Shown here one piece after another: positions 1 to 59,104 of a DNA stretch of 59,104 nucleotides. Position numbers and translations under genes: made by a program. The notes beneath the pieces were generated by a model. That model had not been told where the DNA came from, did not search any database, and saw nothing but the letters and a program-made list of their open reading frames with translations. Numbering within the stretch: the stretch's first letter is position 1; every line of letters begins with the position of its first letter. Source of the stretch: a virus; IMG/VR virus record IMGVR_UViG_3300036820_000020, positions 1 through 59,104 of that record; one strand, written 5' to 3'.

Positions 1-127
1 GGTCGGGGTCGCGGTCACAGTCGGGGTCGGAGTCAAGGTCAACAATTAAATGAGCGCAATCTTTACATCCTTGTTTCCCTCCGATCTCGGCTTGCCGCCT
101 AAATTCACGTCTTATCGGCGCCATCAA
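1..127. repeat. Direct terminal repeat, left copy (circular genome)
   Basis: These 127 bases are identical to 58978-59104. A 127-base overlap is a common k-mer length in short-read assembly, so I read it as proof of circular closure rather than a physical terminal repeat. Positions 1-53 are the end of the last small repeat gene (58806-59030), whose stop overlaps the helicase start. Confidence 0.95.
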
Positions 128-1663
128 TCGGACGCAATCGAATGGCTGATGAATCAGATCCAGGAAGAATCAGTCTCTCCGGCAGTCCCTCCGGCAGTCC
201 CTCCGGCAGTCCCTCCGGCAGTCCTGGCCGCCTTGCTGCCCACAGGCAGTGGCAAGACAGCTATCGCGGTATCGCTAGCGCGGCTGCTCGGAGTCAAAGC
301 TGTATATCTCGTAGCCACCAGAGCTTTACAAGAACAAGTCCTGTCCGAATTCGCTTCGATGGGAATGGTAGATATAAGAGGCAGGGCTAATTACAATTGC
401 CAGTCCTATCTGAATTGCGATATAGGAAATGATCGTAACTGCTCTAGGAAAAATACCTCCGCCTGTCCTTATACTAACGCGGTCGAAGCGGCCAAAGACT
501 CCGATCTGGTTGTGACTAACTATGCCTACTGGCTATACGCCAGGAAAGCTAACCGGCAGGCGTTGGAGAGAGACGAATGGCCGGTAGAATTATTGATATG
601 CGACGAAGCGCATTCGATAGAAAGTCAACTTGGAAGCTTTGCCAGTGTCACTATCTATCAAAGCGAATTGACTGGCATAAGTGTTTCGAAAGACGGAATG
701 ATGGGAGCGAAAGAAGATGATGAAAATGATCATACATGGAGTAAATGGGCCGCTAAAACAATAGAGAAATGTGAGAAAGTCAAGGACCGGATATCGAACC
801 GCCAGGATGAGCGCTACAAGGACGCGGACGATTTAGAAGAACGGTGCGGGCGTGTCCTCCGCATGAATTCCAATTGGGTATGGCAGTTCGAAGACCGCAA
901 AGGACACTGTAGCTTCGAACCTGTCAGGCTTTCGAAATGGACTTCGGGTCTTTTCTCCGGCGTCTCTAAAATCCTGATGATGTCGGCCAGTCTGGACGAA
1001 TTCAGTTTGCGGTTGGTGATGCCAGCCGAACAATCTTACTCTTACAAAGCCTGGCCGCAGGTGTTCAACCCGGCTAAATCTCCGGTCTACCATGTTCCAA
1101 CGGTCAAATTGAATTGGAAAAGCACGGATGAAGACTATCAAACTGTCATCGCGGCGGCCGATTCGATTATTGATTCGCGTCTCGACCGCAAAGGCATCAT
1201 TCATACAGTCTCGTATGCCCGCTCCAAACGAGCCTTGCAGTATTCACATCACGCTCAAAGATTTATCTGGAACGAGGGAACAGGTGATCTGCGGAGTTGC
1301 CTCCAAAGATTTCTCGCGGCTGATGCTGGAACCGTGCTCGTCACCCCGTCGGTCGAAGAAGGATTCGATTTCCCCGGAGATCTCACGCGCTACCAAATCC
1401 TCATGAAGTTCCCGTTTCCAAATGAGACACAAAGAGTCATCAAGGAACGCTGCAATCAGATACCAGGATACCGGCTGCACTGGGCCTCTCAAAAGACGGT
1501 TCAGATCAGAGGCAGACCGGTCAGGTCAGAGAGCGATTGGTCGGAGATGTTCATCTTAGACAACTCCTGTAGACAGTTGAGCGGAGCCGAAGGCCGATCG
1601 TATTGTCCTCCCGGATTCAGGCTTTTCACCGTGGCCGCGGCCCCGCCGCCGCCAAAACTATAA
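50..1663 (+). CDS. DinG/XPD-like superfamily 2 DNA helicase with Fe-S cysteines
   Basis: Predicted ATP-dependent 5'-3' DNA helicase of 537 aa for replication or recombination. Visible motifs are a Q-motif-like YRRHQSD near residue 22, Walker A PTGSGKT at about 64-70, DEAH at 185-188 and a C-terminal QIRGRPVRSESD arginine motif. Four cysteines (C117, C123, C131, C139) lie between Walker A and DEAH, as in the 4Fe-4S domain of XPD and DinG. An odd fourfold 12-bp repeat (177-224) encodes PPAV copies immediately before Walker A. The start overlaps the stop of the preceding small repeat gene as ATGA across the circle junction, so it is translated as the continuation of that operon. The family assignment is firm; the exact role is inferred. 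Confidence 0.88.
   Translation: MSAIFTSLFPSDLGLPPKFTSYRRHQSDAIEWLMNQIQEESVSPAVPPAVPPAVPPAVLAALLPTGSGKTAIAVSLARLLGVKAVYLVATRALQEQVLSEFASMGMVDIRGRANYNCQSYLNCDIGNDRNCSRKNTSACPYTNAVEAAKDSDLVVTNYAYWLYARKANRQALERDEWPVELLICDEAHSIESQLGSFASVTIYQSELTGISVSKDGMMGAKEDDENDHTWSKWAAKTIEKCEKVKDRISNRQDERYKDADDLEERCGRVLRMNSNWVWQFEDRKGHCSFEPVRLSKWTSGLFSGVSKILMMSASLDEFSLRLVMPAEQSYSYKAWPQVFNPAKSPVYHVPTVKLNWKSTDEDYQTVIAAADSIIDSRLDRKGIIHTVSYARSKRALQYSHHAQRFIWNEGTGDLRSCLQRFLAADAGTVLVTPSVEEGFDFPGDLTRYQILMKFPFPNETQRVIKERCNQIPGYRLHWASQKTVQIRGRPVRSESDWSEMFILDNSCRQLSGAEGRSYCPPGFRLFTVAAAPPPPKL
177..224 (+). repeat. Four 12-bp tandem repeats inside the helicase gene
   Basis: Unit CTCCGGCAGTCC is repeated four times and encodes PPAV steps between the Q-motif region and Walker A. 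It is one of many in-frame repeat expansions in this genome. Confidence 0.9.
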
Positions 1664-1689
1664 CGAAAAGGAAAGAGAGAAATAAGAGA

Positions 1690-2700
1690 ATGCCAAAAGT
1701 ATCGAGCGCGCCAGAAGACGCATTGCATTTCAAAGGATCATACGCCGATGGATGGGGAGAAGTAGTGGACGCCAAAGCCGTTGTTTTCCAATACCCGCCA
1801 GATAAGTCTACCGGCCGCCAGGACACACCGTCACTTTTCTGCGAGCTGACGATTCAGCGCTATCGCGAACCCGAGACTAAAGACGCGACAGCCCCGGAAT
1901 CAATCATGTTGTCTATTCAACGCAGCGACAAAATGACGGGGGAACTGTCCCTCGTTCACCCCGGCAAATATCCCAACGGCAACTTGGAAGCGGACCCCGA
2001 AGACATGAGCGGAGGTCTCGGTGCCGAAGGAGACACCCTGTTCGCTCTTCAGGACGGCTACCAGATCAACGACAAGACCAAATGGATGAGATTTACCCAG
2101 TCCCTAGTCGAAAAGGGCTTCAAGCCGGCGGTCCTGAAGCGGACGTACTTCCCAGATTTGGTAGGTCTGCGCGCCTACTTCACGAATCTGACGGAGAAAA
2201 AGTTCCGGGATGACCAGACCAGCGATCCGACGGTCTTTGTTGTCAAGGAGATCCGGCAGTTCCCTTATGAAAAGAAAGCCGTGGCCAAAGGCAAACCTGC
2301 CGCCGCGGAAAAGAAAACGGCTGCGGCTGCGGCTGCGGCTGCCGCTAAGCCGGTGAACGGAGCGCCAACTCCGTCAACTCTATCAGCACCCGAAGAGACC
2401 GCGGACGGAATTGGCGGCGGTTCGGCTGCCGCCGAAGATATCGCGTTCGACATTGTCAAAAACACCCTCGCGCCCGCCAAGAAAGGAACGACAATCGCGT
2501 CTCCCGGAGATCCGCAGGCTGGCATCAACCGCTTGAAAATCGAAGCCTACCTGGCCATCAACAGACACAAACCGGCGGTACCGGCGGCCCTAAAGAAAGC
2601 TGTGCAGGAGAAGCTCGGGGACACGACGTGGCTGGAGGCAATCGGAGCGGTGAACGAACTGTTTTCACTTGGCGAGGATGGGTCGGTGACATTCCAATGA
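1690..2700 (+). CDS. Hypothetical protein of the recombination operon, possible ssDNA-binding protein
   Basis: 336 aa. The ATG at 1690 is chosen because the purine-rich stretch GGAAAGAGAG lies just upstream; a longer reading from 1603 would overlap the helicase by about 60 bases. Residues 1-180 look like a compact mixed alpha/beta or beta domain. A poly-Ala/Lys linker follows (about 195-225, a GCN expansion), then a C-terminal helical domain of about 80 aa. I do not recognise a family. Its position between a helicase and nuclease/Sak4-type genes, and the globular-linker-tail design, would suit a single-strand DNA-binding or recombination mediator protein, but no diagnostic motif was seen. Confidence 0.75.
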   Translation: MPKVSSAPEDALHFKGSYADGWGEVVDAKAVVFQYPPDKSTGRQDTPSLFCELTIQRYREPETKDATAPESIMLSIQRSDKMTGELSLVHPGKYPNGNLEADPEDMSGGLGAEGDTLFALQDGYQINDKTKWMRFTQSLVEKGFKPAVLKRTYFPDLVGLRAYFTNLTEKKFRDDQTSDPTVFVVKEIRQFPYEKKAVAKGKPAAAEKKTAAAAAAAAAKPVNGAPTPSTLSAPEETADGIGGGSAAAEDIAFDIVKNTLAPAKKGTTIASPGDPQAGINRLKIEAYLAINRHKPAVPAALKKAVQEKLGDTTWLEAIGAVNELFSLGEDGSVTFQ

Positions 2701-3152
2701 GAACGCTTACCGACCACATTGTCAGTATGGATCAAGCCGTTCAGTTGCAGATAGAGGTGCTGGACGAACCTGGTGCTGGCGGCGCTTGTCATCAGTATTC
2801 GATTGGCTGGAACGCCATCAAGACGCTCCTCCCGACGATTGCAGAGTTAGAGGCCATCCTGGAGAAGGGGGAAACCCTATCGATATCTCCAGACAGTCAG
2901 CATTTCTCGCTCGGGAACACGTGTTTCATAGGGTTCCAGAACGGCCCTATCAAAGAGTTCGGCGTCAACGGCATCACGCAAGAGGCTCTACTGGCTATCG
3001 TCATTGACCGTCTTCGCTCCTTTCAGACTGGCCCGTTTTCCTGCCGGGAGAACGCAATCGCCCTGACACACATTGAAGAAGCTCTCATGTGGCTTCAGCG
3101 GCGCACCGTAGCAAGAATTAAGCGGGGAGTAGAAGGCACAATCCAAAAGTAA
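2697..3152 (+). CDS. tad1: Tad1/Acb2-family cyclic-nucleotide sponge (anti-Thoeris/anti-CBASS)
   Basis: 151 aa, start overlapping the previous stop as ATGA. The C-terminal half carries a pattern I associate with Tad1 proteins: FQNGPIKEFGVNG, LLAIVIDRL.SFQ.GPF.C.ENAIAL, and a final RT..R..RGVEGT. From memory, ligand-binding residues of cbTad1 are F82, N92, R109 and R113; F109, N119, R136 and R140 here have exactly the same spacing (10, 17, 4). Tad1 sequesters gcADPR signals of Thoeris, and some members bind cyclic oligonucleotides of CBASS, so the predicted role is early protection of the phage. The N-terminal 75 residues are less conserved. Ligand choice cannot be told from sequence. Confidence 0.78.
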   Translation: MRTLTDHIVSMDQAVQLQIEVLDEPGAGGACHQYSIGWNAIKTLLPTIAELEAILEKGETLSISPDSQHFSLGNTCFIGFQNGPIKEFGVNGITQEALLAIVIDRLRSFQTGPFSCRENAIALTHIEEALMWLQRRTVARIKRGVEGTIQK

Positions 3153-3179
3153 GTAAGTAATTTCGCGTGTGCCTTTTAT

Positions 3180-3791
3180 ATGCCGACTCTGATCTCAGAG
3201 ATCGATGTGAAACTGGAACGGTCCGATTTGGCGAGGAGAGCCGTATTGCCTCGCCAGACCGGACCGGACGGCTACATCATCCCACCGGCCAGGTCCGCCG
3301 GCTTACATCTCTCCGGCCTGTTGAAATACTGCGCCGATATTTCTAAACTTACTTCCCGTCTCGAAGATATCCGGGATGAGGAAATGCCCCTCCGCTGGGT
3401 GTTAGGACACGCGATTGAAGAGTTCCTCGCCAGTCTTTATCCAGATATGGTCTGGCAGCCTGGGGAAATCACAAGACCGGTTATCATGAACGCGGACGGC
3501 ATGACTTTTACCGGCGGAGAATTCAGAATCGAAGAGTTCAAATGCCGCCGCGCCAAAAAACTAACGCAACGGGATCTCTTGAATAAGTGGCTGTGGATGT
3601 CGCAAGGACTGGGCTATTGCCTCGGATACCAATGCAGGTTAGTCCAGTGGCATGTATTCTCGCTTTTCGAATGGCCGGACCCGGTCTACACCAGGTACCT
3701 CATAAAATTCAGCCAGGCGGAGATAGACGGGATGGAACGAATGATCGAATCGAACAGGGAAGCGGCTATTAGAAAAGGATACAGCGAATGA
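3180..3791 (+). CDS. PD-(D/E)XK (RecB/Cas4-like) nuclease
   Basis: 203 aa. A conserved-looking GHAIEEFL helix (about 78-85) fits the histidine-containing motif I of RecB-type nucleases, and the segment GGEF-RIEEFKCRR (about 115-127) gives the E-x-K catalytic core. The usual TPDG turn is altered here (FTGGEF), so the metal-binding acidic residue may be supplied by the neighbouring glutamate. Its stop overlaps the next start (ATGA), coupling it to the Sak4-like ATPase, a frequent phage recombination pairing. It may act as an exonuclease feeding single-strand annealing. The upstream gap holds AAGTAAGTAAGTAA. Confidence 0.7.
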   Translation: MPTLISEIDVKLERSDLARRAVLPRQTGPDGYIIPPARSAGLHLSGLLKYCADISKLTSRLEDIRDEEMPLRWVLGHAIEEFLASLYPDMVWQPGEITRPVIMNADGMTFTGGEFRIEEFKCRRAKKLTQRDLLNKWLWMSQGLGYCLGYQCRLVQWHVFSLFEWPDPVYTRYLIKFSQAEIDGMERMIESNREAAIRKGYSE

Positions 3792-4576
3792 AGAATACGA
3801 TCGTACCGGTCGAATTCGAGACGCTTACAATCGGCACGCCGGATAAACTCTTTCTCGGTGTGTTTGGCCGGGCGGGCACAGGTAAGACCCGTCTGATGGC
3901 GACGGCGCCAGGACTAGCCGTAATCCCTTTACAACGAAAGACCCGTCCGACGGTCGAACAGGTCATGAAAGAACTCTACCCTCATCGCCGGATCTACTGG
4001 CCTAAAGACGCGGAAGCCTTCTACAAATACAAGAATCCGATGGAAATGTCCATGATGGATTTGCAGGCGTCGAAAGACTTTTACAGAGACCTGGTGGATA
4101 AAGTGAAAGCGACATGCTGGAAACTGCTTGATAACAAAGACGTGAAGACGATTGGGATCGACAGCGGCTATCAGTTGTATCAGATGATCGTAGCGGCCCA
4201 CTATGGAAGATCGAACCGGTTCAGCGCGGAGAAGACAGCGTGGGAGCCGCCGAATACCGAGATGAGATCGCTACTCGAATCGCTTCAGACAAAGCATTTG
4301 ATAGTGACTACGGAAGCCAAGGAAGCATACCTGCAAAAGACAGCGCTCGGATACGATGAGCCAGCCGGTTATAAGCAGCTCGGCTTTGACGCAAACGTTC
4401 TAATCGAGACCCGGTTCACAGTTGAAGACGGGTTTTGGCTTGATGTCAGAATGTGCCAGGATCGAGCCGCTCTGCAAGGGCCTGACGGACAGAAGCTTCT
4501 GACTGGGGAAATGGCCGAGTTCAAGTACCTGGCCTGTTCGCTCAGACCAGATAGCGAATTAGGAGACTGGGAATAG
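3788..4576 (+). CDS. Sak4-like AAA/RecA-type P-loop ATPase
   Basis: 262 aa. Walker A is GRAGTGKT at residues 27-34. A beta strand ending in an acidic residue (KTIGIDSGYQLYQ) serves as Walker B. A phage P-loop protein of this length next to a RecB-like nuclease and a helicase matches the Sak4 group of single-strand annealing/recombination ATPases. It is translationally coupled to the nuclease. It could instead be a generic AAA_24 family ATPase; the role in recombination is inferred from context. Confidence 0.75.
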   Translation: MKNTIVPVEFETLTIGTPDKLFLGVFGRAGTGKTRLMATAPGLAVIPLQRKTRPTVEQVMKELYPHRRIYWPKDAEAFYKYKNPMEMSMMDLQASKDFYRDLVDKVKATCWKLLDNKDVKTIGIDSGYQLYQMIVAAHYGRSNRFSAEKTAWEPPNTEMRSLLESLQTKHLIVTTEAKEAYLQKTALGYDEPAGYKQLGFDANVLIETRFTVEDGFWLDVRMCQDRAALQGPDGQKLLTGEMAEFKYLACSLRPDSELGDWE

Positions 4577-4592
4577 GTAATAGGTAATAACC

Positions 4593-5861
4593 ATGTCTAT
4601 GACAGACCAGGAATACATGGAGCGTCTAGCTCTCGCCGTCCACTGCCGCCGCACCGGCCATTACGGCTGGTCGAGGGAAACCCTGAACGGTCTCATGGCG
4701 GACAAGGACAGGCAGTCGGAATCGTCGCTCTGGCACACCTGCGGACAGCTTTGGACAGATCTCGGACAGTTCGAGGAAACGCTCGCGTGCCACAAACACT
4801 CGATTGAACTGATGAAATCCAGAGGAACCTTGGAATCGCATGGAAAACACTTTCCGCCGGCGGCTTTGGGCTATGCCCAGTCGCTTATGCGATATGGACT
4901 GTTTCAAGAAGCCATGCCGTATTGGGAAGCCGGCAGGCTTTATACCACCTGGTCTCCATGGCCTGGCAGTCTGTATTACAACGGTGAAGAGAACGTAGAA
5001 AGTCTCCTGGTGCAATCGGAAGGAGGGTATGGCGATACCTTCATGACTTTGCGGTGGCTGCCGCTGCTGAAATCCGTCAAAAAAGTAAAGCGGTTAGGTT
5101 TGATGCTGTGGAAGCCATTAGAACACTTCTGTGACTGGAAAGAGTTTGGAATCGACGATATATTTGTAATCGACCGCGACAGCGTCGGATTTGGAATTTG
5201 GAAGTACGCGGCCAGTGTGATGAGTCTGCCGGCGGTCTTCCAGTTGAAGTCATGGATGGATATCCCGCCGCCGAACTTCCGGCCAGGCGCCACGAACGCC
5301 ACGGACGCCACGGACGCCACGGACGCGGACGCCTTGCTTGTAGATCGTCATGTGAGTGCTGGCAGATTGTTCCGTCTTGGTTTCTGTTGGCGGGCGGAAG
5401 AAAATTCTTCTCCTATCCGCACGAAATCCCTACCTGTCGAAGCCGCTGACCGGATTTCCCGAAGTTTTTATTTCGCCTGTAATTATAAGATATTATCTCT
5501 TTCGCCGTTCAAACAGGATATTTACAAGGCCGCTCCGGAATTCAGGCAGCCGGAGTACGTCGAGCTGGAACCAGAGCGCATGGCCAACTGGAAAGCAACC
5601 GCGGAATATCTGCTCTCGATGGATTTCGTGCTTACAGTCGATACGGCGGTCGCCCATCTATGCGGACTCCTGGAGGTGCCTTGTATGGTCCTGTTGCCGA
5701 AGTCTTCCTGTTGGCGGTGGGGAACGCCGGATAAGCAAGTGTCTCACTGGTATAGCGGACAAATGACACTGTATCACCAGTCTGAACCGTTGCAATGGGA
5801 CGCGGAAGATATCGTAAAAGCTTCGATGGAGCGATTGGATCGATTAGGGCTATTGGAGTGA
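4593..5861 (+). CDS. TPR-containing GT9-like (heptosyltransferase-fold) glycosyltransferase
   Basis: 422 aa. Residues 40-115 form TPR-like helical pairs. The C-terminal part has hallmarks of the GT9/ADP-heptose transferase fold: VQSEGGYGDTFM at 139-150 (the nucleotide-sugar-fold GxGD loop) and a late LTVDTAVAHLCGLLEVP motif followed by LLP..S.WRWG. Such TPR-GT9 proteins are predicted to transfer sugars to proteins or envelope glycans. A (ACGGACGCC)n repeat near 5290-5325 inserts Thr-Asp-Ala steps in the loop between the half-domains. It heads a cassette with methyltransferases and a second glycosyltransferase. The leader contains the tandem AATAGGT repeat. The acceptor is unknown. Confidence 0.75.
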   Translation: MSMTDQEYMERLALAVHCRRTGHYGWSRETLNGLMADKDRQSESSLWHTCGQLWTDLGQFEETLACHKHSIELMKSRGTLESHGKHFPPAALGYAQSLMRYGLFQEAMPYWEAGRLYTTWSPWPGSLYYNGEENVESLLVQSEGGYGDTFMTLRWLPLLKSVKKVKRLGLMLWKPLEHFCDWKEFGIDDIFVIDRDSVGFGIWKYAASVMSLPAVFQLKSWMDIPPPNFRPGATNATDATDATDADALLVDRHVSAGRLFRLGFCWRAEENSSPIRTKSLPVEAADRISRSFYFACNYKILSLSPFKQDIYKAAPEFRQPEYVELEPERMANWKATAEYLLSMDFVLTVDTAVAHLCGLLEVPCMVLLPKSSCWRWGTPDKQVSHWYSGQMTLYHQSEPLQWDAEDIVKASMERLDRLGLLE

Positions 5862-5902
5862 TTGTATCGATTAGGGCGATTAGGGCTATTGGAGCAATTG
5901 CA

Positions 5903-6058
5903 ATGACTATACAAGAATGGCTTGCCTTTGACGAAGCGCTGAAATCCAGCGGTATAGATACGATCTTTTCGCTGCTCAACGGCGCGTGGTTTGGAATTCC
6001 GGAAAGCACTGTAGACTCACTAGACTTGCTCGAAGACCCTTCGGAACAGGAAGAGTAA
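5903..6058 (+). CDS. Small acidic hypothetical protein
   Basis: 51 aa beginning M-T-I-Q-E-W, acidic, ending in a Glu-rich tail (EDPSEQEE). The ATG at 5903 follows a stretch of GATTAGGGC/GATTGG repeats (5830-5900) that carries AGGG and GGAG Shine-Dalgarno-like cores. It sits inside the glycan-modification cassette, 8 bases before the first methyltransferase. No family recognised. Confidence 0.5.
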   Translation: MTIQEWLAFDEALKSSGIDTIFSLLNGAWFGIPESTVDSLDLLEDPSEQEE

Positions 6059-6065
6059 ATCATAA

Positions 6066-6686
6066 ATGCACAAGTCTAAACCTAGTCTTTGGAAACAGAT
6101 CCCTTCCTGTTGGTTTGACTTTCAGGATATCTACGATGAAGCGGTCCAGACCGCCTCTGCTGGCTCTGTCCTGGTCGAAGTCGGATCGTTCTGGGGACAG
6201 TCCGCCGTTTATTTAGCGGAGGCCGCTAAGATCGCTGACAAAGATCTTAGAGTTTACGCGGTAGATTCCTGGTCGATGAATCCAAATACAGACCCTTGGC
6301 TATTCGACAAGACCAGCAAAACCAATGTAGAGCCGGGAGTTCACGCGGAACACCACGACTCGCTATTCGAGACAATGGCGCATTTCGTAGACAGGACCGG
6401 TCTGTCTCCAGACCCGCTTAGAATCATGCGGATGGATAGTTTAGAAGCCGCGGACCTGTTCACCGGTCGTAGTCCGCTTCACTTCGTTTTCCTGGATGGA
6501 AATCATTCGTACGAGTATCTGACGCGCGAACTCATGGAGTGGGAGCCGCTGATTTCCGTGGCCGGTGGAATGATCGCTGGCCACGATTATCACCCCGGCT
6601 TTCCCGGCGTTAAAAAAGCCGTAGACGAGTATTTTGGCCGTAGCCAAGCGGTGGAAGTGAAGGGAAGGAGCTGGATTGTCAGATGA
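6066..6686 (+). CDS. SAM-dependent methyltransferase (Methyltransf_24-like)
   Basis: 206 aa class I methyltransferase. Motif I VLVEVGSFWGQSAVYLA (about 36-52) binds SAM, RVYAVDSW gives the acidic strand-2 residue, and FVFLDGNHSYEY followed by GGMIAGHDYH is typical of the CmcI/Methyltransf_24 group that O-methylates sugars or small molecules. It is a paralogue of the gene at 7528, with the same FDFQD-IYDEA / FGWQD-LYDEV opening. The stop overlaps the start of the glycosyltransferase at 6683 (ATGA). A role in methylating a phage-made glycan is inferred from its neighbours. Confidence 0.8.
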   Translation: MHKSKPSLWKQIPSCWFDFQDIYDEAVQTASAGSVLVEVGSFWGQSAVYLAEAAKIADKDLRVYAVDSWSMNPNTDPWLFDKTSKTNVEPGVHAEHHDSLFETMAHFVDRTGLSPDPLRIMRMDSLEAADLFTGRSPLHFVFLDGNHSYEYLTRELMEWEPLISVAGGMIAGHDYHPGFPGVKKAVDEYFGRSQAVEVKGRSWIVR

Positions 6687-7531
6687 GTAACGTCGTTGTA
6701 GTCTCTACATACCGCAGGCCGTTCTCGGCCAAACTCTGTCTCGAAGCGTTAGCTAGGTGTCAGCGTTGGTCTGAAGACTGGGTAGCATGGGGAAGCGCGT
6801 GGGCGGATAAGATCGTCATCGGCATATCAGCCGGTAGAAACGCGGACCCTGATGTTGAAAAACAGGCGGTCAAGGTAGTAGAGAGAAATCCGGATATACC
6901 GTTTGAAATCGTTAAAGAGACCTGCGACTCGCATCCGAACAACGTGTCCAAATGGCTGTTGGACTATGGATTTAAAGGTGACAGCGTGGAAGCTGTCCTG
7001 TACGTGGAGGACGACGCGATCCTGGCCACGGACGCTTTCCACCTATGTGAATGGACGAAACAATTCAGTCAAGATAATCGGGATCGGAACGTGATTGGCT
7101 GCTGCTGCTACCACGAAACCATCCCAGCTCACTACGCCGCTGAAGGAAGATCTCCGGACGATCGTCTCATCCGCATAGGCAATGGTTTGAATACCTGCGG
7201 CGGCACGATGTTTCTTCGCGCACCTTACTTCAAAATCCTGGCTCCCAATTGGAATTGCAAACAGGTAGAACCGAAAGGATTTGACTATTCGGCTCATTAC
7301 CTGATGTATCTGAACAATCTTTTTATGATGTGGCCAGACTTGTCCAGATCTTTCAATATTGGCTTTGAACGCGGCGCGCTCTCTTATCCTATCTGGCTCA
7401 AGTACTTCGGACAGTCGATATGGACAACGACCAGACAGTCGGCCAGGTCTTGGAAAGAATTCAAGTTTGACGGCAGCCAGCCGAAGATTTTCAAAGAGCC
7501 ATGGATGGAGAAAGAACTGGGGAATATATGA
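6683..7531 (+). CDS. GT-A fold glycosyltransferase
   Basis: 282 aa. It starts with a Rossmann-like strand (NVVVVSTYRRP) and has a central VLYVEDDAIL segment, a DXD-type metal/nucleotide-sugar site similar in context to GT13 (GnT-I-like) enzymes. A Cys-rich loop GCCCYHET and GGTMFLRAPYF follow. It overlaps both flanking methyltransferase genes by ATGA, so the three proteins are made together. Position 6697-6709 in its fifth to ninth codons is one of the ten TGTAG-N3-CTACA palindromes. Substrate unknown. Confidence 0.72.
   Translation: MSNVVVVSTYRRPFSAKLCLEALARCQRWSEDWVAWGSAWADKIVIGISAGRNADPDVEKQAVKVVERNPDIPFEIVKETCDSHPNNVSKWLLDYGFKGDSVEAVLYVEDDAILATDAFHLCEWTKQFSQDNRDRNVIGCCCYHETIPAHYAAEGRSPDDRLIRIGNGLNTCGGTMFLRAPYFKILAPNWNCKQVEPKGFDYSAHYLMYLNNLFMMWPDLSRSFNIGFERGALSYPIWLKYFGQSIWTTTRQSARSWKEFKFDGSQPKIFKEPWMEKELGNI
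6697..6709. promoter_or_regulatory. Dispersed palindrome TGTAG-TCT-CTACA (site 1)
   Basis: A perfect 5+5 inverted repeat around a 3-base spacer, located 15 bases into the glycosyltransferase gene and encoding V-V-S-T. It is a candidate operator for the KorB/ParB-like protein at 54622; position just downstream of a start codon is compatible with roadblock repression. Confidence 0.6.
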
Positions 7532-8181
7532 TTACCTGGCGCGATTGTCCCGGCTGGTTTGGCTGGCAGGATCTCTATGACGAAGTGGCTCTCACCACTC
7601 CACCCGGCTCCTCAGTAGTCGAAGTCGGCGTAGCGTTCGGACGCTCTCTTCTCTATCTAGCAAAAAAAATCAAAGACACCGGCAAAGACATAAAAGTCTA
7701 TGCGGTCGATCCGTGGGAGCCATATAAAGAGATGGACTTCTGCTACCCGGAGATCTACGGCGTACAGCCCAAAAATGAACAGGAATGGGCGGCCTATAAC
7801 TGCCGGACGCGGCACGGCGGTGTCTTCCCGGCGTTCCTCCATCACTTATATGAAAGCGGCTTGTCAGATATTGTAAGAGTCGTCAGAGCAAACAGTATAG
7901 CGGCGTCTATGCTGTTCGAATACAGGTTGAGCGGCAAGATTTCTCATCCGCCGTATTTCGTATTTATTGACGGCGATCACACCCAGAGATCGGTCGAAAA
8001 CGATTTAGATGTCTGGTGGGATACCGGTCCGGAATGGATGGCCGGACACGATTTTGATCCGCCCAGTGAAACGAATTTTCCCGGCGTCTGGAAGGCCGTT
8101 CATCAGAAATGGGGAGAACAGCAGATCGAAACGGACGGCCAGGGATGCTGGATTGCCAGACGGGCGAGAATTGACAAATAA
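7528..8181 (+). CDS. SAM-dependent methyltransferase, second copy
   Basis: 217 aa from the ATG that overlaps the preceding TGA at 7529-7531. Motif I SVVEVGVAFGRSLLYLA, strand 2 KVYAVDPW, and FVFIDGDHTQRSVENDL followed by WMAGHDF match the Methyltransf_24/CmcI group. It is clearly paralogous to the gene at 6066 but divergent, so the pair probably acts on different positions or substrates. The last gene of the cassette, it is separated from the ERCC4 nuclease by a 26-base tandem GATAAGC spacer. Confidence 0.8.
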   Translation: MITWRDCPGWFGWQDLYDEVALTTPPGSSVVEVGVAFGRSLLYLAKKIKDTGKDIKVYAVDPWEPYKEMDFCYPEIYGVQPKNEQEWAAYNCRTRHGGVFPAFLHHLYESGLSDIVRVVRANSIAASMLFEYRLSGKISHPPYFVFIDGDHTQRSVENDLDVWWDTGPEWMAGHDFDPPSETNFPGVWKAVHQKWGEQQIETDGQGCWIARRARIDK

Positions 8182-8207
8182 ACGATAAGCGATAAGCGAT
8201 AAGCGAT
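8182..8207 (+). repeat. Tandem AGCGATA repeats between two genes
   Basis: The 26-base spacer is built from about three and a half copies of a 7-bp unit ending directly at the next ATG, with no clear Shine-Dalgarno sequence. Confidence 0.75.
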
Positions 8208-9026
8208 ATGTGCCTGCTCATCGACGACCGGGAAGACAAAGGATTGCTCGAAGCCATCGCCTGCTTTGGCCTTCCATTGTCTATCGCTCATTTAGACTAC
8301 GGCGACCTGGCCATTCAATCATCTAACGGCTGGCTAATCGGATATGAGCGGAAGCGCCTTCCAGACCTCATCTCTTCGATGCAGGACAGGAGGTTATCCG
8401 GCCATCAGTTGAAAGGCATGTGGTCGATCTACGACAGGGTAGAACTCGTAGTAGAAGGGTTATGGCGGCCTGGTCCCAATGGAGAAATCGAGGTAGCCGG
8501 CAGAAATGGCTGGCAGACTCTGTATCACCGCGGCTCCGGCGTCTCCTTTAGACAGGTGGACTCTTACCTTTACTCTCAGTATGAACGCGGCGGTGTACCC
8601 TTCTGGAGAACTGGATCGGCGATTGAAACGGCTCATCTCTACGCTTCCAGATATCACTGGTGGCAAAAAGACTACGATCTTCACAAGAGCCATGACACGA
8701 TTTATACCAATAACCCTTCACAGCAAAGAAGAGGCACGGTGACAGTTTTCAACGGGCAGCCTAACGCTGTTACAGTCATGGCCGCCCAGATCCCTGGTCT
8801 CGACGCGAAGTCATGGTCTGTAGGAGAGTATTTCGAGTCTCCGTTTGAAATGGTCACGGCTGGGGTGTCGGATTGGCGGATGGTGCCTTGGACCGACAGG
8901 AAAGGGAATGTCAAACATTTTGGAAAAGAAATGGCCACGCAAATCGTCGAATGGCTGAGAGGAGAAAACAATGCAAACACAAACGGTAAAGATAAAAACG
9001 GCAAAAACGGCAACGGTAATTTATGA
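8208..9026 (+). CDS. ERCC4-domain (XPF/Mus81-type) nuclease
   Basis: 272 aa. The ERCC4 nuclease signature is intact: LLIDDRED at 3-10, GD at 32-33, the ERK triad at 47-49 with D53, and SSMQDRRLSGHQ at 56-67. These residues form the metal-dependent active site cutting branched or flap DNA. Residues 185-215 (AVTVMAAQIPGLDAKSWS) look like a helix-hairpin-helix. The C-terminus ends in an Asn/Lys/Gly-rich tail. The gene overlaps the following small gene by 56 bases. It probably processes recombination or replication intermediates alongside the Sak4-like and polymerase genes. Confidence 0.85.
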   Translation: MCLLIDDREDKGLLEAIACFGLPLSIAHLDYGDLAIQSSNGWLIGYERKRLPDLISSMQDRRLSGHQLKGMWSIYDRVELVVEGLWRPGPNGEIEVAGRNGWQTLYHRGSGVSFRQVDSYLYSQYERGGVPFWRTGSAIETAHLYASRYHWWQKDYDLHKSHDTIYTNNPSQQRRGTVTVFNGQPNAVTVMAAQIPGLDAKSWSVGEYFESPFEMVTAGVSDWRMVPWTDRKGNVKHFGKEMATQIVEWLRGENNANTNGKDKNGKNGNGNL

Positions 9027-9198
9027 AGCTGAATTGATAGACATTGAGCGCCAGATATTGAAACGATACAGAGATATAAAAGACGAAGACGACGAAGACG
9101 ACGAAGACAACAAAGACAACGAATACGACTATGTGTTTTTATCTGACATGCTGCGTCTGGTAGAGATTATCCGAGATCACAGTATTGCCCTTGCCTGA
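8971..9198 (+). CDS. Small acidic protein with Asp/Glu repeat
   Basis: 75 aa. A strong ribosome-binding site GAGAGGAG lies 6-10 bases before the ATG inside the end of the ERCC4 gene. The central segment is an Asp/Glu/Lys run from GACGAAGAC repeats, between a beta-like N-terminus and an amphipathic helix at the C-terminus. It overlaps the TTG start of the polymerase gene. No family recognised. Confidence 0.65.
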   Translation: MQTQTVKIKTAKTATVIYEAELIDIERQILKRYRDIKDEDDEDDEDNKDNEYDYVFLSDMLRLVEIIRDHSIALA

Positions 9199-12076
9199 TA
9201 TCTATACCTACTTCCGCGATCCCTGTCCGAGTTGTCCAAGGAAATCGAGAGCTATTGGAGGAGACGGTCCGCAACCAGCTCGTATCTTAGCGATTATGGA
9301 GCGTCCCGGCCAGGACGAATCCAGGCACGGCAGAGTCGCCTGCGGCAAGGCCGGCCAGGAACTAGATGACTTGTATCTTCCCCTGGCTGGTCTGGACCGG
9401 TCCGAGATCCGGGTTTGCAACACTGTCCTGTGCGGCGAGCCGAATAATAAGAAACCGACTGGCAAGGAAATAGCCGGATGCGCCCCGTTCCATATCCCGC
9501 GGGAAATTGAACGGACGAATCCGGAAGTCATATTGCTTCTGGGAGCGTCCGCCTGCTCTCTTGTAACGAACGGCAAAGGGATCGATTTAGAAGCGGCGCA
9601 CGGGATACCCCAACCTACTAGCAAAGTTGGGGATCTGTTTGGCTGGCAAGGCGTGGTTGTACCTATGTTTCACCCCGCTCAAGGGTTGCATGAAGGCCGG
9701 TGGATGCAGACGGCCATGGAAGATTGGCGGAGACTAGGTGAGTTCTTTCAATTTGGAGACGACGGCGATCCGGAGATAGAACCGTATGACTATTCACTTG
9801 CTGAAGCCGTGGATATTGCGGGTGACATTGGAGCGTCAAGCAGAATCAGTATCGACACTGAAAGTCACGACGGTAAGCCTTGGTCTATACAATACAATCA
9901 AGCGTCTGGAATGGGCCGTATCGTTCTCGTTAAAGAAGCCGAAGCGCTATACCACTTACAGCGATTGGTGCGAGAAGCGGAGGAAGTGATCTTTCATAAC
10001 GCCTCGTACGACCTCGAAGTCCTACGAAAACTCGATATCCACGTTCGTTGTTACCGTGACACGATGCAAGAGGCTTTTCACTTAGGAAACCTGCCGCAAG
10101 GTCTCAAGCCGCTGGTCTACAGGCTCTTTCGTCACACCATGACTTCGTACAAAGAGACAGTCTGGCCGGCGTCTATCCTAAATCTACAGGAATGGATGTT
10201 CGAAGCGGTCCAGATAGCCGAATCCGACCTGTCGTTTAAAGAGCAGAAGAAGAAAAGCGTCAAGGTTCATAAAGGAGAATTGGAATCTCTTCTGACCAGG
10301 CTGTTGAGACTGGCGCGGCCACATTCGGATTACGATCCGTGGGATAGACTGGACGCTTTCTGGAAAGACCCTTTGAACTCCTGGATGGTATCGCATATGG
10401 AGAACCGGATAGGTAAATACCCTGTCTTAGGTATCGCCAATTGCAAGATGAAAGACGCGATCCGGTATGCTGTCGGAGATGCCGACTGGACAGGCAGAGC
10501 GGCTGTGGAACTGGCACGGCGGCGGCAGACTGCATTTCAGATTTACGATACAGACCGGGACAACCAGGACAACCGGGACAACCGGGACGGCCAAGACGTC
10601 CAGGACACGTTAAATCAATTGAAGCTGTTCGGAGGCGTCACACTTCCAGGCAAGCCCGACCTGGATAACATCCGGCGTCTGGACGCGATGATCATTCCAC
10701 AGTTAAATAGAATGTCTCGGATAGGAATAGGAATAGACGTTCCTTACCTCCAGGATCTCTCCAGCCAATTCGAAAAGGAAATGAAAGACCTGGAGTCTCA
10801 GATCTCTTCTTATATCCCCGCCTGGGCGCTCAATCAATTCTCTTCTCAGGCCGCCGTGATCGAGGAAGAGGAAGGACTAGCTGCTCTGAACGCTTCGAGC
10901 GCGGTACAGATCCGGACATTACTCTTCGATCTGTTGAAAGTCGGGCGCGACCAGAAGCTCAAATCAACTTCCACAGGCAAAGTGTCTACCGGACGAAAGA
11001 ATTTAGACAAGGTGAGAGACGATCACCCGGTCGTCCCACTGATTCTACAGTATCGGGAAAGACAGAAGCTGAAGGAATCGTTTTGTGACTCTTTGCCTGT
11101 ACTGGCAAAGCTTCACCCTGTCTCTAGTTGTTGTCCGATATGCGAACTTCCTCATCGTGTAGCGACTACACGGCTGCACACGGAATTCACGACCACCAGG
11201 GCTATCACTGGCAGGCTGTCCAGCCGCCGTCCCAACCTCCAGCAAATTCCTATCCGGTCCACTCTGGGCTCTCGTATCCGTGCCGCTTTCGTCGCGTCGC
11301 CGGGTACGAAACTGGTATCTGTAGACTTCTCTCAGATGGAAATCAGGGATCTCGCCCATCTTGCCAACGCCTGTTCTATCTTCAAAGTCTACGAGTCCGG
11401 CGGCGATATTCATGTCAACACAGCCGTCAAAGCGTTTGGCCTTAGAGACGCTTCGCAAGTCGATAAATACCGTCACCGCCTGCCCGCCAAACGAACGAAC
11501 TTCAGCATTCAGAACGGCACGACAGAGGAAGGCTTGTACGCTCAGTTGATCGGAGACTACTGGGCGGCTGGCATCACTCCCCCCGATTGGCTTAACAAGG
11601 ACTGGTGCAAGGAATTCATCGCTTCCTGGCACCAGGCCTATCCGGAAGTCCAACCCTACTTTGACACTCAGTATTACCGGGCTCGCCGGTACGGTTTCGT
11701 ATGGGGACCTTGGGGACGGGCAAGATATATACCGCAGATCCGCTCGACGCACTTCTGGAAAGTGGAAGAGGGACTGAGAGAAGCTCAGAACTTCGCTGTC
11801 ACTAATTCTAACGCGGAACAAACGAAACTGGCGATGGCGGAATGCGAGAGCGAGTTTGAGATTGTGAGAGAGAACGGCGTCTATTGCGAGGCGCTATTGT
11901 CTATTCATGACCAGGTGATAACGGAAGTAGACGAAGCATATGCTGATTTCATAGGTTCTCGAATGACTTACATCTTTGAGCATGTGATGGACGACCGGGT
12001 AACTAAGAAACGGATGTGGCGATGTCTGATCAAGGCGGACTGCGATATCCTGGACCGCTGGCACGCCAAGGAATAA
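9185..12076 (+). CDS. Uracil-DNA glycosylase (family 4-like) fused to DNA polymerase I
   Basis: 963 aa, TTG start. Residues 1-185 are a family 4 UDG domain: Fe-S ligands C14, C17, C83, C99, an ERPGQDES loop and MFHPAQG. Residues 215-440 are a DEDDy proofreading exonuclease (D224, E226, D276, Y428/D432). Residues 490-963 are an A-family polymerase with TGRLSSRRPNLQQIP, motif A VDFSQMEIR (D714), O-helix K769/F773 and motif C HDQ (D909). The canonical O-helix Tyr is Asn777 and the HDE Glu is Gln. No 5'-3' flap domain is present. A DNRDN repeat linker near 458-472 joins exo and pol. It is the likely replicative polymerase, and the UDG part may screen for uracil. Confidence 0.88.
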   Translation: MPLPDIYTYFRDPCPSCPRKSRAIGGDGPQPARILAIMERPGQDESRHGRVACGKAGQELDDLYLPLAGLDRSEIRVCNTVLCGEPNNKKPTGKEIAGCAPFHIPREIERTNPEVILLLGASACSLVTNGKGIDLEAAHGIPQPTSKVGDLFGWQGVVVPMFHPAQGLHEGRWMQTAMEDWRRLGEFFQFGDDGDPEIEPYDYSLAEAVDIAGDIGASSRISIDTESHDGKPWSIQYNQASGMGRIVLVKEAEALYHLQRLVREAEEVIFHNASYDLEVLRKLDIHVRCYRDTMQEAFHLGNLPQGLKPLVYRLFRHTMTSYKETVWPASILNLQEWMFEAVQIAESDLSFKEQKKKSVKVHKGELESLLTRLLRLARPHSDYDPWDRLDAFWKDPLNSWMVSHMENRIGKYPVLGIANCKMKDAIRYAVGDADWTGRAAVELARRRQTAFQIYDTDRDNQDNRDNRDGQDVQDTLNQLKLFGGVTLPGKPDLDNIRRLDAMIIPQLNRMSRIGIGIDVPYLQDLSSQFEKEMKDLESQISSYIPAWALNQFSSQAAVIEEEEGLAALNASSAVQIRTLLFDLLKVGRDQKLKSTSTGKVSTGRKNLDKVRDDHPVVPLILQYRERQKLKESFCDSLPVLAKLHPVSSCCPICELPHRVATTRLHTEFTTTRAITGRLSSRRPNLQQIPIRSTLGSRIRAAFVASPGTKLVSVDFSQMEIRDLAHLANACSIFKVYESGGDIHVNTAVKAFGLRDASQVDKYRHRLPAKRTNFSIQNGTTEEGLYAQLIGDYWAAGITPPDWLNKDWCKEFIASWHQAYPEVQPYFDTQYYRARRYGFVWGPWGRARYIPQIRSTHFWKVEEGLREAQNFAVTNSNAEQTKLAMAECESEFEIVRENGVYCEALLSIHDQVITEVDEAYADFIGSRMTYIFEHVMDDRVTKKRMWRCLIKADCDILDRWHAKE
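11158..11170. promoter_or_regulatory. Dispersed palindrome TGTAG-CGA-CTACA (site 2)
   Basis: Within the polymerase gene, encoding V-A-T-T next to a Cys-rich insertion (CCPIC, residues 649-653). Flanked by G and C, so the inverted repeat extends to 6+6 (GTGTAG...CTACAC). Confidence 0.6.
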
Positions 12077-12089
12077 AAAGGAAAATACA

Positions 12090-12494
12090 ATGGCTGATAC
12101 GAATACGAATACGAATAACGAAGAGAAGAGACCGCGGTTCACATCCGCGTCGAATTCTAAACTGCCGCTGGCTAGTAAAATACCAGACCGGGATATCTTC
12201 AACCGCGCCGTTATCTTACTGAAACGAAACACGGAGCTCAAAGCAAAGATCTCAGAAGCCGAAGAGGAACTGGGATCAAACAAAGAAGAACTGTCCGCCG
12301 TCTGCGAAGCTTTCAATCTGAAAGGGATCAAGTATGGACTCGACGGCTTCAGCTATGAAGGCTATATCACCCGCCAGACATTATCAAAAGAGCGGCTGCT
12401 GGCGCTGGGAGTGCCGGCGGAGACGATTGCGGAGGCGTATGTCGAAGGGCATCCGTTCCTCTCGACTAAAGTATTGAGATTCGATATGGAATAG
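12090..12494 (+). CDS. Hypothetical protein with coiled coil
   Basis: 134 aa preceded by AAAAGGAAAA, a good ribosome-binding site. The N-terminus has an (ACGAAT)n-encoded Asn-Thr repeat. Residues 40-75 (LLKRNTELKAKISEAEEELGSNKEELSAV) predict a coiled coil, and the C-terminal part is a small domain with G-Y-I-T-R-Q-T-L-S-K-E-R-L-L-A-L-G-V-P. It is the last gene of the early + strand operon, immediately before the convergence array. Function unknown. Confidence 0.7.
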   Translation: MADTNTNTNNEEKRPRFTSASNSKLPLASKIPDRDIFNRAVILLKRNTELKAKISEAEEELGSNKEELSAVCEAFNLKGIKYGLDGFSYEGYITRQTLSKERLLALGVPAETIAEAYVEGHPFLSTKVLRFDME

Positions 12495-12510
12495 CCATCT
12501 GTAGCCGTAA

Positions 12511-12630
12511 CCGCCGCCAGCCGCCGCCAGCCGCCGCCAGCCGCCGCCAGCCGCCGCCAGCCGCCGCCAGCCGCCGCCAGCCGCCGCCAGCCGCCGCCAG
12601 CCGCCGCCAGCCGCCGCCAGCCGCCGCCGA
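12511..12630. repeat. 10-bp tandem array CCGCCGCCAG x12 between convergent genes
   Basis: Twelve head-to-tail copies, the last ending in GA, lie in the gap between the last early (+) gene and the last late (-) gene. The complementary strand reads CTGGCGGCGG repeatedly, giving dense GG runs capable of stacked two-quartet G-quadruplexes. No U-tract hairpin terminator is seen here, so this array may itself hinder transcription from either side or mark a replication pause. Confidence 0.9.
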
Positions 12631-12813
12631 TTACCGTCCTATGGATTTATCGAGCTTGTCCCGAAGCCGTTTGATCTCTTCACTCTGCTCCCGGACCCGC
12701 TGATCCAGAATACCGGCTGCAAACGCTAACCTCGCCACAAATAAAACTAAGGCAAGCAGGATACTGCTGTTGACAGCAAGAACAACTGTGATATCGGTGT
12801 TCACATTACTCAC
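12631..12813 (-). CDS. Small membrane protein (TM plus coiled coil), candidate holin/spanin-like
   Basis: 60 aa from a GTG start. A single transmembrane segment spans about residues 8-30 (TVVLAVNSSILLALVLFVARLAF), followed by an amphipathic, heptad-like charged helix (REQSEEIKRLRDKLDKSIGR). It is the distal gene of the late operon, where phages often place lysis genes, which makes a holin or inner-membrane spanin conceivable. There is no signal anchor or lipobox to decide, and no ribosome-binding site of note. Confidence 0.55.
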   Translation of the reverse strand: MSNVNTDITVVLAVNSSILLALVLFVARLAFAAGILDQRVREQSEEIKRLRDKLDKSIGR

Positions 12814-12830
12814 GTGACTATTTGTCTGGT

Positions 12831-14279
12831 CTATTTGTCACTGGAGGTCTGGTCTGGTTCACTCATGCCTTCCAGCGCGCGCTCGCCAATTCCAGCGGTT
12901 TTTCCCAGTATAGGCTTCGATACATTGCCGGCATTACGGATAAGCCAGTTGCCCAGCCGTAAGCTCTTCTGCGCTCGCGTCAATGCAACCAGCCCCAGGT
13001 CCGCCGCGTTGCCCGTCATGGCAGCCGGAAGCATAGCGGCTATATCGGCCAGGCTGAATACACGATTTCGATCTTCTATCGGTATCCTGGCTATCATGGC
13101 ATGTTTGACCGGTATCAACTCCTGCATTTGTTTGTTAAGCGCCCGCACTTCCGGTCCCTGCGGTCCGATCGCCTGTTCGATACCGTTTTTCAATCCCAGA
13201 TACGCTTTGTTGGCCGCGGCTTCAGCAGCCGCGCCTTCACGATCCGGTCTTCCATACGCCCATGATCCCAACATGCCCAGATATTCCTTGGCGTTTTCAG
13301 CGACTCTGATATCTACCTTTGCGCCCCACGTACGGCGCAGCCCAGGGAGGCCGCGGAGAGAATACTGAAGAATATCGTATTTAAGCGCGTAGAATGCTCC
13401 CATAATTTTACTGCCTTCACCCGCGTACTTCAATTGTGTTACTTCCTGCCGGATCTCATTTCCGACATTGAGTAATACCTGGTTCAGATTGATAGTAGCG
13501 CTGCCGGGAGCGATCAAGGCGTTACGCGCGGTACGCAGTTCCGCCAGTTTTCCTTCCACCTGCTTAAGCGACTGGTCGAGATTGCCTTTCAACTTGAATT
13601 TGTCTAAGGTAGACCAACTGAACCCGTCTTTTACGTCGGTCGCTCGCGGCCGGATTGTAGACGCCTGAATCTTCCGGCCTACCAGTCCCAGGCCTTTTGT
13701 AATTACTGGTGTAATGATATTGATCGCGCCTGTAGTGGCGGCGGAACGAAGGCCCGAGCCGATATCGCCGGTCTGCGCGGTTGTGACACCGCCGACTTTG
13801 AAAGCGTCGGCGGCGGTCCGCGCGATTCTGGCTAATTTGGGACCTGCCGTTGCGGTGAGCGCCGCCGCGGCTTTCTCTTCTCCTGTTGGAAGAAAGAATT
13901 CTCCGGTTTGTTCCAATCCGAATCCAATATTTCCAGGCAACGTGGAAGGCGGTGTAATCAGCTTTTGTACGTTTGGCTGGTTTATGATACGTTTGGCTCC
14001 TGTAGCCCGCCGGATAATGTCGCCGCCGTGATATAAAGTTGACAGGGAGCCTGCAATTGCACCTTCCCCGAGTTCCAATCCGGTTTGACCAAACTCTGCA
14101 ATTCCCTTATACAATTTCTGGCCAAGTGTAGGTGGAGGCGATGAAGGTGATGGCTGCGATGTCTTCAGATACGATTTCACCGCTGATATGATCTGATCCT
14201 GTGTAGCCCCATCCGGAATATCCGCGGTAATAGTCCGCCGTTTACCGTCTATCTCGGCTTCGATTGTGCGTTGTGCCAT
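12831..14279 (-). CDS. Virion protein, candidate internal/ejection protein
   Basis: 482 aa. The N-terminus (AEIDGKRRTITADIPDGATQDQIISAVKSYL) resembles a short beta/alpha module seen at the start of phage virion proteins. The remainder is Ala/Gly-rich helical sequence with moderately hydrophobic stretches around 135-190. Its position at the end of the late operon behind another Gln/Gly-rich protein, and the lack of a tape-measure gene, suggest an internal virion protein used in DNA ejection, as in podoviruses. No enzymatic motif is visible. Confidence 0.6.
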   Translation of the reverse strand: MAQRTIEAEIDGKRRTITADIPDGATQDQIISAVKSYLKTSQPSPSSPPPTLGQKLYKGIAEFGQTGLELGEGAIAGSLSTLYHGGDIIRRATGAKRIINQPNVQKLITPPSTLPGNIGFGLEQTGEFFLPTGEEKAAAALTATAGPKLARIARTAADAFKVGGVTTAQTGDIGSGLRSAATTGAINIITPVITKGLGLVGRKIQASTIRPRATDVKDGFSWSTLDKFKLKGNLDQSLKQVEGKLAELRTARNALIAPGSATINLNQVLLNVGNEIRQEVTQLKYAGEGSKIMGAFYALKYDILQYSLRGLPGLRRTWGAKVDIRVAENAKEYLGMLGSWAYGRPDREGAAAEAAANKAYLGLKNGIEQAIGPQGPEVRALNKQMQELIPVKHAMIARIPIEDRNRVFSLADIAAMLPAAMTGNAADLGLVALTRAQKSLRLGNWLIRNAGNVSKPILGKTAGIGERALEGMSEPDQTSSDK

Positions 14280-14280
14280 G

Positions 14281-16266
14281 TCACTTCACACTGATGATCC
14301 TGATTTGCGGTTCGGCGGGTCCTTGTCCTTGTCTTCCCGCTATCGGCGTAACCGGCGTAACCGGAATCTCCTGGTACTGATTTCCATAAAGCTCAGGTAC
14401 TAGCGGCTGCGAAATATTCTTTAACAAATCCCGCGCTTCGTCCCGTCTCCCGCCTACTGTCTGCTGCGCTTCCGTCCGGATCTGATCTATTGTCGCCTGT
14501 GCATTTTTTTTGGTCAGTCCATTTGATATCAACAGACTGGCGTCTCTCAAAGCTTCCGGAGATGTTCCCGCCCGTGAAAGTGTGGCGCCGCCGATGATAC
14601 GAGCGTACCCGTTACGCACCGCCGCCAGAGCAAGTCCGTACTGCGTAGCCGTATCGGACAATCCTTTCACGTCAAAATTGGTTGCACCAGAAAAAAGCCA
14701 TTTGTTCAACACCTTTACTTCCGAGTCGGGAAGCCGGTCGCGCAATCCGGTCAATACCCTGCCATAGCGGTCTAGATCGTTTGAGAACGCCTGATAACCG
14801 GCGAGCTGTGTGTTTACCAGGTCGTACGCCTGCCGATCCGCTTTCCGCCGTTCGCCGCGCGCGTTCAGTTCTTCTACGGGTAGACCGGTGATCTCACTTA
14901 TTGTGTTTATGCCATCATTGGCTTGAAATCGCAGGATATTGCCGCCGATACCCGCGGTGACCACGCCAGCCATTACATTGATCGCTGTCTGTACCGATTG
15001 CTTTTGCTTCGGATTGAGCCTATCGATAGGCCGCTGGCCCGCGACAGCCGGAGCAACCGGTCCGCCTTGGCCGGGAATGCCCATCAACTCTACAACATTG
15101 CGTTCCGCGCGGGACTGCATCCCGAGTTTTTCATTTTTGATAAAAGCCTGTGCCGCTTCTACCTCCGCCGGACTGTGTTTGCTTGGATTGTCCGCGATCT
15201 CATGCGCCTCTCTAGATTGTTCGAGAGTGCCTTTCTCGCCGCTCGGAGCGGCTGGTTCTTTAGGCTTGTAACCTTTGGACAGGAGATCCAAGCCGGAGAC
15301 TTCCGCGCCAGTCAGCGTATCATAAAGTTTGCGCGTGCCTGGACTTCGATAAAGCGATATGGATTCACCGTTAGGCGCGGTGAATTCCACTTTCTCCGTA
15401 GATCCGGACTGTGGTGGTTGTTCTTTAGCTATTTGCGCGTCTACGGCATTGATAAGATCCTGTCCTGTCTTACCTTCCTTTTTGAAATGTTCCGTCCAAT
15501 AATCCTCAGTATCCTGGCGCTTCAGATTTTCAGCGGCGCGCGCCTGCTTGGCTTCCAGTTCAAGTCTGGCTGTTTGCTGTTGTACCGCGGCTCGCGTTTC
15601 CATTTCGGATTTAAAAGCAGCCTGTTTTTGCGCGCGCTCGTCTTGTTCCGCCTGATTGAGAAACATGCCCGCGCGTTGCGGTCCGGAAGGACCTTGGACA
15701 CGCTGTGGACCGAGAACTCTTCCGGCCTCGCCAGGAATGTTTGAAGGCAGCTCGCCAGCCGTGCCGGGCTCGCCTGGCCTCGGCTGTTGTCCGGCAGATT
15801 GTAAAGCCTGCTGGATCGCCTGTCCCTGCTGCTGCTCTTTGCCGCTTGGACGATTGGCCCCGATCCCGGCTACGCTTTCCGCCTGCCTGCCCGCGCCAGA
15901 CAACGCGCTCAGGATACCGTGCGACAGCCATTGCAGATCGTCTTTGCCGCTTTTGCCTTTACCGCCGCCGCCACTGCCACTGCCGCCGCTTTTACCCGTC
16001 CCAGTCAATCCAGGTGTCCCTGCAAGTGTCCCTGCAATCCCGGCGCTTTTGCCGCTTTGACCCTGGCCGCCCTGTCCAATCAAAACCCCCATCCCTACTT
16101 GTAAAGCCATCTGCTGCGCGGTATTCCGGACTTCAGGCGCCGCGTCCTGATTTTTGGCCAGACCGCTCAGGCCTGTGATGAGAGCGGTTTGTCTGTCCTG
16201 TTCCGCCTGGGATTTCTGGCGTTCGTAATTCATCTTCATCCCAAGCAGAGTAGTAAGCAGCCCCAT
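14281..16266 (-). CDS. Large Gln/Gly-rich virion protein, candidate internal virion protein
   Basis: 661 aa starting MGLLTTLLGMKMNYERQKSQ, a membrane-proximal-looking amphipathic helix also echoed by the MGLLTDVATAG start at 16565. Residues 55-130 are Gly/Ser/Lys-rich, residues 200-300 are a long Gln/Glu/Lys helix, and the C-terminal half is helical with a compact region near 430-620. One base separates it from the downstream gene. I infer an ejection or internal-core protein; no family-specific motif was identified. Confidence 0.6.
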   Translation of the reverse strand: MGLLTTLLGMKMNYERQKSQAEQDRQTALITGLSGLAKNQDAAPEVRNTAQQMALQVGMGVLIGQGGQGQSGKSAGIAGTLAGTPGLTGTGKSGGSGSGGGGKGKSGKDDLQWLSHGILSALSGAGRQAESVAGIGANRPSGKEQQQGQAIQQALQSAGQQPRPGEPGTAGELPSNIPGEAGRVLGPQRVQGPSGPQRAGMFLNQAEQDERAQKQAAFKSEMETRAAVQQQTARLELEAKQARAAENLKRQDTEDYWTEHFKKEGKTGQDLINAVDAQIAKEQPPQSGSTEKVEFTAPNGESISLYRSPGTRKLYDTLTGAEVSGLDLLSKGYKPKEPAAPSGEKGTLEQSREAHEIADNPSKHSPAEVEAAQAFIKNEKLGMQSRAERNVVELMGIPGQGGPVAPAVAGQRPIDRLNPKQKQSVQTAINVMAGVVTAGIGGNILRFQANDGINTISEITGLPVEELNARGERRKADRQAYDLVNTQLAGYQAFSNDLDRYGRVLTGLRDRLPDSEVKVLNKWLFSGATNFDVKGLSDTATQYGLALAAVRNGYARIIGGATLSRAGTSPEALRDASLLISNGLTKKNAQATIDQIRTEAQQTVGGRRDEARDLLKNISQPLVPELYGNQYQEIPVTPVTPIAGRQGQGPAEPQIRIISVK

Positions 16267-16307
16267 AGAAATCCCTCAGATTAAACTATTAATTAAACTA
16301 TTAATTG

Positions 16308-16565
16308 TTACCTGCGTTTTCCCCTCATACTCATCCCGCGCTGCTGGCCGCGAGTCAACACACGCTCTCCCTTGTGAACACGGGCCAATCCGGTTTTTCT
16401 TACCTTGCCGCCGTGCTTGTACTGCGGGATATCGTCCGGATTCGTTCCTGCCGGTTGTTCCGGCTTTTTCTTCTTTCGTCTGCCGCCGTCTCCCTTGCCG
16501 CCGTCTCCCCCGCCGCGGCTCGCGTACTGGATACCGGCTGTGGCTACGTCTGTCAATAATCCCAT
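16308..16565 (-). CDS. Small basic virion-associated protein
   Basis: 85 aa, strongly basic. After a short hydrophobic start (MGLLTDVATAGIQYA) it has a Gly/Lys-rich linker and the segment HGGKVRKTGLARVHKGERVLTRGQ, a pattern (tG.a.vHkGErVl) that recurs in phage structural proteins. It lies between two putative internal virion genes. Function beyond virion association is unknown. Confidence 0.6.
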   Translation of the reverse strand: MGLLTDVATAGIQYASRGGGDGGKGDGGRRKKKKPEQPAGTNPDDIPQYKHGGKVRKTGLARVHKGERVLTRGQQRGMSMRGKRR

Positions 16566-16590
16566 TTCGAAACCGCCTTTGCTCTTGCTT

Positions 16591-17217
16591 TTATAAGAGC
16601 GCGCTCAACAACTGCTCCATCTGCGGATAATTCAATCCCTGTTTGCCTAAAGCTATATTCGCCGCTTCCTGTTCAAGGCCTGTTCCAACCTGTTCCTGGC
16701 CGAGACCCACGCCGGCCTCTCCCAGTCCAACACCCGCGAGCTGCGTAGAGAGATTACCGAGTTGACTGGCAGCCTGCGACTGCAAACCCGCTTCGACATT
16801 CCCTACGGCTGTCGCCTGCTGGAACGGAGCTTCGGCTAAAGCACTTGCCTTTCCGCCGCCTCTTGGCTGCTGCGAGATCAAATTCCTTACAGCGTCGAAC
16901 TGTTGCGAAATTTGGTCGATCTCAGGCTGCGCGGCCTGAGTCAGACTGGCCTGGTTGCCTTGCGTTAATTGCGTCAGGTAATTGAGAGCGGGCGCCGCGG
17001 CGGTAACGCCGGACTGAGTTTGCGCGAGGCCGCCGGTAGTAGTTCCGAGGCCGGCTCCTAAAATCCCCTGTCCCTGCCCGCCTGTCAGACCAAGCAGACC
17101 GTAGATCGACTGGTCTAATCCGGTCGCGCTGCCGCCAGGGGCGCTGGCGGTAGCGGTACTGAAAGTCGATCCGGCTGGATTCGACAGGCTGGATAACGGA
17201 TTAGGAAGCGTGCTCAC
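16591..17217 (-). CDS. Gln/Ala/Gly-rich virion protein
   Basis: 208 aa from a GTG start preceded by several AAGGAAGA copies (tandem ribosome-binding sites at 17220-17270). Composition is helical, Gln-, Ala- and Gly-rich with almost no charged residues in the middle, typical of podovirus internal-core or tail proteins. It lies next to other candidate ejection proteins. No recognised family. Confidence 0.6.
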   Translation of the reverse strand: MSTLPNPLSSLSNPAGSTFSTATASAPGGSATGLDQSIYGLLGLTGGQGQGILGAGLGTTTGGLAQTQSGVTAAAPALNYLTQLTQGNQASLTQAAQPEIDQISQQFDAVRNLISQQPRGGGKASALAEAPFQQATAVGNVEAGLQSQAASQLGNLSTQLAGVGLGEAGVGLGQEQVGTGLEQEAANIALGKQGLNYPQMEQLLSALL

Positions 17218-17271
17218 ATTCTCTTCCTTAAGATCTTCCTTAAGATCTTCCTTCGGCTCTTCCTTTTACTC
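17218..17271 (-). repeat. Tandem ribosome-binding-site repeats
   Basis: On the coding strand the spacer reads as repeated GAAGATCTTAAG units, each carrying an AAGGAAG Shine-Dalgarno core, ahead of the GTG at 17217. Confidence 0.65.
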
Positions 17272-17637
17272 TTACGCCCCCGCCACCTCTACGTTGAAAG
17301 TACTGGCGGACGCTACAAACACTTCTAGGTCTCCAACGGATGAATGAGCGCCAGTGACAGACGACCGATACGTTCTCGACTGGCCGGTCTGAAGCTGGTA
17401 GCCGTAGTTCGATGACGACAGCGGGCCGGCCAGGTTTTGACGGCCTATATAAAGCACTTCAGCGCCGCCGTTGTAAAGTGTGAGTTCATAAGCGGCGCCT
17501 GGACAGTTCGGATCGAGCTGCGTCTGGATAAGAGACAGCAACTGCTGAGGAGCGGCGGACTGGCCGCTCGAAATCGTAATCGTGCCGGCTACATAGCCAG
17601 TTGGTAATAGCGGGGTCCCGGTTGCGTATGCGCCCAT
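17272..17637 (-). CDS. Small beta-rich virion protein
   Basis: 121 aa, Gly/Ser/Thr-rich with alternating beta pattern (AYELTLYNGGAEVLYIGRQ, SRTYRSSVTGAHSS). Short proteins of this kind serve as head decoration or tail-fibre accessory proteins. It is loosely similar in style and size to the protein at 37895. Four GAAAGGAAAC-type repeats upstream each provide a ribosome-binding core. Confidence 0.6.
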   Translation of the reverse strand: MGAYATGTPLLPTGYVAGTITISSGQSAAPQQLLSLIQTQLDPNCPGAAYELTLYNGGAEVLYIGRQNLAGPLSSSNYGYQLQTGQSRTYRSSVTGAHSSVGDLEVFVASASTFNVEVAGA

Positions 17638-17681
17638 TCAAAAATCCTTTCCTTTCAGTTTCCTTTCGGTTTCCTTTCATT

Positions 17682-18665
17682 TTACTGCATTCCATATAAT
17701 GTGAACTGGCTGCCGGCTACGAAATCGGCGCCGCTGACCAGTCCGATTAGCATCGAAGTGATCGCGTTCGTCGATCCGAAGTAATCCCAGTACCAATTGT
17801 AAGTAAGGATGCTGTTGACACCGCCCGCTCCGCTCGATCCGGTGGCTGTTTTTATCCAAGTGGAACCAGAGTAATCCGCAAATACAAAGGAATTGATACC
17901 AATAAATCCGCTAGACGCATGAGCATTAGTGGCCAGTCCAAACCCTGGCTTGGCCACGCCAGTTGTATAGCCGCCACTGGTCGAACCGGAACTGGATCGG
18001 GTATACACCTGGTCGTATACGGTTCCGGTGTCGCCGTTGACCTGAATCCAGGCGTAATCGATATAAAGACTGCCGATATCGCTAGTAGAGGCGCTCCGCA
18101 GATTCATTGTCAAAAGGAGATTCGTATAGCTTTGCGAGATAGAAGAGAAAGCGACGGTCGCGGCGTTGCTTCCAAGAGTGGTCTGGTCTAATTGGACCAA
18201 CGCGCCGCCGCCGGACGGACCGCCTGTCACAACGATAGTACCGGCTGTGGTAATAGGTGAGCCAGTGACGGTGAAACCAGCGGGCATTGTTAAAGCGACG
18301 GAGGTAACAGTTCCGCTGCCGCCACCGCCGCCGCTGGCCTTCGCCCATTTGTTAAAAGCGTAGCAGTACCAGAAATCGCCGGACGGATCGACCGCGACCT
18401 GGCCGGGTTTGCCTGGACTGGTCAGAAGAGCCGGCGTGGGGACTAATTGGACGGCATTTGCGGAGAGAGATTGCAGGAGATTGGCTTGCTGCCGCCCAAA
18501 GGAATTAGAAGCAGAGCCGGTCTGTCCCGCGGCGGTCTGTCCCGCCTGCCCTGCCTCTAATACCGACAGTCTTCCCTCGTCCTGCTGCGCCCACTGAGTC
18601 AGAGTGGAGAGCTGCCGGTTCACTTCGATCGGAATGCGCGTGTTGACCGGGAGCTTTCGAGCCAT
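17682..18665 (-). CDS. Tail fibre protein candidate
   Basis: 327 aa. The N-terminus (RIPIEVNRQLSTLTQWAQQDEGRLSVLE) is a short coiled coil that could trimerise. The middle has GTVTSVALTMPAGFTVTGSPITTAGT, a motif common in phage tail-fibre repeats. The C-terminal 150 residues are Ser/Thr/Gly/aromatic-rich beta sequence like a receptor-binding tip. It overlaps no neighbour but is only 6 bases from the large adhesin-like gene upstream. Confidence 0.7.
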   Translation of the reverse strand: MARKLPVNTRIPIEVNRQLSTLTQWAQQDEGRLSVLEAGQAGQTAAGQTGSASNSFGRQQANLLQSLSANAVQLVPTPALLTSPGKPGQVAVDPSGDFWYCYAFNKWAKASGGGGGSGTVTSVALTMPAGFTVTGSPITTAGTIVVTGGPSGGGALVQLDQTTLGSNAATVAFSSISQSYTNLLLTMNLRSASTSDIGSLYIDYAWIQVNGDTGTVYDQVYTRSSSGSTSGGYTTGVAKPGFGLATNAHASSGFIGINSFVFADYSGSTWIKTATGSSGAGGVNSILTYNWYWDYFGSTNAITSMLIGLVSGADFVAGSQFTLYGMQ

Positions 18666-18671
18666 TAGAAA

Positions 18672-21113
18672 TCAGATCCTTGCCGCTACCTGGCTTTGGT
18701 CACCAATCAATCTTGCGATCTGCCAGGGACCGCTTGACCCCCACTGCTTCACTCTTACCTCTATGTCTTCCACGTAGACTTGCAGATCTGGATTTCCTAC
18801 GGCTGACAGCGTAGCCAGTTTGCCTTTCAACGGATTCACAGGGAAGTACAGTTTATTCTCAACACCCGCGGCTGTGGCGGGCAAGTCGAAACTGAAAGTC
18901 TCGCCGGTGTCCATCAGGATCGTGAAAGTCCCCGCGCCCGCGTAGGCAAATATAGCGTCTCTAATATGAAAGAACCCTTGTATTCCGAAGCTTGTAGGCC
19001 TGGCTACCCAATACTGAACGTTCTCGGGAACCGGCGTGAAAACCCAGTCGCCGTCATCCCAAAGCACCCAGTCCGCGGGGGCGATATCGACCGGTACCAT
19101 TCTGACATAATGGGCCAGGAAAGGCGGCCAGGAATACGGCTTAATCTGTTCGCCGGGGTGAGTGACAATGATCGACGGCCCTGTCTGGCCGCCGTCGTAT
19201 TGAATCAAGATGTTTCTAGATCCTTGAAAAGTATTGGCGTGAATCCGCCGCCCCTGCATCCACTTCAGGCCTTTGTAACCGCAGTCGGTATAATCGGTGA
19301 CTCGGGCTAATGTTACTTCGCGCTTGGGAAGATAGCTTGGAGCCCATTCATACAAAATGACATTGCCGAACCCCACGACTACAATTTGACAAGGGACTTG
19401 CGCGGTGTCTGAGATAGAGTCGGTCACTTCTACTGTATAAGTGAAAGTTCCTGTAGTGGCCGGTGTGCCGGTAATAGCCCCGGTGGAAGGGTTCAGGAAA
19501 AGGCCGGTTGGAAGAGATCCCGCGGAAATCGAGAAAGTATACGGCTCGACGCCTCCCGCCGCCATCACCGCTGAATTGTAAGCCTGTCCTATGACTCCAC
19601 CGGGCGGATTGCCGCAGTTGATCGTCAGGGTCTCTACCGTGGATATAGTAATCGAGCAATCTACCGTCGCGGTGTCCGACATCGAGTCAGTTACTTCGAC
19701 GGTGAAATCGTAGGTATCGGCGGTAGTAGGCGTGCCGCTGGCGATACCTGTCGAATCGTCTAATGTCACACCAGTCGGAAGAGATCCCGCGGAAATCGAG
19801 AAAGTATAAGGCGAGACACCGGCTAACGCCAGGAAGGTATGAGTGTAAAATATTCCGACGTAACCTCCCGGCGGATTATTACAAGATACCGATAAATCCG
19901 ATACGAAGCTTTCATCACCTATAACATAGAAAGGATATGTCTCTGTTTGGAGTAAATTATTGCATTCGATTCTGACTCTCGAATATTCGCTGACCGCGCC
20001 AATCGACTGGTATGGATAGTTCGCGGAAGTATTCAGAATCCGGAGTTCGTCTATCGTCCCTTCAAACCACGTGCTGGCCTGGGGAATATTTGGATAGAAG
20101 TTATTCAGGACAGTATAGCTGTTGCTGGCGATAACAAAGTCGTCGATGGACGGTCCGGCATAATTCGGACCTAAGCCTGTCGTCTCTGGCCCCCACGGCA
20201 CGCCGTTCTGCTGCATGCCTTCGCCCACGATCAGACTACGGGTAGGGTCGAATAACATGAAATAGGCGCTTACGCCATTGTTTAACATGTTGAATGAGCT
20301 GCCATAGCTCGTCCCCGCGCCGCTCAAGCCTGGATACGCGATTCCGCTGCCGTTTCCGTTGCCGTTCGCCCATTGATAAAAACAGAAGCCGCCGTCGCCG
20401 TCGCTGCCTTCGTTGCCAAAAATCAGACGGTTGTCGGTGAGGTTGTTGTCGGTATTGCTACCAACAGAGACTATGGCGATTGCCACATAGCCCGCGGACC
20501 CGTCGATGTCCTGGAAGCTCGCGCCATTGCCGAAGTTTACAGTCTGGCTAAACTGGACGGCGAGCGCGCCGCCGACACCGGAGCCTGTCGTGTTGCTGGT
20601 ATTGTCGGATAGCAGTCCGGTTGTATTCGTGCAACCATCGTTACTACCGTCGTTTCCATTGACAGTGGAATCGGTAAGATCAACCGCCGTGCCGTCGCCA
20701 AAATGATAGACGGCTGCGTAATCAGAACTCCAGGTTCCGGCTGTATTACTCAGATCCGGCGCGCCGGATTCCCCGTACCAGATATAACAGACGGTATCCT
20801 GGCTGTCGTCGGAATCGGTCACGTATAGAATCGGAAGGTTTACGAAGAATTCGACCGCGCCGGTCGTTGGAACGTAAGTGACTCTTTCAAATGGCAGAAT
20901 ATTAGATCCGGCCATGTCGGAAGTGAACCAGATATCGACGCCGGTATCGGAAGTGACGAGTCCGCCGTTGGCTACGGTAGCCAGGTAAGCGTAGACGCCC
21001 ACGAACCGCATCGGGAAATTGGGAATGTTCACAGACCCGTACACAACCGAACGGGCACCCCCAAAGTATCCGATGAGACTACGTTCTACAGTGACGGATC
21101 GTGTATAAGGCAT
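18672..21113 (-). CDS. Adhesin-like tail protein: DUF2341, LamG-like and two putative-Ig (He_PIG) domains
   Basis: 813 aa. Residues about 50-150 (VDIWFTSDMAGSNILPFE ... VCYIWYGES ... YAAVYHFGDG) fit DUF2341, followed by a concanavalin/LamG-like region to about 370. Two He_PIG-type repeats follow, each with YTFSISAGSLPTG ... G..SGTP/ITGTP ... FTVEVTDS. A C-terminal domain ends in a beta-rich module. Such domain strings are used for carbohydrate binding, so this is probably a host-recognition appendage. Parts of the two He_PIG repeats are nearly identical at DNA level. Confidence 0.78.
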   Translation of the reverse strand: MPYTRSVTVERSLIGYFGGARSVVYGSVNIPNFPMRFVGVYAYLATVANGGLVTSDTGVDIWFTSDMAGSNILPFERVTYVPTTGAVEFFVNLPILYVTDSDDSQDTVCYIWYGESGAPDLSNTAGTWSSDYAAVYHFGDGTAVDLTDSTVNGNDGSNDGCTNTTGLLSDNTSNTTGSGVGGALAVQFSQTVNFGNGASFQDIDGSAGYVAIAIVSVGSNTDNNLTDNRLIFGNEGSDGDGGFCFYQWANGNGNGSGIAYPGLSGAGTSYGSSFNMLNNGVSAYFMLFDPTRSLIVGEGMQQNGVPWGPETTGLGPNYAGPSIDDFVIASNSYTVLNNFYPNIPQASTWFEGTIDELRILNTSANYPYQSIGAVSEYSRVRIECNNLLQTETYPFYVIGDESFVSDLSVSCNNPPGGYVGIFYTHTFLALAGVSPYTFSISAGSLPTGVTLDDSTGIASGTPTTADTYDFTVEVTDSMSDTATVDCSITISTVETLTINCGNPPGGVIGQAYNSAVMAAGGVEPYTFSISAGSLPTGLFLNPSTGAITGTPATTGTFTYTVEVTDSISDTAQVPCQIVVVGFGNVILYEWAPSYLPKREVTLARVTDYTDCGYKGLKWMQGRRIHANTFQGSRNILIQYDGGQTGPSIIVTHPGEQIKPYSWPPFLAHYVRMVPVDIAPADWVLWDDGDWVFTPVPENVQYWVARPTSFGIQGFFHIRDAIFAYAGAGTFTILMDTGETFSFDLPATAAGVENKLYFPVNPLKGKLATLSAVGNPDLQVYVEDIEVRVKQWGSSGPWQIARLIGDQSQVAARI

Positions 21114-21173
21114 ACAAAAAAAACAGTTTAACTAGGCTAGTTTAACTAATTTAACTAGACTAGTTTAACTAGT
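21114..21173. repeat. AT-rich tandem repeats of CTAGTTTAA type
   Basis: Four to five imperfect copies of a 9-10-bp unit fill the spacer upstream of the adhesin-like gene. The coding strand reads TTAAACTAG repeatedly, without a clear ribosome-binding site. Confidence 0.7.
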
Positions 21174-24100
21174 TTAACTGGATGGTACGGAAGTCCAGGA
21201 GATCACAAGTCCGATATTCCGCTGCCAGGAGGTATCGGCACCGTTTCCACTCGATACAATCGGTACGATCCATTGGCCGCGAGGGACCTGTGGACCGAGA
21301 GTATACGGAGATCCTACCGGCGAAGTCTGAAGGTTCTTGTAGTACGGCTGGACATTCACCGTCCCTTCAAAGTCCAGCATGACATCACCGTACTGTTTTA
21401 ACATCCGCGAGTCTTCCTGGTCGTCGGCGGGCGTAGCCACCAGACAAACGATTCCGCTCACGTCATCGCCGGTGTTGTTAGAGACGTAGTAGAGACCGCC
21501 GTTGTCGCAGCCGAGAAGAGTCAATGGATTCTCGACTCCCTCCTCTTGATATCGAATAGTCACTTGGGGGTTGTAGTAATAAGGCACCCAGGCTTTCGTC
21601 TTCATGTCATAACAGAAAGTGTGATAGGTGCTGGTCGTATCGACGTAATCGAAAAACAACTGATTGTTGACGAATTCCAGTTTCAGATACGCGGATAAAT
21701 TGAAATCGGGAGGATAAAACATCGAGGCCGTCACCGGTTCCAGATAGGAAATGTCCAACGGCTGCCCCGGCTCGCCTTCGTGAGGAAAGAGAGAGTAGAG
21801 ATCGTCGGTTAGGCGTTCAGATTGTCCGGCTGGATTGTAAGCGTAGATACCGCCGTCGGTTGAAACTAAGAAGATGTATGGCGCTTTGACTGTGAATGCC
21901 CAGGACCCGGCCAGGCCATAGGTCAAAGAGAGCTTATAAGAGGCGAACGGATTTGTTCCTCCCTTCGCCGGCTCGATACGATAGACGCCGAGAGTAGTAA
22001 AGGCGTAATCGGCTCCTTCATAATGACCACCGCCTAGCAACGGTTCTGATGGGTTTGTGACCTCGATATACCCGGCGTCAGAAGCCGAGTCAGGATTGCC
22101 TGGTTGGGTGAAATAGAGAAAGCCTGGGTTATAAGGATCGCCACAAGCCATAATGACATCATTGCCTTTGGACTCCCAGGCGAAAGCAAGCGGTTGTCCC
22201 GCGATAGTGGCTTCCGGAATTGAGAAATCGACGCCGCTATAGACGCCGATATTTTGAGCTGTATCGAGTACGGTTGTTGAGCCGGGCGGAGCGTAAAGGC
22301 TGTACGTCTGCTCGTTGATAATGATCTCCACTCCGCGTATCCAGGACTGATTGAAAGTATCTCCGGACACCCAGGTGACTCTGGTTCCTACTACGTCGCA
22401 AGTTCCTAGCCTCGGTTTATCAGTGACCGGGAAAGGGACATACTGCTGCAAGTCTAACGCCTGAGAGCCCTGGGCGAAACCAGTTGTCACGGAGTCAGCG
22501 TATACCGACGTGGCGTTAGCGACGGTCAGGATTTGTTTCCATTTCGGGATTGGGCCGCCGAATCTCTCGATATCGATCAGGTCCACTTGCGAATCCGGAC
22601 TCGCTGTAATCGATACCTGTAACTGCTGTCGGCGCGGCAGTTCTCCATTCCTGGTCTCTGGCGATACATCCGATCTCGCCCCCGTGGCCGAACTGCGGTA
22701 GCGGTACCTGTATTGAATCGGTATGCCTTCGTTGCCGTATGAGTTAAAATTAGCGTCCGGACCGAACCCGCCGCCCACCCACCAGCTTCCCCATTCGACA
22801 TTGGCGTCACCGGTAATAATGAATTGAATACCGATAGCTTTCACTTGAGACAGGTTGACGCTCGCGTCAGTACCGACGCGGACCAGATCTGAGAATTTGA
22901 ATGTCGCTTCGAACCATGTGCCGACACCAGATGGTAACTGTGAACTTCCCTGGGGAGTTCCACCGGTTGGATTGGCGATAGGGGCGACCGGGTAAGGAGA
23001 TTGTCCGACTGTCTGTTGTTCCGCCTGCGCCTCGAACGAATCGGCGATATCGGCGGTAATGCCTTGTAAAAGCGTCGGGATCGTAGACCCGGCGCCGGTT
23101 ACAATAGGCGTAAAGTCACCTTGCCTGGATATGTAGTAATAATAATTCTGAGTGAAGTCGTTCTCGCTCGCGTCCACGTCCAGGAGGAAATGGACTTCCA
23201 CGATATTGCCGGGCGTATCCGTCCAGAAAGATATATGCATGTAATCTTCAGAGATCAGAGATACGCCGGTTGTACCGGAGGCCGTCAGAGTCAAATCTGT
23301 TGACAGGCTGCCGAGAGAGACGAGACCGACACCGGACGAATAGGTAAGCGCGGACGTGTTAACTGATCCCGCGACCGCCGCGCCGCCTGTATGATTCGAT
23401 GTGAAATACGCTCTGAACCCAGGCAGGAACGTAATAGTATCGCTCGCGGATATCGTGGACGCGCTCGAACATCTAAAAGAATACGTGCCGTCCGGACCCA
23501 CAGTAACAGAGAGAACTCTGACGTACTGCGTTCCAATGTAAAGCATCTGGTTTCGGATGAGTCCCTGCTGCGGCTGGGTGACGGCGACAGTACAAAGTCC
23601 GGTAGAACCGGAATCATAGACAACCGCGGAGGCGGCCGTGCCGGCGGTTACCTGGTAGACCTGTTCGACCGTGGTCTTTTCGGTGCCTACTTCAATTCTC
23701 ATACCCAGGCCAAGCCAGCCATACCCGACAGACGAGCCTTGCAAGGCTACACAACACCAGCCGGTAGTCCCAGTGTCATAAACGGTCGCCAGCGTCGTGA
23801 TTCCCGAGGGAACACGGTCAGCCGTTGATGGCGCCCCGGCATCGCCAGCCGAAGACCATGACCCTGACGCATTTGAGTCCTGGAGGATCGTATAGCCAGG
23901 TTCGCTGAGAGCTGTTGTAGGCGCTACACCAGGTACCGCGATTCCGATATTGGCGTGAGTGATAGACGCGCCTGATACATCCGCTTTGTATTTCTGAGTT
24001 TTGTTGGAATCAAAGAGGTACAGCCAAGGCTCTGGAGACTGCGGAGGACGGTAGGGAACCATTGAAAGAGGGTTGCCGGAATAATTGGAATCGATCTGGT

Positions 24101-24407
24101 TGAAAGAAGTCTGGCCGGCGTACAGATAGCCTTGGGAGCCGAGGAACCGGCAGTAGGAATTGACGGCTCCTGGTACGTTGTCGTTCAAGCGGATAATCGA
24201 ATGAAATGGCTGGCCCGCGTTTATGTTTGACTGGATCAGATCCATTCCCGGACGGACTTGCAGGGTCGCGTCCTGAATGTTCGGAGAGACGTTGAGAAGG
24301 AAAGGCGCGCGGTTCGGCGGCTGTAGATCGGGTGGATGATGAAAGTCCACGCCGTGATAGGCGAACTTGCCTTTCTTCGGAGATCGTTGGAATTCAGCGT
24401 TTGCCAC
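21174..24407 (-). CDS. Large tail protein, candidate tail nozzle (gp12/gp10-like)
   Basis: 1077 aa from a GTG whose G overlaps the preceding TAG. It opens with FAYHGVDFHHPPDLQPPNRAPF and has internal beta segments typical of large podovirus tail proteins, for example VTWVSGDTFNQSWIRG and a stretch with FLVSTDGGIYAYNPAGQSE reminiscent of beta-propeller blades. It follows an adaptor-like gene in operon order. The whole protein is beta-rich without coiled coil. Assignment as nozzle or tube is by size, composition and position. Confidence 0.62.
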   Translation of the reverse strand: MANAEFQRSPKKGKFAYHGVDFHHPPDLQPPNRAPFLLNVSPNIQDATLQVRPGMDLIQSNINAGQPFHSIIRLNDNVPGAVNSYCRFLGSQGYLYAGQTSFNQIDSNYSGNPLSMVPYRPPQSPEPWLYLFDSNKTQKYKADVSGASITHANIGIAVPGVAPTTALSEPGYTILQDSNASGSWSSAGDAGAPSTADRVPSGITTLATVYDTGTTGWCCVALQGSSVGYGWLGLGMRIEVGTEKTTVEQVYQVTAGTAASAVVYDSGSTGLCTVAVTQPQQGLIRNQMLYIGTQYVRVLSVTVGPDGTYSFRCSSASTISASDTITFLPGFRAYFTSNHTGGAAVAGSVNTSALTYSSGVGLVSLGSLSTDLTLTASGTTGVSLISEDYMHISFWTDTPGNIVEVHFLLDVDASENDFTQNYYYYISRQGDFTPIVTGAGSTIPTLLQGITADIADSFEAQAEQQTVGQSPYPVAPIANPTGGTPQGSSQLPSGVGTWFEATFKFSDLVRVGTDASVNLSQVKAIGIQFIITGDANVEWGSWWVGGGFGPDANFNSYGNEGIPIQYRYRYRSSATGARSDVSPETRNGELPRRQQLQVSITASPDSQVDLIDIERFGGPIPKWKQILTVANATSVYADSVTTGFAQGSQALDLQQYVPFPVTDKPRLGTCDVVGTRVTWVSGDTFNQSWIRGVEIIINEQTYSLYAPPGSTTVLDTAQNIGVYSGVDFSIPEATIAGQPLAFAWESKGNDVIMACGDPYNPGFLYFTQPGNPDSASDAGYIEVTNPSEPLLGGGHYEGADYAFTTLGVYRIEPAKGGTNPFASYKLSLTYGLAGSWAFTVKAPYIFLVSTDGGIYAYNPAGQSERLTDDLYSLFPHEGEPGQPLDISYLEPVTASMFYPPDFNLSAYLKLEFVNNQLFFDYVDTTSTYHTFCYDMKTKAWVPYYYNPQVTIRYQEEGVENPLTLLGCDNGGLYYVSNNTGDDVSGIVCLVATPADDQEDSRMLKQYGDVMLDFEGTVNVQPYYKNLQTSPVGSPYTLGPQVPRGQWIVPIVSSGNGADTSWQRNIGLVISWTSVPSS
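23916..23928. promoter_or_regulatory. Dispersed palindrome TGTAG-GCG-CTACA (site 3)
   Basis: Inside the large tail gene near its 5' end, encoding V-A-P-T on the minus strand. Confidence 0.6.
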
Positions 24408-25765
24408 TACTGTCTTACCCGTCCTGTCTTCTCATCGCTTGTAAACATCCGCGGCACATCCGCTTCACTCTTACCTTGAAACATCTGCATCTGGCCGCGA
24501 TAGAATGACACCGCGTCCAGTCTCCCGTTCTGGCTCCTGGCCGATGACACCAGGTTCTCAAACATCGGCACGGTCGATTCGAACTCCGCTCCTCCCATTT
24601 TGAAACTGGCGGCATGCTGGCTATAGTCTAGTATCGGATCGATCTGGTCCCGGCTCACCTGGAGATACGGGCTGTTCGCGGGCGTAGACGCGCTTACACT
24701 TGTCCAGAGCTGGATATTGTAAGGACCGTTGTTGTCGGGCGTCTGGCCTATGCAGGCCAGGTTCCTCCCGCACATCCCGATGAATCCTGGAGCGCCTGTA
24801 GTCTGCTGCCAATCCGGTTGATAGGAGTCCAAGTCATCGACAGAGCCGATTCCACACGTTACTCCATTGATCGCGGCAGTCAGAACGGACGGATAGAACT
24901 TCGCTATTTGAACGAACTCCTGATACCGCTGTTCGGCGTACTTCGCTCTTCCTAAATCCCTTGCCTGTCCGTCCGCGTTCAACAGATCGGCTATGACCCC
25001 CCATTTCAAAGCTGGCGAGAGATCGTCGGGAATCCCTAAGACCACCGGGGCCGTTATATTCAGGTGGACTGACGGACCAGCGTTTACTACCAGCAGATCG
25101 GCAGCACCGGCCAGGGACGGCGGCGGGATAATTCTGAGCGACGATACGGCATCGGCAAAAAGACTGTAGTTGGACGGGATAGGCTGCGCGGCGGCTCCTG
25201 GCGCGTACGCTTGTTCCGCCCATTCGTCAGCTCGGCCGAGAGCGTATTCGGTAGCTGGCGGCCCAGCCGCGGATACCCAGGCGGCACGTCTCACATCCAT
25301 GACAGAACCAGGGAGGGAGATCGTCTCGGTAGGAACAGTATCCGCTATCGTCATCTGAGTGACCGCGCATCCGGTCTCACCGATGAAACGGTTCAGACGG
25401 TTTTGTAGCGCGGCCCGGACCTGCTCGATAAAGAACTGGCCGGTACCTGTCCAGGATGACAATGGGTAGACGAGGGGAGGTTCGAGGAGCGCGGCCAAAA
25501 CGTTATTAACTATTTCGATATCTGTCGCGGTATAAGCGAGGGGGGAGGACGGGAGACCGGTCAGGTCGTAGTAGTTGAGATTTGTGGTGGTGTTAAAAGT
25601 GATCTGCTGCTTGTAAGACCCTGTGGCCGCCTGGAATATCCTGACTGATTCAATAATGCAATTCAGGAGTTCGTCCGGCTGATTCCAGTAGACAAACCCC
25701 GTGTCTTGCAGGCGATTAGACAGAATTGTAACGGCTTGCGCGAACGTAAGGTACGCATAGGCCAT
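24407..25765 (-). CDS. Head-tail adaptor-like virion protein
   Basis: 452 aa. The N-terminus AYLTFAQAVTILSNRLQDTGFVYWNQPDELLNCIIESVRIF is a helical segment typical of phage adaptor/connector proteins that introduce a tail module, and the protein alternates helical and beta parts. A shorter protein with a similar opening logic (LLTFQQLYKELTGEIS) lies at 26361, so the two may be paralogous connectors. The stop overlaps the next GTG start (TAGTG). Confidence 0.6.
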   Translation of the reverse strand: MAYAYLTFAQAVTILSNRLQDTGFVYWNQPDELLNCIIESVRIFQAATGSYKQQITFNTTTNLNYYDLTGLPSSPLAYTATDIEIVNNVLAALLEPPLVYPLSSWTGTGQFFIEQVRAALQNRLNRFIGETGCAVTQMTIADTVPTETISLPGSVMDVRRAAWVSAAGPPATEYALGRADEWAEQAYAPGAAAQPIPSNYSLFADAVSSLRIIPPPSLAGAADLLVVNAGPSVHLNITAPVVLGIPDDLSPALKWGVIADLLNADGQARDLGRAKYAEQRYQEFVQIAKFYPSVLTAAINGVTCGIGSVDDLDSYQPDWQQTTGAPGFIGMCGRNLACIGQTPDNNGPYNIQLWTSVSASTPANSPYLQVSRDQIDPILDYSQHAASFKMGGAEFESTVPMFENLVSSARSQNGRLDAVSFYRGQMQMFQGKSEADVPRMFTSDEKTGRVRQ

Positions 25766-25775
25766 TGCCTTCCCG

Positions 25776-25973
25776 TCAGAACGGCTTAACTACCTTGCCG
25801 CCAGTCTGCGCGCTTCTGACTCTGGCCGCTCCGGTCGCACAGTCTTCACAGATTGTATTCGGATTGATCTTAGGTTTGAGCGTCCCTTTCTTGATCAAAC
25901 CTTGAGACGCTGTTCCCATCGGGGATCGAAGGGTACCGACGCGGCCACCGGGACCGCCTGGAGTGATCTTCAT
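25776..25973 (-). CDS. Small Gly/Lys-rich protein A
   Basis: 65 aa, basic. It shares the pattern GG.GG..RSPM...GQGL..KG..KP.I with the gene immediately upstream (25986), so the two are tandem paralogues. A C-x2-C (ICEDCATGAA) appears only here. Likely a minor virion component; no family recognised. Confidence 0.55.
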   Translation of the reverse strand: MKITPGGPGGRVGTLRSPMGTASQGLIKKGTLKPKINPNTICEDCATGAARVRSAQTGGKVVKPF

Positions 25974-25985
25974 CGTTTTGTCTCC

Positions 25986-26174
25986 TTATACGTTGTCTCT
26001 TGAGTCCTGCGGGGACCTGATATTCGTCGGTCCGCCCGCCGCGCTCTTCCGGCTCGCCCCTTTGATGAGTGGTTTGACTGGCCCTTTAGCAACCAGGCCG
26101 TGTCCGGGACTCGCCATCGGACTGCGGACGCCTCCGATCATACCGGCGCCGCCGGGTTTTGAGATTCGCGGCAT
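25986..26174 (-). CDS. Small Gly/Lys-rich protein B (paralogue of A)
   Basis: 62 aa: RISKPGGAGMIGGVRSPM then GHGLVAKGPVKPLIKG, aligning with the neighbour at 25776 over about 35 residues without gaps. Basic and Gly-rich, probably disordered. Only 12 bases separate the pair. Confidence 0.55.
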   Translation of the reverse strand: MPRISKPGGAGMIGGVRSPMASPGHGLVAKGPVKPLIKGASRKSAAGGPTNIRSPQDSRDNV

Positions 26175-26360
26175 TCAAAAACCTCTTTCAACTTTCCAAA
26201 ATCGCGCGCCGGATATACCAGTGGACGTAGATGGACGTAGATGGACGTGGATGTGCTGGCGGTACCCAGCGCGCAGTCTCCGACACAAGAAACACTAACA
26301 ACAACATCATACATCAAATCGACTAGCGAATCGACTAGCGAATCGATATCAGAATCGATA
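26175..26360. other. Intergenic spacer with short tandem repeats
   Basis: 186 bases with three TGGACGTAGA-type repeats (26222-26252), two CGACTAGCGAAT and two CGATATCAGAAT-type repeats (26318-26364). No convincing gene; the longest frame is low complexity and overlaps both neighbours. Confidence 0.6.
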
Positions 26361-27485
26361 TCACATCGGCGGCAGAATGGAAGAAATATCGTGCGATTGC
26401 AGGAACTCACCGCCTAAAGGAAAACTGAATCCGCCGTTGTAAACGAACGGTTTTGGACTCGGCATGATCTCATCATCTTCTTTGACACACTGTCTAAACG
26501 ACTGTTTGAACTCCTCTTCCATCATCTGGATGTAAGCGACCCAGTTGACCTGTCCGAGTTCCTTAGGATATCGTCCGACATTCGCTAGCGCCCATTGGCC
26601 GGCGAACTTCTTGGCTCTGAAAATCACCGCGTCGTCTAAGGCGTAAGAGACGGCTGGCAACCCTGTCGTCATTGTCAGCAACGGGCCTTTCGTGACGTAA
26701 TTGCAGGAAAGGGTATCTGGTCCCAATGGTCCAAGAGCCAAGTCTTCATAGGAAGACGATGGGACAGGGTTCGGATACATTTCATAGACTGGCTGGCCGT
26801 TCGTGTTCTTGCCCCAATACGCCATGATGTAAGCCTGGCCTTGACCACCTCTCTGCGGGTCGATGCGATTCAGTTCCTCTTGTGAAAAGTAGAGCTGGCG
26901 GCCAGCGATTGTATAACCGTTCTCCACGTCAGTCACAGATAGAAACCTGGAGAACTGTATGTCCGTTGTCCCCAATGGAGCAACTGGCAGAAACGGCGCG
27001 GCGTAATAGCACTTCAGGATCTGGTACGCCATTAGGGACGCGGTGTTCTGGCCATACGGCTGGTCGATTGTGATGATACCGGTACCCGTGTCGTAATTAA
27101 CAATGGAATAGTTCGGACCGGTAGGGGCGGCCAGGCCGATATTCGCCGTGCCTAGCCTGATCTGCATTCCGATTCCAAAGACCGGAGAGAAGAGGGGCGG
27201 CGTCAGACCGCTCGAAACATAAGAGTTGATCGCGGCTTGCGCGCTCGCGTCCATCTGGACAGTGGTTGATTGGTAGGTGGCGGCGGCGGTTCCCTGAGTG
27301 ATCACAGCCGGGATAAACAACTGGGCATTGGAGACAATCTGCCAGGACCACATCCGGTAGTCATTGACGTATTTCCAGGCGCGGTTCACAAGCCGCATTG
27401 CTTGCAAGTCGGGAAGCGGCGAGATCTCACCTGTCAGTTCTTTGTAGAGCTGTTGAAAGGTGAGAAGTGGATATGGATTTGCCAT
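26361..27485 (-). CDS. Connector/tail-tube-like virion protein
   Basis: 374 aa opening MANPYPLLTFQQLYKELTGEIS..PDLQAMRLVNRAWKYVNDYR, a helical adaptor-type N-terminus, followed by a beta-rich body (QMRLGTANIGLAAPTGPNYS in similar form) and a C-terminal amphipathic helix. In short-tailed phages a protein of this kind (tail tubular A/gp11-like) bridges the portal and nozzle. Leader repeats of AATAGAC (27486-27515) precede the start. Confidence 0.6.
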   Translation of the reverse strand: MANPYPLLTFQQLYKELTGEISPLPDLQAMRLVNRAWKYVNDYRMWSWQIVSNAQLFIPAVITQGTAAATYQSTTVQMDASAQAAINSYVSSGLTPPLFSPVFGIGMQIRLGTANIGLAAPTGPNYSIVNYDTGTGIITIDQPYGQNTASLMAYQILKCYYAAPFLPVAPLGTTDIQFSRFLSVTDVENGYTIAGRQLYFSQEELNRIDPQRGGQGQAYIMAYWGKNTNGQPVYEMYPNPVPSSSYEDLALGPLGPDTLSCNYVTKGPLLTMTTGLPAVSYALDDAVIFRAKKFAGQWALANVGRYPKELGQVNWVAYIQMMEEEFKQSFRQCVKEDDEIMPSPKPFVYNGGFSFPLGGEFLQSHDISSILPPM

Positions 27486-27519
27486 TCCTATTCGTCTATT
27501 TGTCTATTTGTCTATTCGT

Positions 27520-27941
<422 letters not shown>

Positions 27942-27945
<4 letters not shown>

Positions 27946-29279
27946 TCATCTATAACAAAAATCACCGTGCCGCCGCTTGTACCTTGATGTTGAACGGCTC
28001 CGCCATCCAGATATCCTACAGTATTTCCACCTGGGAATGTGCCGGGGACGCCGGCCCCTTGTACTAGCGCGCCGCCGCCCGCTGTCGAATTGAGAGCGAA
28101 GTTTGCCGATGACGAATTAACAAACGGATTCGCGGACAGACTGACAATCGACGGTATCTGTTGCGCGCTCCCTGTCAAATTACCGCTGGTGTTACCACCC
28201 GCAAAACAGGAATACAGGTAATTCGACACGTTTGCCGATGTATTGAACCCGTATCCACTGTTGCCGTAGGACAGGCAATTATGACAGGCGGACGACAGGT
28301 TTCCCGTGACTACGGAAACCAGTTTAAATCCATCGCTCGAATTACCAAACGCCGTGCAGTTGATGAAAGCCGCGTTACTGGCGCCGGTGCTATCTTGAAA
28401 GCCGATAGTGTTGTTGTACGATATGCAATCGACTAGATAAGAACTGGAAGACGAGACGCCGAACCCCGTGACATTATTGTCGTGACTTATACATCGCAAT
28501 ACAAATATAGCCTCGATAGCCGGAGAAACAGTCGTGCAACTGGCAATCGCGCATTCGATAGCGGAGCCGCTGGCAATCGCGACATTCGTGAAATTCTCGA
28601 AAAGACACTTGTAAACCGTCGCGGATGAACTGACGAATCCACGGCTGGTGGTCAGATTCGCGCCGCTCAACGCCAGATTCACGAATCTCCCGCCCGCGCC
28701 GCTAGCCAGCATTGTGAACGCGCTGATACCAGACGCCGTAAAAACCGGTTGGTTGCCGTAGTCGCCGCGCGCCGTCTGGTAGCCGATCATCGTGCTTTGA
28801 GACGTGTCGGCGGTGTTGGCCGGCATTGAAATACAGCCGCCCGAGATATTCACGGTAGCTGACGTAATCGAATACGAGGCGTACTGTACGTTGACTACGT
28901 TCCCTCCTACCATGACGTTAGAAGCGTAGCCTGGACTGGCCAGCGCGCCGCCTACGACGCCGCTGGTAGCCGTGAAAGTCCCGAGCGCGCGGTCAACCGT
29001 TACTACGGATGTGCTCGTATAACCGACGATACAGTAAAGTCCCTGGCCGGCGATGTTGATGACGTTGCCGAGCATCGTGTTTAGAAAGCTGCTACTCGAA
29101 TTGGTCAGTGATGTAGTGCCTACGGCGGAAAGGGAAGAGGAAAATGAAACAGTTCCCTGATGGGTACCGTACGTCATATCGACGCCGGTAGCGCCTTTAT
29201 TGGAAGTATCGAATCCGCCGCCGTTCGAATCGCTCCCGGTGGCTTCTACTTCCCAGGCTGTAGCCGCGGTTAATGCCAT
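27942..29279 (-). CDS. Parallel beta-helix tail spike/fibre candidate
   Basis: 445 aa. Ser/Thr/Asn/Gly-rich with many short turns such as VSPAIEAIFVLRCISHDNNVTG, CISYNNTIGF and CTAFGNSSDGF. Repeated [hydrophobic]-x-N-[C/S]-x-[A/S]-x-G-N rungs are typical of right-handed parallel beta-helices in pectate-lyase-like tail spikes. No catalytic triad can be assigned. It overlaps the downstream gene by 4 bases. Confidence 0.7.
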
Positions 29280-29297
29280 AGTCGTCTATAGCTTCGT

Positions 29298-29630
29298 CTA
29301 TAACTGCGTACCGCTCGCGAGATATCCGAGTGTCTCCATAGCTTGAAGAAAAATCGTCATCGTGGAGGCGTTTGAATAGACATTCGCGCCGGTATCGATC
29401 ACCGCGCCATTGATCTGGCGGATGATCGTGGTTGTCGCCGACGCGGACACTTCGGATTCGATAGCCACGTTCCATCCCTGGACGAACGTTAGAATTAGAG
29501 GCATTTGGACAATGACGATATTTTGAAAGATAGCCTGAACCTGTTGATACGCGGCCAATGCTGGAACGTAGCTTGTGAGAAGAAAAGGCTCGGCTACGGA
29601 AGTAACCGATACGCCCGGTGTAGCCGGCAT
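29298..29630 (-). CDS. Hypothetical virion protein
   Basis: 110 aa, moderately hydrophobic with helix-forming AYQQVQAIFQNIVIVQMPLILTFVQGW and a Ser/Thr/Ala-rich C-terminus. It is directly downstream of the fibre-like protein at 29631 with no gap. No family recognised. Confidence 0.55.
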   Translation of the reverse strand: MPATPGVSVTSVAEPFLLTSYVPALAAYQQVQAIFQNIVIVQMPLILTFVQGWNVAIESEVSASATTTIIRQINGAVIDTGANVYSNASTMTIFLQAMETLGYLASGTQL

Positions 29631-30395
29631 TTATTGAACCTCCTCAAGATAGCTGACCGTCTGGCTGCCGGTAGACGTGATACCATAGACCGCCGCGCTC
29701 GACCGGATACGCATCGGATAGCCCGCGATACCGACAAGCATCTGACCGGTGGTGGCGGTGACACCGGAGCCGCCGAGAAAAATATTGGTTGTGCCATTGT
29801 TGACAACAACCACGGATATCCGGCTACTGTTGGACGCAATGATTTCCGTGGCTGACGATCCGACGCTTACCTGACCTGTGTTAAAAGTGCTGGCGGTTCC
29901 TTGTACAATTCTCTGGCTGTCGGCAATATTACCAGCGCCAATTGTAACGCTGTTGCCCGCGATCTCAGTGAGATTGACGGGCTGTGTTGTAGTGCCTACA
30001 GGATCGGTACGGACAGGATTGCTGAGAGTGCCGATCTCCGTTCCGCTGTTGTTACGCAGGTTGACATGAACGGCGCGATTCGGAGTGACTCTCTCAGTCC
30101 CTTGCTGGCCGGAGGAGAGAGCGGTAGCGGAGTCGTTATAGACACCGCCGCCGGGGACGAACTGGGAGACACCGGCAGTCCAAGAGGCTTCGTCGGTAAC
30201 GGATAGGCCGCCGCCGCCGCTGCCGGCTTTCACATTGACACAGAGATTGCGCGCGTCATCGAGCGCGACAACGGCCAGGACGCCGCTGGCGGGAGTATCG
30301 GACGGCGCGACCACGCCGGACATGGGTACGCCGGGAGACTGGCCGACGACAAACGGATTCTCGTCTTTTAAAGACGTGCCGCCGGAGATACTCAT
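29631..30395 (-). CDS. Fibre-like virion protein
   Basis: 254 aa, Gly/Ser/Thr/Val-rich. After a PFVVGQSPGVPMSG opening there are alternating beta segments (VNLRNNSGTEIGTLSNPVRTDPVGTTTQPVN) and a C-terminal beta domain (ISVVVVNNGTTNIFLGGSGVT) like the small head/tail decoration fold. It contains palindrome site 4. Confidence 0.6.
   Translation of the reverse strand: MSISGGTSLKDENPFVVGQSPGVPMSGVVAPSDTPASGVLAVVALDDARNLCVNVKAGSGGGGLSVTDEASWTAGVSQFVPGGGVYNDSATALSSGQQGTERVTPNRAVHVNLRNNSGTEIGTLSNPVRTDPVGTTTQPVNLTEIAGNSVTIGAGNIADSQRIVQGTASTFNTGQVSVGSSATEIIASNSSRISVVVVNNGTTNIFLGGSGVTATTGQMLVGIAGYPMRIRSSAAVYGITSTGSQTVSYLEEVQ
29988..30000. promoter_or_regulatory. Dispersed palindrome TGTAG-TGC-CTACA (site 4)
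   Basis: Within the fibre-like gene, encoding V-G-T-T on the minus strand. A one-mismatch relative, TGTAG-TGC-CTACG, lies nearby at 29112-29124. Confidence 0.6.
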
Positions 30396-30431
30396 AGACT
30401 ACTGATTCTATCTACTGATTATAATCTACTG

Positions 30432-30623
30432 CTATCGGCTTTTTTGACGGCGATGCTTGGCCGCTATCCTCTTCATGTTCTGAGCGAATATCGCTCTCTT
30501 TTTAGCCTTGCCGCCGCGCTTCTTAGCTGCCGCGATTTTCTTTGAAGTGGCCTTGCCAAACTTGCCGACGGTCCCTTTGCGCTCCATTTCGGACTCGGCG
30601 CCTTGAATCCATTGATCAGCCAT
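30432..30623 (-). CDS. Small Lys/Arg-rich protein
   Basis: 63 aa starting MADQWIQGAESEMERKGTVGKF. I chose this ATG because AAGGTCAGAG precedes it and a longer reading would run into the upstream gene. The C-terminal 40 residues are very basic (KKIAAAKKRGGKAKKRAIFAQNMKRIAAKHRR) and suit nucleic-acid or capsid-lining contact. The N-terminus matches an internal segment of the protein at 27520. Confidence 0.6.
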   Translation of the reverse strand: MADQWIQGAESEMERKGTVGKFGKATSKKIAAAKKRGGKAKKRAIFAQNMKRIAAKHRRQKSR

Positions 30624-30652
30624 GCTCTGACCTTCGTTAGTTATGACCTTCG

Positions 30653-31021
30653 TCAGTACGGTCCGAAGCCAACAAGTCTTACAGTTTGAGCGGACAAATT
30701 GACAGCTCCGGCCACTTCGGCGCCGGTATGAATAACATACCAAAGCAGTATCCACGTAGGATTATTAGTGCCCTGGTTGTAAGCGGTAGCCTGCATCGCT
30801 ACTACTCCATACTGTCCGTTCGTAGACGCGCCTACCATGAAGATACCTTCAAGGCCCGCGGTGAGACCAAAGTTAGACGGGTTGATCGCCTGTCCCCCTG
30901 TCGGAGGAGTGCCTGTCGTCACTTGTGTGTACGAAGCCGAACCGGCAAAGTCGATGATCGCGTAAGGCCGATCTCCCCACGCGCCGTTACGCGGAGAATC
31001 GGGGAATGGAGTGACCGCCAT
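30653..31021 (-). CDS. Small beta-rich capsid-associated protein candidate
   Basis: 122 aa, beta-rich and aromatic (YTQVTTGTPPTGGQAINPSNFGLTAGLEGIFM ... WILLWYVIHTGAEVAG). It lies two genes after the major capsid protein, where decoration proteins are common. Short spacing on both sides shows it belongs to the capsid operon. No specific family. Confidence 0.58.
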   Translation of the reverse strand: MAVTPFPDSPRNGAWGDRPYAIIDFAGSASYTQVTTGTPPTGGQAINPSNFGLTAGLEGIFMVGASTNGQYGVVAMQATAYNQGTNNPTWILLWYVIHTGAEVAGAVNLSAQTVRLVGFGPY

Positions 31022-31036
31022 AAGACTATTCGCCTC

Positions 31037-31714
31037 CTATTGACCGCCTGCCGCTTGGCCTGGATAATAACGCGGCTGGATAAAGACCGGCGAGATCGCG
31101 TTGGCCACCGGCGCGGTCCAGGCGGTACCCAATACCTGTCTAAACTCAGCAGATGTCGGAGAGAGCGACTGTTCCGGATCGTAAGCGTAGATCGTCGAGC
31201 TGTTGTAGTCAGCGAATATCAGGTCGCCCACGGACGGCGTAGCCGAGTATTGAGTGCCGCCGAACTTTACTTGTGCAATCCCGGCAGTCTGAATGAACCA
31301 CCAGTTGCCTTTGGCCGTATTCGTAAGCGCGATACCGGCAGGGACGTACTGGACATTATAATCAGCGGAGACTCTGCACTTGTCGCTTAGGAGATTGCCA
31401 GCCGTCTGCTCGGACCAGAAGACTACTTGTCCTTGTACAGCAGCCGCGGCGATCATGTTAGGGTCAAAGTGTACGTACTGGTAATCTCCGGCGTACAACT
31501 GCTGGCCATTCACCGGGTCAGTATAGTAGTTGGCGTCATCCATCGAGAGAGTTATGATGGTCCCGTACTGGCCACTGTAGGGCTGTACGATAGAGCCTGA
31601 TACTTGTGACGTGGATACGACCGCGCCAGGCGTAGGGTCGCCAGCGTAACTGGCTGTGTTGAGATACCGCTGAGTGATCTGGAGACCCTGGTTAGACCCG
31701 CGAATAGCTGCCAT
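31037..31714 (-). CDS. Capsid-associated structural protein
   Basis: 225 aa, immediately downstream of the major capsid gene. Acidic and beta-rich with Tyr/Gln/Ser segments (QLYAGDYQYVHFDPNMIAAAAVQGQVVFWSE). Strong ribosome-binding site AAGGAGGAAC upstream, consistent with high expression. Probably a decoration or head-completion protein; assignment by position only. Confidence 0.6.
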   Translation of the reverse strand: MAAIRGSNQGLQITQRYLNTASYAGDPTPGAVVSTSQVSGSIVQPYSGQYGTIITLSMDDANYYTDPVNGQQLYAGDYQYVHFDPNMIAAAAVQGQVVFWSEQTAGNLLSDKCRVSADYNVQYVPAGIALTNTAKGNWWFIQTAGIAQVKFGGTQYSATPSVGDLIFADYNSSTIYAYDPEQSLSPTSAEFRQVLGTAWTAPVANAISPVFIQPRYYPGQAAGGQ

Positions 31715-31743
31715 AAAAGTTCCTCCTTATCCTTTCTCAGTGG

Positions 31744-32973
31744 TTAGCTGGTCGCTCCGAACAGTTGAACGCCAGTCCAGGGAGCTACGTTCTCAGCGTT
31801 GACTGCCGCTTTCAACTGAGAGGCTACTCGGGTGTTGTCTGGAGCGCGGATGAAGTCAGTCGGCATAAAGCCAAACTCGCTCGACGCCGAGAGCCTGAAA
31901 GCAATACGGGTCAAGTTGAACATGCATCCGACTTCGCCGACGGTGATAAGCGTGCTGGTCGGGAAGTTCGAAAGCGTCGTGCCGGCGGTGGTGAATGTGC
32001 CAGTCAGGTTGCTGCCGCCTGGATTAGTTGTCTTGCCGTAGGCCGCAAAGCTCGATGGGAAGTAGTCGTCGATCATTACAATTAGATTCTTGAACCGGAA
32101 CCCCATCGCTCCAAAGAACGGGTCTCTGATCGAAGCGCCTTCCTGCCCGAACCGCTGCTGCTGCTGGATGCGGTTTTCAACGAAGTTGTTGAGCGGCTTG
32201 TTCATCGTGAACAGGTCAGGCTCATCCTGGCCGCGTTTGGCGGTAATATAGGCCGCGTTGATCGCCGCGTACTGGATCGTGCCAGCCGCGCCTGACATTT
32301 GCCCGAGCCAATAGACATTCCCATTCAACGCGGCTCCGATAGCGCCGTTACGCTGAGCGGTCCCGTAGGTCGTGTAGGCGTTGCCGTCGTATGACTTGTC
32401 CACACCGTTGTTGAGGAATTCAACCCAGCCGTTCATGTTGATCGTGCGGGGGGCGATCTGGCCATTCTGCTGAAGGTCCAATGCCATGATAGTGGACATG
32501 GTTAGATAGGCGTTCGCCATATCCGTTTCGAGCAGAGAGAAGACAGCCAGGTCACCCGTGTTCAAGACAGAAATGTCTTCCAAGTATTCGACGATCATCA
32601 CGACGTAATAACGCGGGTCGAAGACGTTTGAGGAGATCGTCAGCGGCTTGGTGAGATTGAAGCCGCCGATTCCCTTGGCGTACGCGCCGCCGATCAGGGG
32701 AGCATACAGTTGGAGGTTGCGCATGAACGCGCCGCCTTCAAAGGGGACGAGACATTTAGACCTGAGATGCGCCTGGAACACGGACGATAGAAAAAATTCG
32801 TCTTCTATCGCGTCCTGATTCACTTCTGGAAGTGTAGTCTCGTTTATCGGATCGAGCAGTGGATCCGCGGCGCCCGCGATCACATGGCTTTTCGACCACT
32901 CGGCCAGTCGCGCCGACCGTTGCTCGCGTGGGAGTGACCAGAACCGCTCGCGCGTTATATAATTGCTTTTCAT
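31744..32973 (-). CDS. Major capsid protein (HK97 fold, predicted)
   Basis: 409 aa directly after a scaffold-like gene. The N-terminal arm is charged (RERFWSLPREQRSARLAEW), then ETTLPEVNQDAIEDEFFLSSVF, a long helix-bearing region (VVMIVEYLEDISVLNTGDLAVFSLLETDMANAYLTM, resembling an HK97 spine helix) and AFRLSASSEFGFMPTDFIRAPDN at the C-terminal side. Size, place and the adjacent coiled-coil scaffold support the call. I see no protease gene, so the arm may stay uncleaved. Confidence 0.78.
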   Translation of the reverse strand: MKSNYITRERFWSLPREQRSARLAEWSKSHVIAGAADPLLDPINETTLPEVNQDAIEDEFFLSSVFQAHLRSKCLVPFEGGAFMRNLQLYAPLIGGAYAKGIGGFNLTKPLTISSNVFDPRYYVVMIVEYLEDISVLNTGDLAVFSLLETDMANAYLTMSTIMALDLQQNGQIAPRTINMNGWVEFLNNGVDKSYDGNAYTTYGTAQRNGAIGAALNGNVYWLGQMSGAAGTIQYAAINAAYITAKRGQDEPDLFTMNKPLNNFVENRIQQQQRFGQEGASIRDPFFGAMGFRFKNLIVMIDDYFPSSFAAYGKTTNPGGSNLTGTFTTAGTTLSNFPTSTLITVGEVGCMFNLTRIAFRLSASSEFGFMPTDFIRAPDNTRVASQLKAAVNAENVAPWTGVQLFGATS

Positions 32974-34005
32974 TTACGCCACCTTACCGGTCTGCTTTGC
33001 TAAGTATTTAGCCGCCGCACGCTGCGCGCCGGACGGTCCGCGGTCACCCGCCTGCCGGACGTGTTGGCCCGGCTCAACTTTCAACGTCGGCAAACCGTCG
33101 CTTCGAGAAACAGCCGGTTTATCCGGGTCCGTTTCAAAGGTTTTGAACCGGGTCTTGAATGCAGCCGATATGCCAGGTCCGTTGCCCAAATCACGCTGCG
33201 CGGGCGTGACGACTTCGAGCGCCTGCTTCGAACGCCGGTCGGCTTCCGCCGCTTCCCGTTCCTTTTCCCATGACGACTTCAGGTTTTCGTCGCGCTTCTT
33301 CATACGAAGACCGTCGTCACCACTAATCTGATACTTGTCTTCCCACGCGTGCCGTAGCGACTGGTTGCCTTCCCTGGCGATCTTCAGGATTTCCTGCTGC
33401 TCGGAAAGATTCATCCGCTTGCCGGTGAGTTCTTCGTGCTCGCGGTTGATATCGTTCCAGATCAAGGGAAGATTCGCCATGGCGCCGAGTTCCGGCTTCA
33501 TCGAATCGACGAACTTCTTCTCCATCTCTTTCATCAGTTCCGATTTGAACTGCGCGAAACGGTCGGCGATTGGATCGGTGGTATCAACAGGCTTGCCGGA
33601 CTTGGCTGTGTCGATCAGATCGGACATGCCAGGGATATCCTCGTCTGTGAGCGCGTATTTTTCCTGGAGGAATTTGAATAGTTCCTTGGCTTTGCCGACA
33701 GTCATCCGGTGGCCCGCGACTTCCCCGAGGATCTTGTTTTTCTCGGTTTCGGCGGCTACTAAAGCCCTCCGGGAATCCTCTAATTGACGAGTTAAATCAG
33801 TGGACTGGCCGGTGACCTTCTTGCGTTCCTCCGCAAGCTCCTGGGATTTTCTGGTGTAGTCGGCGGTGCGGGTAAAGCCGCCGACGAACTTGACCGCGAG
33901 CGCGTCGTTTTTGGTGTAGCGATCGCGCAGGAAGTCTGTCATTTCCTTATCGTCGCCAGCGGCTTCACCGATACAGGATTCCAAAAGCTGTTTGTCTACC
34001 GGCAT
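32974..34005 (-). CDS. Scaffolding protein
   Basis: 343 aa, highly charged and helical. Heptad-rich segments (QELAEERKKVTGQSTDLTRQLEDSRRALVAAETEKNKIL) predict coiled coil, and the C-terminal 80 residues are basic, the usual capsid-binding tail of scaffolds. It abuts the major capsid gene with no gap, the standard scaffold-capsid order. Confidence 0.75.
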   Translation of the reverse strand: MPVDKQLLESCIGEAAGDDKEMTDFLRDRYTKNDALAVKFVGGFTRTADYTRKSQELAEERKKVTGQSTDLTRQLEDSRRALVAAETEKNKILGEVAGHRMTVGKAKELFKFLQEKYALTDEDIPGMSDLIDTAKSGKPVDTTDPIADRFAQFKSELMKEMEKKFVDSMKPELGAMANLPLIWNDINREHEELTGKRMNLSEQQEILKIAREGNQSLRHAWEDKYQISGDDGLRMKKRDENLKSSWEKEREAAEADRRSKQALEVVTPAQRDLGNGPGISAAFKTRFKTFETDPDKPAVSRSDGLPTLKVEPGQHVRQAGDRGPSGAQRAAAKYLAKQTGKVA

Positions 34006-34132
34006 CCAATCAACCTTTCCAAATCCAAATTCTCATCTCCAGATCTGGCTTGTACTTGTCCCGTCGCTTATCCAATCCATTTCTCTTCCCATACTCTGCT
34101 CATGCGCTGCTCATGCTCTTCTCACGCTCTTC

Positions 34133-34495
34133 TCATGCAAAGGTATTGGGCTTCGGGGGCTCCGCCATCCCTGGCGATGACACAATCTGCCTCTGTGCGG
34201 CGCGTAGAGATTCCGACGCGGTCCGAAGCGCTTTAGTAGCAGTCGGATAAGACTGAGCCATTTCAAGCATCTGCGCTTCCATAGTCCGCAATGACTGAAT
34301 ATCTTGATTCAACTTCGAATTCTGAGATTTACCAGAATCACCTTCACCGGACCCCATAGAACCGTTAGAACCGTTTGCGGGAGGTTTTCCCTGGTCCTCG
34401 TCGCCGCCTGTGGCGGGAGGAGGTGGGTTCATACCGGCCAGGGTCGTAGGCGATGCGTTCGCGGGTGAATTGAGTTCAGCCACTTCGAAATCCAA
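34133..34495 (-). CDS. Hypothetical disordered protein upstream of scaffold
   Basis: About 120 aa; the start is uncertain (TTG at 34495, or the GTG a few codons on). The first 60 residues are Pro/Gly/Ser/Asp-rich and probably disordered. The second half is helical (IQSLRTMEAQMLEMAQSYPTATKALRTASESLRAAQRQIV), as in small phage head-assembly factors. No family recognised. Confidence 0.5.
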   Translation of the reverse strand: MDFEVAELNSPANASPTTLAGMNPPPPATGGDEDQGKPPANGSNGSMGSGEGDSGKSQNSKLNQDIQSLRTMEAQMLEMAQSYPTATKALRTASESLRAAQRQIVSSPGMAEPPKPNTFA

Positions 34496-34667
34496 AACGA
34501 ACCGTTATACAAAGGGTTAATAACTACGGTTAACCGTGGTTAAATACGGTTAACAGTTTAGGATGGGACCGGCCAGGAAAGCTCGGAGGAACATTCCGGA
34601 TCGGCCCCATCCGTATGGCGATAGGGGATGGATACCTACCGCATTGCCACATTGCCGCATTATCGCA
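34496..34667. other. Intergenic spacer with repeat-rich sequence
   Basis: About 170 bases carrying GGTTAA-type repeats (34517-34556) and repeated GCATTGCC/GCATTACC units (34640-34675). No gene is supported; a 60-codon open frame here is made of the repeats. Confidence 0.5.
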
Positions 34668-34745
34668 TTACCGCATCTTGTGACGACCGCGATGACGACC
34701 GCGCCGCCCGCGATTGGCATGCTCCTGTACAAATAGAGAGTTCAT
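34668..34745 (-). CDS. Tiny arginine-rich protein (25 aa)
   Basis: Reads M-N-S-L-F-V-Q-E-H then an Arg/His/Gly tail (NRGRRGRHRGRHKMR). A near-perfect ribosome-binding site AAAGGAG sits 9 bases before the ATG, which is the main reason to call it. Eleven of 25 residues are basic, so RNA or DNA binding is likely. It lies between the ncRNA/terminator island and the head-assembly genes. Confidence 0.6.
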   Translation of the reverse strand: MNSLFVQEHANRGRRGRHRGRHKMR

Positions 34746-34828
34746 CGTGTTGTTCTCCTTTCCCCGACAGCGGTTCATGACAGTTCATGGTTTTAAGCTA
34801 TCGGTACTTCGCCTTCCTCGACAGATAG

Positions 34829-34853
34829 ATTAGATTTCTGTCGGTACTTGAGA
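34829..34853. other. Inverted repeat CGACAGA / TCTGTCG
   Basis: A 7-bp perfect stem around an 11-base AT-rich loop, flanked by two copies of TCGGTACTT (about 34799 and 34850). It lies between the terminator and the tiny Arg-rich gene and may be an operator or RNA hairpin. Confidence 0.4.
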
Positions 34854-34884
34854 ACGTCCAGACGGTTAAAAACACTCCAGAAAC

Positions 34885-35034
34885 GCCATAGAAAAGCAAA
34901 AGGCCGGTCATGGACCAGGAATGGCTAACCTGATCTCACAACCGGCCTTCAGCTATACAACCGAGAGGAGGAGCAACCAAATCCAAACGGTATGGCTTCC
35001 GGGAGCGCCCGTCGCCGCCGAGGAACGCCCTTCA
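34885..35034 (-). ncRNA. Candidate structured small RNA of about 150 nt
   Basis: Bounded by a strong promoter (35041-35070) and an intrinsic-type terminator (34890-34949), with no open frame of note. In the transcript, GGC(G)UUCC near the 5' end can pair with GGAAGCC about 20 bases later. The 3' part folds into a two-part stem: AAGGCCGGU with ACCGGCCUU, enclosing AUCAGG with CCUGGU. It sits between the portal-side genes and the scaffold/capsid genes. It could be a free sRNA or an attenuator controlling read-through into the capsid genes. Confidence 0.55.
34890..34949 (-). terminator. Intrinsic terminator-like hairpin, minus strand
   Basis: A 9-bp stem (AAGGCCGGT / ACCGGCCTT) with an inner 6-bp hairpin, followed on the minus strand by TTTTGCTTTT. 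The split U-tract means termination may be partial. Confidence 0.65.
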
Positions 35035-35040
35035 AACAAG

Positions 35041-35070
35041 ACTATAAGGGGAATAGATAGATAATGTCAA
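35041..35070 (-). promoter_or_regulatory. Sigma70-type promoter, minus strand
   Basis: Minus-strand TTGACA, an 18-base spacer, then TATAGT. Five of six -10 bases and all six -35 bases match consensus. Initiation is expected near 35034, inside the gap after the gene at 35124. Confidence 0.75.
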
Positions 35071-35115
35071 GTTGTAGTATCGCGTATCGGGGTTTGAAGC
35101 TAGCGTTTTTATTTG

Positions 35116-35128
35116 TGTAGCGGCTACA
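35116..35128. promoter_or_regulatory. Dispersed palindrome TGTAG-CGG-CTACA (site 5)
   Basis: Extends to 6+6 (GTGTAG...CTACAC). It overlaps the stop codon of the gene at 35124 and lies about 45 bases upstream of the -35 box at 35065-35070, a natural place to regulate the ncRNA promoter. Confidence 0.65.
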
Positions 35129-35387
35129 CGTTTTCTGACGGTTTGGTTCCACCAGTCACAGTCCACTTCAAATCCATTGCTCTTCCCTTGTGGAAATTGA
35201 CCTGTAGATTGCCTGTATATCCTAGACGGTGAATAGTTTCAAGAGCTTCCGACATGGAAGAGACAGGGAGACGGACTTCGGATACTACCTTGGATGACGG
35301 GACCGCGCCTGTCAGACCAGAGAGAGAGGAACCGTTGAATTTTCCACTGCTACCGGCGTTACCGCCGTTTTCCCCTGGATAGGACAC
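35124..35387 (-). CDS. Small hypothetical protein
   Basis: 87 aa from a GTG that follows AAGGAAGGAAAGGG, a strong ribosome-binding site lying inside the upstream gene. A Ser/Gly-rich N-terminus leads to SMSEALETIHRLGYTGNLQVNFHKGRAMDLKWTV, a helix plus beta hairpin faintly resembling DUF2292-type mini-domains. It overlaps the 55-aa gene upstream by 29 bases in another frame. Confidence 0.6.
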   Translation of the reverse strand: MSYPGENGGNAGSSGKFNGSSLSGLTGAVPSSKVVSEVRLPVSSMSEALETIHRLGYTGNLQVNFHKGRAMDLKWTVTGGTKPSENV

Positions 35388-35526
35388 GCTTTCCCTTTCC
35401 TTCCTTGTGACGCTCGGACAGCATGATCGCGATAGCCTGCCTGCGATTTTTGACTTTCGGGCCACGCTTCGAGCCGCTGTGAAGCCGTCCGGATTTCCAT
35501 TCGTGCATCACTTCTGAAGAAGGCAT
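35359..35526 (-). CDS. Small basic phage protein (DUF6496-like)
   Basis: 55 aa, too short for many gene finders. The sequence MHEWKSGRLHSGSKRGPKVKNRRQAIAIMLSE (from residue 7) is a pattern I associate with a widespread small phage/bacterial family (H.fk.G.L.SGSk.GPkVk.rkQAIAIaLSE). The C-terminus is basic. It precedes the 35124 gene and follows the portal gene; function in the family is unknown. The upstream spacer is a GGGATTAGGATT repeat. Confidence 0.7.
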   Translation of the reverse strand: MPSSEVMHEWKSGRLHSGSKRGPKVKNRRQAIAIMLSERHKEGKGKRVLSRGKRR

Positions 35527-35613
35527 TTCTAAATCCTAATCCTAATCCCAATCCTAATCCCAATCCTGACCTGACCTAACCTGATCTGATAACTAATTAT
35601 TCAATGCGCTTTG

Positions 35614-37812
35614 CTAATGCGCCGAAGTTCGTACTGTCGATGCCGCCCCGCCCTGCTTCACTTCGAGGGACGGCGGCTGCTGGAGCGTCTGCGGACGGCC
35701 TCTTCCCTGCTTGCCTTTGCCGCCTCCGCCGCCAGTAGCCTGAGCGATCCTGGCCATGATCTCCAACTGGACAATGTATCGCTCCATTTCATTCCTGGCT
35801 TCTCTCAATACTCCCGTCTCCGGATCTTTGAACATACACGGACCGAAGTTTTTGATATCGAAAATCTGTTCCGCTTGCGTCCACCAGGACAGAGGAAATC
35901 CGAGTTTGATTGCCTGTAACATCATCAGTTTGCGAGTTTGTGAGTTGAATTCGTGTAAAGAATAAGGCGTGATCGAAAAGCTGAAATTAGACTTGTGCCA
36001 GCGCGCCCGTTCAAACTGTCTGACCGATAGCGTGGGCCAGCGGACTTGTGTTTTGGGATTGTGCAGCCAGGTGCCGTCCGGACCTTCCGTCATCTCGACG
36101 TATTTACCCTTGTCCTTTGGATCTTCGGTTAATGGAATCAGCGTTCCAGGGTCATAATCAAAATCTTCGTCTGTCACGCCATCCGGACCAAGTACCTGAA
36201 ATCTCCGTTTGGCTGTGGAGAATTGGAACCAGTCGGACTTCCACATCTCGCCAAGCATCCGGACCGCTTCTTCCATATTGCGAGACTGGTCTTTTACTAA
36301 CGGACCCATCGCTTCCAGGAGCTTTTCAGTCGAGTCGCCAGATGGTAGTTGGCGGGCTCTCGCCATTGCCGACACGTCCGCCACGCCCATCTGGTCTTTG
36401 AGAATTGCAGGGAGAATCCTGGCCGCCGCTTCGATCACTGCCGGGTTCGCCTGATACCATTGATACGGCAGCATCGGAATAAACTGTTTATCCGCCTGAT
36501 TCAAAGACAGATCCAATCCGACTCGAAGACCGGGCAGACGAGGATTAGTGGTCTGAAGCATCGACGTGGCGGTAGAACCACGGTCGTAGAAAGCGGACGG
36601 ATTGAGAGAGAGGTTCATCTGGTCTCCCAATCCACGCCACAGTTCTATACAGAGTTTTTCGATGGATTGTCCGTAGCGGGTGACCGGGAATCCAAGCCAG
36701 TTCCATGCCCAGTCGTCAGCCCGTAATTGGACTGCCGGTACCCGGCCATCCCAGCGATAAGATCCCTGGTGTTCAGGAGCCGGGTTGATAATGCAGTGAT
36801 CCGTCGCGATGATGAGACGGCGATTCGGATAGATAAGACAATCTTCCCTTTTGGCCTTTTTAGTCTCGATTCTGCCACCTGCCAGTTTATTGCCGGTATG
36901 AATCTCCTGGCCTACGAAAGGCACTTCGTAAGACCAGGAAGTCCCCCAGATCCCGTCAGGTCCACATATTTGAAGCGGGTGATCGGTTTCATTTACCGAG
37001 TCGTCGTCGATATATTCGTAGTAGACGTCTACCGTGTCCCAGGTACTCGCTTCCTCGGGGCGCCGCGTGCCTTGTGAGAACCGCTTGAGAACGGCGGAAG
37101 CGAATTTGACCGCCTGGGCAATTACCATTCCCTTGCCCATCGTGGTCACTCGATTGGCCTTGATGTTATCTCTTTGTAAAGGGAACATCCGCCAGACCTG
37201 ATGGACCGGCATCTTCTTACGAAGCGCGACCGAATAAGCCCCTTGAATACTGAGGTTCGGAGGGAGACCTAGGGGAAGAACGTCGAGGGGTCCGTAGGCG
37301 TCCCAGACGATATCGCCGTCGCCGTGGTCGTAGTAATTCGGATCATAGCGCGGTCCAACGTACGCCGTTCCTCCTACGCATGCCCATTGCCAGGCTTTGC
37401 GGAGAGCGCGGTCGGCGAAAGTGGAATTCTGCCAGGCGATAAAGCCTTTGTTTAGAATGTCGTTTTGTTCGCGGTAGGCTTCGGACTCTGATTTAAAAGA
37501 TGGGACAATGCGAAGATTGGTTTGCGCGGCGACGATCTCTTTGGTATTGCGGGCGGTGGACTCGGTTTTGACATTCGAAAGAGACTGGACATCGGTCACC
37601 AGGAATTCTCCGTTGATAATGTCCATGCCGTCGGCGATGTATTTGTAAGCGGGCTGGAGACGGAGGTAGGAAGCGGAATCGGCTAAGAACTGCTGAGACC
37701 AGGCGAACAGTTCGTTTGGAGAGCAGGCTTCCCATTCGCCGCGGCCGTTCTTTTCGAATGGTTTAGGACAGAGGTACGCCTGGTCTATCGGGTTGTGTCC
37801 GGGGTACCGCAT
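35614..37812 (-). CDS. Portal protein
   Basis: 732 aa. The N-terminal half has portal-type features: a helical arm, EIVAAQTNLRIVPSFKSESEAYREQNDILNKGF, then LRKAWQWACVGGTAYVGPRYDP and DVLPLGLPP. A long helical region near 430-520 (AAARILPAILKDQMGVADVSAMARARQLPSGDSTEKLLEAM) matches the stem/crown of large podovirus-type portals. The C-terminal 70 residues form a helix and a Gly-rich tail. It lies downstream of terminase and upstream of scaffold and capsid, the expected order. Confidence 0.82.
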   Translation of the reverse strand: MRYPGHNPIDQAYLCPKPFEKNGRGEWEACSPNELFAWSQQFLADSASYLRLQPAYKYIADGMDIINGEFLVTDVQSLSNVKTESTARNTKEIVAAQTNLRIVPSFKSESEAYREQNDILNKGFIAWQNSTFADRALRKAWQWACVGGTAYVGPRYDPNYYDHGDGDIVWDAYGPLDVLPLGLPPNLSIQGAYSVALRKKMPVHQVWRMFPLQRDNIKANRVTTMGKGMVIAQAVKFASAVLKRFSQGTRRPEEASTWDTVDVYYEYIDDDSVNETDHPLQICGPDGIWGTSWSYEVPFVGQEIHTGNKLAGGRIETKKAKREDCLIYPNRRLIIATDHCIINPAPEHQGSYRWDGRVPAVQLRADDWAWNWLGFPVTRYGQSIEKLCIELWRGLGDQMNLSLNPSAFYDRGSTATSMLQTTNPRLPGLRVGLDLSLNQADKQFIPMLPYQWYQANPAVIEAAARILPAILKDQMGVADVSAMARARQLPSGDSTEKLLEAMGPLVKDQSRNMEEAVRMLGEMWKSDWFQFSTAKRRFQVLGPDGVTDEDFDYDPGTLIPLTEDPKDKGKYVEMTEGPDGTWLHNPKTQVRWPTLSVRQFERARWHKSNFSFSITPYSLHEFNSQTRKLMMLQAIKLGFPLSWWTQAEQIFDIKNFGPCMFKDPETGVLREARNEMERYIVQLEIMARIAQATGGGGGKGKQGRGRPQTLQQPPSLEVKQGGAASTVRTSAH

Positions 37813-37894
37813 CGCATTAGAATTAGCTACAGTCTAATCTAGTCTAGTCTAGTCTATAGTCTAGTCCAGGCTATAGTCTAGTCTATAGTCTAGT
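37813..37894. repeat. TAGTC/TATAGTC tandem repeats upstream of portal
   Basis: About twelve imperfect copies of TCTAG/TAGTC(TA) in 80 bases. The coding strand reads GACTATAGACTAG; no clear ribosome-binding site. Confidence 0.75.
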
Positions 37895-38278
37895 CTAGTT
37901 CTGCACCAGCATGAAAGACACCATGACTGCCGCGGTATGAGCGATCCAGGCCGGCGCGGTAATGCCGGCATCGAATCTGAATAGCGCTGTCTCGCCTGGG
38001 TTGAGACGAAGAAAAGCCGTGCCGCTCGCCGCCGTCAATACCTGCATGTAATTCGTTGTGTCCAGGTTGGTGAGCTGGCAGTAGCCATTCGTGGACACAC
38101 TGCCTAAAGGAATCGCCACGCCACCCGATGTCGTAGGGACCAGGAAAATACCGAAAGAATTCTGAGAATTGGTCGTGGAGACGGTGAGGGGCGAGGTAGA
38201 GCCTGATACCTGATTGACACTGGGAATCGTCGTGTCCGTCAGGGTCATATTGGCGTTGATGCGAAGAGATCCGGACAT
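37895..38278 (-). CDS. Small beta-rich virion protein
   Basis: 127 aa: NANMTLTDTTIPSVNQVSGSTSPLTVSTTNSQ followed by QLTNLDTTNYMQVLTAASGTAFLRLNPGETALFRFDA. The second half fits small decoration-type beta sandwiches that present 'nLd.tNyv.vg' loops. Between the portal and a two-TM peptide gene. Structural role inferred. Confidence 0.6.
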   Translation of the reverse strand: MSGSLRINANMTLTDTTIPSVNQVSGSTSPLTVSTTNSQNSFGIFLVPTTSGGVAIPLGSVSTNGYCQLTNLDTTNYMQVLTAASGTAFLRLNPGETALFRFDAGITAPAWIAHTAAVMVSFMLVQN

Positions 38279-38304
38279 AGATAAAGCTTACGCTATATCC
38301 CCCG

Positions 38305-38430
38305 TTACCGGAAGAACTCTGTCAATACCAGGATAAAAATCCCCATCCATCCCGCCCGGTCATCCCGCAATACCACCGCCAAAAGAAAGCAGACAAGAGA
38401 AAGAATCAATAGAATAATCTTTGCGCTCAT
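38305..38430 (-). CDS. Small two-helix membrane protein (41 aa)
   Basis: M-S-A-K then a hydrophobic helix (IILLILSLVCFLLAVVL), a charged turn RDDRAG and a second helix (WMGIFILVLTEFF). This two-TM hairpin, of the type often annotated as a small phage membrane protein, could act in lysis or superinfection exclusion. Translation is supported by GTGCAAAGGATC repeats upstream that each carry an AAGGA core. Confidence 0.65.
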   Translation of the reverse strand: MSAKIILLILSLVCFLLAVVLRDDRAGWMGIFILVLTEFFR

Positions 38431-38433
38431 GAC

Positions 38434-38497
38434 ACGATCCTTTGCACAATCCTTACACAGTCCTTTGCACGATCCTTTGCACGATCCTTTTCAGTGT
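38434..38497 (-). repeat. Four-fold repeated ribosome-binding sites
   Basis: The coding strand reads GTGCAAAGGATC about four times before the ATG at 38430. Only the last AAGGA is at usual spacing. Confidence 0.7.
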
Positions 38498-38502
38498 GAA
38501 AT

Positions 38503-39429
38503 TCATTTCGCCCGTCTCGCTTTCCAGCCGGTATCTTCCGCGCACCAGTCCTGTACTTTACCTTGATCAAACTCGATCAGTTGCGCGTGGAAATGCGCGT
38601 CCAGGGCCTTTCCATATCTGACTTCTGTCTTGCGGTCGCTCCTGGCTCTGACCATGCGAGCCAAAGACAACAGGAGCGGATTGTGTCTGATCTTCGCGTT
38701 CACATCATCCCGCATCGCCTTCCGCCGCGACTCCCAGTAGAACCTGTGCATTTCCCGGTGGTCTTTCATCTTGCCGGTTTCATAGATGTTCACGTCTTTG
38801 ACGAAACGGTTATAGTCGTGGATATTGGTGAGTTCAATACGCTTCATACCGGGTTCCGTGGATTCGTTGTTACGTCCTGGTATGTAGTAGCGGTTCAGAC
38901 CACGCGGAAGAGATTCGTAGTTGGCGCGCTCGTAGACGACTAAGGGTTCAAAGCGGCGGGCGTTTAAAGCTACACCTTCGCCTGGATAAGTGACCCGGCG
39001 GATAGCGGCGGCGGTACAGTGAAAGAGCGATCCATCCTCTTTCTCTCTGAGAATGCCACAGATCTTGGCGAGAGGGAGAGCGCGTGGATTCTGCCTATAC
39101 GCTTCGTGTTCACCGCCGCATTCGACGCAATGGTAGACCGCGGTCCGCTGAAAAGTAGAGGAATGGGTAGCCGGGTCCATTGCCCAGTCCGGAAGTAAAG
39201 ATGGGAGAAGAGAAGAGGACTGCGGGATGCCTTCGTCATCGACAACGATAATTTCCAACAAAGGCAGCAGTGGTTCTGTGACTCGCGCCTTTACGAACTG
39301 TTCCTGTTGCGCCTGTTGCCCTTGCTGCGCCTGTTGCCCTTGCTGCGCCTGTTGCCCTTGCTGCTCCTGTTGCCCTTGCTGTTCCTGCTGCCCTTGCTGT
39401 TCCTGCCGCTTCTCCAGTTCCGGGGTCAA
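38503..39429 (-). CDS. Hypothetical protein with Gln-rich repeat N-terminus
   Basis: 308 aa. Residues 8-45 are 18-bp-encoded repeats (QQGQQE then QQGQQA). After that comes a globular part with a CVECGGEHE zinc-knuckle-like pair and, further on, CTAAAIRRVTYPGEG, then a highly charged helical C-terminus (MHRFYWESRRKAMRDDVNAKIRH). The start overlaps the preceding KTSC gene's end by 4 bases. No family recognised. Confidence 0.6.
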   Translation of the reverse strand: MTPELEKRQEQQGQQEQQGQQEQQGQQAQQGQQAQQGQQAQQEQFVKARVTEPLLPLLEIIVVDDEGIPQSSSLLPSLLPDWAMDPATHSSTFQRTAVYHCVECGGEHEAYRQNPRALPLAKICGILREKEDGSLFHCTAAAIRRVTYPGEGVALNARRFEPLVVYERANYESLPRGLNRYYIPGRNNESTEPGMKRIELTNIHDYNRFVKDVNIYETGKMKDHREMHRFYWESRRKAMRDDVNAKIRHNPLLLSLARMVRARSDRKTEVRYGKALDAHFHAQLIEFDQGKVQDWCAEDTGWKARRAK

Positions 39430-39689
39430 TTCTTCCTCCGCGATTTCCGTCCGCTCTTGGTCATGCCATCCGCCAGCTTTCTTTCACTGTACTGGCCATT
39501 TATCTTAGCGTGAAAGTATCCGCCTGGGGAACCAGACTGGAAAAGCGAATCAGCCACCGTCGGAGGGATACCACGGTAAGAGTACATCGCGCCATTGACG
39601 AACTGGAGTGTCAGGGTTTGCGTGGCCGGGTCGTAATCGCCTCCGTTCAGATGATGAGATTGAAGCGCTCTCCAAGCCATTTCATTCAC
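39426..39689 (-). CDS. KTSC domain protein
   Basis: 87 aa. GGDYDPATQTLTLQFVNGAMYSYRGIPPTVADSLFQSGSPGGYFHAKINGQYSERKL contains every hallmark of the KTSC domain (YDp.t..L.v.F.nG.vY.Y..vP..v...l....S.G.yfn..Ir..Y). The domain is often fused to or near replication and RNA-binding enzymes; its activity is unknown. The start may be 39689 or, with better ribosome-site spacing, 39680. Basic tail at the C-terminus. Confidence 0.8.
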   Translation of the reverse strand: MNEMAWRALQSHHLNGGDYDPATQTLTLQFVNGAMYSYRGIPPTVADSLFQSGSPGGYFHAKINGQYSERKLADGMTKSGRKSRRKN

Positions 39690-39692
39690 CTT

Positions 39693-41516
39693 TCATTCAC
39701 CCGTTACCGTTATCGCGTCTGGAGATCCAGTGACCAGAAATGAATAACTTCCAATACCGTACCCGGATACAAACCACTGATGTTTGTAGGTCGCGGGCGG
39801 CAGATCCGGCATGACATCAGTATACTCCAAGGTTCCATCCGCGGCCAGATTTCCCACTACTCCCAATCTGGTCTTGTTCCCTTGCCTGTCCACCAGCAGA
39901 TACGACACCGGCAGACCGACGGGCATCCACGGTTCCACACAGTCTCCTTTGAAGCCGTCAACTTCGAATCCAATATGCAATTTGACCGTCCATTGATCGC
40001 CAACGGCAAACGACAGGCCGGAAGATAACGCCAGCGCCGCCTGTCCTTTCTTGGATTTGCCGTAACCTACACCGCAGTCCGGACTAACCGATTGATAACC
40101 TGCAACAGTCAATTTCGATGTAATGTTCATGACTTGACTTTCACTTTGCAATTCTATTCTTCTTGTATGGATCTCACCGGCAGCCGGATTCGACTTGAAC
40201 TGATGCGGATATAGCGCGTTTGGGACACCGCGCCGCAGGAAGCCGCATAGCTCAGGCCATCCAGCTCCGGAACTCATATCCATGACTAATAGATCGGATT
40301 TTCTGTCTTTAAAATATTCCAGTACTTCGGAATTGTGGCGGCGATAACGGCGTATAAAAACCTCCGCGTCGAAGTCTTCCTGTCCGTATAATTCCCGATG
40401 GAGGTAGAGAGGGAAATTGTTTTGCTTGTTCCAGGTATCCCGGAACTCATTTGCGATACTCCAGTGGCGTTGAACACTCGCTAGCCACGCGCGTTCATCG
40501 CGCAATGTCAAAATAAATTTGGAACGAGGATAAAGACTATCCAGTTCCCGGTAAAAAAGAGGGATTGGGAGATCCGACAGAGCGTAGTAATCTTCAAGCG
40601 CGGCGGGCCGTTTCTTCCAGGTGAGATCGTCATAGATGGATTTAGCCCATTCGACCGACTTCCAGTGTCCGCTGCTGTAGCCCAGAATTTCTAAAGCCGT
40701 ATGCAGCGAAGTCGTCCCTGTCTTGTGCATACCGATCCCGAATATCCTTGTGGGAAGACGTGTCAATTCGATCGGATCAGTTGAAAAGTTTTTGAAAACA
40801 ACACCGCAGCCGAAGTCGCCAAAATTAGCAATCGTGGCGGTTTCGGCGACTGTCGTGAACTCATCCGAACTCATCAGGACCTCTACGTCCTGATACTCTT
40901 TGAAACGCATTTTGTCGGTGTGCAGGATCACGTTCAGGTACTTACGCGGAATTTCACAAGCGTCGTAACCCAAACGGCGTACGCGGCAGTGGAAATCCTT
41001 GTCGTCCGGACCCCATTTGTTATATTTGGATTCGTCATATCCACCGGTTTTAACAAACGCGGCGGAAGTTACCACGATACGGCCATTGCAGCCTTTCGGA
41101 TATCTGGACTCGGCGGGCTGGTTGCGGTTAGCCCATAGGAACCGGAGACTGTTCTCCGAAATCTTTCCGGCTATATAACCGGCGAATCCAGGACCTGTAA
41201 AGTTGTCCGCGTCCAGGTTTACTAACACCCCGGCGCCTTCGATCATACCCAGCCGGTGGGCCATATTCTTGGCGTGCGCCATCTGGAAGTGACGGGCGGA
41301 CGGGAAACTATAGACCACCAGGCGTCCGCTTTCAATATCAGCGCGATGACAGGTTTTCAGATAATCCGAAAGACCGTCGCGGCTGTTGTAGTCTAAGACG
41401 ATATGTTTTAGATACGGATAATCTAGATTGTCGGATATATTGCGCGGCAGGGTTTCACGCAGGTGTTGCAGACGGCCCCGGCAGGTTGTACAGAAAGCGA
41501 TTGACGGAGATCCCAT
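39693..41516 (-). CDS. Glycosyltransferase - sulfotransferase fusion with C-terminal beta domain
   Basis: 607 aa, three parts. Residues 1-215: GT-A glycosyltransferase with NLDADNF (DxD, 102-104) and the acceptor/metal segment KWGPDDKDFHCRVRRLGY. Residues 255-450: PAPS-dependent sulfotransferase with the 5'-phosphosulfate loop HKTGTTS (264-270), LEILGY following and the 3'-phosphate motif LTLRDERAWLASVQRHW. Residues 470-607: a beta-rich domain (VDGFKGDCVEPWMPVG ... SYSFLVTG), perhaps carbohydrate-binding. Joining the two enzymes suggests a sugar is added and sulfated in one step, probably on virion or host-surface glycan. Within the late operon. Confidence 0.8.
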   Translation of the reverse strand: MGSPSIAFCTTCRGRLQHLRETLPRNISDNLDYPYLKHIVLDYNSRDGLSDYLKTCHRADIESGRLVVYSFPSARHFQMAHAKNMAHRLGMIEGAGVLVNLDADNFTGPGFAGYIAGKISENSLRFLWANRNQPAESRYPKGCNGRIVVTSAAFVKTGGYDESKYNKWGPDDKDFHCRVRRLGYDACEIPRKYLNVILHTDKMRFKEYQDVEVLMSSDEFTTVAETATIANFGDFGCGVVFKNFSTDPIELTRLPTRIFGIGMHKTGTTSLHTALEILGYSSGHWKSVEWAKSIYDDLTWKKRPAALEDYYALSDLPIPLFYRELDSLYPRSKFILTLRDERAWLASVQRHWSIANEFRDTWNKQNNFPLYLHRELYGQEDFDAEVFIRRYRRHNSEVLEYFKDRKSDLLVMDMSSGAGWPELCGFLRRGVPNALYPHQFKSNPAAGEIHTRRIELQSESQVMNITSKLTVAGYQSVSPDCGVGYGKSKKGQAALALSSGLSFAVGDQWTVKLHIGFEVDGFKGDCVEPWMPVGLPVSYLLVDRQGNKTRLGVVGNLAADGTLEYTDVMPDLPPATYKHQWFVSGYGIGSYSFLVTGSPDAITVTGE

Positions 41517-41519
41517 AGA

Positions 41520-41547
41520 GTCACGGTCACGGTCACGGTCGCGGTCG
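41520..41547. repeat. Short GGTCAC/GGTCGC array
   Basis: About five hexamers of the same GGTCNN type as the arrays at 57.3-59 kb, just upstream of the glycosyltransferase-sulfotransferase start. Confidence 0.7.
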
Positions 41548-41572
41548 CAATTGGAAGATCGGAAATCAAAAG

Positions 41573-41884
41573 TTAGTGAGTGGCTGTGGTAGTAATGGTG
41601 GCGACGGCGGCGGCAGTGGTGGCGGTAGCGGTGGCGGCGGCTGTGGCAGTGGCGGCGGTGGCATGATTCACCGCGGATACGATGACCGCCTTTTGATCTT
41701 CCGCCAAACCCGGAATCTTTTCAAGATGAGTCAGGAGATCCGGCACGGCAGACGGCGGCAAAGGATTCATATCGGAACTGGCGGAAGGGTTGAGGAGAGT
41801 CCAGACCGTTCCGAATACGGAAAATGCCAGTTCGATGAGGTCTTCTATAGTAGTGATAGTCGTGATAGTACTAGTAGGTGTCAT
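41573..41884 (-). CDS. Small protein with hydrophobic core and Ala/Thr tail
   Basis: 103 aa. TIEDLIELAFSVFGTVWTLLNPSA and LLTHLEKIPGLAEDQKAVIVSAVNHA form two helical parts typical of a small phage protein. A repeat-encoded (Ala-Thr)n tail covers the last 28 residues. The first helix may be membrane-associated. The tail codons come from CGGCGG-type expansion, so its length is probably variable. Confidence 0.5.
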   Translation of the reverse strand: MTPTSTITTITTIEDLIELAFSVFGTVWTLLNPSASSDMNPLPPSAVPDLLTHLEKIPGLAEDQKAVIVSAVNHATAATATAAATATATTAAAVATITTTATH

Positions 41885-41947
41885 AACAGAGACCAGTCTA
41901 CCAGATCGTCAATCAAGATACCAGGAGCATTATTCTAGCCATTTTGG

Positions 41948-44287
41948 TTATTTGGTATCTTTAGTAATTCCGCCTGTATCCGATTGCGCCCCCCACGCCC
42001 AGGACGCGCACGATTTCGGCGATCTGGACTGAGACAGGCCGCCAGACAGATTGTTGCCGTTGATGGTATCCTGTCCGCCTGTCAAAGCCAGCAAAGCCGA
42101 GTCATAGGCAAGATGCGCCGGGTTCTTTCCGCTGTACGCTGTTACCTTGGACGCCCGCCAGTAATTGACATCCCACGAATAAAAAGACTTCAGGATGAAC
42201 CCGAGCGCCATAATCCGATCATCTTTACCGCCGTACCCCGCTCTCAACTGCTGTTCCATCTCGTCTCCTTCGAGCGACTGCATTTCCTTGACGAAGAAGG
42301 GAGAGCAGATCTCGATCTCACCATCTCTGAGAGATTTGACAATCATCTCGATCATGGCGGCACGGAACCAGAAGTTAGTAAAGACGCCGATCTTGTTGAA
42401 TTTGGACAGTTCAATGCGGCGGTTATCGACCTGTTTATCGTTCCAGGAGTGGAAATTCGTCCAGTTCATCAAACGCAGGATGTTCTGTACTACGTCCCCT
42501 TTGCCCCTGCATTCGATAGCCATCCGCGGCTGTTTCATAGATCCATGCCTGTCTTTGACCGAATACCAGGTGCCAAGAGCGAGTAGGAACGGCCATACAT
42601 CCAAAGCCGATACGTGGCCGGATGCAAATTCACAAACCTGTTTCGTAGGACCTTCGAGACTATGCTTCCGCAACCCTTCGATACAAGTGCTGTCCTTGTC
42701 GATACCGTCTCCGGTGTCGCATCCGAATCCGTATTCAAACCCTTCGATGGGCGGCTCCCAGACGTACAATTTATCAATCGATCCCTTTTTGGAATCAGAT
42801 TCATAATCCCATCCTCTAAACTTGAGAGGGACTAATTCGAAAGGGATCTTGATGCCGCCGCCGGCGTCGGCGGTGATAGAGATCGGCGGCAGATCAGAAT
42901 TGATAAGAATGTCCTGCGGCTGCATACGGGACGGGACGAATTCGACAGGACCGCGTAATCCAAACACTCCCCACAACGGCTGTGTACGGGTGTTGGTGCG
43001 GTAGAAGTCAATTGTGTCCACGTCGAACACGGTGATGTTAGACGATTGAAACGCCTCGGCGTCATTGGCCGGCATTTCCTGAAGGAATTTGTTGAGAGAA
43101 TTCTTGCGGATGGCGTCTCCGCGCTCGCATTCGTAATACCAGATCTGCTCCAATGGCATGTGCCAGTTGGAGCCTAGGTGGCGGACGAGATAGTCTGTTT
43201 GGAGGACGTAGGCGCGAGCGGCCTCCGCGTGATTCTTAGCCCACGGCGCCATTGATTCAGAATAATCTAAAGGGACAGGACGGCCTATCAAGTCAACTGG
43301 TTTCGGATACAGGCCGCCGACAAACCACGGAAGAAACAGAGGACGGAGACGGCCACGGCCCTGCGGCCATTCCTCTTTAGCCGCTTCCCAATGCTCATGC
43401 CAGGCGTTATTGATACCTTCGGCGGTTCCTTCCAAGGCCAGAAAGGATCGAGGGGACGGGTGCATACCGCGAAGCAAAGCGGAGTCTACGATTGAGTTCA
43501 TATCGGTAAACTCGGCCAGTTCGGATAAGTGAGCCACGTTGGGACTGTCTCCCCTGGCCATGCCGGTAGTCTGCTGGCCGTGCTCCATCGTGATAGCCGA
43601 TCCGTTGAAGAATTCGAGGAGTTTGCCCGCCTGGTCCACTTTACCGAGTTTGCCTGGCTGGCTGGAGCCTGGCTGCATCCAGTAGGGCATTCTTACAAGC
43701 ACGAACGAGATCAGTTTGAAGAGCTTCAAAGTCTTCTTGTCGGTCGAGCTGGCCAAATATGCATTGATATTCGAATCGAAAACAACTCGATGTAACAGAA
43801 TAAGCGTAATAATGCGGCTTATTCCTAACTGCCGGGCCTTCAGGATGATGAGGAAGATTGCAATCTCCTGATCCTCCATCTCGGCTACTATGTTTAAGAA
43901 GATCTCCTGGCTTGTCCATAGCTTCATCCTCACAGTTTCGTTATCGGTAGATTTGATCCAGGCGCAGCGCTCGACCCAGTACCAGAAGTCGATAGCGCAT
44001 AGGATACGCTGACACTTGATCCAATAGGATTCGTCTGTAGTAAGCGTGTCTTTCCAAGATAGAATAGGCTGGCCGGTGGAAGAGTTATAGACCTGGCGTC
44101 CGTCAGGCGTTACTTTGCGGCGGGGGATCAGGCGGCCAGTTTCGGGATCGTGTTCGACCAGGGAGTCGAAATGCGAGACGGCGCGGGCGAATTCGAGGAC
44201 AGAGACACGTTCCAACTTTAGACCGCGATTGGAAGGATGGGAGAGAACGCGGTTGAGGTTGCGAGAGATAATACGGTCGGAATACAC
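41948..44287 (-). CDS. terL: Terminase large subunit (TerL)
   Basis: 779 aa from GTG. The ATPase part has a KARQLGIS phosphate loop (150-157), a terminase-style Walker A of the R-x-[hydrophobic]-G-x-S type, and Walker B NVAHLSELAEF at 250-260, followed by the coupling motif FLALEGTAEG. The nuclease part shows YGFGCDTGDGIDKDSTC (D524, D528/D530), the RuvC-like metal site. Sequences after 690 hold EMIVKSLRDGEIEI ... DEMEQQL. The motor that packages DNA into the head. It is longer than most TerL proteins because of N-terminal and linker additions. Confidence 0.9.
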   Translation of the reverse strand: MYSDRIISRNLNRVLSHPSNRGLKLERVSVLEFARAVSHFDSLVEHDPETGRLIPRRKVTPDGRQVYNSSTGQPILSWKDTLTTDESYWIKCQRILCAIDFWYWVERCAWIKSTDNETVRMKLWTSQEIFLNIVAEMEDQEIAIFLIILKARQLGISRIITLILLHRVVFDSNINAYLASSTDKKTLKLFKLISFVLVRMPYWMQPGSSQPGKLGKVDQAGKLLEFFNGSAITMEHGQQTTGMARGDSPNVAHLSELAEFTDMNSIVDSALLRGMHPSPRSFLALEGTAEGINNAWHEHWEAAKEEWPQGRGRLRPLFLPWFVGGLYPKPVDLIGRPVPLDYSESMAPWAKNHAEAARAYVLQTDYLVRHLGSNWHMPLEQIWYYECERGDAIRKNSLNKFLQEMPANDAEAFQSSNITVFDVDTIDFYRTNTRTQPLWGVFGLRGPVEFVPSRMQPQDILINSDLPPISITADAGGGIKIPFELVPLKFRGWDYESDSKKGSIDKLYVWEPPIEGFEYGFGCDTGDGIDKDSTCIEGLRKHSLEGPTKQVCEFASGHVSALDVWPFLLALGTWYSVKDRHGSMKQPRMAIECRGKGDVVQNILRLMNWTNFHSWNDKQVDNRRIELSKFNKIGVFTNFWFRAAMIEMIVKSLRDGEIEICSPFFVKEMQSLEGDEMEQQLRAGYGGKDDRIMALGFILKSFYSWDVNYWRASKVTAYSGKNPAHLAYDSALLALTGGQDTINGNNLSGGLSQSRSPKSCASWAWGAQSDTGGITKDTK

Positions 44288-44291
44288 TTAC

Positions 44292-45227
44292 TTATTCGTC
44301 CTCGTCATTTCCTTCGGAATCATCTTCGTTATCTTCGTCATCTTCGTTATCTTCGTCTTCATCCACTGTCTCTTCCGCCATGCACTCCGTTCCTCCGGAC
44401 TGCATGATCTTTGAAAGATCCACGATCGCGGTGTCCATGTCGGCCAGATTCCCAACAGGCGCCGCGTCTGTCTTGATACCGGCAACAGAATTAGAAGACG
44501 AGAAGTTAAAGATGGGGACAGTAACGCCGCCGCCGCCGCCGCCACCGCCGACTCTAGACTGTTGCGGAAGCATACCAGAAGCTTTGAAGATCAACTCCCT
44601 GTCTTTGAAGTTATCGGATGACACGCAGGCGAATTCCGCGGTCTTCTCTATTACCCGCGGAGCGGAAAAGGCAAGAGCGAACTGGCGCTTGGGATGAAGC
44701 TCGTTCATGACATGCTTGGCTACCCAGCCGGTCAGGTCGCCGACAGATACCTTAGAGGAGAGACAGAGATCCTCGGGGATATGAAGCCGGCGCTTATCAA
44801 TATCAAGCGAATGCCATGAAGACAGATAGCGGGCTGCGTCGGGATTGCCGAGACGGGCTTCGACAGCTACGTACTTGATATAGTTGCGCCAGGAAGGAGA
44901 GATATAAGAGAAAGCGGAGGCCAGGGGAGAACGGGAGCCGGTGGCTATAGCGGTGTTAGCGGCGTTAGCGGCGTTATCTTCATCCACTTCTAAATCACAG
45001 GTCAAGGGTGACTGGATAGGTCTTGGATTAGCCGTGGACGGCATCACCACGACAGTGTTACTGTCATCGTGGCTATCATGACTATCATAACTATCATCAT
45101 GACTATTGCCGTGCTGGCTCGCGCGTGTTCGCTTCCGCTTTGGCGAGCTGGAAGGCTTGCCGGATAATGTCTTCGGCTTCACTGGCGGTGAAGGGCTCTT
45201 GCCAGACCTGGTTTCCTTCTTCATCAA
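44292..45227 (-). CDS. Candidate terminase small subunit / DNA-packaging partner
   Basis: Up to 311 aa; the start may be 45227 or 45044, since the first 60 residues are repeat-rich (Ser/His/Asp) and overlap the upstream gene by about 125 bases. The central 100-200 region is helical and basic (WRNYIKYVAVEARLGNPDAARYLSSWHS). The tail carries a poly-Gly run and a Glu/Asp (NEDDED) repeat from GAAGATAAC expansions. It ends 4 bases before TerL, the usual place of TerS, but no helix-turn-helix is certain. Confidence 0.5.
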   Translation of the reverse strand: MMKKETRSGKSPSPPVKPKTLSGKPSSSPKRKRTRASQHGNSHDDSYDSHDSHDDSNTVVVMPSTANPRPIQSPLTCDLEVDEDNAANAANTAIATGSRSPLASAFSYISPSWRNYIKYVAVEARLGNPDAARYLSSWHSLDIDKRRLHIPEDLCLSSKVSVGDLTGWVAKHVMNELHPKRQFALAFSAPRVIEKTAEFACVSSDNFKDRELIFKASGMLPQQSRVGGGGGGGGVTVPIFNFSSSNSVAGIKTDAAPVGNLADMDTAIVDLSKIMQSGGTECMAEETVDEDEDNEDDEDNEDDSEGNDEDE

Positions 45228-45618
45228 GCACCATTCTACGCTCAGACGTGAGACGCTGGCGCATCTCGGTTAAAACCTGTTGGAATTGAGGCGACCACGG
45301 AGCGACACCGAGAGAGATCGCGAGCGCGGCTTCGTGGTCTGTACGGGCCTGGTACTCTTCCGGAGACTCGGCGAGATGGAATTCATAAGGCTCGCCGGAT
45401 GTTTTAGACTGTTTAGACTGTTTAGATTGCTCGCGTGTAGTGCCTACACGCTCGCCGGTAGCCAGACTAGCCAGACTGGACTGATTGGCCTGATCGTCAC
45501 CTTGTGAAAGTGGTATCGATGGCGACAGTCTTTCTAAAGCGTCCGCTATCCGTCTCAATTCAAACGTATTGCGGTCGATTGAGGCGACCAGCCCGAGAGG
45601 AAGCTCAAACCAGGACAT
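45103..45618 (-). CDS. Hypothetical protein of the packaging operon
   Basis: 171 aa from the ATG at 45618. The N-terminus FELPLGLVASIDRNTFELRRIADALERL forms a helix after a beta strand. A Gln/Ser/Lys repeat linker follows, and the second half (SPEEYQARTDHEAALAISLGVAPWSPQFQQVLTEMRQRL) is an acidic helical domain. It contains palindrome site 6 and overlaps the downstream gene in another frame. Confidence 0.55.
   Translation of the reverse strand: MSWFELPLGLVASIDRNTFELRRIADALERLSPSIPLSQGDDQANQSSLASLATGERVGTTREQSKQSKQSKTSGEPYEFHLAESPEEYQARTDHEAALAISLGVAPWSPQFQQVLTEMRQRLTSERRMVLDEEGNQVWQEPFTASEAEDIIRQAFQLAKAEANTREPARQ
45436..45448. promoter_or_regulatory. Dispersed palindrome TGTAG-TGC-CTACA (site 6)
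   Basis: Extends to 6+6 (GTGTAG...CTACAC). In a late-operon gene just upstream of terminase, encoding V-G-T-T. Confidence 0.6.
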
Positions 45619-45660
45619 AATCAATCAAACAATTCATCTTTGTCTTTATATGGCTCAGAC

Positions 45661-46191
45661 TCATGCCTTTGTAGAAGCCTTCGGCTTCTCCACAAGCTGA
45701 GTCTTCGCTTCGACCGCGACAGTATCCGCCTGTTGCGGCTTGAACGATCCAAGATCGTCGACGAGTTCCCGATGCTCCCGCGCGATCAAAGCCATCTGCG
45801 ACTCCAGGTACTCATTATGACGTTTAAGAGAAGATACTAATCCAAGCATCTCATTGAAACGGTCAGGGGAGAAAAGGATAGTACCGATGTGACTCCTGAT
45901 CTCGTACATCTCTCTCTCGTTCCCTTGGCCTTTCGTGCCGATGTCTCTAATCTGATAGGCGTAGTTGTAGTGAGTACCCGCGGTTGGGTCGAATATAATG
46001 ACTTCGATCTGGCCGTCTGGCTCATGCTGCTGCAAGACGATCGCGGGGGCGAAATATTCCTGACCGTTTGTACGGGTGTGGCCGGGCAGGCGAAGAGTTA
46101 GAATCGTGCCTTCAGACAGGTGTTGCGGCGGCGGAAGCGTCGATGGAAGTGTATAGGGCCGATCGGCCCGTACGTCAAAAGTGTTTGTCAT
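45661..46191 (-). CDS. Hypothetical late-operon protein
   Basis: 176 aa. The N-terminal 100 residues (LSEGTILTLRLPGHTRTNGQEYFAPAIVLQQHEPDGQIEVIIFDPTAG) are a beta-barrel-like domain, followed by a helical coil (FNEMLGLVSSLKRHNEYLESQMALIAREHREL) and a Lys/Ala tail. Two bases separate it from the gene upstream. No family recognised. Confidence 0.6.
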   Translation of the reverse strand: MTNTFDVRADRPYTLPSTLPPPQHLSEGTILTLRLPGHTRTNGQEYFAPAIVLQQHEPDGQIEVIIFDPTAGTHYNYAYQIRDIGTKGQGNEREMYEIRSHIGTILFSPDRFNEMLGLVSSLKRHNEYLESQMALIAREHRELVDDLGSFKPQQADTVAVEAKTQLVEKPKASTKA

Positions 46192-46193
46192 GG

Positions 46194-47171
46194 TTATCCT
46201 CGATTGTTATTGCCAAACGATATCCGCGGCCTGCCGTCGGAATAGAGACCGCCGCCGGATCTGCCCGGGCGCATGAGGCCGGCGGGGCCGGCGTCATAAA
46301 CACCGTTCACTGATTCATACGGCTGGCCGCCCTGGTCGCCGAGCGTCTTGACACTGGAGACGTGAGTACCGGCGGTCACATGGATACCGGCGTGGTCGAT
46401 GCCTTCGCCGCTCATATCTAGCTTGATCTTCCCTTTGTCTACCAGGATCTCTTGCCTGGACGGCGCTGTCTGCGTGATTTCGGACGCGAATACATATCCG
46501 TCGGCCACGATACCCTGGCGGCCTCCCGACGGAAGATTATCCGACGGATCTATGATTCGATTGGTGTTATCGGGCTCCGGATCTGTCCGATTCGAGTGAC
46601 TAACGTCCCTCATATCGAACATCTCCGTCGCTCGCCCGTCCAGGCCTGGAAGTCTCGAAGGGGAGACGGATACTTCCACATCTCCTATGAACAAATGACG
46701 GCCAGTCTCGCGGTCGCCATAGCCTGGTCTCGGAATCGGGAGATTATGCCGCTCCCTGATTTGATCTGGCGGCGAACCGCCTGGTATCGGCGCCGCGTTG
46801 ATAACCGCCGTTCGCCGGGCGGACGCGCGAGCGGGAGCGGGAGACATAGGAGCCGCGCGCTCCACCATCTCAGAGATCAGATTGGTTGGATTGGCCGGAT
46901 TGGCCAGATTAGTAAGATTATTGTCTAGTGTGACAGCCGCGTGGATATCCATCGATTCCGCGGGCGATTCGATTGGGACCGACCCGCCAATATAAGAATC
47001 GACAGAGACAGTCAGGTCAAGAGAAATCTTGGCCATGGGAAGCGTGAGATGCTGCTGTCCGAATGGCGGATGCGAGTCGAGTAGTTGGCGGAACCAGTCT
47101 ACTAACGCCTCCCTGGCTTCGACACCGTTGAGGTCGTTGTAGGTGAGATTAGACGGGAGTTTCAAAGGCAT
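46194..47171 (-). CDS. Hypothetical protein, first gene of the late operon
   Basis: 325 aa. A beta-rich N-terminal part (LPMAKISLDLTVSVDSYIGGSVP), a disordered Pro/Ala/Arg/Asn-rich middle and a C-terminal beta domain (ILVDKGKIKLDMSGEGIDHAGIHVTAGTHVSSVKTLGDQGG). Long Asn-Pro-Thr repeats occur near 87-98. Position at the head of the minus-strand operon, before the packaging genes. No function assigned. Confidence 0.6.
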   Translation of the reverse strand: MPLKLPSNLTYNDLNGVEAREALVDWFRQLLDSHPPFGQQHLTLPMAKISLDLTVSVDSYIGGSVPIESPAESMDIHAAVTLDNNLTNLANPANPTNLISEMVERAAPMSPAPARASARRTAVINAAPIPGGSPPDQIRERHNLPIPRPGYGDRETGRHLFIGDVEVSVSPSRLPGLDGRATEMFDMRDVSHSNRTDPEPDNTNRIIDPSDNLPSGGRQGIVADGYVFASEITQTAPSRQEILVDKGKIKLDMSGEGIDHAGIHVTAGTHVSSVKTLGDQGGQPYESVNGVYDAGPAGLMRPGRSGGGLYSDGRPRISFGNNNRG

Positions 47172-47325
47172 AACAGTCTATAGTCTACAGTCTATAGTTT
47201 AGTACAAGCTCCGAAGCCGGCTATCGCCGCTTCGTCGCGTCCGTGGCCGCGTCCGTGGCCGCCAGTATCCGATTAGCCGATTATTAGCCAATGCAGTGTT
47301 GCATGGTATTATTGATCTGTCAAGT
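47172..47325. promoter_or_regulatory. Divergent control region between late (-) and early (+) operons
   Basis: 154 bases between divergent genes. It contains two CTATAGACTG-type repeats (47176-47196), two copies of CCGTGGCCGCGT (47241-47266) and AT-rich 47270-47320. Minus-strand TTGACA lies at 47319-47324; plus-strand TATTAT lies at 47307-47312, 14 bases before the + start. Exact promoters are not certain. Confidence 0.5.
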
Positions 47326-48387
47326 ATGAATCCATATCCACAACGGATAGAAGAGCTTCATAATCATTTAGAGTCTGTCTGGAGCCACCGGGACAGACAG
47401 GCGACAGAAATCCTGCTGGCTTCGATGCTTGATCCAAAGCTGACAGGCTTGAACCGCCCCTGGATCATATTGGAGACCGACTGGCCGAGCCGGGACTGTT
47501 CGAACGCCTGGTTTGCCTTCGGGGGAGCCCATCATCCCCAGTCAATGTCGGTCGCTAGAGTATTGCGGATGCCGCTGTGCGAAGACGCCATACAGGCCTG
47601 GCTGGGAGAAAAGAGGCTGGGGGGACCAGGCCTGTTGATCGAGTCCGAGTGGCGGAAGCCGGCGGGGACACACAATCCAAAACTGACAGCGCTGTGGCAT
47701 AGTTACCTGGTGTTGATGGCGAGCTGCGTCAGGATGAGAGCCGATTGTCCGAAGGGCGAATTCGGCATGAGACCAGTAGGAGAAAGACTGGCGGCTATTG
47801 AAGAATTGAAAAGACTGACGAATCGGGTTTTAGACGGCTCGTGGAGATCTCCACTTACACCTACGACCGCGGGCGCTAGAGATAGTAACGGTAACAGTAA
47901 CAGTAACAGTAACAGTAATAGTAACAGTCATCAGGTGGTGAAATCATTCTTATATTGGTGTGAGCTGTTGCAGCGTGCCGCGCCGCTTCAGACTGACTGG
48001 GACGTGTTGACCGGCGCCCTGACAGCGGTCGCGGGCGGTATCGCGCTGTTGTATATGGACGGGAGAGGTCCGGATTGGATCGCCGCCGAAAGGCTGATGA
48101 GAGACATGATTCACCCGGACACCGTAGAGCTCATGAAATTGACCGCTGTCGATAGAGCCGCGGCCACATTGCAGTACCGGCGCCTGAAGCAGACGCGGTC
48201 AAGGAAGAATGACTGGAGAAGCGACGGGATCGCGGTAGAGATTAAGAGACTGGCGAGAGAGAAAGTCATTGTGAAAAGAGACGGCTGGAAAGAGAAAGAC
48301 CACGCCGCGTATTATCCATGGAAGTATCGAGTGGCCGCCGAAGACTGGAACGAATTGATAGATAGAAGCAAACGGATATTGATTTGA
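47326..48387 (+). CDS. Hypothetical protein with possible winged-helix C-terminus
   Basis: 353 aa from the ATG at 47326. The N-terminal 150 residues (ATEILLASMLDPKLTGLNRPWIILETDWPSRDCSNAWF) are unfamiliar. An (AACAGT)n expansion yields an Asn-Ser linker near 192-205. The C-terminus (ALLYMDGRGPDWIAAERLMRDMI ... GIAVEIKRLAREKVIVKRDGW ... WKYRVAAEDW) looks like a winged-helix DNA-binding or helicase-accessory domain. First gene of the right-hand + unit, so an early regulator or replication factor is plausible. Confidence 0.6.
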   Translation: MNPYPQRIEELHNHLESVWSHRDRQATEILLASMLDPKLTGLNRPWIILETDWPSRDCSNAWFAFGGAHHPQSMSVARVLRMPLCEDAIQAWLGEKRLGGPGLLIESEWRKPAGTHNPKLTALWHSYLVLMASCVRMRADCPKGEFGMRPVGERLAAIEELKRLTNRVLDGSWRSPLTPTTAGARDSNGNSNSNSNSNSNSHQVVKSFLYWCELLQRAAPLQTDWDVLTGALTAVAGGIALLYMDGRGPDWIAAERLMRDMIHPDTVELMKLTAVDRAAATLQYRRLKQTRSRKNDWRSDGIAVEIKRLAREKVIVKRDGWKEKDHAAYYPWKYRVAAEDWNELIDRSKRILI

Positions 48388-48475
48388 TTTAGTCTGAGTG
48401 GGCTCGCTCGTGACAGGACAGGCTAGGCCAGGCCAGGCTTGGCCAGGCTTGGCCTGCCTGTCTGTCACTCGCTCG

Positions 48476-48520
48476 CGTCAAAAGTCTGACGTGACCGACC
48501 GTCAAAAGTCTGACGTGACC
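48476..48520. promoter_or_regulatory. Two 21-bp direct repeats, each with CGTCA-N6-TGACG palindrome
   Basis: Two identical copies 24 bases apart start-to-start, each containing a 5+5 inverted repeat with the same spacer AAAGTC. Repressor or iteron-like sites. They end one base before GTGTAG of palindrome site 7. Confidence 0.7.
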
Positions 48521-48521
48521 G

Positions 48522-48534
48522 TGTAGGCGCTACA
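48522..48534. promoter_or_regulatory. Dispersed palindrome TGTAG-GCG-CTACA (site 7)
   Basis: Non-coding copy, immediately after the CGTCA-N6-TGACG pair and before the AT-rich segment; the only copy in a cluster with other operator-like repeats. Confidence 0.65.
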
Positions 48535-48925
48535 AAAATCACGCTAATTATTGCAATTAAATACCTGAAAAACATCATTCAATTTTAGTTTTAAAAGGGG
48601 AAGTGTGGAGGTACGTTCAGAACACTATTGCGCATTTGAACCCTCGGACAATTCGCCGGCGTGGCCCGGCCCTGGCCCAGACCGGCCCAGACTGGCCTGG
48701 ACTAGCCTAGACTGTCCTGGCTCGCATCGCTGTACACCGTCTGCTGGTGTATATAGCTGCCGGATGGTCTGAGTGGCGAACATCATACGAATATCGAATG
48801 ATGTCTATCAGATACAAGTTAACATAATGCCCGTTATCGGAAGCTGCATAGCAGCACTGAGACGTGGTGTGGAGTGGTGTGACGAGGTGTGACTTAGTGT
48901 TTGACTTAGTGTTGTTATATAGCTC

Positions 48926-48948
48926 GCAAGCGGCTTGACGCCGCTTGC
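48926..48948. other. Strong hairpin GCAAGCGGC-TTGAC-GCCGCTTGC
   Basis: A 9-bp perfect stem and 5-base loop, extended by symmetric AGC-TC / TC-GCT flanks. No U-tract follows, so it may be a structured origin or RNA element instead of a terminator. Confidence 0.5.
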
Positions 48949-49271
48949 TCGCTTGTGTTAGTGTATTGTAAGTGTATGAGAACGTTGGATGTTACCTGTA
49001 TTAACGACTTCTCATGCATGTATTAACCGTAGGTAACTTGATAGCTTGAGCGGCAGTCGCCCTTCCCCGTTCCCAGTTCATTCTGATCATACCATCAGCT
49101 AGAGACACCAACCAAATAGCCATTGCCACTGCCAGGAGCCCGTAGGATGCATCGATTCTGAGATGGTGGTATGTGGCTACGCATTCGTACCGCTGACCGC
49201 TACGCGGTCAACAGGCCGCCTGCTTCGCTCATAGTCAGCCCGTCACCTGGTTTGCTATCCAAAGACAACTG

Positions 49272-49300
49272 TTGACACTTTCGTGCTTGTCAGATATATA
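49272..49300 (+). promoter_or_regulatory. Consensus promoter TTGACA-N17-TATATA
   Basis: Perfect -35, 17-base spacer and TATATA -10. Initiation is expected about 7 bases downstream, coinciding with the ATG at 49307, which implies a leaderless transcript. Confidence 0.75.
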
Positions 49301-49306
49301 TTGAGC

Positions 49307-49537
49307 ATGGAAAAACGAATTGTAGTCATCGCCGCGGTGAGCCAAGAGCAACTCGAAAACGACGGATGTGATGTCGAGCAGGAATGTGACACCATCGCAC
49401 ACGCCAAGCAGCGCGCCAAGTACTACCTCACCGAGGAGTATATGAACTCAGCGGAATCCACCACCATGCTGGGATACTCCCAGGTAAAGGTGAACGGCGT
49501 AGTTGAGTACGATTTCTTCGGAAAGGGGGTGAAGTGA
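49307..49537 (+). CDS. Small hypothetical protein (leaderless)
   Basis: 76 aa from M-E-K-R-I-V-V-I. A beta strand, an acidic helix (QEQLENDGCDVEQECDTIAHAKQRAKYYLTEEYM) and a C-terminal strand pair (GYSQVKVNGVVEYDFFG) suggest a small alpha/beta fold. The start sits on the predicted transcription start of the upstream promoter, with no room for a ribosome-binding site. It overlaps or abuts the pentapeptide gene. Confidence 0.65.
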   Translation: MEKRIVVIAAVSQEQLENDGCDVEQECDTIAHAKQRAKYYLTEEYMNSAESTTMLGYSQVKVNGVVEYDFFGKGVK

Positions 49538-49539
49538 TC

Positions 49540-50100
49540 ATGAGACTGATTGACACCATTCACCAAGCCGGCAGCGGGACCGGCCTCGACGGAGCCAATC
49601 TCAGTTGGTCTGACCTCCGCAAGGCTCGCTTCAGCGGTGTATGCCTCAGCCAAGCCAATCTTAGCTGGTCCGACCTCCGCGGGACCGATCTCAGCGGGGT
49701 CAATTTACGCGGGGCCAATCTCCGCGGGGCATGCCTCAGCGGGGCCGATCTCCGCGGGGCCGATCTTAGCGGAGCCGACCTCCGCGGGACCGACCTCAGC
49801 GGGGCCAACCTACGCGGAGCCGATCTCAGCGGAGCCGATCTCAGCGGAGCCGACCTCAGCGGGGCCGACCTCAGTTGGTCCGACCTCAGCGGGGCCAACC
49901 TCAGCGGAGCCAACCTCAGCGGAGCCAACCTCAGCGGGGCCGATCTCAGCGCGGCGGACCTCCGCGGGGCCAATCTCAGTTGGTCCAATCTTAGCTGGTC
50001 TGACCTTCGCGGAGCCAATCTCCGCGGATCCAATCTCCACGGCGCATGCCTTAACGGTACCTGTCTCAACGGACTGTTAAACAAAGAGGTACTACTGTGA
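49540..50100 (+). CDS. Pentapeptide-repeat protein
   Basis: 186 aa from ATG (GTG at 49534 is an alternative); GGGGGTG lies at good spacing. More than 25 consecutive pentapeptides of the A(D/N)LSx/A(D/N)LRG type run from about residue 15 to 165, forming a right-handed quadrilateral beta-helix. Tryptophan variants (LSWSDLRG) recur at intervals. Family members such as Qnr/MfpA mimic DNA and bind gyrase, but many have no known target. As an accessory phage gene it could counter host topoisomerase or nucleic-acid-dependent defence; this is inference. Confidence 0.85.
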   Translation: MRLIDTIHQAGSGTGLDGANLSWSDLRKARFSGVCLSQANLSWSDLRGTDLSGVNLRGANLRGACLSGADLRGADLSGADLRGTDLSGANLRGADLSGADLSGADLSGADLSWSDLSGANLSGANLSGANLSGADLSAADLRGANLSWSNLSWSDLRGANLRGSNLHGACLNGTCLNGLLNKEVLL

Positions 50101-50126
50101 ACATTGCGGAGTACGGGTACTGAGCT

Positions 50127-50333
50127 ATGACTAAACTTGAAAAACTCATGTACGACTCCGGCTATTACGTTGAATCCACTTTCAATACTCGTGCTGGAGC
50201 CGATGGAGCGGCAGACGATATCGAACGTTGCGGACAAGGGCAAGCAACTCAGGTGCGCCGATCCCACGTGGGCTGGACGCTGTGGGTCGAGACGGATAAG
50301 GCGCGCAACAAGCGCGGATTGGCAATTGGCTAG
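50127..50333 (+). CDS. Small hypothetical protein
   Basis: 68 aa. MTKLEKLMYDSGYYVESTFNTRAGADGAADDIERCG is followed by a beta-like tail (VRRSHVGWTLWVETD). The pattern of helix plus strands suggests a tiny ferredoxin-like domain. No family recognised. Confidence 0.55.
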   Translation: MTKLEKLMYDSGYYVESTFNTRAGADGAADDIERCGQGQATQVRRSHVGWTLWVETDKARNKRGLAIG

Positions 50334-50337
50334 AAAA

Positions 50338-50481
50338 ATGACTAAACCCACTCTCTCACTTGTATTGTGTGTTTGGATTCTGATCGCGACTGGCGCATGG
50401 AGACCGATCGCGATCGCAGTCCAAGCCACACGGCAGATCACTACAGTATTGCGCCAGGCATCAGAGGTACTATCGCGATGA
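50338..50481 (+). CDS. Small membrane protein (47 aa)
   Basis: Starts M-T-K-P four bases after the preceding stop. A single transmembrane helix (LSLVLCVWILIATGAW) is followed by an amphipathic, mostly neutral segment (QATRQITTVLRQASEVLSR). Its stop overlaps the next start (ATGA). First of three consecutive tiny membrane genes. Confidence 0.55.
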   Translation: MTKPTLSLVLCVWILIATGAWRPIAIAVQATRQITTVLRQASEVLSR

Positions 50482-50690
50482 AAACGCTGCTTTTCTTGCT
50501 CGAATGGCTGGGCGGCCCCGGCGACTTTCCAGCCAGCCGCAATAGCAATATGAAAGAACTACTGAGCGCGCGGGGCTCCGCGGCGGTCGAGGCGCGGTTG
50601 ATGCTTCGGGCTCTTTTGGAAGCCTGGCCGGCGCTCCTGCTGGCACTCATGTTTGTTTGCTGGCTGTTTATTCCGGAGGGCCACCGCTAA
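50478..50690 (+). CDS. Small membrane protein (70 aa)
   Basis: ATGA overlap with the previous gene. An N-terminal hydrophobic helix (MKTLLFLLEWLGG), a polar middle containing the 30-bp duplicated DNA (50567-50596), and a strong C-terminal transmembrane segment (AWPALLLALMFVCWLFI). The stop overlaps the next start (TAATG). Could be part of a lysis or exclusion membrane complex. Confidence 0.55.
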   Translation: MKTLLFLLEWLGGPGDFPASRNSNMKELLSARGSAAVEARLMLRALLEAWPALLLALMFVCWLFIPEGHR

Positions 50691-50788
50691 TGTTCGCGCG
50701 ATTTGAGTTGGTTTTGCGGCAGCCCTGGTTTTGTGCTTTTATTACCGGGCTGTTCCTGGGCGCCCGGTTTGCCCTGCTGAGTCAGTGA
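50690..50788 (+). CDS. Tiny membrane peptide (32 aa)
   Basis: M-F-A-R-F-E then a hydrophobic helix (PWFCAFITGLFLGARFALL). GGAGGG lies about 10 bases upstream of the ATG, and TAATG couples it to the gene before. Unlikely to be noticed by gene finders because of length. Confidence 0.55.
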   Translation: MFARFELVLRQPWFCAFITGLFLGARFALLSQ

Positions 50789-50794
50789 CAACGC

Positions 50795-50956
50795 ATGAAT
50801 AAAATGAATGTCTTTGATGATGAGGTCGAATGTGCCGCTCAATCCGACTGCGAGCTCATAGTCTTCCTAGCGCTATCCGGACTTTCGCTTTTCGAAGCGC
50901 GCGCATATATCAATTCCATCGATTCCACCATCGATATGTGCTCAAACACTAACTAA
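50795..50956 (+). CDS. Small hypothetical protein (53 aa)
   Basis: Starts M-N-K-M-N-V-F-D-D-E; cysteine- and acid-containing (VECAAQSDCELIVFLALSGLSLFEARAYINSIDS), one long helix likely. Six bases after the previous stop. Function unknown. Confidence 0.5.
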   Translation: MNKMNVFDDEVECAAQSDCELIVFLALSGLSLFEARAYINSIDSTIDMCSNTN

Positions 50957-50991
50957 ATCAAACAGTCCCCTTTTGAGAAGGAGAAAAAACA

Positions 50992-51222
50992 ATGCAACAC
51001 GACGGAAGCTGCGATAAAACGTGCGGTCACGCGCTCGACACCATAATCGTTCCCTACACTCAAGCCGTCCAACAGCTTTTGGACCACGATCCTCGCGTGG
51101 TCGAATACGAAGAAATTGACAGCGAATGGCTGGAAGTTGTCTATGCTTACCGCCGGACGGTGGCCGCGATCTACTACGCCGCAGCCGCGCAGTTGCGGAT
51201 AAAAGAGTTGGCTGGACGCTAA
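50992..51222 (+). CDS. Small hypothetical protein
   Basis: 76 aa, strong ribosome-binding site GAGAAGGAGAAA. A short Cys-His-rich start (MQHDGSCDKTCGHALD) is followed by acidic helices (YTQAVQQLLDHDPRVVEYEEIDSEWLEVVYAYRRTV). Last gene before the terminator pair at 51.4 kb. Confidence 0.65.
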   Translation: MQHDGSCDKTCGHALDTIIVPYTQAVQQLLDHDPRVVEYEEIDSEWLEVVYAYRRTVAAIYYAAAAQLRIKELAGR

Positions 51223-51228
51223 AAGGAA

Positions 51229-51258
51229 CGCGCGGGGCTCCGCGGCAATCGAGGCGCG
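51229..51258 (+). repeat. 30-bp duplicate of 50567-50596
   Basis: 28 of 30 bases match. It is followed directly by GAGTCAGTGAC, which also occurs at 50779-50789, so the segment looks like a duplicated, internally deleted copy of the small membrane gene region. Confidence 0.7.
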
Positions 51259-51292
51259 AGTCAGTGACGCCCAGGCCAAGGAGACCCGCGTC

Positions 51293-51352
51293 CAGAAGTC
51301 CAGAAGTCAGAAGTCCAGAAGTCAGAAGTCCAGAAGTCAGAAGTCCAGAAGT
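51293..51352 (+). repeat. AGAAGTC(CAG) tandem repeats
   Basis: Alternating GTCCAGAAGTCAGAA units, four to five copies. An inverse motif ACTTCTGACTTCTG is at 51482-51495 and a similar array is at 54127-54195. Confidence 0.75.
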
Positions 51353-51370
51353 CCAGGACCCTTTTCCCAT

Positions 51371-51413
51371 GCACCCCGAGGAGCCTGACGGCTCTCGGGG
51401 TGTTTCTGTTTTT
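51371..51413 (+). terminator. Intrinsic terminator, plus strand
   Basis: Stem ACCCCGAGGAGCC / GGCTCTCGGGGT with one bulge and a TGAC loop, then TTTCTGTTTTT. Ends the + strand small-gene operon. Confidence 0.85.
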
Positions 51414-51423
51414 ACAATGAAAA

Positions 51424-51463
51424 AGACCCTACACGCCGCTTCCAATCGCGCCGTGTAGGGTCT
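51424..51463 (-). terminator. Intrinsic terminator, minus strand (overlaps palindrome site 8)
   Basis: 12-bp perfect stem AGACCCTACACG / CGTGTAGGGTCT with a 16-base loop and, on the minus strand, TTTTT directly after it. Terminates the DUF932 gene transcript. Confidence 0.85.
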
Positions 51464-51466
51464 ACA
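51454..51466. promoter_or_regulatory. Dispersed palindrome TGTAG-GGT-CTACA (site 8)
   Basis: Occupies the upstream edge of the minus-strand terminator stem. Protein bound here would affect hairpin formation only as a DNA roadblock, an unusual placement. Confidence 0.6.
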
Positions 51467-51496
51467 TCGCTACGAACTTCAGACTTCTGACTTCTG

Positions 51497-52579
51497 TTAG
51501 TTCCGGGAGGCCATTTCTGGCACATTCAGGCCAATCTCGGCAAAGTCATCTACCTGAATCCCTGGCTGGGATCGGAGATAGCTTGTACTAACTGGCAGTT
51601 TTTCCGATTCCTCCAGGATCAATTCCAGAGCCGAAGTTTTCAGCCTGTCGCCGCTTCCAAACAGCGCTGATTCCGCCCGGCCATCGCCTTTCGTAGTCCT
51701 GGCGTGGTCAGTGTAGTTTGTAATCGCGTTTAGCAGGCACAATGGCGTGCCGGCTTGGACCGGGAACGCGCTGTTGTCATTCGATTCATAAAGCGCCGAG
51801 ATCGCGGCAAGTATGTTATCTCGCCTGGCCGAATGGACTTCTTTCGATTCATCTTTGGCTTGCTTGCGAATGGGAAACAATCGATCGAGGATAGCCGCGT
51901 AGCTGTCGTGAGTCATCCGCCGGCTAGCCAGAAAGTTCAGCTTTTGCTCGACTGTCTCTGTGTCTTTTCGAAAAGCTTGCAAAGCCTGTTGGGCGTCGGC
52001 GATTTTGGCGCCGGCGTTAACCGTATGCCGAATTTTGAATTGCGCGGAAGCGTTCTCGCTGAGCGCGACATTCAAAGTGTTTTGGCAAACAACTCTTTCG
52101 ATACAAGTCCGGAGCTGATAGCTCATAGATCCGTCATGCCCCGTGGCGAACAGTAGATACGGTTTGCTTTCGTCTTCGCCGACGTGAATCCGCAGTCCCA
52201 GGTCCGCCAAACCCCATACGACTTCGCCTTTCCCAAGTGCTCCCGCGGTTTCGTAGTGGGCGCCATCCGTGGCTGTCATCAGCTTATCGATCAATTCAAA
52301 TCCGGATGCGTGATTGATAATACGGTAGTCTTTGCCAACTGTGCCAAGGAATTCCGCGGCGCCGGCATTCTTCATAATTTTGTCCTGATGGTTCCAGCGG
52401 AACACTCCCCAAGCTTCAACTGGCCGATTCAGACTGTCTTTGAGCTGTGACTTGAACACGTCGAAGTCCAGGCCTCCGGCGGCCAAGATTTCCTGCCAGG
52501 TCATATAGCGGCCAGTGACCTGTCCGAGTGAATGCCAAGCCGCCTGCCGTCCGATATAAGTGTTGATGTTGTGTGCCAT
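51497..52579 (-). CDS. DUF932 phage/plasmid-like protein
   Basis: 360 aa. The N-terminus MAHNINTYIGRQAAWHSLGQVTGRYMTWQEILAAGGLDFDV is characteristic of the DUF932/TIGR03299 family, widespread on phages and plasmids, with unknown biochemical role. Features through the middle (GKDYRIINHASGFELIDKL, SYQLRTCIERVVCQNTLNVAL, KIRHT) also fit. Transcribed alone on the minus strand between a promoter at 52672-52699 and its own terminator. The length is normal for the family. Confidence 0.85.
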   Translation of the reverse strand: MAHNINTYIGRQAAWHSLGQVTGRYMTWQEILAAGGLDFDVFKSQLKDSLNRPVEAWGVFRWNHQDKIMKNAGAAEFLGTVGKDYRIINHASGFELIDKLMTATDGAHYETAGALGKGEVVWGLADLGLRIHVGEDESKPYLLFATGHDGSMSYQLRTCIERVVCQNTLNVALSENASAQFKIRHTVNAGAKIADAQQALQAFRKDTETVEQKLNFLASRRMTHDSYAAILDRLFPIRKQAKDESKEVHSARRDNILAAISALYESNDNSAFPVQAGTPLCLLNAITNYTDHARTTKGDGRAESALFGSGDRLKTSALELILEESEKLPVSTSYLRSQPGIQVDDFAEIGLNVPEMASRN

Positions 52580-52671
52580 TTTTCTACCAGCCCTTTCGTA
52601 TCTGGTAAATCAAATAATGCCACGGTCCTATCCTCTGTTACAAAAGGCAACATAAAATATCTGTGGAAAAC

Positions 52672-52699
52672 TTTATAAAATTGTTGAAAACATTGGCAA
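52672..52699 (-). promoter_or_regulatory. Promoter of the DUF932 gene
   Basis: Minus-strand TTGCCA, 16-base spacer, TATAAA; initiation about 85 bases before the ATG. Confidence 0.6.
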
Positions 52700-52715
52700 T
52701 GTGGTTTTTCATTTT

Positions 52716-52745
52716 TTGTACGAACAATGCATTTCAGGCTATTAT
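52716..52745 (+). promoter_or_regulatory. Weak promoter TTGTAC-N18-TATTAT
   Basis: Lies 27 bases upstream of the 52772 ATG, divergent from the DUF932 promoter. The -35 box is poor, so activation may be needed. Confidence 0.4.
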
Positions 52746-52771
52746 TGTGACTGTAGGTTAGAACAACCGAG

Positions 52772-53029
52772 GTGAACACAATGAACACAATGAACACAAT
52801 GAACACAACAAACGCGCCCGAGACGGCAGAAATGCAAATACTAACCAGACACCCCTGCGGCAAGCCAATGCCGTACCCGTCTGGCTGGAGTGGAGGCCAA
52901 GTCTGGAACTGTCCAGAATGCGGAGGAAACTGGGTGGAGGGGGAAGAACAACGCCATGAAACTGTGACGGAATGGATCACGCTGGTCGCGCTAATCACGC
53001 TGGCGTCAATTTTGCAAGGTGCAAAATGA
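52772..53029 (+). CDS. Small zinc-ribbon-like membrane protein
   Basis: 85 aa. Begins with four MNT repeats (ATGAACACA expansion), so initiation could occur at several ATGs; GAGGTG precedes the first. HPCGK and CPECGG make a C-x-G...C-x2-C-G metal-binding pair, and the C-terminus is a hydrophobic helix (WITLVALITLASILQ). Possibly a membrane-anchored zinc ribbon. No family recognised. Confidence 0.55.
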   Translation: MNTMNTMNTMNTTNAPETAEMQILTRHPCGKPMPYPSGWSGGQVWNCPECGGNWVEGEEQRHETVTEWITLVALITLASILQGAK

Positions 53030-53086
53030 TTAACCTAGCGGGCTTAAGCCTATCTGGCACGCCGTAGAATTCCGCAGATCGGACGG

Positions 53087-53869
53087 CTACTGCATCCGCA
53101 TCATCTCGGTGAATTCGTCCAGGTCTTTATCCCATTCCCGCTGGTCTACCGCTGTCTGGCTCAACATGTTTTTCAGCCGGTATTCCGGCGGGATTGGTTT
53201 TGTAGGCTCTCCAAAGAATCCACGGATTTTGCCGTCTACTCTTTTGACATTCCGCGGCTCGTAAAAGGTAGCTAACGCCTCCGCGGCCCTGTCACGGCTG
53301 GACATTCCAGGCATTCCCGGCAGATACGGCACAATACCGCGTAAAGAGACGTAGTGGAATCCAAACTGGCGCGTGTACTGTTCCATTCTCCAATCAAACT
53401 CGCCGCCGTAGGGATAAAAACGCTTCCAGTTTGGACAGGTCTCGCCCGCCATATCTTTCAAGGTACGGGCGAAATTGCGCGCATATCCGCGTGGCACAAC
53501 GAAAATCCCAGCACAGCACGAACAGGCTGCCTGCCACAAATCAGTCTCATAGTCGCGCCCAATCACTTCCAATCCGCGGCCTGGTTTTTGTCCAATCGCG
53601 GCGCCTTCGATGCCCCGGTTGCCGGCACTATTCCAAACTTTCAGACCAGCGTACTCGATTCCTCCATTCTTTTGTGGCCGTCTCCGGCAGCCGCAGGAGT
53701 AAACGGAAGCGTAGTAAAGCTGCCGGTAGTTCACTTCTATCTCTTGGCCACACTCACAGAGGCACACAGCTCCTTCCCGCCAGGAATCAGGGTCTACTGA
53801 CCTGGAAATTCTTAAAAGAGTGCCTTTGACTATCTGTTTGTCTTTGAAAACATTAGACTTAGTTAGCAC
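53087..53869 (-). CDS. Hypothetical protein with zinc-knuckle N-terminus
   Basis: 260 aa from a GTG with AGGAG 8 bases upstream. Residues 35-65 (VCLCECGQEIEVNYRQLYYASVYSCGCRRR) hold a C-x-C-x-C-G...C-G-C knuckle like the N-terminal zinc part of some phage HNH/AP2 homing nucleases. A second cysteine pair (CSCCAGIFVV) appears later, but no HNH motif follows. The middle contains PYLPGMPGMSSRDRAAEALATFY. The promoter region is shared with the XRE/ParB operon. Confidence 0.55.
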   Translation of the reverse strand: MLTKSNVFKDKQIVKGTLLRISRSVDPDSWREGAVCLCECGQEIEVNYRQLYYASVYSCGCRRRPQKNGGIEYAGLKVWNSAGNRGIEGAAIGQKPGRGLEVIGRDYETDLWQAACSCCAGIFVVPRGYARNFARTLKDMAGETCPNWKRFYPYGGEFDWRMEQYTRQFGFHYVSLRGIVPYLPGMPGMSSRDRAAEALATFYEPRNVKRVDGKIRGFFGEPTKPIPPEYRLKNMLSQTAVDQREWDKDLDEFTEMMRMQ

Positions 53870-53900
53870 AAATCAACTCCTAAAACAGCCGCACAATTAA

Positions 53901-53934
53901 TTTTATATCACGTGACGCCCCTTATATAGAACAC
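53901..53934 (-). promoter_or_regulatory. Upstream element TGTTC..TATAT..GGGGCGTCACG..ATATAAAAT (left copy)
   Basis: Reads toward the 53869 gene, 30 bases from its start. The second copy, in divergent orientation, is at 54061-54096. Likely promoter/operator. Confidence 0.6.
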
Positions 53935-53971
53935 AAAAAAGCTTTATAAGATAAGAGGTCTAAGACCATAT

Positions 53972-54013
53972 GGACTGTGGACTGTGGACTGTGGACTGTG
54001 GACTGTGGACTGT
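53972..54013 (+). repeat. Six GGACTGT repeats
   Basis: Perfect heptamer tandem array between the divergent elements, flanked by CATATG-containing inverted motifs (CCATATGG, near 53967 and 54041). Confidence 0.85.
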
Positions 54014-54060
54014 GGATCATATGGTCCTACAGGTCCATATGGACTACGCGCGCGCGTGTA

Positions 54061-54096
54061 TGTTCGCTATATGGGGCGTCACGCTATATATAAAAT
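54061..54096 (+). promoter_or_regulatory. Upstream element (right copy)
   Basis: TGTTCG-CTATAT-GGGGCGTCACG-CTATATATAAAAT, matching the left copy except for small indels. Points toward the XRE/ParB operon, 165 bases before its first start. Confidence 0.6.
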
Positions 54097-54110
54097 ATCC
54101 GATTTATCCG

Positions 54111-54123
54111 TGTAGGCGCTACA
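54111..54123. promoter_or_regulatory. Dispersed palindrome TGTAG-GCG-CTACA (site 9)
   Basis: About 100 bases upstream of the XRE/ParB operon promoter; the copy best placed for autoregulation by the ParB-like protein. Confidence 0.65.
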
Positions 54124-54126
54124 TGC

Positions 54127-54195
54127 CAACGGAAGTCAGAAGTCGGAAGTCAGAAGTCGGAAGTCAGAAGTCGGAAGTCGGAAGTCGGAAGTCAG
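54127..54195 (+). repeat. GAAGTC(G/A)GAAGTC tandem array
   Basis: About eight copies of GGAAGTC/AGAAGTC, related to the arrays at 51293-51352. Confidence 0.8.
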
Positions 54196-54224
54196 AAAAC
54201 GCCAAATCAGAAAATTATTGATTA

Positions 54225-54253
54225 TTGACTTCACCGGCATCTATTGTTACGCT
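54225..54253 (+). promoter_or_regulatory. Promoter TTGACT-N17-TACGCT of the regulator operon
   Basis: The -10 ends 9 bases before the 54263 ATG, leaving practically no leader. Confidence 0.55.
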
Positions 54254-54262
54254 GGTGTGCTA

Positions 54263-54619
54263 ATGCCGGAAAATCTACCACCGGGACCACCGCCGGAAAT
54301 CCCGCCAGCGTCAAAAATCCCCCGGTCGCCGCTTTTTCCCAATCGCGGCGCCGGCACATCTGGAAAGAAACCGGTCCTATACCCCGATATCAGTTTTCAG
54401 TTGCTAGGCCAGGCGGTCGGCATAGATCCGACCTACGCTGGCAGGATTATGAACGGCAAAGTCCGCCCGTCGATGCAAGTAGCGGAACGGTTGGCCGCGG
54501 TGATGGGATGGACGGTAGACCAGGTGGCCGCGTTATACCACAGCCAAAAAACCGAGGCACTCAAAAGAGTCAAAAGAGTCAAAAGCGTCAAAAGAGTCAA
54601 AAGCATCCGAATGAGTTAA
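54263..54619 (+). CDS. XRE-family helix-turn-helix regulator
   Basis: 118 aa from the ATG at 54263. The Pro-rich first 40 residues precede a Cro/C1-type HTH: ISFQLLGQAVGIDPTYAGRIMNGKVRPSMQVAERLAAVMGWTVDQV (about 44-90). The C-terminal tail is a Lys/Arg/Val/Ser repeat (KRVKRVKSVKRVKS) from tandem GTCAAAAGA copies, ending 2 bases before the ParB-like gene. A candidate repressor of this control region; it could bind the divergent GGGGCGTCACG elements. Confidence 0.75.
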   Translation: MPENLPPGPPPEIPPASKIPRSPLFPNRGAGTSGKKPVLYPDISFQLLGQAVGIDPTYAGRIMNGKVRPSMQVAERLAAVMGWTVDQVAALYHSQKTEALKRVKRVKSVKRVKSIRMS

Positions 54620-54621
54620 AA

Positions 54622-55887
54622 ATGGCAAGAGTAGAAACCAACGTCGAAACCGGGAGCGAAAGTGAAAGCGATCTGCTTCTACTTCACTCTCCGCTTACAG
54701 ACCGGATCGTTTTCGTTCGTCCAGCCCGTCTGAAGATTGAAAAACTCAACCACGCCAGGCCAGGACCAACTCCACCGCAAGAGCAATCCAGACTCTCTTC
54801 ACTAGCCCAGTCTATGAGGGAGAATGGCCAGTTGACTCCTGTACTAGTCACTGAGTATAGCGGCAGCGGCGGTAACGGCTCCTGGGACTACGCTTTGATC
54901 GACGGTAGGCGCCGGCGTGACGCCGCGCTCCTGATCGAACGCGAAGACAGCATGGAATTCCCATTAGCCTGTGTGGTCGCGTCCGGTCTAGACGACCCTT
55001 TGAAAGCTGGCATCCACGCCAACAAACACGCCCCTCTGACCCCTTTGCAATTCGCCTATCTGTGTAAGCAAGTCAGAAAAGTACACGGATGGCATGGCAC
55101 AAAGGAAGTCGCGGAGTACCTTGGGGTGTCTAGAGCGCAGGTTAGTCAACACGACAAGTTGCTTACCAGACCGGAAGGCATGACCAAGTCCGCCTATGAA
55201 GACCTGTTGTCCAAGGTGGGAAGTAGGCGATGGGGTAGCGAAGCGGCTTTCTATACTCTTACGCACGTAGAACCAGTAAAAGCCGATCAGGTGATAGCCA
55301 GAGCGGAGGAATTGGCCACTGAAGAAACCGGGGAAACCGAGGAATTTTCTGAAGTGCCCGAAGAATCGTCAGAATCGCCCCAGGAAGCATCGGAATACGA
55401 AGAGAGCCAGTCGGATACCTCTACCCCTCAACAAATCGATCCTGGAGAGTCTGAGACGCGGCAAACAGGCAAAGAGAAACGGGTGAGGAGTGACGGGAAG
55501 CGTGACAAAGACATCAAAACACCGGAATGGATGAAAGAACAGAAGCAGAAATCGAAAGAGAGAGTAGCGGCCAAAAAAGCGGCTAAAACGACAGCTAAAG
55601 AGACAGCCAGACCGTCCGCGTCTGTTGGACGCAGGCATGTTGAAAAAGCGGCCAGGGAAGCCGCGGCTCTCAAATCGACGGCGCCGCAATCGCAATCCAG
55701 AGGCGTTCCGGATCTCCTTCGCCTTTTGGAATTACTAAGTGGAGATGGATATCCGAAACTGATGAGGGAGTTTGCGGATGCGCTGCGGACTTCCTGGTGG
55801 ACAGGCCAAGTCGATGATGAACATATCGTGTGGCGGTGGGAGGCTATCGCTTCCGATGTCAGGTTCAGGTACGAGCGGGAAGGTTAG
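54622..55887 (+). CDS. ParB/KorB-like DNA-binding protein
   Basis: 421 aa. Residues 30-120 are a ParB N-terminal domain: PPQEQSRLSSLAQSMRENGQLTPVLV and the phosphate-binding ALIDGRRRRDAALL (GRRRR at 95-99, the GERR-like motif). Residues 159-180 are the HTH (TKEVAEYLGVSRAQVSQHDKL). The 225-340 region is acidic then Lys-rich and disordered; a folded C-terminal domain follows 345. No ParA homologue accompanies it. KorB of RK2 binds TTTAGC-S-GCTAAA; the analogous TGTAG-N3-CTACA site occurs ten times here. I propose it as the cognate binder, for partition, transcription control or nucleoid-like organisation. Confidence 0.8.
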   Translation: MARVETNVETGSESESDLLLLHSPLTDRIVFVRPARLKIEKLNHARPGPTPPQEQSRLSSLAQSMRENGQLTPVLVTEYSGSGGNGSWDYALIDGRRRRDAALLIEREDSMEFPLACVVASGLDDPLKAGIHANKHAPLTPLQFAYLCKQVRKVHGWHGTKEVAEYLGVSRAQVSQHDKLLTRPEGMTKSAYEDLLSKVGSRRWGSEAAFYTLTHVEPVKADQVIARAEELATEETGETEEFSEVPEESSESPQEASEYEESQSDTSTPQQIDPGESETRQTGKEKRVRSDGKRDKDIKTPEWMKEQKQKSKERVAAKKAAKTTAKETARPSASVGRRHVEKAAREAAALKSTAPQSQSRGVPDLLRLLELLSGDGYPKLMREFADALRTSWWTGQVDDEHIVWRWEAIASDVRFRYEREG

Positions 55888-55946
55888 GAAGAATAAGTGT
55901 TTTTTATGTGACTGGCGCGCCGTATAAGAATTTATCTGTACGTTGT

Positions 55947-57275
55947 ATGGCTCAAAGTGATACATTTTACAACGTGCCTATCGCCGCGGCGCCACTAACT
56001 GATTCTGATTCTTCGTCTTATTCTAAATTGAGACCGTTCCTGGTATCTTCCACACGGTCTCCTCTGGCGGACCCTAAAACACCGATCCATAGACTAGCCT
56101 GCGCCATCCAGTCCTACTTATACTTTCCAGATCCAAGTCCGTTATATGCGGTATGTGGGACTGTAATAGCAAATAGTCTCCGTGGTTATCCGGTATGGCT
56201 CATGCTGATCGGACCGCCGGAATCGGGTAAGACGGAACTATTAAAACCGTTATTGGGAATAGACGGCTGCGTCGAGTGCGGGGATATCTCGGGCAAAGGC
56301 GCGTTGCTATCGGGAACGCCGGCCTCCCAACGAACCCAGGATTCTACAGGTGGACTGCTCAACACGATAGACAAGCAGAGAGGCGTCCTGGTCATGCTGG
56401 ACTTTGCCAGGACAGTCCTGGCCTCGGATATGAGGGAGATGAGATCGACCCTCGGAGCGATCGGAATGCTCCATGACCAGCATTACAAAAGATCAATTGG
56501 AGCCGACGGCGGACGGTCTATCACTTTCGATGGCAAGTTAGGCTGGATAGCGGCTTCGACAGACGCTATAGACCACCCGGATAACCACCAGGCTAATTCA
56601 GAAATGGGAGACAGGTGTCTCTATTATCGCTATCCTGTCTCGACCGGGTATCACGAGATATCGAGCGCCTTGGATAATCCCGACAGCAGTTATAAGACTC
56701 AAAAGATCCAAGGGCTATTCAAGACCTGGCAAGAAGAGATCGGGTTGGATTGGGAGCATCTGGCGCCCCCGCGGACGCTTGAAGAAGATGAGAAACGGCG
56801 GGTATCGGCGCTCGCGCAGTTTTGCGCGAGAGCCAGGTCAGCCGTTTACCGGGATCGCTGGAGACAGGAGGTAGCGGGGATATCAAGGGCCGCGCTGGGG
56901 CCGAGAATAGCTAACTCGCTGGCTCAATTGCTTCGCGGCATGGAACACATCGGATGTACGCAAGAGGAAATCTGGAAGGTGTTGTGTCACACCGCTATAG
57001 ATTCTATACCCGCTGTCAGAGCGCACATTCTAAAACTGTTACAGGAAGACAGACAGACATTGCAGGAAGTCGCCGACAAGATACAGATAGCATTGCCCGC
57101 GGCCAAAAGAACGATAGAGGATTTGCGTATCCACGACCTTGTAGCGCCTACACGGCCTAACGGTCAGTCTGATGGTCAGTCTGATGGTCAGACGGGCGGT
57201 CAGACCTGGACACTCAGTGAGAAAGGGAAAGGCCTGTTGGATTTTGGATGGCAGGGATCTAAAATAGAGACTTGA
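55947..57275 (+). CDS. P-loop ATPase with winged-helix C-terminus (replication initiator/helicase candidate)
   Basis: 442 aa from ATG at 55947. Walker A LIGPPESGKT at 88-96 and VLVMLDFAR (D152) as Walker B. Sensor-like DGKLGWIAASTDAID follows, as in helicase-type AAA+ proteins. Residues 360-420 (HILKLLQEDRQTLQEVADKIQIALPAAKRTIEDLRIHDLV) form a winged-helix domain. A Gln/Asp/Gly repeat (GQSDGQSDGQTGGQ) lies in the tail. Directly after the ParB-like gene, so a replication initiator or helicase is the best guess. Contains palindrome site 10. Confidence 0.7.
   Translation: MAQSDTFYNVPIAAAPLTDSDSSSYSKLRPFLVSSTRSPLADPKTPIHRLACAIQSYLYFPDPSPLYAVCGTVIANSLRGYPVWLMLIGPPESGKTELLKPLLGIDGCVECGDISGKGALLSGTPASQRTQDSTGGLLNTIDKQRGVLVMLDFARTVLASDMREMRSTLGAIGMLHDQHYKRSIGADGGRSITFDGKLGWIAASTDAIDHPDNHQANSEMGDRCLYYRYPVSTGYHEISSALDNPDSSYKTQKIQGLFKTWQEEIGLDWEHLAPPRTLEEDEKRRVSALAQFCARARSAVYRDRWRQEVAGISRAALGPRIANSLAQLLRGMEHIGCTQEEIWKVLCHTAIDSIPAVRAHILKLLQEDRQTLQEVADKIQIALPAAKRTIEDLRIHDLVAPTRPNGQSDGQSDGQTGGQTWTLSEKGKGLLDFGWQGSKIET
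57140..57152. promoter_or_regulatory. Dispersed palindrome TGTAG-CGC-CTACA (site 10)
   Basis: In the winged-helix domain of the ATPase gene, encoding V-A-P-T, about 130 bases upstream of the promoter of the small-repeat gene array. Confidence 0.65.
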
Positions 57276-57300
57276 CAAATATAGATTTAACAGGTATTGT
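57272..57300 (+). promoter_or_regulatory. Promoter TTGACA-N17-TATTGT of the repeat-gene array
   Basis: Perfect -35 overlapping the stop of the ATPase gene; initiation is expected at about 57307, directly on the GTG at 57308. Confidence 0.7.
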
Positions 57301-57307
57301 TGAACAC

Positions 57308-57562
57308 GTGATTGCGGCAATAGTTCAAGCAGGATATCAATGGTCGTGGTCGTGGTCGCGGTCGGGGTCGCGGTCGGGGTCGTGGTCGTGGCCGGGGTCT
57401 CGGTCGTTGTCTTGGTTGTGGTCGCGGTCGGGATCGGGGTCAGGGTCGCGGTCGCAGTCGTGGTCGTGGTCGTGGTCGGGGTCGGAGTCACGGTCGTGGT
57501 CGTGGTCAGGGTCGGGTTCGAAGTTAAGCAAAGGAAAACAAAAATGGCAAACGAAAACGTAA
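57308..57562 (+). CDS. Ser-Arg/Trp/Gly repeat protein, variant N-terminus (unit 0)
   Basis: 84 aa from GTG (a TTG at 57272 would add 12 residues but coincides with the -35 box). M-I-A-A-I-V-Q-A-G-Y-Q forms a short hydrophobic head. Then (Ser-X)n, X = W, R or G, runs for about 55 residues and ends in a basic KLSKGKQKWQTKT. The tail lies on the TCG-NGG hexamer array at 57342-57519. The head is unlike those of units 1-5, so only the tail is shared. Confidence 0.45.
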   Translation: MIAAIVQAGYQWSWSWSRSGSRSGSWSWPGSRSLSWLWSRSGSGSGSRSQSWSWSWSGSESRSWSWSGSGSKLSKGKQKWQTKT

Positions 57563-57828
57563 AAACAAGCTTTTGGATCGTGGGCAAATCCTATCTGATC
57601 CGGACTGTAACAATGATCGACACGGGTATCCTCGTCTCGATAGACGAACACGAAATAGTCTTATCCGATGCCGCTTGGATTGCCGACACTGGCAGATTTA
57701 GCGCCGCTCTGCACTCCTCTGACTTTCTCGAAGTCGAACCGTTCCCGGACGGGACGCGGGTGGCTATTGGCCGCGGAAGTGTTATTGACGCAGTACAGAT
57801 TCCCACGGCGCCGCGAAAATTAAAATGA
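57544..57828 (+). CDS. Conserved phage small protein (DUF6948-like)
   Basis: 94 aa. MANENVKTSFWIVGKSYLIRTVTMIDTGILVSIDEHEIVLSDAAWIADTGRFS with LEVEPFPDGTRVAIGRGSVIDA resembles a family of short beta-barrel phage proteins (tGrl....e.vL.DAaWiaDtGRf). AAGGAAAA is the ribosome-binding site, within the end of unit 0 in another frame. The stop overlaps the start of unit 1 (ATGA). Function in the family is unknown. Confidence 0.7.
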   Translation: MANENVKTSFWIVGKSYLIRTVTMIDTGILVSIDEHEIVLSDAAWIADTGRFSAALHSSDFLEVEPFPDGTRVAIGRGSVIDAVQIPTAPRKLK

Positions 57829-57890
57829 ACGCTGCCGTCTTACTGACTGTATACGAACAGTCGAGTTGGTCGCGATCGCGGTTGGGTTAG
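57825..57890 (+). pseudogene. Repeat-tail small gene, unit 1 (amber-interrupted)
   Basis: M-N-A-A-V-L-L-T-V-Y-E-Q-S-S-W-S-R-S-R-L-G, then TAG at 57888-57890. The frame is otherwise open through the whole array to SNW-stop near 58035. Comparison with unit 4 (TTG-GGG-ACG-CGG versus TTG-GGT-TAG-CGG) shows the amber is the only in-frame defect. It may be a dead copy or one subject to suppression. Confidence 0.5.
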
Positions 57891-58041
57891 CGGTCGTGGT
57901 CGCGGTCGTGGTCGCGGTCGGGGTGGTGGGTGTGGTCGGGGTCGCGGTCTGGGTCGCGGTCGGGGTTGGGGTCGCGGTCTGGGTCGCGGTCGGGGTTGGG
58001 GTCGCGGTCACAGTCGGGGTCACGGTCGAATTGGTGAGGTC

Positions 58042-58296
58042 ATGGCCACTGTCTTACTAAGCATATACGAACAGTCGAGTTGGTCGGGGTCGAGGTCGGG
58101 GTCGGGGGCGGGGTCGGGGTCGCGGGCGGGGTCGCGGTCGCGGTCGCGGGCGGGGTCGCGGTCGAGGTCGTGGTCGTGGTCATGGTTGTGGTCACGGTCG
58201 TGGTCGTGGTCGCGGTCGGGGTCGTGGTCACGGTCGGGGTCGCGGTCGGGGTCGCGGTCGCGGTCGGGGTCGTGGTCGGGGTCGCGGTCAAATTAG
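58042..58296 (+). CDS. Repeat-tail small protein, unit 2
   Basis: 84 aa: M-A-T-V-L-L-S-I-Y-E-Q-S-S-W-S then (Ser-X)n. The start lies four bases after an in-frame TGA, with GGTGAGG as ribosome-binding site. The head is 80-90 % identical to units 3-5, while the tail order of R, W and G differs. Very basic and Ser-rich, certainly disordered. Confidence 0.5.
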   Translation: MATVLLSIYEQSSWSGSRSGSGAGSGSRAGSRSRSRAGSRSRSWSWSWLWSRSWSWSRSGSWSRSGSRSGSRSRSGSWSGSRSN

Positions 58297-58347
58297 TAAG
58301 GTCGCGGTCGGGGTCGTGGTCGGGGTCACGGTCGAATTGGTGAGGTC

Positions 58348-58536
58348 ATGGCCGTTGTCTTACTAATCGTGTACGAACAGTCGAGTTGGTCGGGGTCGCG
58401 GTCAGGGTCTCGGTGGCGTTCGCGGTCGGGGCCGCGGCCGTGGCCGTGGTCTGGGTCGCGGTCACGGTTGTGGCCGTGGCCGTGGTCGCGGTCGGGGTCG
58501 TGGTCACGGTCGCGGTCGGGGTCGCTCGGAAACTGA
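58348..58536 (+). CDS. Repeat-tail small protein, unit 3
   Basis: 62 aa: M-A-V-V-L-L-I-V-Y-E-Q-S-S-W-S, identical in its first 20 residues to unit 5, then a diverged tail including Pro-Trp steps (CCG-TGG) and ending SGSLGN. The stop is one base before the unit 4 start. Confidence 0.5.
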   Translation: MAVVLLIVYEQSSWSGSRSGSRWRSRSGPRPWPWSGSRSRLWPWPWSRSGSWSRSRSGSLGN

Positions 58537-58537
58537 G

Positions 58538-58801
58538 ATGAACGCCGTATTACTAGCCCTATACGAACAGTCGAGTTGGTCGCGATCGCGGTTGGGGACG
58601 CGGTCGTGGTCGTGGTTGTGGTCGTGGTCGCGGTTGCGGCCTTGGCCGGGGTCGTGTTCGCGGTCGGGACCGGGGTTATGGTCGTGGTCGTGGGTGGGGT
58701 CGGGGCCGCGGTCTGGGTCGTGGTCGGGGTCGTGTTCGCTGTCGCGGTCGGGGTCTCGGTCGCGGTCGGGGTCGTGGTCGGGGTCACGGTCGAATTGGTG
58801 A
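58538..58801 (+). CDS. Repeat-tail small protein, unit 4
   Basis: 87 aa: M-N-A-V-L-L-A-L-Y-E-Q-S-S-W-S-R-S-R-L-G. Closest to unit 1 in its head. The tail includes Cys and Leu steps from point changes and ends SRSNW, the same ending as the readthrough form of unit 1. Confidence 0.5.
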   Translation: MNAVLLALYEQSSWSRSRLGTRSWSWLWSWSRLRPWPGSCSRSGPGLWSWSWVGSGPRSGSWSGSCSLSRSGSRSRSGSWSGSRSNW

Positions 58802-58805
58802 GGTC

Positions 58806-59030
58806 ATGGCCGTTGTCTTACTAATCGTGTACGAACAGTCGAGTTGGTCGGGGTCGCGGTCAGGGTCGTGGGTGCGGTCGTGGTCGTGGGTGCGGTCGTG
58901 GTCGCGGTCGCGGTCGCGGTCGTGGTCGTGGTTGTGGCCGTGGCCGCGGTCGCGGTCGGGGTCGTGGTCACGGTCGCGGTCGGGGTCGCGGTCACAGTCG
59001 GGGTCGGAGTCAAGGTCAACAATTAAATGA
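58806..59030 (+). CDS. Repeat-tail small protein, unit 5
   Basis: 74 aa; GGTGAGG before the ATG. The head equals unit 3. The tail ends SRSTIK, and the TGA stop overlaps the helicase start (ATGA; position 50 in the left copy). This fixes the reading strand of the array as part of the helicase operon. Confidence 0.55.
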   Translation: MAVVLLIVYEQSSWSGSRSGSWVRSWSWVRSWSRSRSRSWSWLWPWPRSRSGSWSRSRSGSRSQSGSESRSTIK

Positions 59031-59104
59031 GCGCAATCTTTACATCCTTGTTTCCCTCCGATCTCGGCTTGCCGCCTAAATTCACGTCTTATCGGCGCCA
59101 TCAA
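58978..59104. repeat. Direct terminal repeat, right copy
   Basis: Identical to 1-127. The partial helicase start at 59027-59104 is the same gene as at 50, not a second copy. Confidence 0.95.

What the first reader, a model, noticed from the sequence alone, without database searches (positions are those of the whole stretch)
2697..3152. Tad1/Acb2-type signal sponge with all four recalled ligand residues
The C-terminal half carries the FQNGP..E.GVNG and RT..R..RGVEGT patterns. Spacing of F109, N119, R136 and R140 equals the spacing I recall for cbTad1 F82, N92, R109 and R113. The gene is inserted between a putative ssDNA-binding gene and a nuclease in the early operon, so it would be expressed early enough to blunt Thoeris or CBASS. 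The 75-residue N-terminal part is divergent.
Basis: partly seen in the sequence, partly recalled or inferred. Interest (0 to 1): 0.7.

Follow-up and report, generated by a model that had tools for sequence, protein, structure and literature searches.

The report
Phage Tad1-family immune-signal sponge gene
An uncultured phage carries a clear member of the known Tad1 family, proteins that soak up the small signal molecules bacteria use to trigger suicide during infection; it is a solid find but of an already known kind.

Summary
The ORF at 2697-3152 (+) encodes 151 aa and is a genuine Tad1-family protein. F109, N119, R136 and R140 are present and align with F82, N92, R109 and R113 of a solved Clostridium botulinum Tad1. 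That these are the ligand residues is recalled, not read. Pfam PF24729 (Acb2_Tad1_hairpin) matches above its cut-off. A confident AlphaFold2 model (pLDDT 87.9) has 20 Foldseek matches at E<=0.001 in the PDB, all of them Tad1. It superposes on cbTad1 with gcADPR over 123 residues at 45% identity, N-terminal strands included. So the N-terminal part is not foreign; only residues ~39-76, a long insertion, are unusual. The gene fills a variable slot: five relatives of this phage keep the order helicase - SSB-like - nuclease - Sak4 without tad1. At least 134 related stretches exist in IMG/VR. Most likely function: a sponge for gcADPR isomers and probably cyclic oligonucleotides, countering Thoeris/CBASS. 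Binding, oligomer, host, expression time and the actual target system were not testable. New member of a known kind.

The parts
2697..3152 (+). tad1: Tad1-family protein, 151 aa
2697..2810 (+). codons 1-38: N-terminal strands and loop with the DEPGAGGACHQY motif; G26 and G28 are kept in 79 of 79 sequences, D23 and H32 in 77 of 79
2811..2924 (+). codons 39-76: variable segment with a predicted extra helix (48-56); 45 residues between Y34 and F80, against 47 in L034 and at most 32 in the other 77 sequences
2934..3149 (+). codons 80-151: FQNGP loop, two long helices (95-111, 117-143) and tail with the putative ligand residues F109, N119, R136, R140
1690..2700 (+). upstream gene, putative ssDNA-binding protein (identity not confirmed); its TGA stop overlaps the tad1 ATG (ATGA)
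3180..3791 (+). downstream gene, PD-(D/E)XK-like nuclease candidate (invariant E80/E81, D106, E119-x-K121, Q142 in 6 of 6), 27 nt after tad1
3788..4576 (+). Sak4-like recombinase/annealing ATPase
   Evidence: phrog_124, 1e-09; AAA_24 just below cut-off
50..1663 (+). DEAD/DEAH-type helicase

Best explanation
The gene encodes a Tad1 sponge. Inferred from the family: the protein assembles as a hexamer (trimer of dimers), binds gcADPR isomers in six pockets between protomers, lined by the conserved loops, F109/N119/R136/R140 and the C-terminal tail, and may hold cyclic trinucleotides at the trimer interfaces. By holding the signal without degrading it, it would keep Thoeris (ThsA) and CBASS effectors off while the phage replicates. 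It was acquired, or kept while relatives lost it, as accessory cargo in a variable slot inside the replication/recombination operon. Shown here: homology, fold, residue identity, slot. Inferred: oligomer, ligands, timing, biological target.
For: Sequence: PDB Tad1 chains E 3.2e-23 to 7.6e-21, profile 1.8e-31 to cbTad1, PF24729 36 bits against cut-off 27, phrog_2428. Fold: all 20 PDB matches at E<=0.001 are Tad1, best 3.3e-10; 7uaw_A (cbTad1 with 1''-2' gcADPR) Z 12.5, 123 aligned, 2.6 A, 45% identity, model residues 1..151, against Z 6.9 for the best unrelated row. Residues: N119, R136, R140 in 79 of 79 and F109 in 78 of 79 distinct sequences; all four are also kept in the phage SBSphiJ7 protein annotated Tad1, which a review says was validated against Thoeris. 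Slot: 5 of 5 relatives lack tad1 at the junction and no match was found in their 5 records.
Against: No binding or protection data. NCBIfam and PADLOC gave no match. The Pfam match covers profile positions 20-54 of 58 only. The model is a monomer; mean pLDDT falls to 69 and 60 in the 41-50 and 61-70 blocks of the insertion, which could affect assembly or pockets. Conservation of R136 and F109 is partly built in, as search patterns contained them. The host, and thus any Thoeris or CBASS system, is unknown. No promoter support for early expression.
Confidence: 0.88

Rival explanations
1. A Tad1-fold sponge whose main ligand is not gcADPR but cyclic oligonucleotides, or another nucleotide signal, so that it is functionally an anti-CBASS protein.
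For: Tad1 binds cyclic di- and trinucleotides as well as gcADPR (review passages PMC12043709; PDB titles 8kbc, 8kbd, 8kbf). The protein has an unusual segment 39-76.
Against: All four residues taken as gcADPR-pocket residues are kept.
Confidence: 0.08
2. A Tad1 homologue carried in the virion and injected, like phiKZ gp184, rather than made early in the cell.
For: gp184 is a solved homologue (8y6v_I, E 1.1e-14), validated as injected (PMC10449902 passage) and called phiKZ Tad1 in a review (PMC13282480 passage).
Against: The phiKZ-type protein (L119) has an extra ~100-residue N-terminal part that the window protein lacks; the window gene lies among replication/recombination genes, not structural ones.
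Confidence: 0.02
3. A decayed or repurposed Tad1 fold with no sponge activity.
For: Long insertion; no functional data.
Against: Intact frame, low dN (0.18-0.38) with saturated dS against 9 relatives, invariant pocket residues.
Confidence: 0.02

Closest known systems
cbTad1, Clostridium botulinum prophage Tad1 (PDB 7uav/7uaw/8smd/8kbe/8kbf)
   Same: Same fold over 123 residues, 45% identity in the structural alignment; the four putative ligand residues; GxGGAxHxY loop
   Different: Window protein has a roughly 25-residue longer segment before the FQNGP strand; N91 of the window is H64 in cbTad1
CmTad1 (PDB 8kbb/8kbc/8kbd)
   Same: Best single-sequence PDB hit, 3.2e-23; QEGPIKEYGING and C-terminal helices
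   Different: 35-36% identity, Z 10.2-11.0
Bacillus phage SBSphiJ7 Tad1
   Same: Equivalents of F109, N119, R136, R140 and the EGT tail
   Different: 39% identity; N-terminal loop lacks GGA
Rhizobium/Agrobacterium phage proteins (OLIVR5 gp79c, IC12; hypothetical or 'ABC transporter ATPase')
   Same: The only annotated-phage relatives covering >=80% of the query, about 46% identity
   Different: Shorter segment before the FQNGP strand; other neighbours
phiKZ-type gp184
   Same: C-terminal Tad1 domain
   Different: 230 aa with an extra N-terminal part; injected with the virion (PMC10449902 passage)
Acb2
   Same: Shares the helical hairpin Pfam name and the sponge mode
   Different: Acb2 lacks the N-terminal beta-sheet (PMC12043709 passage)

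Membership tests
Tad1 | Acb2/Tad1 hairpin domain above the Pfam gathering score | tested here: met
   PF24729, 36 bits against 27
Tad1 | N-terminal antiparallel strands plus two long C-terminal helices | tested here: met
   Model strands 2-4, 17-21, 33-38, 75-80; helices 95-111, 117-143; 7uaw_A Z 12.5 over 123 residues
Tad1 | Equivalents of cbTad1 F82, N92, R109, R113 (role as ligand residues recalled) | tested here: met
   F109, N119, R136, R140
Tad1 | Carried by a phage or prophage | tested here: met
   Window is a 59104-base virus record with terminase, portal and major head protein matches
Tad1 | Hexamer, trimer of dimers | not testable with these tools
   Only a monomer can be predicted here
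Tad1 | Binds gcADPR isomers and cyclic oligonucleotides; blocks Thoeris/CBASS | not testable with these tools
   Needs biochemistry and plaque assays
[quoted passage not shown]
   Model has four N-terminal strands of 3 or more residues

The most novel reading that the evidence does not exclude
The long segment 39-76, with an extra predicted helix and shared only with the L034 protein among 79 sequences, may define a Tad1 subgroup in which the insertion reaches a ligand site or subunit interface and changes which signals are held, for instance to escape a Panoptes-type decoy sensor while still catching gcADPR.
Probability: 0.07. Interest if true: 0.5.

Novelty: new member of a known kind. Interest (0 to 1): 0.2.

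Why it matters
It extends the known reach of Tad1 to a lineage of uncultured phages and to a large full-length subfamily (134 related stretches in IMG/VR) sharing the same N-terminal motif and pocket residues. It also marks a cargo slot between the SSB-like and nuclease genes where other anti-defence genes may be sought. Because Tad1 proteins can trigger the Panoptes defence (PMC12657218 passage), variants with an altered segment are useful for testing signal specificity. None of this changes the understanding of the family.

Tried and rejected
Acb2 as the label: rejected on the N-terminal strands. Insertion 39-76 as a known domain: no Pfam or PHROG match at E<=10; tblastn with the L034 version in phages gave only two matches at E 4, taken as chance. 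Upstream gene as SSB: no Pfam match, PHROG only at 0.31, nothing convincing in the PDB, AlphaFold2 model poor (pLDDT 49.3), so no fold search was run with it. Nuclease gene: no Pfam or PHROG match and only a chance-level PDB row; only the conserved pattern supports it. Promoters: 5 found, 4.2 expected. Primary Tad1 papers by DOI are not held, and a search with the residue names listed no Tad1 paper naming them, so the ligand role of F82/N92/R109/R113 stays recalled. Four paper searches ran; none was aimed at this phage, so nothing is claimed about it being absent from print. In VIA-align rows, 7uq2_A (T4 Vs.4, an Acb2 by recall; Z 5.3) is within the level of unrelated helical rows.

Full report
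The window is one whole virus record of 59104 bases, with matches to terminase large subunit, portal and major head protein and no tRNA gene. The finding concerns the ORF at 2697-3152 (+), which starts at an ATG overlapping the stop of the upstream gene (ATGA), runs 151 codons and ends 27 nt before the next gene.

Observation. Aligned by phmmer with cbTad1 chain 8kbg_D they fall on F82, N92, R109 and R113, so the recalled spacing is right. That these are the ligand-contacting residues rests on recall: the primary papers are not held. Chance is excluded by E-values of 3.2e-23 (CmTad1) and 5.3e-21 (cbTad1) in the PDB, 4.9e-33 to phrog_2428 and a PF24729 match above cut-off. NCBIfam and PADLOC gave nothing. 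Codon-position differences against 9 relatives show a protein under purifying selection.

N-terminal part. With a profile of 79 sequences, cbTad1 aligns from profile position 14, through GxGGAxHxY. AlphaFold2 on that alignment gives pLDDT 87.9, pTM 0.74. All 20 Foldseek matches at E<=0.001 in the PDB are Tad1, and cbTad1 bound to gcADPR superposes from residue 1 to 151 (Z 12.5, 123 residues, 2.6 A, 45% identity; next unrelated row Z 6.9). What is truly unusual is the stretch 39-76. Between Y34 and F80 the window protein has 45 residues; L034 has 47 and shares a PTIxELExIL helix; the other 77 of 79 sequences have 32 or fewer. It matches no known domain.

Relatives. A first scan of IMG/VR gave 21 loci; a scan with an alignment gave 134 related stretches, of which 80 were kept; a scan of genomes of 84,980 prokaryote species gave 8. 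In 79 distinct sequences (window included, after dropping 10 duplicates and one with a broken frame) N119, R136, R140, E146 and G147 are invariant and F109 is kept in 78. F109 and R136 lie within the search patterns, so their conservation is partly built in; N119, R140, E146 and G147 do not. In the annotated phage collection 128 records match, but only 6 over at least 80% of the query, all Rhizobium or Agrobacterium phages at about 46% identity and annotated as hypothetical or 'ABC transporter ATPase'.

Setting. The order is helicase, SSB-like gene, tad1, nuclease-like gene, Sak4-like gene. Five relatives of the phage, found by the nuclease and Sak4 proteins (L023 and L028 are one contig), keep helicase, SSB-like, nuclease and Sak4 in the same order but have no tad1 at the junction: gaps of 15, 39, 120, 339 and 721 nt against 479 in the window. 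A Tad1 profile found nothing in these loci while it found all four control loci, and the protein had no match in the five records, some of which are fragments. In L023 the slot holds a 93-aa ORF whose homologue lies at 57544-57828 in the window. The nuclease label rests on an invariant E-D-ExK-Q pattern in 6 of 6 sequences; the SSB label could not be confirmed. Early expression is inferred from gene content; promoter matches were not above chance.

Function. A review (passages read, PMC12043709) describes Tad1 as a hexamer of three dimers holding gcADPR or cyclic dinucleotides in six pockets and cyclic trinucleotides at two trimer interfaces. With fold and pocket residues kept, the same mode of action is the best explanation here. 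Oligomer, ligands and the defence system countered remain inferred. The phiKZ homologue gp184 is injected (PMC10449902 passage), but the window protein lacks the extra N-terminal part of the phiKZ type. CbTad1 and ColiTad1 trigger Panoptes (PMC12657218 passage), so carrying Tad1 can also be a liability.

Verdict. A well-supported Tad1 homologue in an uncultured phage: new member of a known kind, modest interest.

Noticed in passing
window 57544-57828 and L023 3412-3693: A 94-aa ORF near the window's right end has a 72%-identical homologue that in a related phage occupies the same SSB-nuclease slot as tad1; it may be another cargo gene.
   Followed up: partly
L027 4154-4330: The slot in another relative holds a different 58-aa ORF.
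   Followed up: no
window 49534-50100: 188-aa pentapeptide-repeat protein (PF00805, 2.7e-61); such proteins can mimic DNA (recalled).
   Followed up: no
window 39693-41516: 607-aa protein with a galactosyltransferase-like N-terminal part and a sulfotransferase domain.
   Followed up: no
window 6066-6686, 7501-8181: Methyltransf_24 match in the ORF at 6066-6686; the ORF at 7501-8181 looks similar by eye. They lie beside glycosyltransferase-like ORFs (by eye), which suggests a surface or DNA modification cassette.
   Followed up: no
L118 3001-3402 and L120 995-1354: Tad1 genes of Agrobacterium phage OLIVR5 and phage f2b1 also lie near recombination genes (recombination endonuclease subunits; RecA); two examples only.
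   Followed up: no
L015 / L064 (one contig): A close Tad1 relative (87% identity in its best segment) matches in more than one frame, by sequencing error or real decay.
   Followed up: no

What the first reader, a model, noticed from the sequence alone, without database searches (positions are those of the whole stretch)
6697..57152. Ten dispersed TGTAG-N3-CTACA palindromes and a KorB/ParB-like protein
Exact 13-bp copies begin at 6697, 11158, 23916, 29988, 35116, 45436, 48522, 51454, 54111 and 57140, with spacers TCT, CGA, GCG, TGC, CGG, TGC, GCG, GGT, GCG and CGC. With ten fixed bases, about 0.06 are expected in 59 kb. The design (5+5 inverted repeat, 3-bp centre) parallels KorB operators TTTAG-CSG-CTAAA of plasmid RK2, and the phage encodes a ParB/KorB-like protein (54622) without ParA. 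Three of the last four copies lie in non-coding DNA around its operon. This could be a genome-wide operator, stoperator or centromere system, not one I know described for phages.
Basis: partly seen in the sequence, partly recalled or inferred. Interest (0 to 1): 0.92.

Follow-up and report, generated by a model that had tools for sequence, protein, structure and literature searches.

The report
Phage-wide docking sites for ParB-like protein
A soil phage carries ten copies of a short mirror-image DNA word spread over its whole genome, and related phages show that this word comes, goes and changes spelling together with the DNA-reading part of one phage protein of the ParB/KorB clamp family, which points to a genome-wide control or genome-organising system.

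Summary
Observation confirmed: ten exact TGTAG-N3-CTACA, 0.01 expected; the six in genes exceed synonymous-codon shuffles (0.024). 32 related phage records allow a comparative test. The relatives' fuller site is a 6+1+6 palindrome, TGTAGASTCTACA, up to 21 exact sites per genome. Of 20 full-size records, 8 of 12 with the ParB-like gene have at least 5 exact TGTAG or CGTAG sites, 0 of 8 without; 10 of 12 if two spelling variants found afterwards count. Spelling tracks the ParB recognition helix: SRA[QT] with TGTAG; SVAW with ten CGTAG...CTACG; ELTT with twelve TAGASTCTA in a G-flanked frame. Of 23 ParB columns invariant in nine TGTAG-type phages, one differs in both CGTAG phages: the helix Arg that I align with Caulobacter R173. 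In polC the only run of 3 or more identical codons among four phages is the site. The predicted fold is nearest KorB (Z 14.3); no ParA family hit. Best reading: dispersed loading sites of a ParA-less KorB-like clamp, probably a global silencer. The site-protein pairing is well supported by sequence but untested at the bench; function is inferred.

The parts
6697..6709 (.). site 1 TGTAG-TCT-CTACA, in glycosyltransferase-like gene 6683-7531 (name is my reading)
11158..11170 (.). site 2 TGTAG-CGA-CTACA, in polA, three bases downstream of the place where seven relatives carry their site
23916..23928 (.). site 3 TGTAG-GCG-CTACA, in large structural gene 21174-24407
29988..30000 (.). site 4 TGTAG-TGC-CTACA, in gene 29631-30395
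35116..35128 (.). site 5 TGTAG-CGG-CTACA, between portal gene and gene 32974-34005 (overlaps the end of small ORF 35124-35465)
45436..45448 (.). site 6 TGTAG-TGC-CTACA, in gene 45103-45624, upstream of the terminase gene
48522..48534 (.). site 7 TGTAG-GCG-CTACA, intergenic, directly after a tandem 24-bp repeat
51454..51466 (.). site 8 TGTAG-GGT-CTACA, intergenic, overlapping a longer inverted repeat (arms 51424-51435 and 51452-51463) next to the DUF932 gene end
54111..54123 (.). site 9 TGTAG-GCG-CTACA, starting 152 bases upstream of the HTH-ParB operon's first start codon
54225..54229 (+). TTGAC, candidate -35 element of the HTH-ParB operon; TTGAC lies at -37 to -42 from the HTH start in 5 of 7 phages examined; the consensus promoter scan did not call it
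   Evidence: (negative)
54263..54619 (+). small XRE-type HTH protein (HTH_31 E 1.4e-6), first gene of the operon
54622..55887 (+). ParB/KorB-like protein, 421 aa: phosphate motif GRRRRD (G95, R97, R98), N134 (aligned by me with KorB N146), helices 160-167 and 171-181 of the HTH
55132..55134 (+). codon of R171 in the recognition helix (SRAQ), the residue that varies with the operator; aligned with Caulobacter ParB R173
55878..57275 (+). third conserved gene of the operon, with a P-loop-like GPPESGKT (my reading; no family hit); unlikely binder, as sister phage G027 keeps it without sites
57140..57152 (.). site 10 TGTAG-CGC-CTACA, inside the third operon gene

Best explanation
The ten palindromes are binding (loading) sites of the phage's own ParB/KorB-like protein (54622-55887), which reads them as a dimer, each HTH contacting one arm. 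Shown from sequence: enrichment, genome-wide spread, conserved positions, co-occurrence with the gene, and operator spelling that varies with the recognition helix. Inferred: like KorB and ParB the protein closes into a CTP-dependent clamp at each site and slides out over flanking DNA, so that the 5 to about 22 loading sites per genome of about 60 kb cover much of it; the clamp works without ParA as a global silencer of phage genes in the prophage or early stage, with feedback on its own operon through an upstream site and with the small HTH protein as a possible KorA-like partner. I put about 0.88 on 'this ParB-like protein binds these sites' and about 0.55 on the global-silencer role; the confidence below is for the whole statement.
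For: Co-occurrence: 8 of 12 ParB-positive full-size records have at least 5 exact TGTAG or CGTAG sites (7 of 12 for TGTAG alone), 0 of 8 ParB-negative (Fisher 0.0047); 10 of 12 with the G001 and G017 variants (0.0007). On a tree of terminase, portal and capsid the two states interleave: 3 of 4 independent pairs agree, 0 oppose. Specificity: 9 of 9 TGTAG-type ParBs have SRA[QT] (G001, with mainly a relaxed TGTA-N5-TACA, and the fragment G015 among them); the CGTAG phages have SVAW (G013, 10 sites) and STAT (G028, 2 sites); G017 has ELTT with 12 TAGASTCTA and G at -9. Of 23 columns invariant in the nine, one is changed in both CGTAG phages, the helix Arg; 0 of 5 in the small HTH protein. In Caulobacter the residue I align with it (R173) reads an outer base and takes part in the parS/NBS switch (PMC7383237, passages). 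Selection on DNA: in polC of four phages only 21 of 176 degenerate same-residue codons are identical, yet the one run of 3 or more identical codons is CAT GTA GAG TCT ACA, the site; the ParB-negative G024/G025 lack it. Fold: KorB Z 14.3, Noc 12.2, Caulobacter ParB 12.0. R98 and N134 invariant in 12 of 12 aligned ParBs. No PF13614 ParA in 20 of 20 records. Exact sites within 330 bases upstream of the HTH gene in 4 of 11 phages: G000, G007, G015, G029.
Against: No binding, CTPase or expression data. ParB-positive G016 has no recognisable site and G028 only two. The CGTAG class and the G001 and G017 variants were found after looking. Independent pairs are too few for significance (median P 0.25). 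In seven other shared proteins 0 to 10 columns also separate the two classes, as ancestry would give. The polC site is in 8 of 11 ParB-positive records with polC, not in G001, G019 or G028. R173 in Caulobacter contacts a G, whereas the base that changes here is the outer T/C next to a G; I match them by distance from the dyad, an argument, not a measurement. 7 of 11 phages have no exact site just upstream of the operon. The window's ParB has lost the E and R of the ENxxR motif. By sequence the family is nearer ParB/Noc (E 1e-21 to 2e-18) than KorB (4e-10), and Foldseek alone ranks Noc first. ParB-negative G024 keeps two TAGASTCTA.
Confidence: 0.6

Rival explanations
1. Genome-organising or segregation reading: the ParB-like clamp loads at dispersed sites not to silence genes but to bridge, compact, segregate or mark the phage genome, as Noc or a dispersed centromere does, with no ParA or a host ParA.
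For: Sites lie in early, late and intergenic DNA alike and at conserved places inside genes. Spacing varies less than the random average in 8 of 8 genomes tested (P 0.016 to 0.12; under 0.05 in 4 of 8; not independent, as sites share positions). ParB and Noc are the best sequence matches in the PDB.
Against: No PF13614 ParA in 20 of 20 records; 14 of 20 records encode a tyrosine integrase (not the window), so partition as a plasmid is not generally needed; sites upstream of the ParB operon in 4 of 11 phages suggest regulation.
Confidence: 0.22
2. The small XRE HTH protein (54263-54619), encoded in the same operon, is the binder and the ParB-like protein is a partner.
For: A close homolog sits beside the ParB gene in 9 of the 10 full-size records with sites or site variants; XRE proteins commonly bind short palindromes (general knowledge).
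Against: Its recognition helix differs widely among phages with the same operator (PTYAGRIMNG against KSHLAKVLTG); no invariant column tracks the CGTAG class (0 of 5); G017 has 12 sites but only a distant homolog (E 3e-5) with a diverged helix, about 5.4 kb from its ParB gene across the record ends; G024 has a homolog (E 3.7e-16) but no exact site.
Confidence: 0.08
3. Stoperators: a repressor bound at the sites blocks transcription elongation, as in mycobacteriophage L5.
For: Many 13-bp sites spread through a phage genome, some at gene junctions. Among in-gene ASW-centred sites the dyad base is G on the coding strand in 27 of 40; outside genes there is no such bias (18 G, 21 C by nearest gene).
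Against: L5-type sites are asymmetric, thought to be bound by a monomer, and oriented with transcription (PMC9283540, passages); these are palindromes, 68 of 122 within genes.
Confidence: 0.08
4. Chance, codon usage or conserved protein motifs.
For: Several in-gene sites encode the same peptides (VEST, VDST, CRVY).
Against: Synonymous shuffles give 0.024 against 6; G009 keeps VEST in its tape-like gene with codons that destroy the site, G014 keeps the palindrome in polC with different residues.
Confidence: 0.01

Closest known systems
KorB/OB of plasmid RK2
   Same: ParB-family N-domain plus HTH domain, highest Z among solved structures aligned; 13-bp palindrome with C/G at the dyad (OB sequence recalled; it is also in the finding); about a dozen sites dispersed on a replicon of about 60 kb (12 sites: title of a reference in PMC11790492; RK2 size recalled); a small DNA-binding protein encoded nearby.
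   Different: Phage, not plasmid; no IncC/ParA found; 68 of 122 sites inside genes, several at conserved positions; partner is an XRE-type HTH with no operator of its own identified; operator arms differ.
Noc/NBS
   Same: ParA-less ParB paralog with many dispersed palindromic sites (recalled); similar fold (Z 12.2).
   Different: Noc acts on the host chromosome and membrane (recalled); membrane binding was not tested for here.
ParABS partition (chromosomal, P1, N15 SopAB)
   Same: Same protein superfamily; N15 has several dispersed centromeres (recalled).
   Different: No ParA family hit; 5 to about 22 sites; no single centromere cluster seen.
Mycobacteriophage L5 immunity repressor and stoperators
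   Same: More than twenty 13-mer sites across a phage genome, one phage-encoded protein (PMC9283540, passages).
   Different: L5 sites are asymmetric and bound by a different kind of repressor.
SPbeta MrpR and SPBRE
   Same: Repeated element across a prophage bound by its master repressor (PMC10516654, passages).
   Different: Tyrosine-recombinase fold; sites in promoter or intergenic regions in the passages seen.

Membership tests
ParB/Noc/KorB superfamily (ParB_N plus HTH) | ParB N-terminal domain | tested here: met
   PF02195 below its cut-off in the window (22.4 bits, E 4.9e-6) but over it in 9 of 21 records searched; phrog_1033 E 2.3e-18; PDB profile match E 1.3e-21; model Z 9.8 to 14.3 to ParB, Noc and KorB entries
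ParB/Noc/KorB superfamily (ParB_N plus HTH) | phosphate motif GxRR and catalytic Asn | tested here: met
   G95, R98, N134 invariant, R97 nearly so, in 12 aligned ParBs; E and R of ENxxR lost in the window. CTP binding itself untested
KorB | KorB-like fold of N-domain and DNA-binding domain | tested here: met
   8qa9_B Z 14.3, rmsd 3.1, 195 aligned of 209 residues
KorB | dispersed 13-bp palindromic operators with S at the dyad (operator recalled) | tested here: met
   10 sites, S in 10 of 10
KorB | encoded with a ParA (IncC) | tested here: not met
   PF13614 absent in 20 of 20 records; found in 14 of 14 control genomes
KorB | KorA partner that binds its own operator and locks the clamp | tested here: inconclusive
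   adjacent HTH protein is XRE-like by sequence; its model gave no PDB match at E 0.001 or better; interaction not testable
KorB | CTP-dependent clamp and long-range silencing | not testable with these tools
   biochemical
ParABS partition system | ParA ATPase | tested here: not met
Noc | N-terminal membrane-binding helix | not tested
   residues 1-26 of the model are below pLDDT 50; not analysed further
L5-type stoperator | asymmetric sites oriented with transcription | tested here: not met
   perfect 5+5 palindromes

The most novel reading that the evidence does not exclude
A phage genome covered by its own ParA-less ParB-type clamps: up to about 22 loading sites at conserved addresses, half of them written inside genes, let sliding clamps cover the whole molecule and so switch, mark or organise the complete viral chromosome as one unit, with lineages shifting operator and recognition helix together (possibly changing immunity group).
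Probability: 0.3. Interest if true: 0.92.

Novelty: new variant of a known kind. Interest (0 to 1): 0.8.

Why it matters
Orphan ParB-fold proteins are reported as widespread, in phages too (PMC12704722, abstract and passages), and my searches found no paper that gives a ParA-less phage one its DNA sites. Here the sites, several spellings of them, and the residue that probably reads them come out of sequence alone, so a directly testable protein-DNA pair is in hand. It also suggests a KorB-like regulon design in phages, with operators kept inside genes such as the DNA polymerase by selection on synonymous bases.

Tried and rejected
Rejected: chance and codon bias; the third operon gene as binder (G027 has it, no sites); partition with a phage ParA of family PF13614. 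Led nowhere: ParB single-sequence scan of viral contigs, ParB tblastn in phage records, megablast of the last 9 kb in phage records, capsid scan of bacterial genomes for a host or prophage, Rfam and tRNA scans (0 hits), PADLOC (only a weak capH hit for the small HTH protein), consensus promoter scan upstream of the operon (one site, on the - strand only). The only phage-record relatives by capsid are two Tunturiibacter phages (27.7% identity); Tunturi_1 has 0 TGTAG and 0 CGTAG sites and no ParB in its annotation; Tunturi_2 was not read. G033 has a ParB_N protein that matches the ParB profile only over positions 55-98 of 398, is missed by my own ParB model and has no third-operon-gene homolog; I counted G033 as ParB-negative; without it Fisher is 0.013 for 8/12 against 0/7. 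In the window the spelling is looser in the centre (TGTAG-NSN-CTACA), so a TAGASTCTA scan finds 0 there. Rows dropped: relatives G005, G011, L116, L122, L125 and L130 (4.6 to 15.5 kb) were not read in full; records under 45 kb were left out of the co-occurrence count.
Full report
Observation. Ten exact TGTAG-N3-CTACA are at the stated places; 100 shuffles give 0.01. Scanning every 5-letter arm with spacers 0 to 13, no other exceeds three copies. Six sites lie in genes and four between genes by my gene calls. Shuffling synonymous codons within each gene 1000 times gives a mean of 0.024 and a maximum of 1 for the six. The record ends in a 127-bp direct repeat of its start, so it is apparently complete.

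Relatives. A capsid scan gave 14 related loci, a capsid alignment 34 (including the first 14), an alignment of the third operon gene 10. I read 32 related records in full, 19 of them at least 45 kb. Their sites show a fuller motif: 20 of 21 copies in G012 and 19 of 20 in G029 are TGTAGASTCTACA, a 6+1+6 palindrome. Over all exact TGTAG/CGTAG sites the dyad base is C or G in 112 of 122. G013 has no TGTAG copy but ten CGTAG-N3-CTACG, nine of them CGTAGASTCTACG. A looser scan made afterwards found 11 TGTA-N5-TACA in G001 (0.52 expected) and 12 TAGASTCTA in G017 (0.47 expected), the latter with G fixed at position -9 and mostly G at -8.

Co-occurrence. By profile search the ParB-like gene is in 12 of 20 full-size records, window included, and each of these 12 also has the third operon gene. 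With at least five exact TGTAG or CGTAG sites: 8 of 12 against 0 of 8 (Fisher 0.0047); with the G001 and G017 variants 10 of 12 against 0 of 8 (0.0007). Misses: G016 none, G028 two CGTAG. Among ParB-negative records G024 has two and G025 one TAGASTCTA; these two are identical in the capsid, portal and terminase rows of the tree. On that tree site-bearing and site-less phages interleave (G013 next to G027, G019 next to G032): 3 of 4 independent pairs agree, none opposes; too few for significance (P 0.25).

Which protein. Three operon genes could be the binder. The third gene persists in G027 without sites. The small HTH protein has very different recognition helices in phages with the same operator. 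The ParB helix is SRAQ or SRAT in all nine TGTAG-type records (the fragment G015 and the relaxed G001 included), SVAW in G013, STAT in G028, ELTT in G017, DPST in G016. Column scan: of 23 ParB columns invariant in the nine, exactly one differs in both G013 and G028, this Arg (R171 in the window); 0 of 5 in the HTH protein; 0 to 10 in seven other shared proteins, as ancestry would give. The residue I align with it in Caulobacter ParB, R173 (the paper lists S172 and R173; the window has S170 and R171), bonds to guanine 1 of parS, and R or Q there belongs to the parS/NBS switch (PMC7383237, passages read). Measured from the dyad of the recalled parS sequence, that guanine (6.5 bp) lies at about the place of the base that changes here (6 bp); this is an inference.

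Selection on positions. Sites recur at homologous codons across phages: polC (seven relatives in register, the window three bases off; 8 of 11 ParB-positive records with polC, not G001, G019, G028), tape-like VEST, gene 32974 VDST, helicase CRVY, and at several shared gene junctions. In polC of G007, G009, G012 and G029, 182 of 410 aligned residues are the same and only 21 of 176 degenerate codons among them are identical; the only run of three or more identical codons, and the longest shared word, is CATGTAGAGTCTACA. G014 keeps the palindrome with other residues; G009 keeps the VEST residues in its tape-like gene but not the site. So the DNA word itself appears to be under selection at these addresses. 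Spacing varies less than the random average in 8 of 8 genomes (P 0.016 to 0.12, under 0.05 in 4), not independent evidence.

The protein. AlphaFold model mean pLDDT 79, pTM 0.59. Against the PDB: KorB from the KorB-KorA complex Z 14.3, Noc 12.2, Caulobacter ParB 12.0; Foldseek alone ranks Noc first, and sequence profiles rank ParB/Noc above KorB. R98 and N134 are invariant in 12 of 12 aligned; I align them with KorB R117 (or its neighbour) and N146, which matter for CTP binding and hydrolysis (PMC11790492, introduction and passages read). The window protein has a one-residue deletion and has lost E and R of ENxxR, so its CTP cycle may differ.

Mechanism. Shown: dispersed, selected, gene-linked sites whose spelling follows one residue of the ParB helix. 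Inferred: dimer binding, clamp loading and sliding, long-range silencing, autoregulation. For autoregulation: exact sites within 330 bases upstream of the HTH gene in 4 of 11 phages (G000, G007, G015, G029), at -152, -68 and -119 in the first three; relaxed ones in G001 and G014; none in G009 and G028 (7 examined). KorB acts from operators up to more than 1 kb away by CTP-dependent sliding and is stalled by KorA (PMC11790492, introduction). Many of these phages look temperate: a tyrosine integrase in 14 of 20 records, though not in the window.

Comparison and novelty. It works most like KorB but is not filed as KorB: no ParA partner, and no KorA shown. A 2025 survey reports many orphan ParB-fold proteins, in phages too (PMC12704722, abstract and passages), with no sites in the passages I saw. 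Searches listed no paper that, by title and abstract start, describes dispersed ParB-family operators in a ParA-less phage; most subscription papers are not held, and the N15 dispersed centromeres are known to me by recall only.

Noticed in passing
window 57341-57520 and 57868-59006: Long arrays of GGTCGN hexamers; 6.0% of the window is tandem repeat against 0.1 to 1.9% in the 12 relatives scanned; several repeats lie inside genes.
   Followed up: partly
window 49534-50100: Long in-frame 15-bp repeat encoding a pentapeptide-repeat-like protein (DLSGANLRGA...; name is my reading).
   Followed up: no
window 9185-12076: One ORF holds uracil-DNA-glycosylase, exonuclease and DNA polymerase A domains; in six relatives the match is split over two ORFs.
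   Followed up: partly
window 51424-51463: Site 8 overlaps a longer inverted repeat, AGACCCTACACG...CGTGTAGGGTCT.
   Followed up: no
window 48476-48521: Tandem 24-bp unit CGTCAAAAGTCTGACGTGACCGAC directly before site 7.
   Followed up: no
record G030 (L182, L183): A second dispersed palindrome, TAAC-N2-GTTA, 10 copies against 0.09 expected.
   Followed up: no
ASW-centred sites in 11 records: The dyad base is G on the coding strand in 27 of 40 in-gene sites, with no such bias outside genes (18 G, 21 C); possible polarity.
   Followed up: partly
record G004 (L073, L074): A close relative fragment has two CGTAG-type sites, in the tape-like gene and in a gene upstream of the terminase, perhaps a further CGTAG lineage; no ParB gene on the fragment.
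   Followed up: no

Follow-up and report, generated by a model that had tools for sequence, protein, structure and literature searches.

Tandem genes for Ser-[Gly/Arg/Trp] repeat proteins and a predicted Sm-like partner in a circular virus genome and in other virus contigs

The window, that is, the whole stretch of 59,104 nucleotides analysed here, is a circular virus genome from IMG/VR (record IMGVR_UViG_3300036820_000020) which carries a 127-bp terminal direct repeat. Close to its 3' end is a series of small genes, each reading as a short head followed by a tail in which Ser alternates with Gly, Arg or Trp (here Ser-X, with X being the varying residue), along with one gene of ordinary composition and the beginning of a helicase gene:

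57272 to 57300, plus strand: promoter-like site, TTGACA-17-TATTGT, 5' of unit 0 (consensus scan)
57308 to 57562, plus strand: unit 0, Ser-X protein, GTG start (sequence, translation)
57544 to 57828, plus strand: predicted Sm-like protein, 94 aa, class 1 partner (alignment, AlphaFold2, Foldseek)
57825 to 57890, plus strand: unit 1, head MNAAVLLTVYEQSSWSRSRLG, interrupted by TAG (sequence)
57891 to 58037, plus strand: Ser-X remainder of unit 1, 3' of the TAG and in frame (stop-to-stop ORF, RSWSRSWSRSGWWVWSGS..)
58042 to 58296, plus strand: unit 2, 84 aa, MATVLLSIYEQSSWSGSRSGS.. (ORF list, charge, composition)
58297 to 58347, plus strand: array remnant lacking a head, between units 2 and 3 (hexamer listing)
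58348 to 58536, plus strand: unit 3, 62 aa, MAVVLLIVYEQSSWSGSRSGS.. (ORF list, charge, composition)
58538 to 58801, plus strand: unit 4, 87 aa, MNAVLLALYEQSSWSRSRLG.. (ORF list, charge, composition)
58806 to 59030, plus strand: unit 5, 74 aa, MAVVLLIVYEQSSWSGSRSGS.. (ORF list, charge, composition)
59027 to 59104, plus strand: start of an SF2/XPD-type helicase, the rest of which lies at 50 to 1663 via the circular wrap

The initial annotation of this DNA described five heads of the form M-x-x-V-L-L-x-x-Y-E-Q-S-S-W-S, and these indeed are found, starting at 57825, 58042, 58348, 58538 and 58806 (MNAAVLLTVYEQSSWS, MATVLLSIYEQSSWS, MAVVLLIVYEQSSWS, twice, and MNAVLLALYEQSSWS), with each entering a Ser-X tail. 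The additional unit which it described as possessing another head is unit 0, whose head, MIAAIVQAGYQWS (starting MIAAIVQAGYQWSWSWSRSGS..), fits a family consensus derived from relatives, MNAAVLRTGFDR, and whose tail contains 13 Trp and terminates with KLSKGKQKWQTKT. Though all five YEQSSWS-type units are present, an in-frame TAG at 57888-57890 ends unit 1 after 21 codons, leaving four full-length units out of five. Past that TAG the unit 1 tail is open up to 58037, as could reflect either decay or readthrough. Similarly, the head-to-tail series does consist of six plus-strand units, but the ordinary gene found between units 0 and 1 (57544-57828) had been overlooked; at AATGA the stop of that gene and the unit 1 start overlap. 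Differences among heads, supposed to be mostly synonymous, turn out not to be, with pairwise codon differences within the window instead consisting of 10 synonymous and 30 nonsynonymous changes. The promoter that had been called a consensus one exists, as a 10/12 match to consensus, with 0.5 such sites expected in shuffles, but it is weak evidence. The series does run into the helicase as had been indicated, with the unit 5 stop overlapping the helicase ATG (59027, equivalent to position 50 of the circular genome) and the gene continuing across the circular join. This helicase was assigned via Pfam Helicase_C_2/ResIII and PHROG 2488, and a search found no close relatives of it.

At the level of DNA the tails consist of a repeated hexamer, GGTCGN, with positions 1 to 5 near constant and the sixth position varying (entropy of 1.75 bits vs 0.3-0.8 bits). 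Triplets of this unit, counted as overlapping matches, number 39 on one strand of the window and 0 on the other, which is far beyond chance. The repeat, however it is read, contains zero stops in the six frames. Open frames over the tails thus are no proof of coding, and gene callers can be misled by them. Evidence for the coding of Ser-X tails was drawn, therefore, from relatives rather than from open frames. A DNA-pattern scan of other virus contigs turned up at least 120 stretches with such arrays, the other frames being open there too. A head matrix (PSSM) was built from the neighbour-seeded set and then scored on arrays which had been found by DNA alone. Heads were matched in 23 of the 81 listed GGTCGN arrays in the Ser-X frame, versus 0 of 81 in the other five. 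The alternative frames, i.e., GR, RP, Val-X, Thr-X and Asp-X, were rejected, as heads are absent from every one. The opposite-strand Thr-Pro/Ala frame, whose conservation the initial annotation had set against its own reading, likewise is not conserved. The exact window head, used as a DNA query, had no match in viral contigs, and a search of plasmids found none.

Relatives of the 94-aa protein were located in 79 virus loci. In nearly all of these the stop of the Sm-like gene overlaps or abuts a small ORF which consists of the head MNAAxLRxG[FY][DE]xS followed by a Ser-[Gly/Arg/Trp] tail. With duplicates and cut contigs left out, a Ser-X ORF is found directly 3' in 64 of 67 Sm-seeded loci. Among the three exceptions are L129, the tail of which is shortened, and L134, which is without a standard start codon, though both still display head and tail. 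The L134 tail gene (at ~3254), with its perfect head, in fact seems to start with ATA rather than with ATG or GTG (INAAILRAGYGKSRSWS). Pooling all sets, the Sm-like gene is followed by a Ser-X ORF in 213 of 226 cases, and the commonest arrangement is an overlap of the two genes (116/157 loci of class 1 and 29/69 of class 2, the classes being those of the Sm-like protein as described below). Starting from the arrays instead, same-strand Sm-like ORFs were found no more than 600 nt upstream in 70/89 (TCG), 57/101 (TCT), 25/103 (AGC) and 6/23 (TCC) loci, named by Ser codon, counts which cover the arrays listed, in sets of at most 120, for loci that are not independent by descent. For a control hexamer, GCTGGN, the equivalent count is 0 of 90 listed loci, this being an imperfect control since some uniform AGCTGG arrays are common to it and to the AGC set. 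Judged by these comparisons across viruses, the Ser-X tails are real genes, plus-strand and tandem copies of a virus gene. That is, the plus-strand coding which had been proposed holds both from the head-plus-tail ORFs that follow Sm-like relatives in other viruses, using four different Ser codons, and from the confinement of head matches in array-seeded loci to the Ser-X frame.

Median values for the 203 complete Ser-X proteins are a length of 68, a net charge of +10, 8 Trp and 1 acidic residue. The earlier reading of the products as disordered, basic, RS/RG/W peptides gains support from relatives. Three of the window proteins when compared with Pfam matched 0 families. Ser is written as TCG, TCA, TCT or AGC in different viruses and yet the Ser-[GRW] pattern persists, and as going from TCN to AGC requires two changes, it is the protein pattern rather than the DNA which is shared. 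The Ser codon is uniform within an array (mean of 95%) and tracks genome GC (Kruskal p=3.5e-6). Could the arrays nevertheless be selfish or neutral hexanucleotide microsatellites, without function and tolerated at the ends of small genes? The freedom of GGTCGN from stops in any frame would be consistent with this, as would the existence of homogeneous arrays (SWSWSW, SGSGSG) that lack an Sm neighbour. A non-coding microsatellite, or instead a DNA-binding array, was rejected because Ser-[GRW] is maintained whichever of four Ser codons is used and because heads are frame-specific. With a W:R:G balance in the tails of 0.31:0.37:0.32, and with nearly every Sm-like gene but none of the control hexamer loci possessing the association, the microsatellite explanation is largely refuted, and we consider it highly improbable.

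Over 297 arrays the X residues follow an almost random order in which identical neighbours are slightly avoided (lag 1, -0.028 ± 0.006), and a higher-order repeat structure of X was rejected for that reason. In two close relatives (L156 and L159), 91-95% of flanking DNA is shared and yet X orders differ. Shuffled order is as expected if composition is selected while repeats are constantly copied and lost. Changes in codons within arrays display no synonymous excess (odds ratio of 0.83), for which reason purifying selection inside arrays was rejected. That is, with synonymous and nonsynonymous changes about equally frequent, individual residues are not visibly constrained.

Codons for Arg, Gly and Trp are nearly always NGG, including in viruses of 33% GC, and 249 of 287 arrays use one Arg codon only (CGG or AGG). 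That choice is mostly CGG with TCG but AGG with TCT or AGC, where both would be expected if the varying base mutated freely. This codon bias raises an alternative in which function resides in RNA, with the mRNA repeat, having GG every six bases, acting as a ligand or structure (e.g., a two-layer G-quadruplex) to which the Sm-like protein binds in an autoregulatory manner, and with the peptide being secondary. Such an explanation would be in keeping with the NGG codons, with RNA binding by Sm-like proteins, which is established for the family, and with the missing synonymous excess. It does not readily accommodate the other codon always being Ser, as TCG, TCA, TCT and AGC share no RNA motif. 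Nor does it readily accommodate the in-frame head and start which precede the tail and which differ by Sm class, or the different repeat (GGC plus TAC/GAC/TCC) of a parallel gene pair considered below, and an RNA-level function on balance seems unlikely. As a separate observation, the Ser codon TCC is almost absent from arrays, with 25 stretches in the whole collection (L557-L581), and AGT also is rare. Folding is much stronger for a generic (TCCNGG)n repeat, at -0.75 kcal/mol per nt, than for the others, at -0.15 to -0.46, and this may be why TCC is rare.

The sequence of the window's Sm-like protein is SFWIVGKSYLIRTVTMIDTG..DAAWIADTGRF..IGRGSVIDAV. A 52-sequence alignment of its relatives served as AlphaFold2 input, yielding a model with mean pLDDT of 93.6. 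The best 50 PDB matches by Foldseek to this class 1 model are essentially all entries for Sm, LSm or SmAP proteins, or for complexes which include such proteins, with a probability of 1.00 and TM by target of up to 0.75, though with a best E of only ~2e-3. A second class, found via the arrays (MKKIVxVxEVEGEGLEALLG..NYIYTGKLVGVN..IVYETG..AIESFG), was modelled with a pLDDT of 87.8 and gave nearly the same list of Sm/LSm matches (probability of 1.00, with TM by target reaching 0.83). The two classes are homologous (hhalign probability of 96.6%, E of 5e-10). Searches of Pfam, NCBIfam, PHROGs and PDB sequences gave neither class a profile match to a curated Sm, LSm or Hfq family or to a solved chain of that kind, and the neighbour is therefore called Sm-like by fold only. 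From its models it is confidently predicted to be an Sm-type small beta barrel. By extension from its superfamily the protein would bind RNA, and probably it forms a ring able to bind RNA or ssDNA, though the models are those of monomers.

Heads differ with the class of Sm-like neighbour. Those of the MNxAxLRxG type are seen in 96 of 157 class 1 loci versus 0 of 69 class 2 loci, whereas basic heads with a K motif (KQK[YW]RS-type) are seen in 43 of 69 class 2 loci versus 4 of 157 of class 1 (p=2e-23). As head type follows Sm type, docking of the head on the Sm-like protein is probable, though the association could represent co-inheritance of neighbours. Natural fusion of Sm-like protein and Ser-X tail was considered as a proof of interaction but was dropped, with none of 281 Sm-like ORFs being so fused. 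Tandem copies with constant head and variable tail are found in other viruses as well (L438, L477, L184, L479, L489, L012 and L069). The largest such family seen, in L438, consists of 13 Ser-X copies with head MITKRTKWRR over ~3.5 kb, while L477 has 7 copies with head MIKKSIYKRNIW.

The closest virus fold match to the window's Sm-like protein is a DUF6948 protein (PF22253). In seven phage records encoding DUF6948 (L582-L588, i.e., MW202898, MT835900, MT192033, EU876853, OP748251, PP738966 and MT836871, among which are Iodobacter phage PhiPLPE, Chlorobiaceae phage CV-1-33, Pectobacterium phage Abuela and Vibrio phage IKEMa6-1), a little before the stop of that gene an ATG opens an ORF in which Gly alternates with mainly Ser, Asp or Tyr, written as GGC plus TAC/GAC/TCC with mostly one codon per residue. 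DUF6948 was rejected as a sequence homologue of the Sm-like classes, the profile probability being only 4-5%. The pair was kept instead as a parallel in predicted fold and in organisation. Alike are the small barrel, matching the Sm-like partner by predicted fold, the overlapping dipeptide-repeat ORF, and the combining of a constant spacer with neutral, charged and aromatic residues. Unlike are the charge, which is opposite, and the spacer, which is Gly rather than Ser. The Gly-[Ser/Asp/Tyr] pair can be viewed as an acidic mirror of Ser-[Gly/Arg/Trp], and one found in phages that are cultured and whose hosts are known. A short Gly-X tract runs in frame into a longer domain, similar in the two cases (IK[ST]FN...), in L583 and L588, both of them phage contigs from human faeces.

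What might such a pair do? Each unit of the array would supply a short, basic and disordered protein, with a head of ~12 residues and a tail in which every other residue is Ser and the rest Gly, Arg or Trp, working with the Sm-like protein of the same operon. The Sm-like ring probably binds RNA or ssDNA, with the Ser-X head probably docking onto that ring. Stickiness then would come from Arg and Trp and spacing from Ser and Gly, resulting in many weak, low-specificity contacts both with nucleic acid and among tails. The tail, that is, may gather or condense nucleic acid of the phage, much as would a disordered Hfq or Sm tail that has become detached. Tandem copies would increase dose, and were composition rather than order to count, then fast array turnover would follow. 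We place at roughly even chances this explanation, i.e., that a disordered, aromatic and charged protein along with an Sm-like ring binds and condenses phage RNA or ssDNA. Its nucleic-acid component is strengthened by how near-obligate the Sm-like neighbour is. The top 25 families of recognised neighbour genes are mainly primase, helicase, terminase and recombination genes, which, along with the helicase and polymerase of the window, would suit involvement in replication or in early RNA handling.

That early-gene neighbourhood, in combination with tandem dosage and a charge and Trp content resembling those of Trp/Arg-rich antimicrobial peptides, could point instead to host-directed cationic peptides which disrupt membranes or are toxic to some host process, with the Sm-like protein regulating mRNA or protecting the producer. 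Yet the alternating Ser, from composition, should keep tails hydrophilic, the acidic version beside DUF6948 would not be membrane-active, and the coupling with an Sm-like gene, near-obligate as it is, goes unexplained, so that this too appears improbable. Constant heads with variable tails in tandem copies furthermore had suggested ribosomally made peptides, with the head a leader and the tail a modified core. This leader-plus-core idea has found no support, as no peptide-modifying or export enzyme stood out among the top 25 neighbour families listed, where a rare enzyme might not appear, and as the partner is, by fold, Sm-like; it is the least credible of the explanations considered.

Eukaryotic SmB, SmD1 and SmD3 possess RG-rich tails. 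RS domains of SR proteins, for their part, are Ser-Arg dipeptide repeats which are RNA-associated, are phosphorylated in eukaryotes, are fused to RRMs and lack Trp; the virus tails are like these in their Ser-Arg dipeptides but are unlike them in being Ser-[Gly/Arg/Trp] and in standing alone after a short head. The pairing of an Sm-fold protein, or of an Sm-associated body, with an Arg/Gly-rich disordered chain is common to the viruses, to SmB/SmD1/SmD3 and to coilin, but in the latter the chains are fused or the proteins unrelated, and the composition is RG instead of Ser-[Gly/Arg/Trp]. Neither those tails nor coilin showed a relation in sequence to the virus tails. An RG/Trp peptide from coilin condenses with RNA (PMC10881997). 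With Hfq, a disordered C-terminal tail tunes an Sm core (PMC5606850). Proposed here is similarly an Sm fold with a disordered tail tuning nucleic-acid binding, though the Hfq tail is fused, acidic at its tip and not dipeptide, whereas the virus tail is a separate, duplicated and basic gene. Sm ribonucleoproteins of Borgs have a fast-evolving disordered region made of tandem repeats, present as an N-terminal fusion with units of 4-17 aa and in only 5 of 19 (PMC9879509). These thus also combine an extrachromosomal element, an Sm protein and a repeat-made disordered region, but the elements are archaeal and giant and the repeat is fused, which the viral Ser-X is not (0/281). Within a survey of low-complexity regions of prokaryotes and phages, aromatic residues and Arg were strongly under-represented (PMC6821194), a trend to which the Ser-X proteins are opposite.

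The gene pair is common to hundreds of diverse virus contigs, with neither half in its Ser-X form present in the family libraries used, and no paper describing it was found in the open-access literature. It may be that this is an undescribed module of two genes, widespread among phages, a small Sm-like barrel and a separate, three-letter dipeptide disordered protein, existing in basic and acidic forms, selected for composition while order is reshuffled, and building nucleoprotein condensates during infection. This broader proposal we hold more tentatively than nucleic-acid condensation as such, leaning somewhat against it. If true, bacterial viruses would have in it a natural analogue to the minimal sticker-and-spacer proteins, in copies varying in order, length and charge, and the organisation of phage RNA or DNA by Sm-like condensates would become a testable question.

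Beyond viruses, a scan of 84,980 cellular genomes with two peptide patterns yielded only 6 loci, each in a MAG of a different, unrelated lineage. Contigs of 8-40 kb carry five of the loci and a contig of 649 kb the sixth. Elsewhere in the window, positions 9185-12076 encode a Family A DNA polymerase that has a uracil-DNA glycosylase domain at its N terminus, and at 49534-50100 an array of a 15-bp unit (CCGACCTCAGCGGGG) reads as a pentapeptide-repeat protein (A-D-L-S-G).
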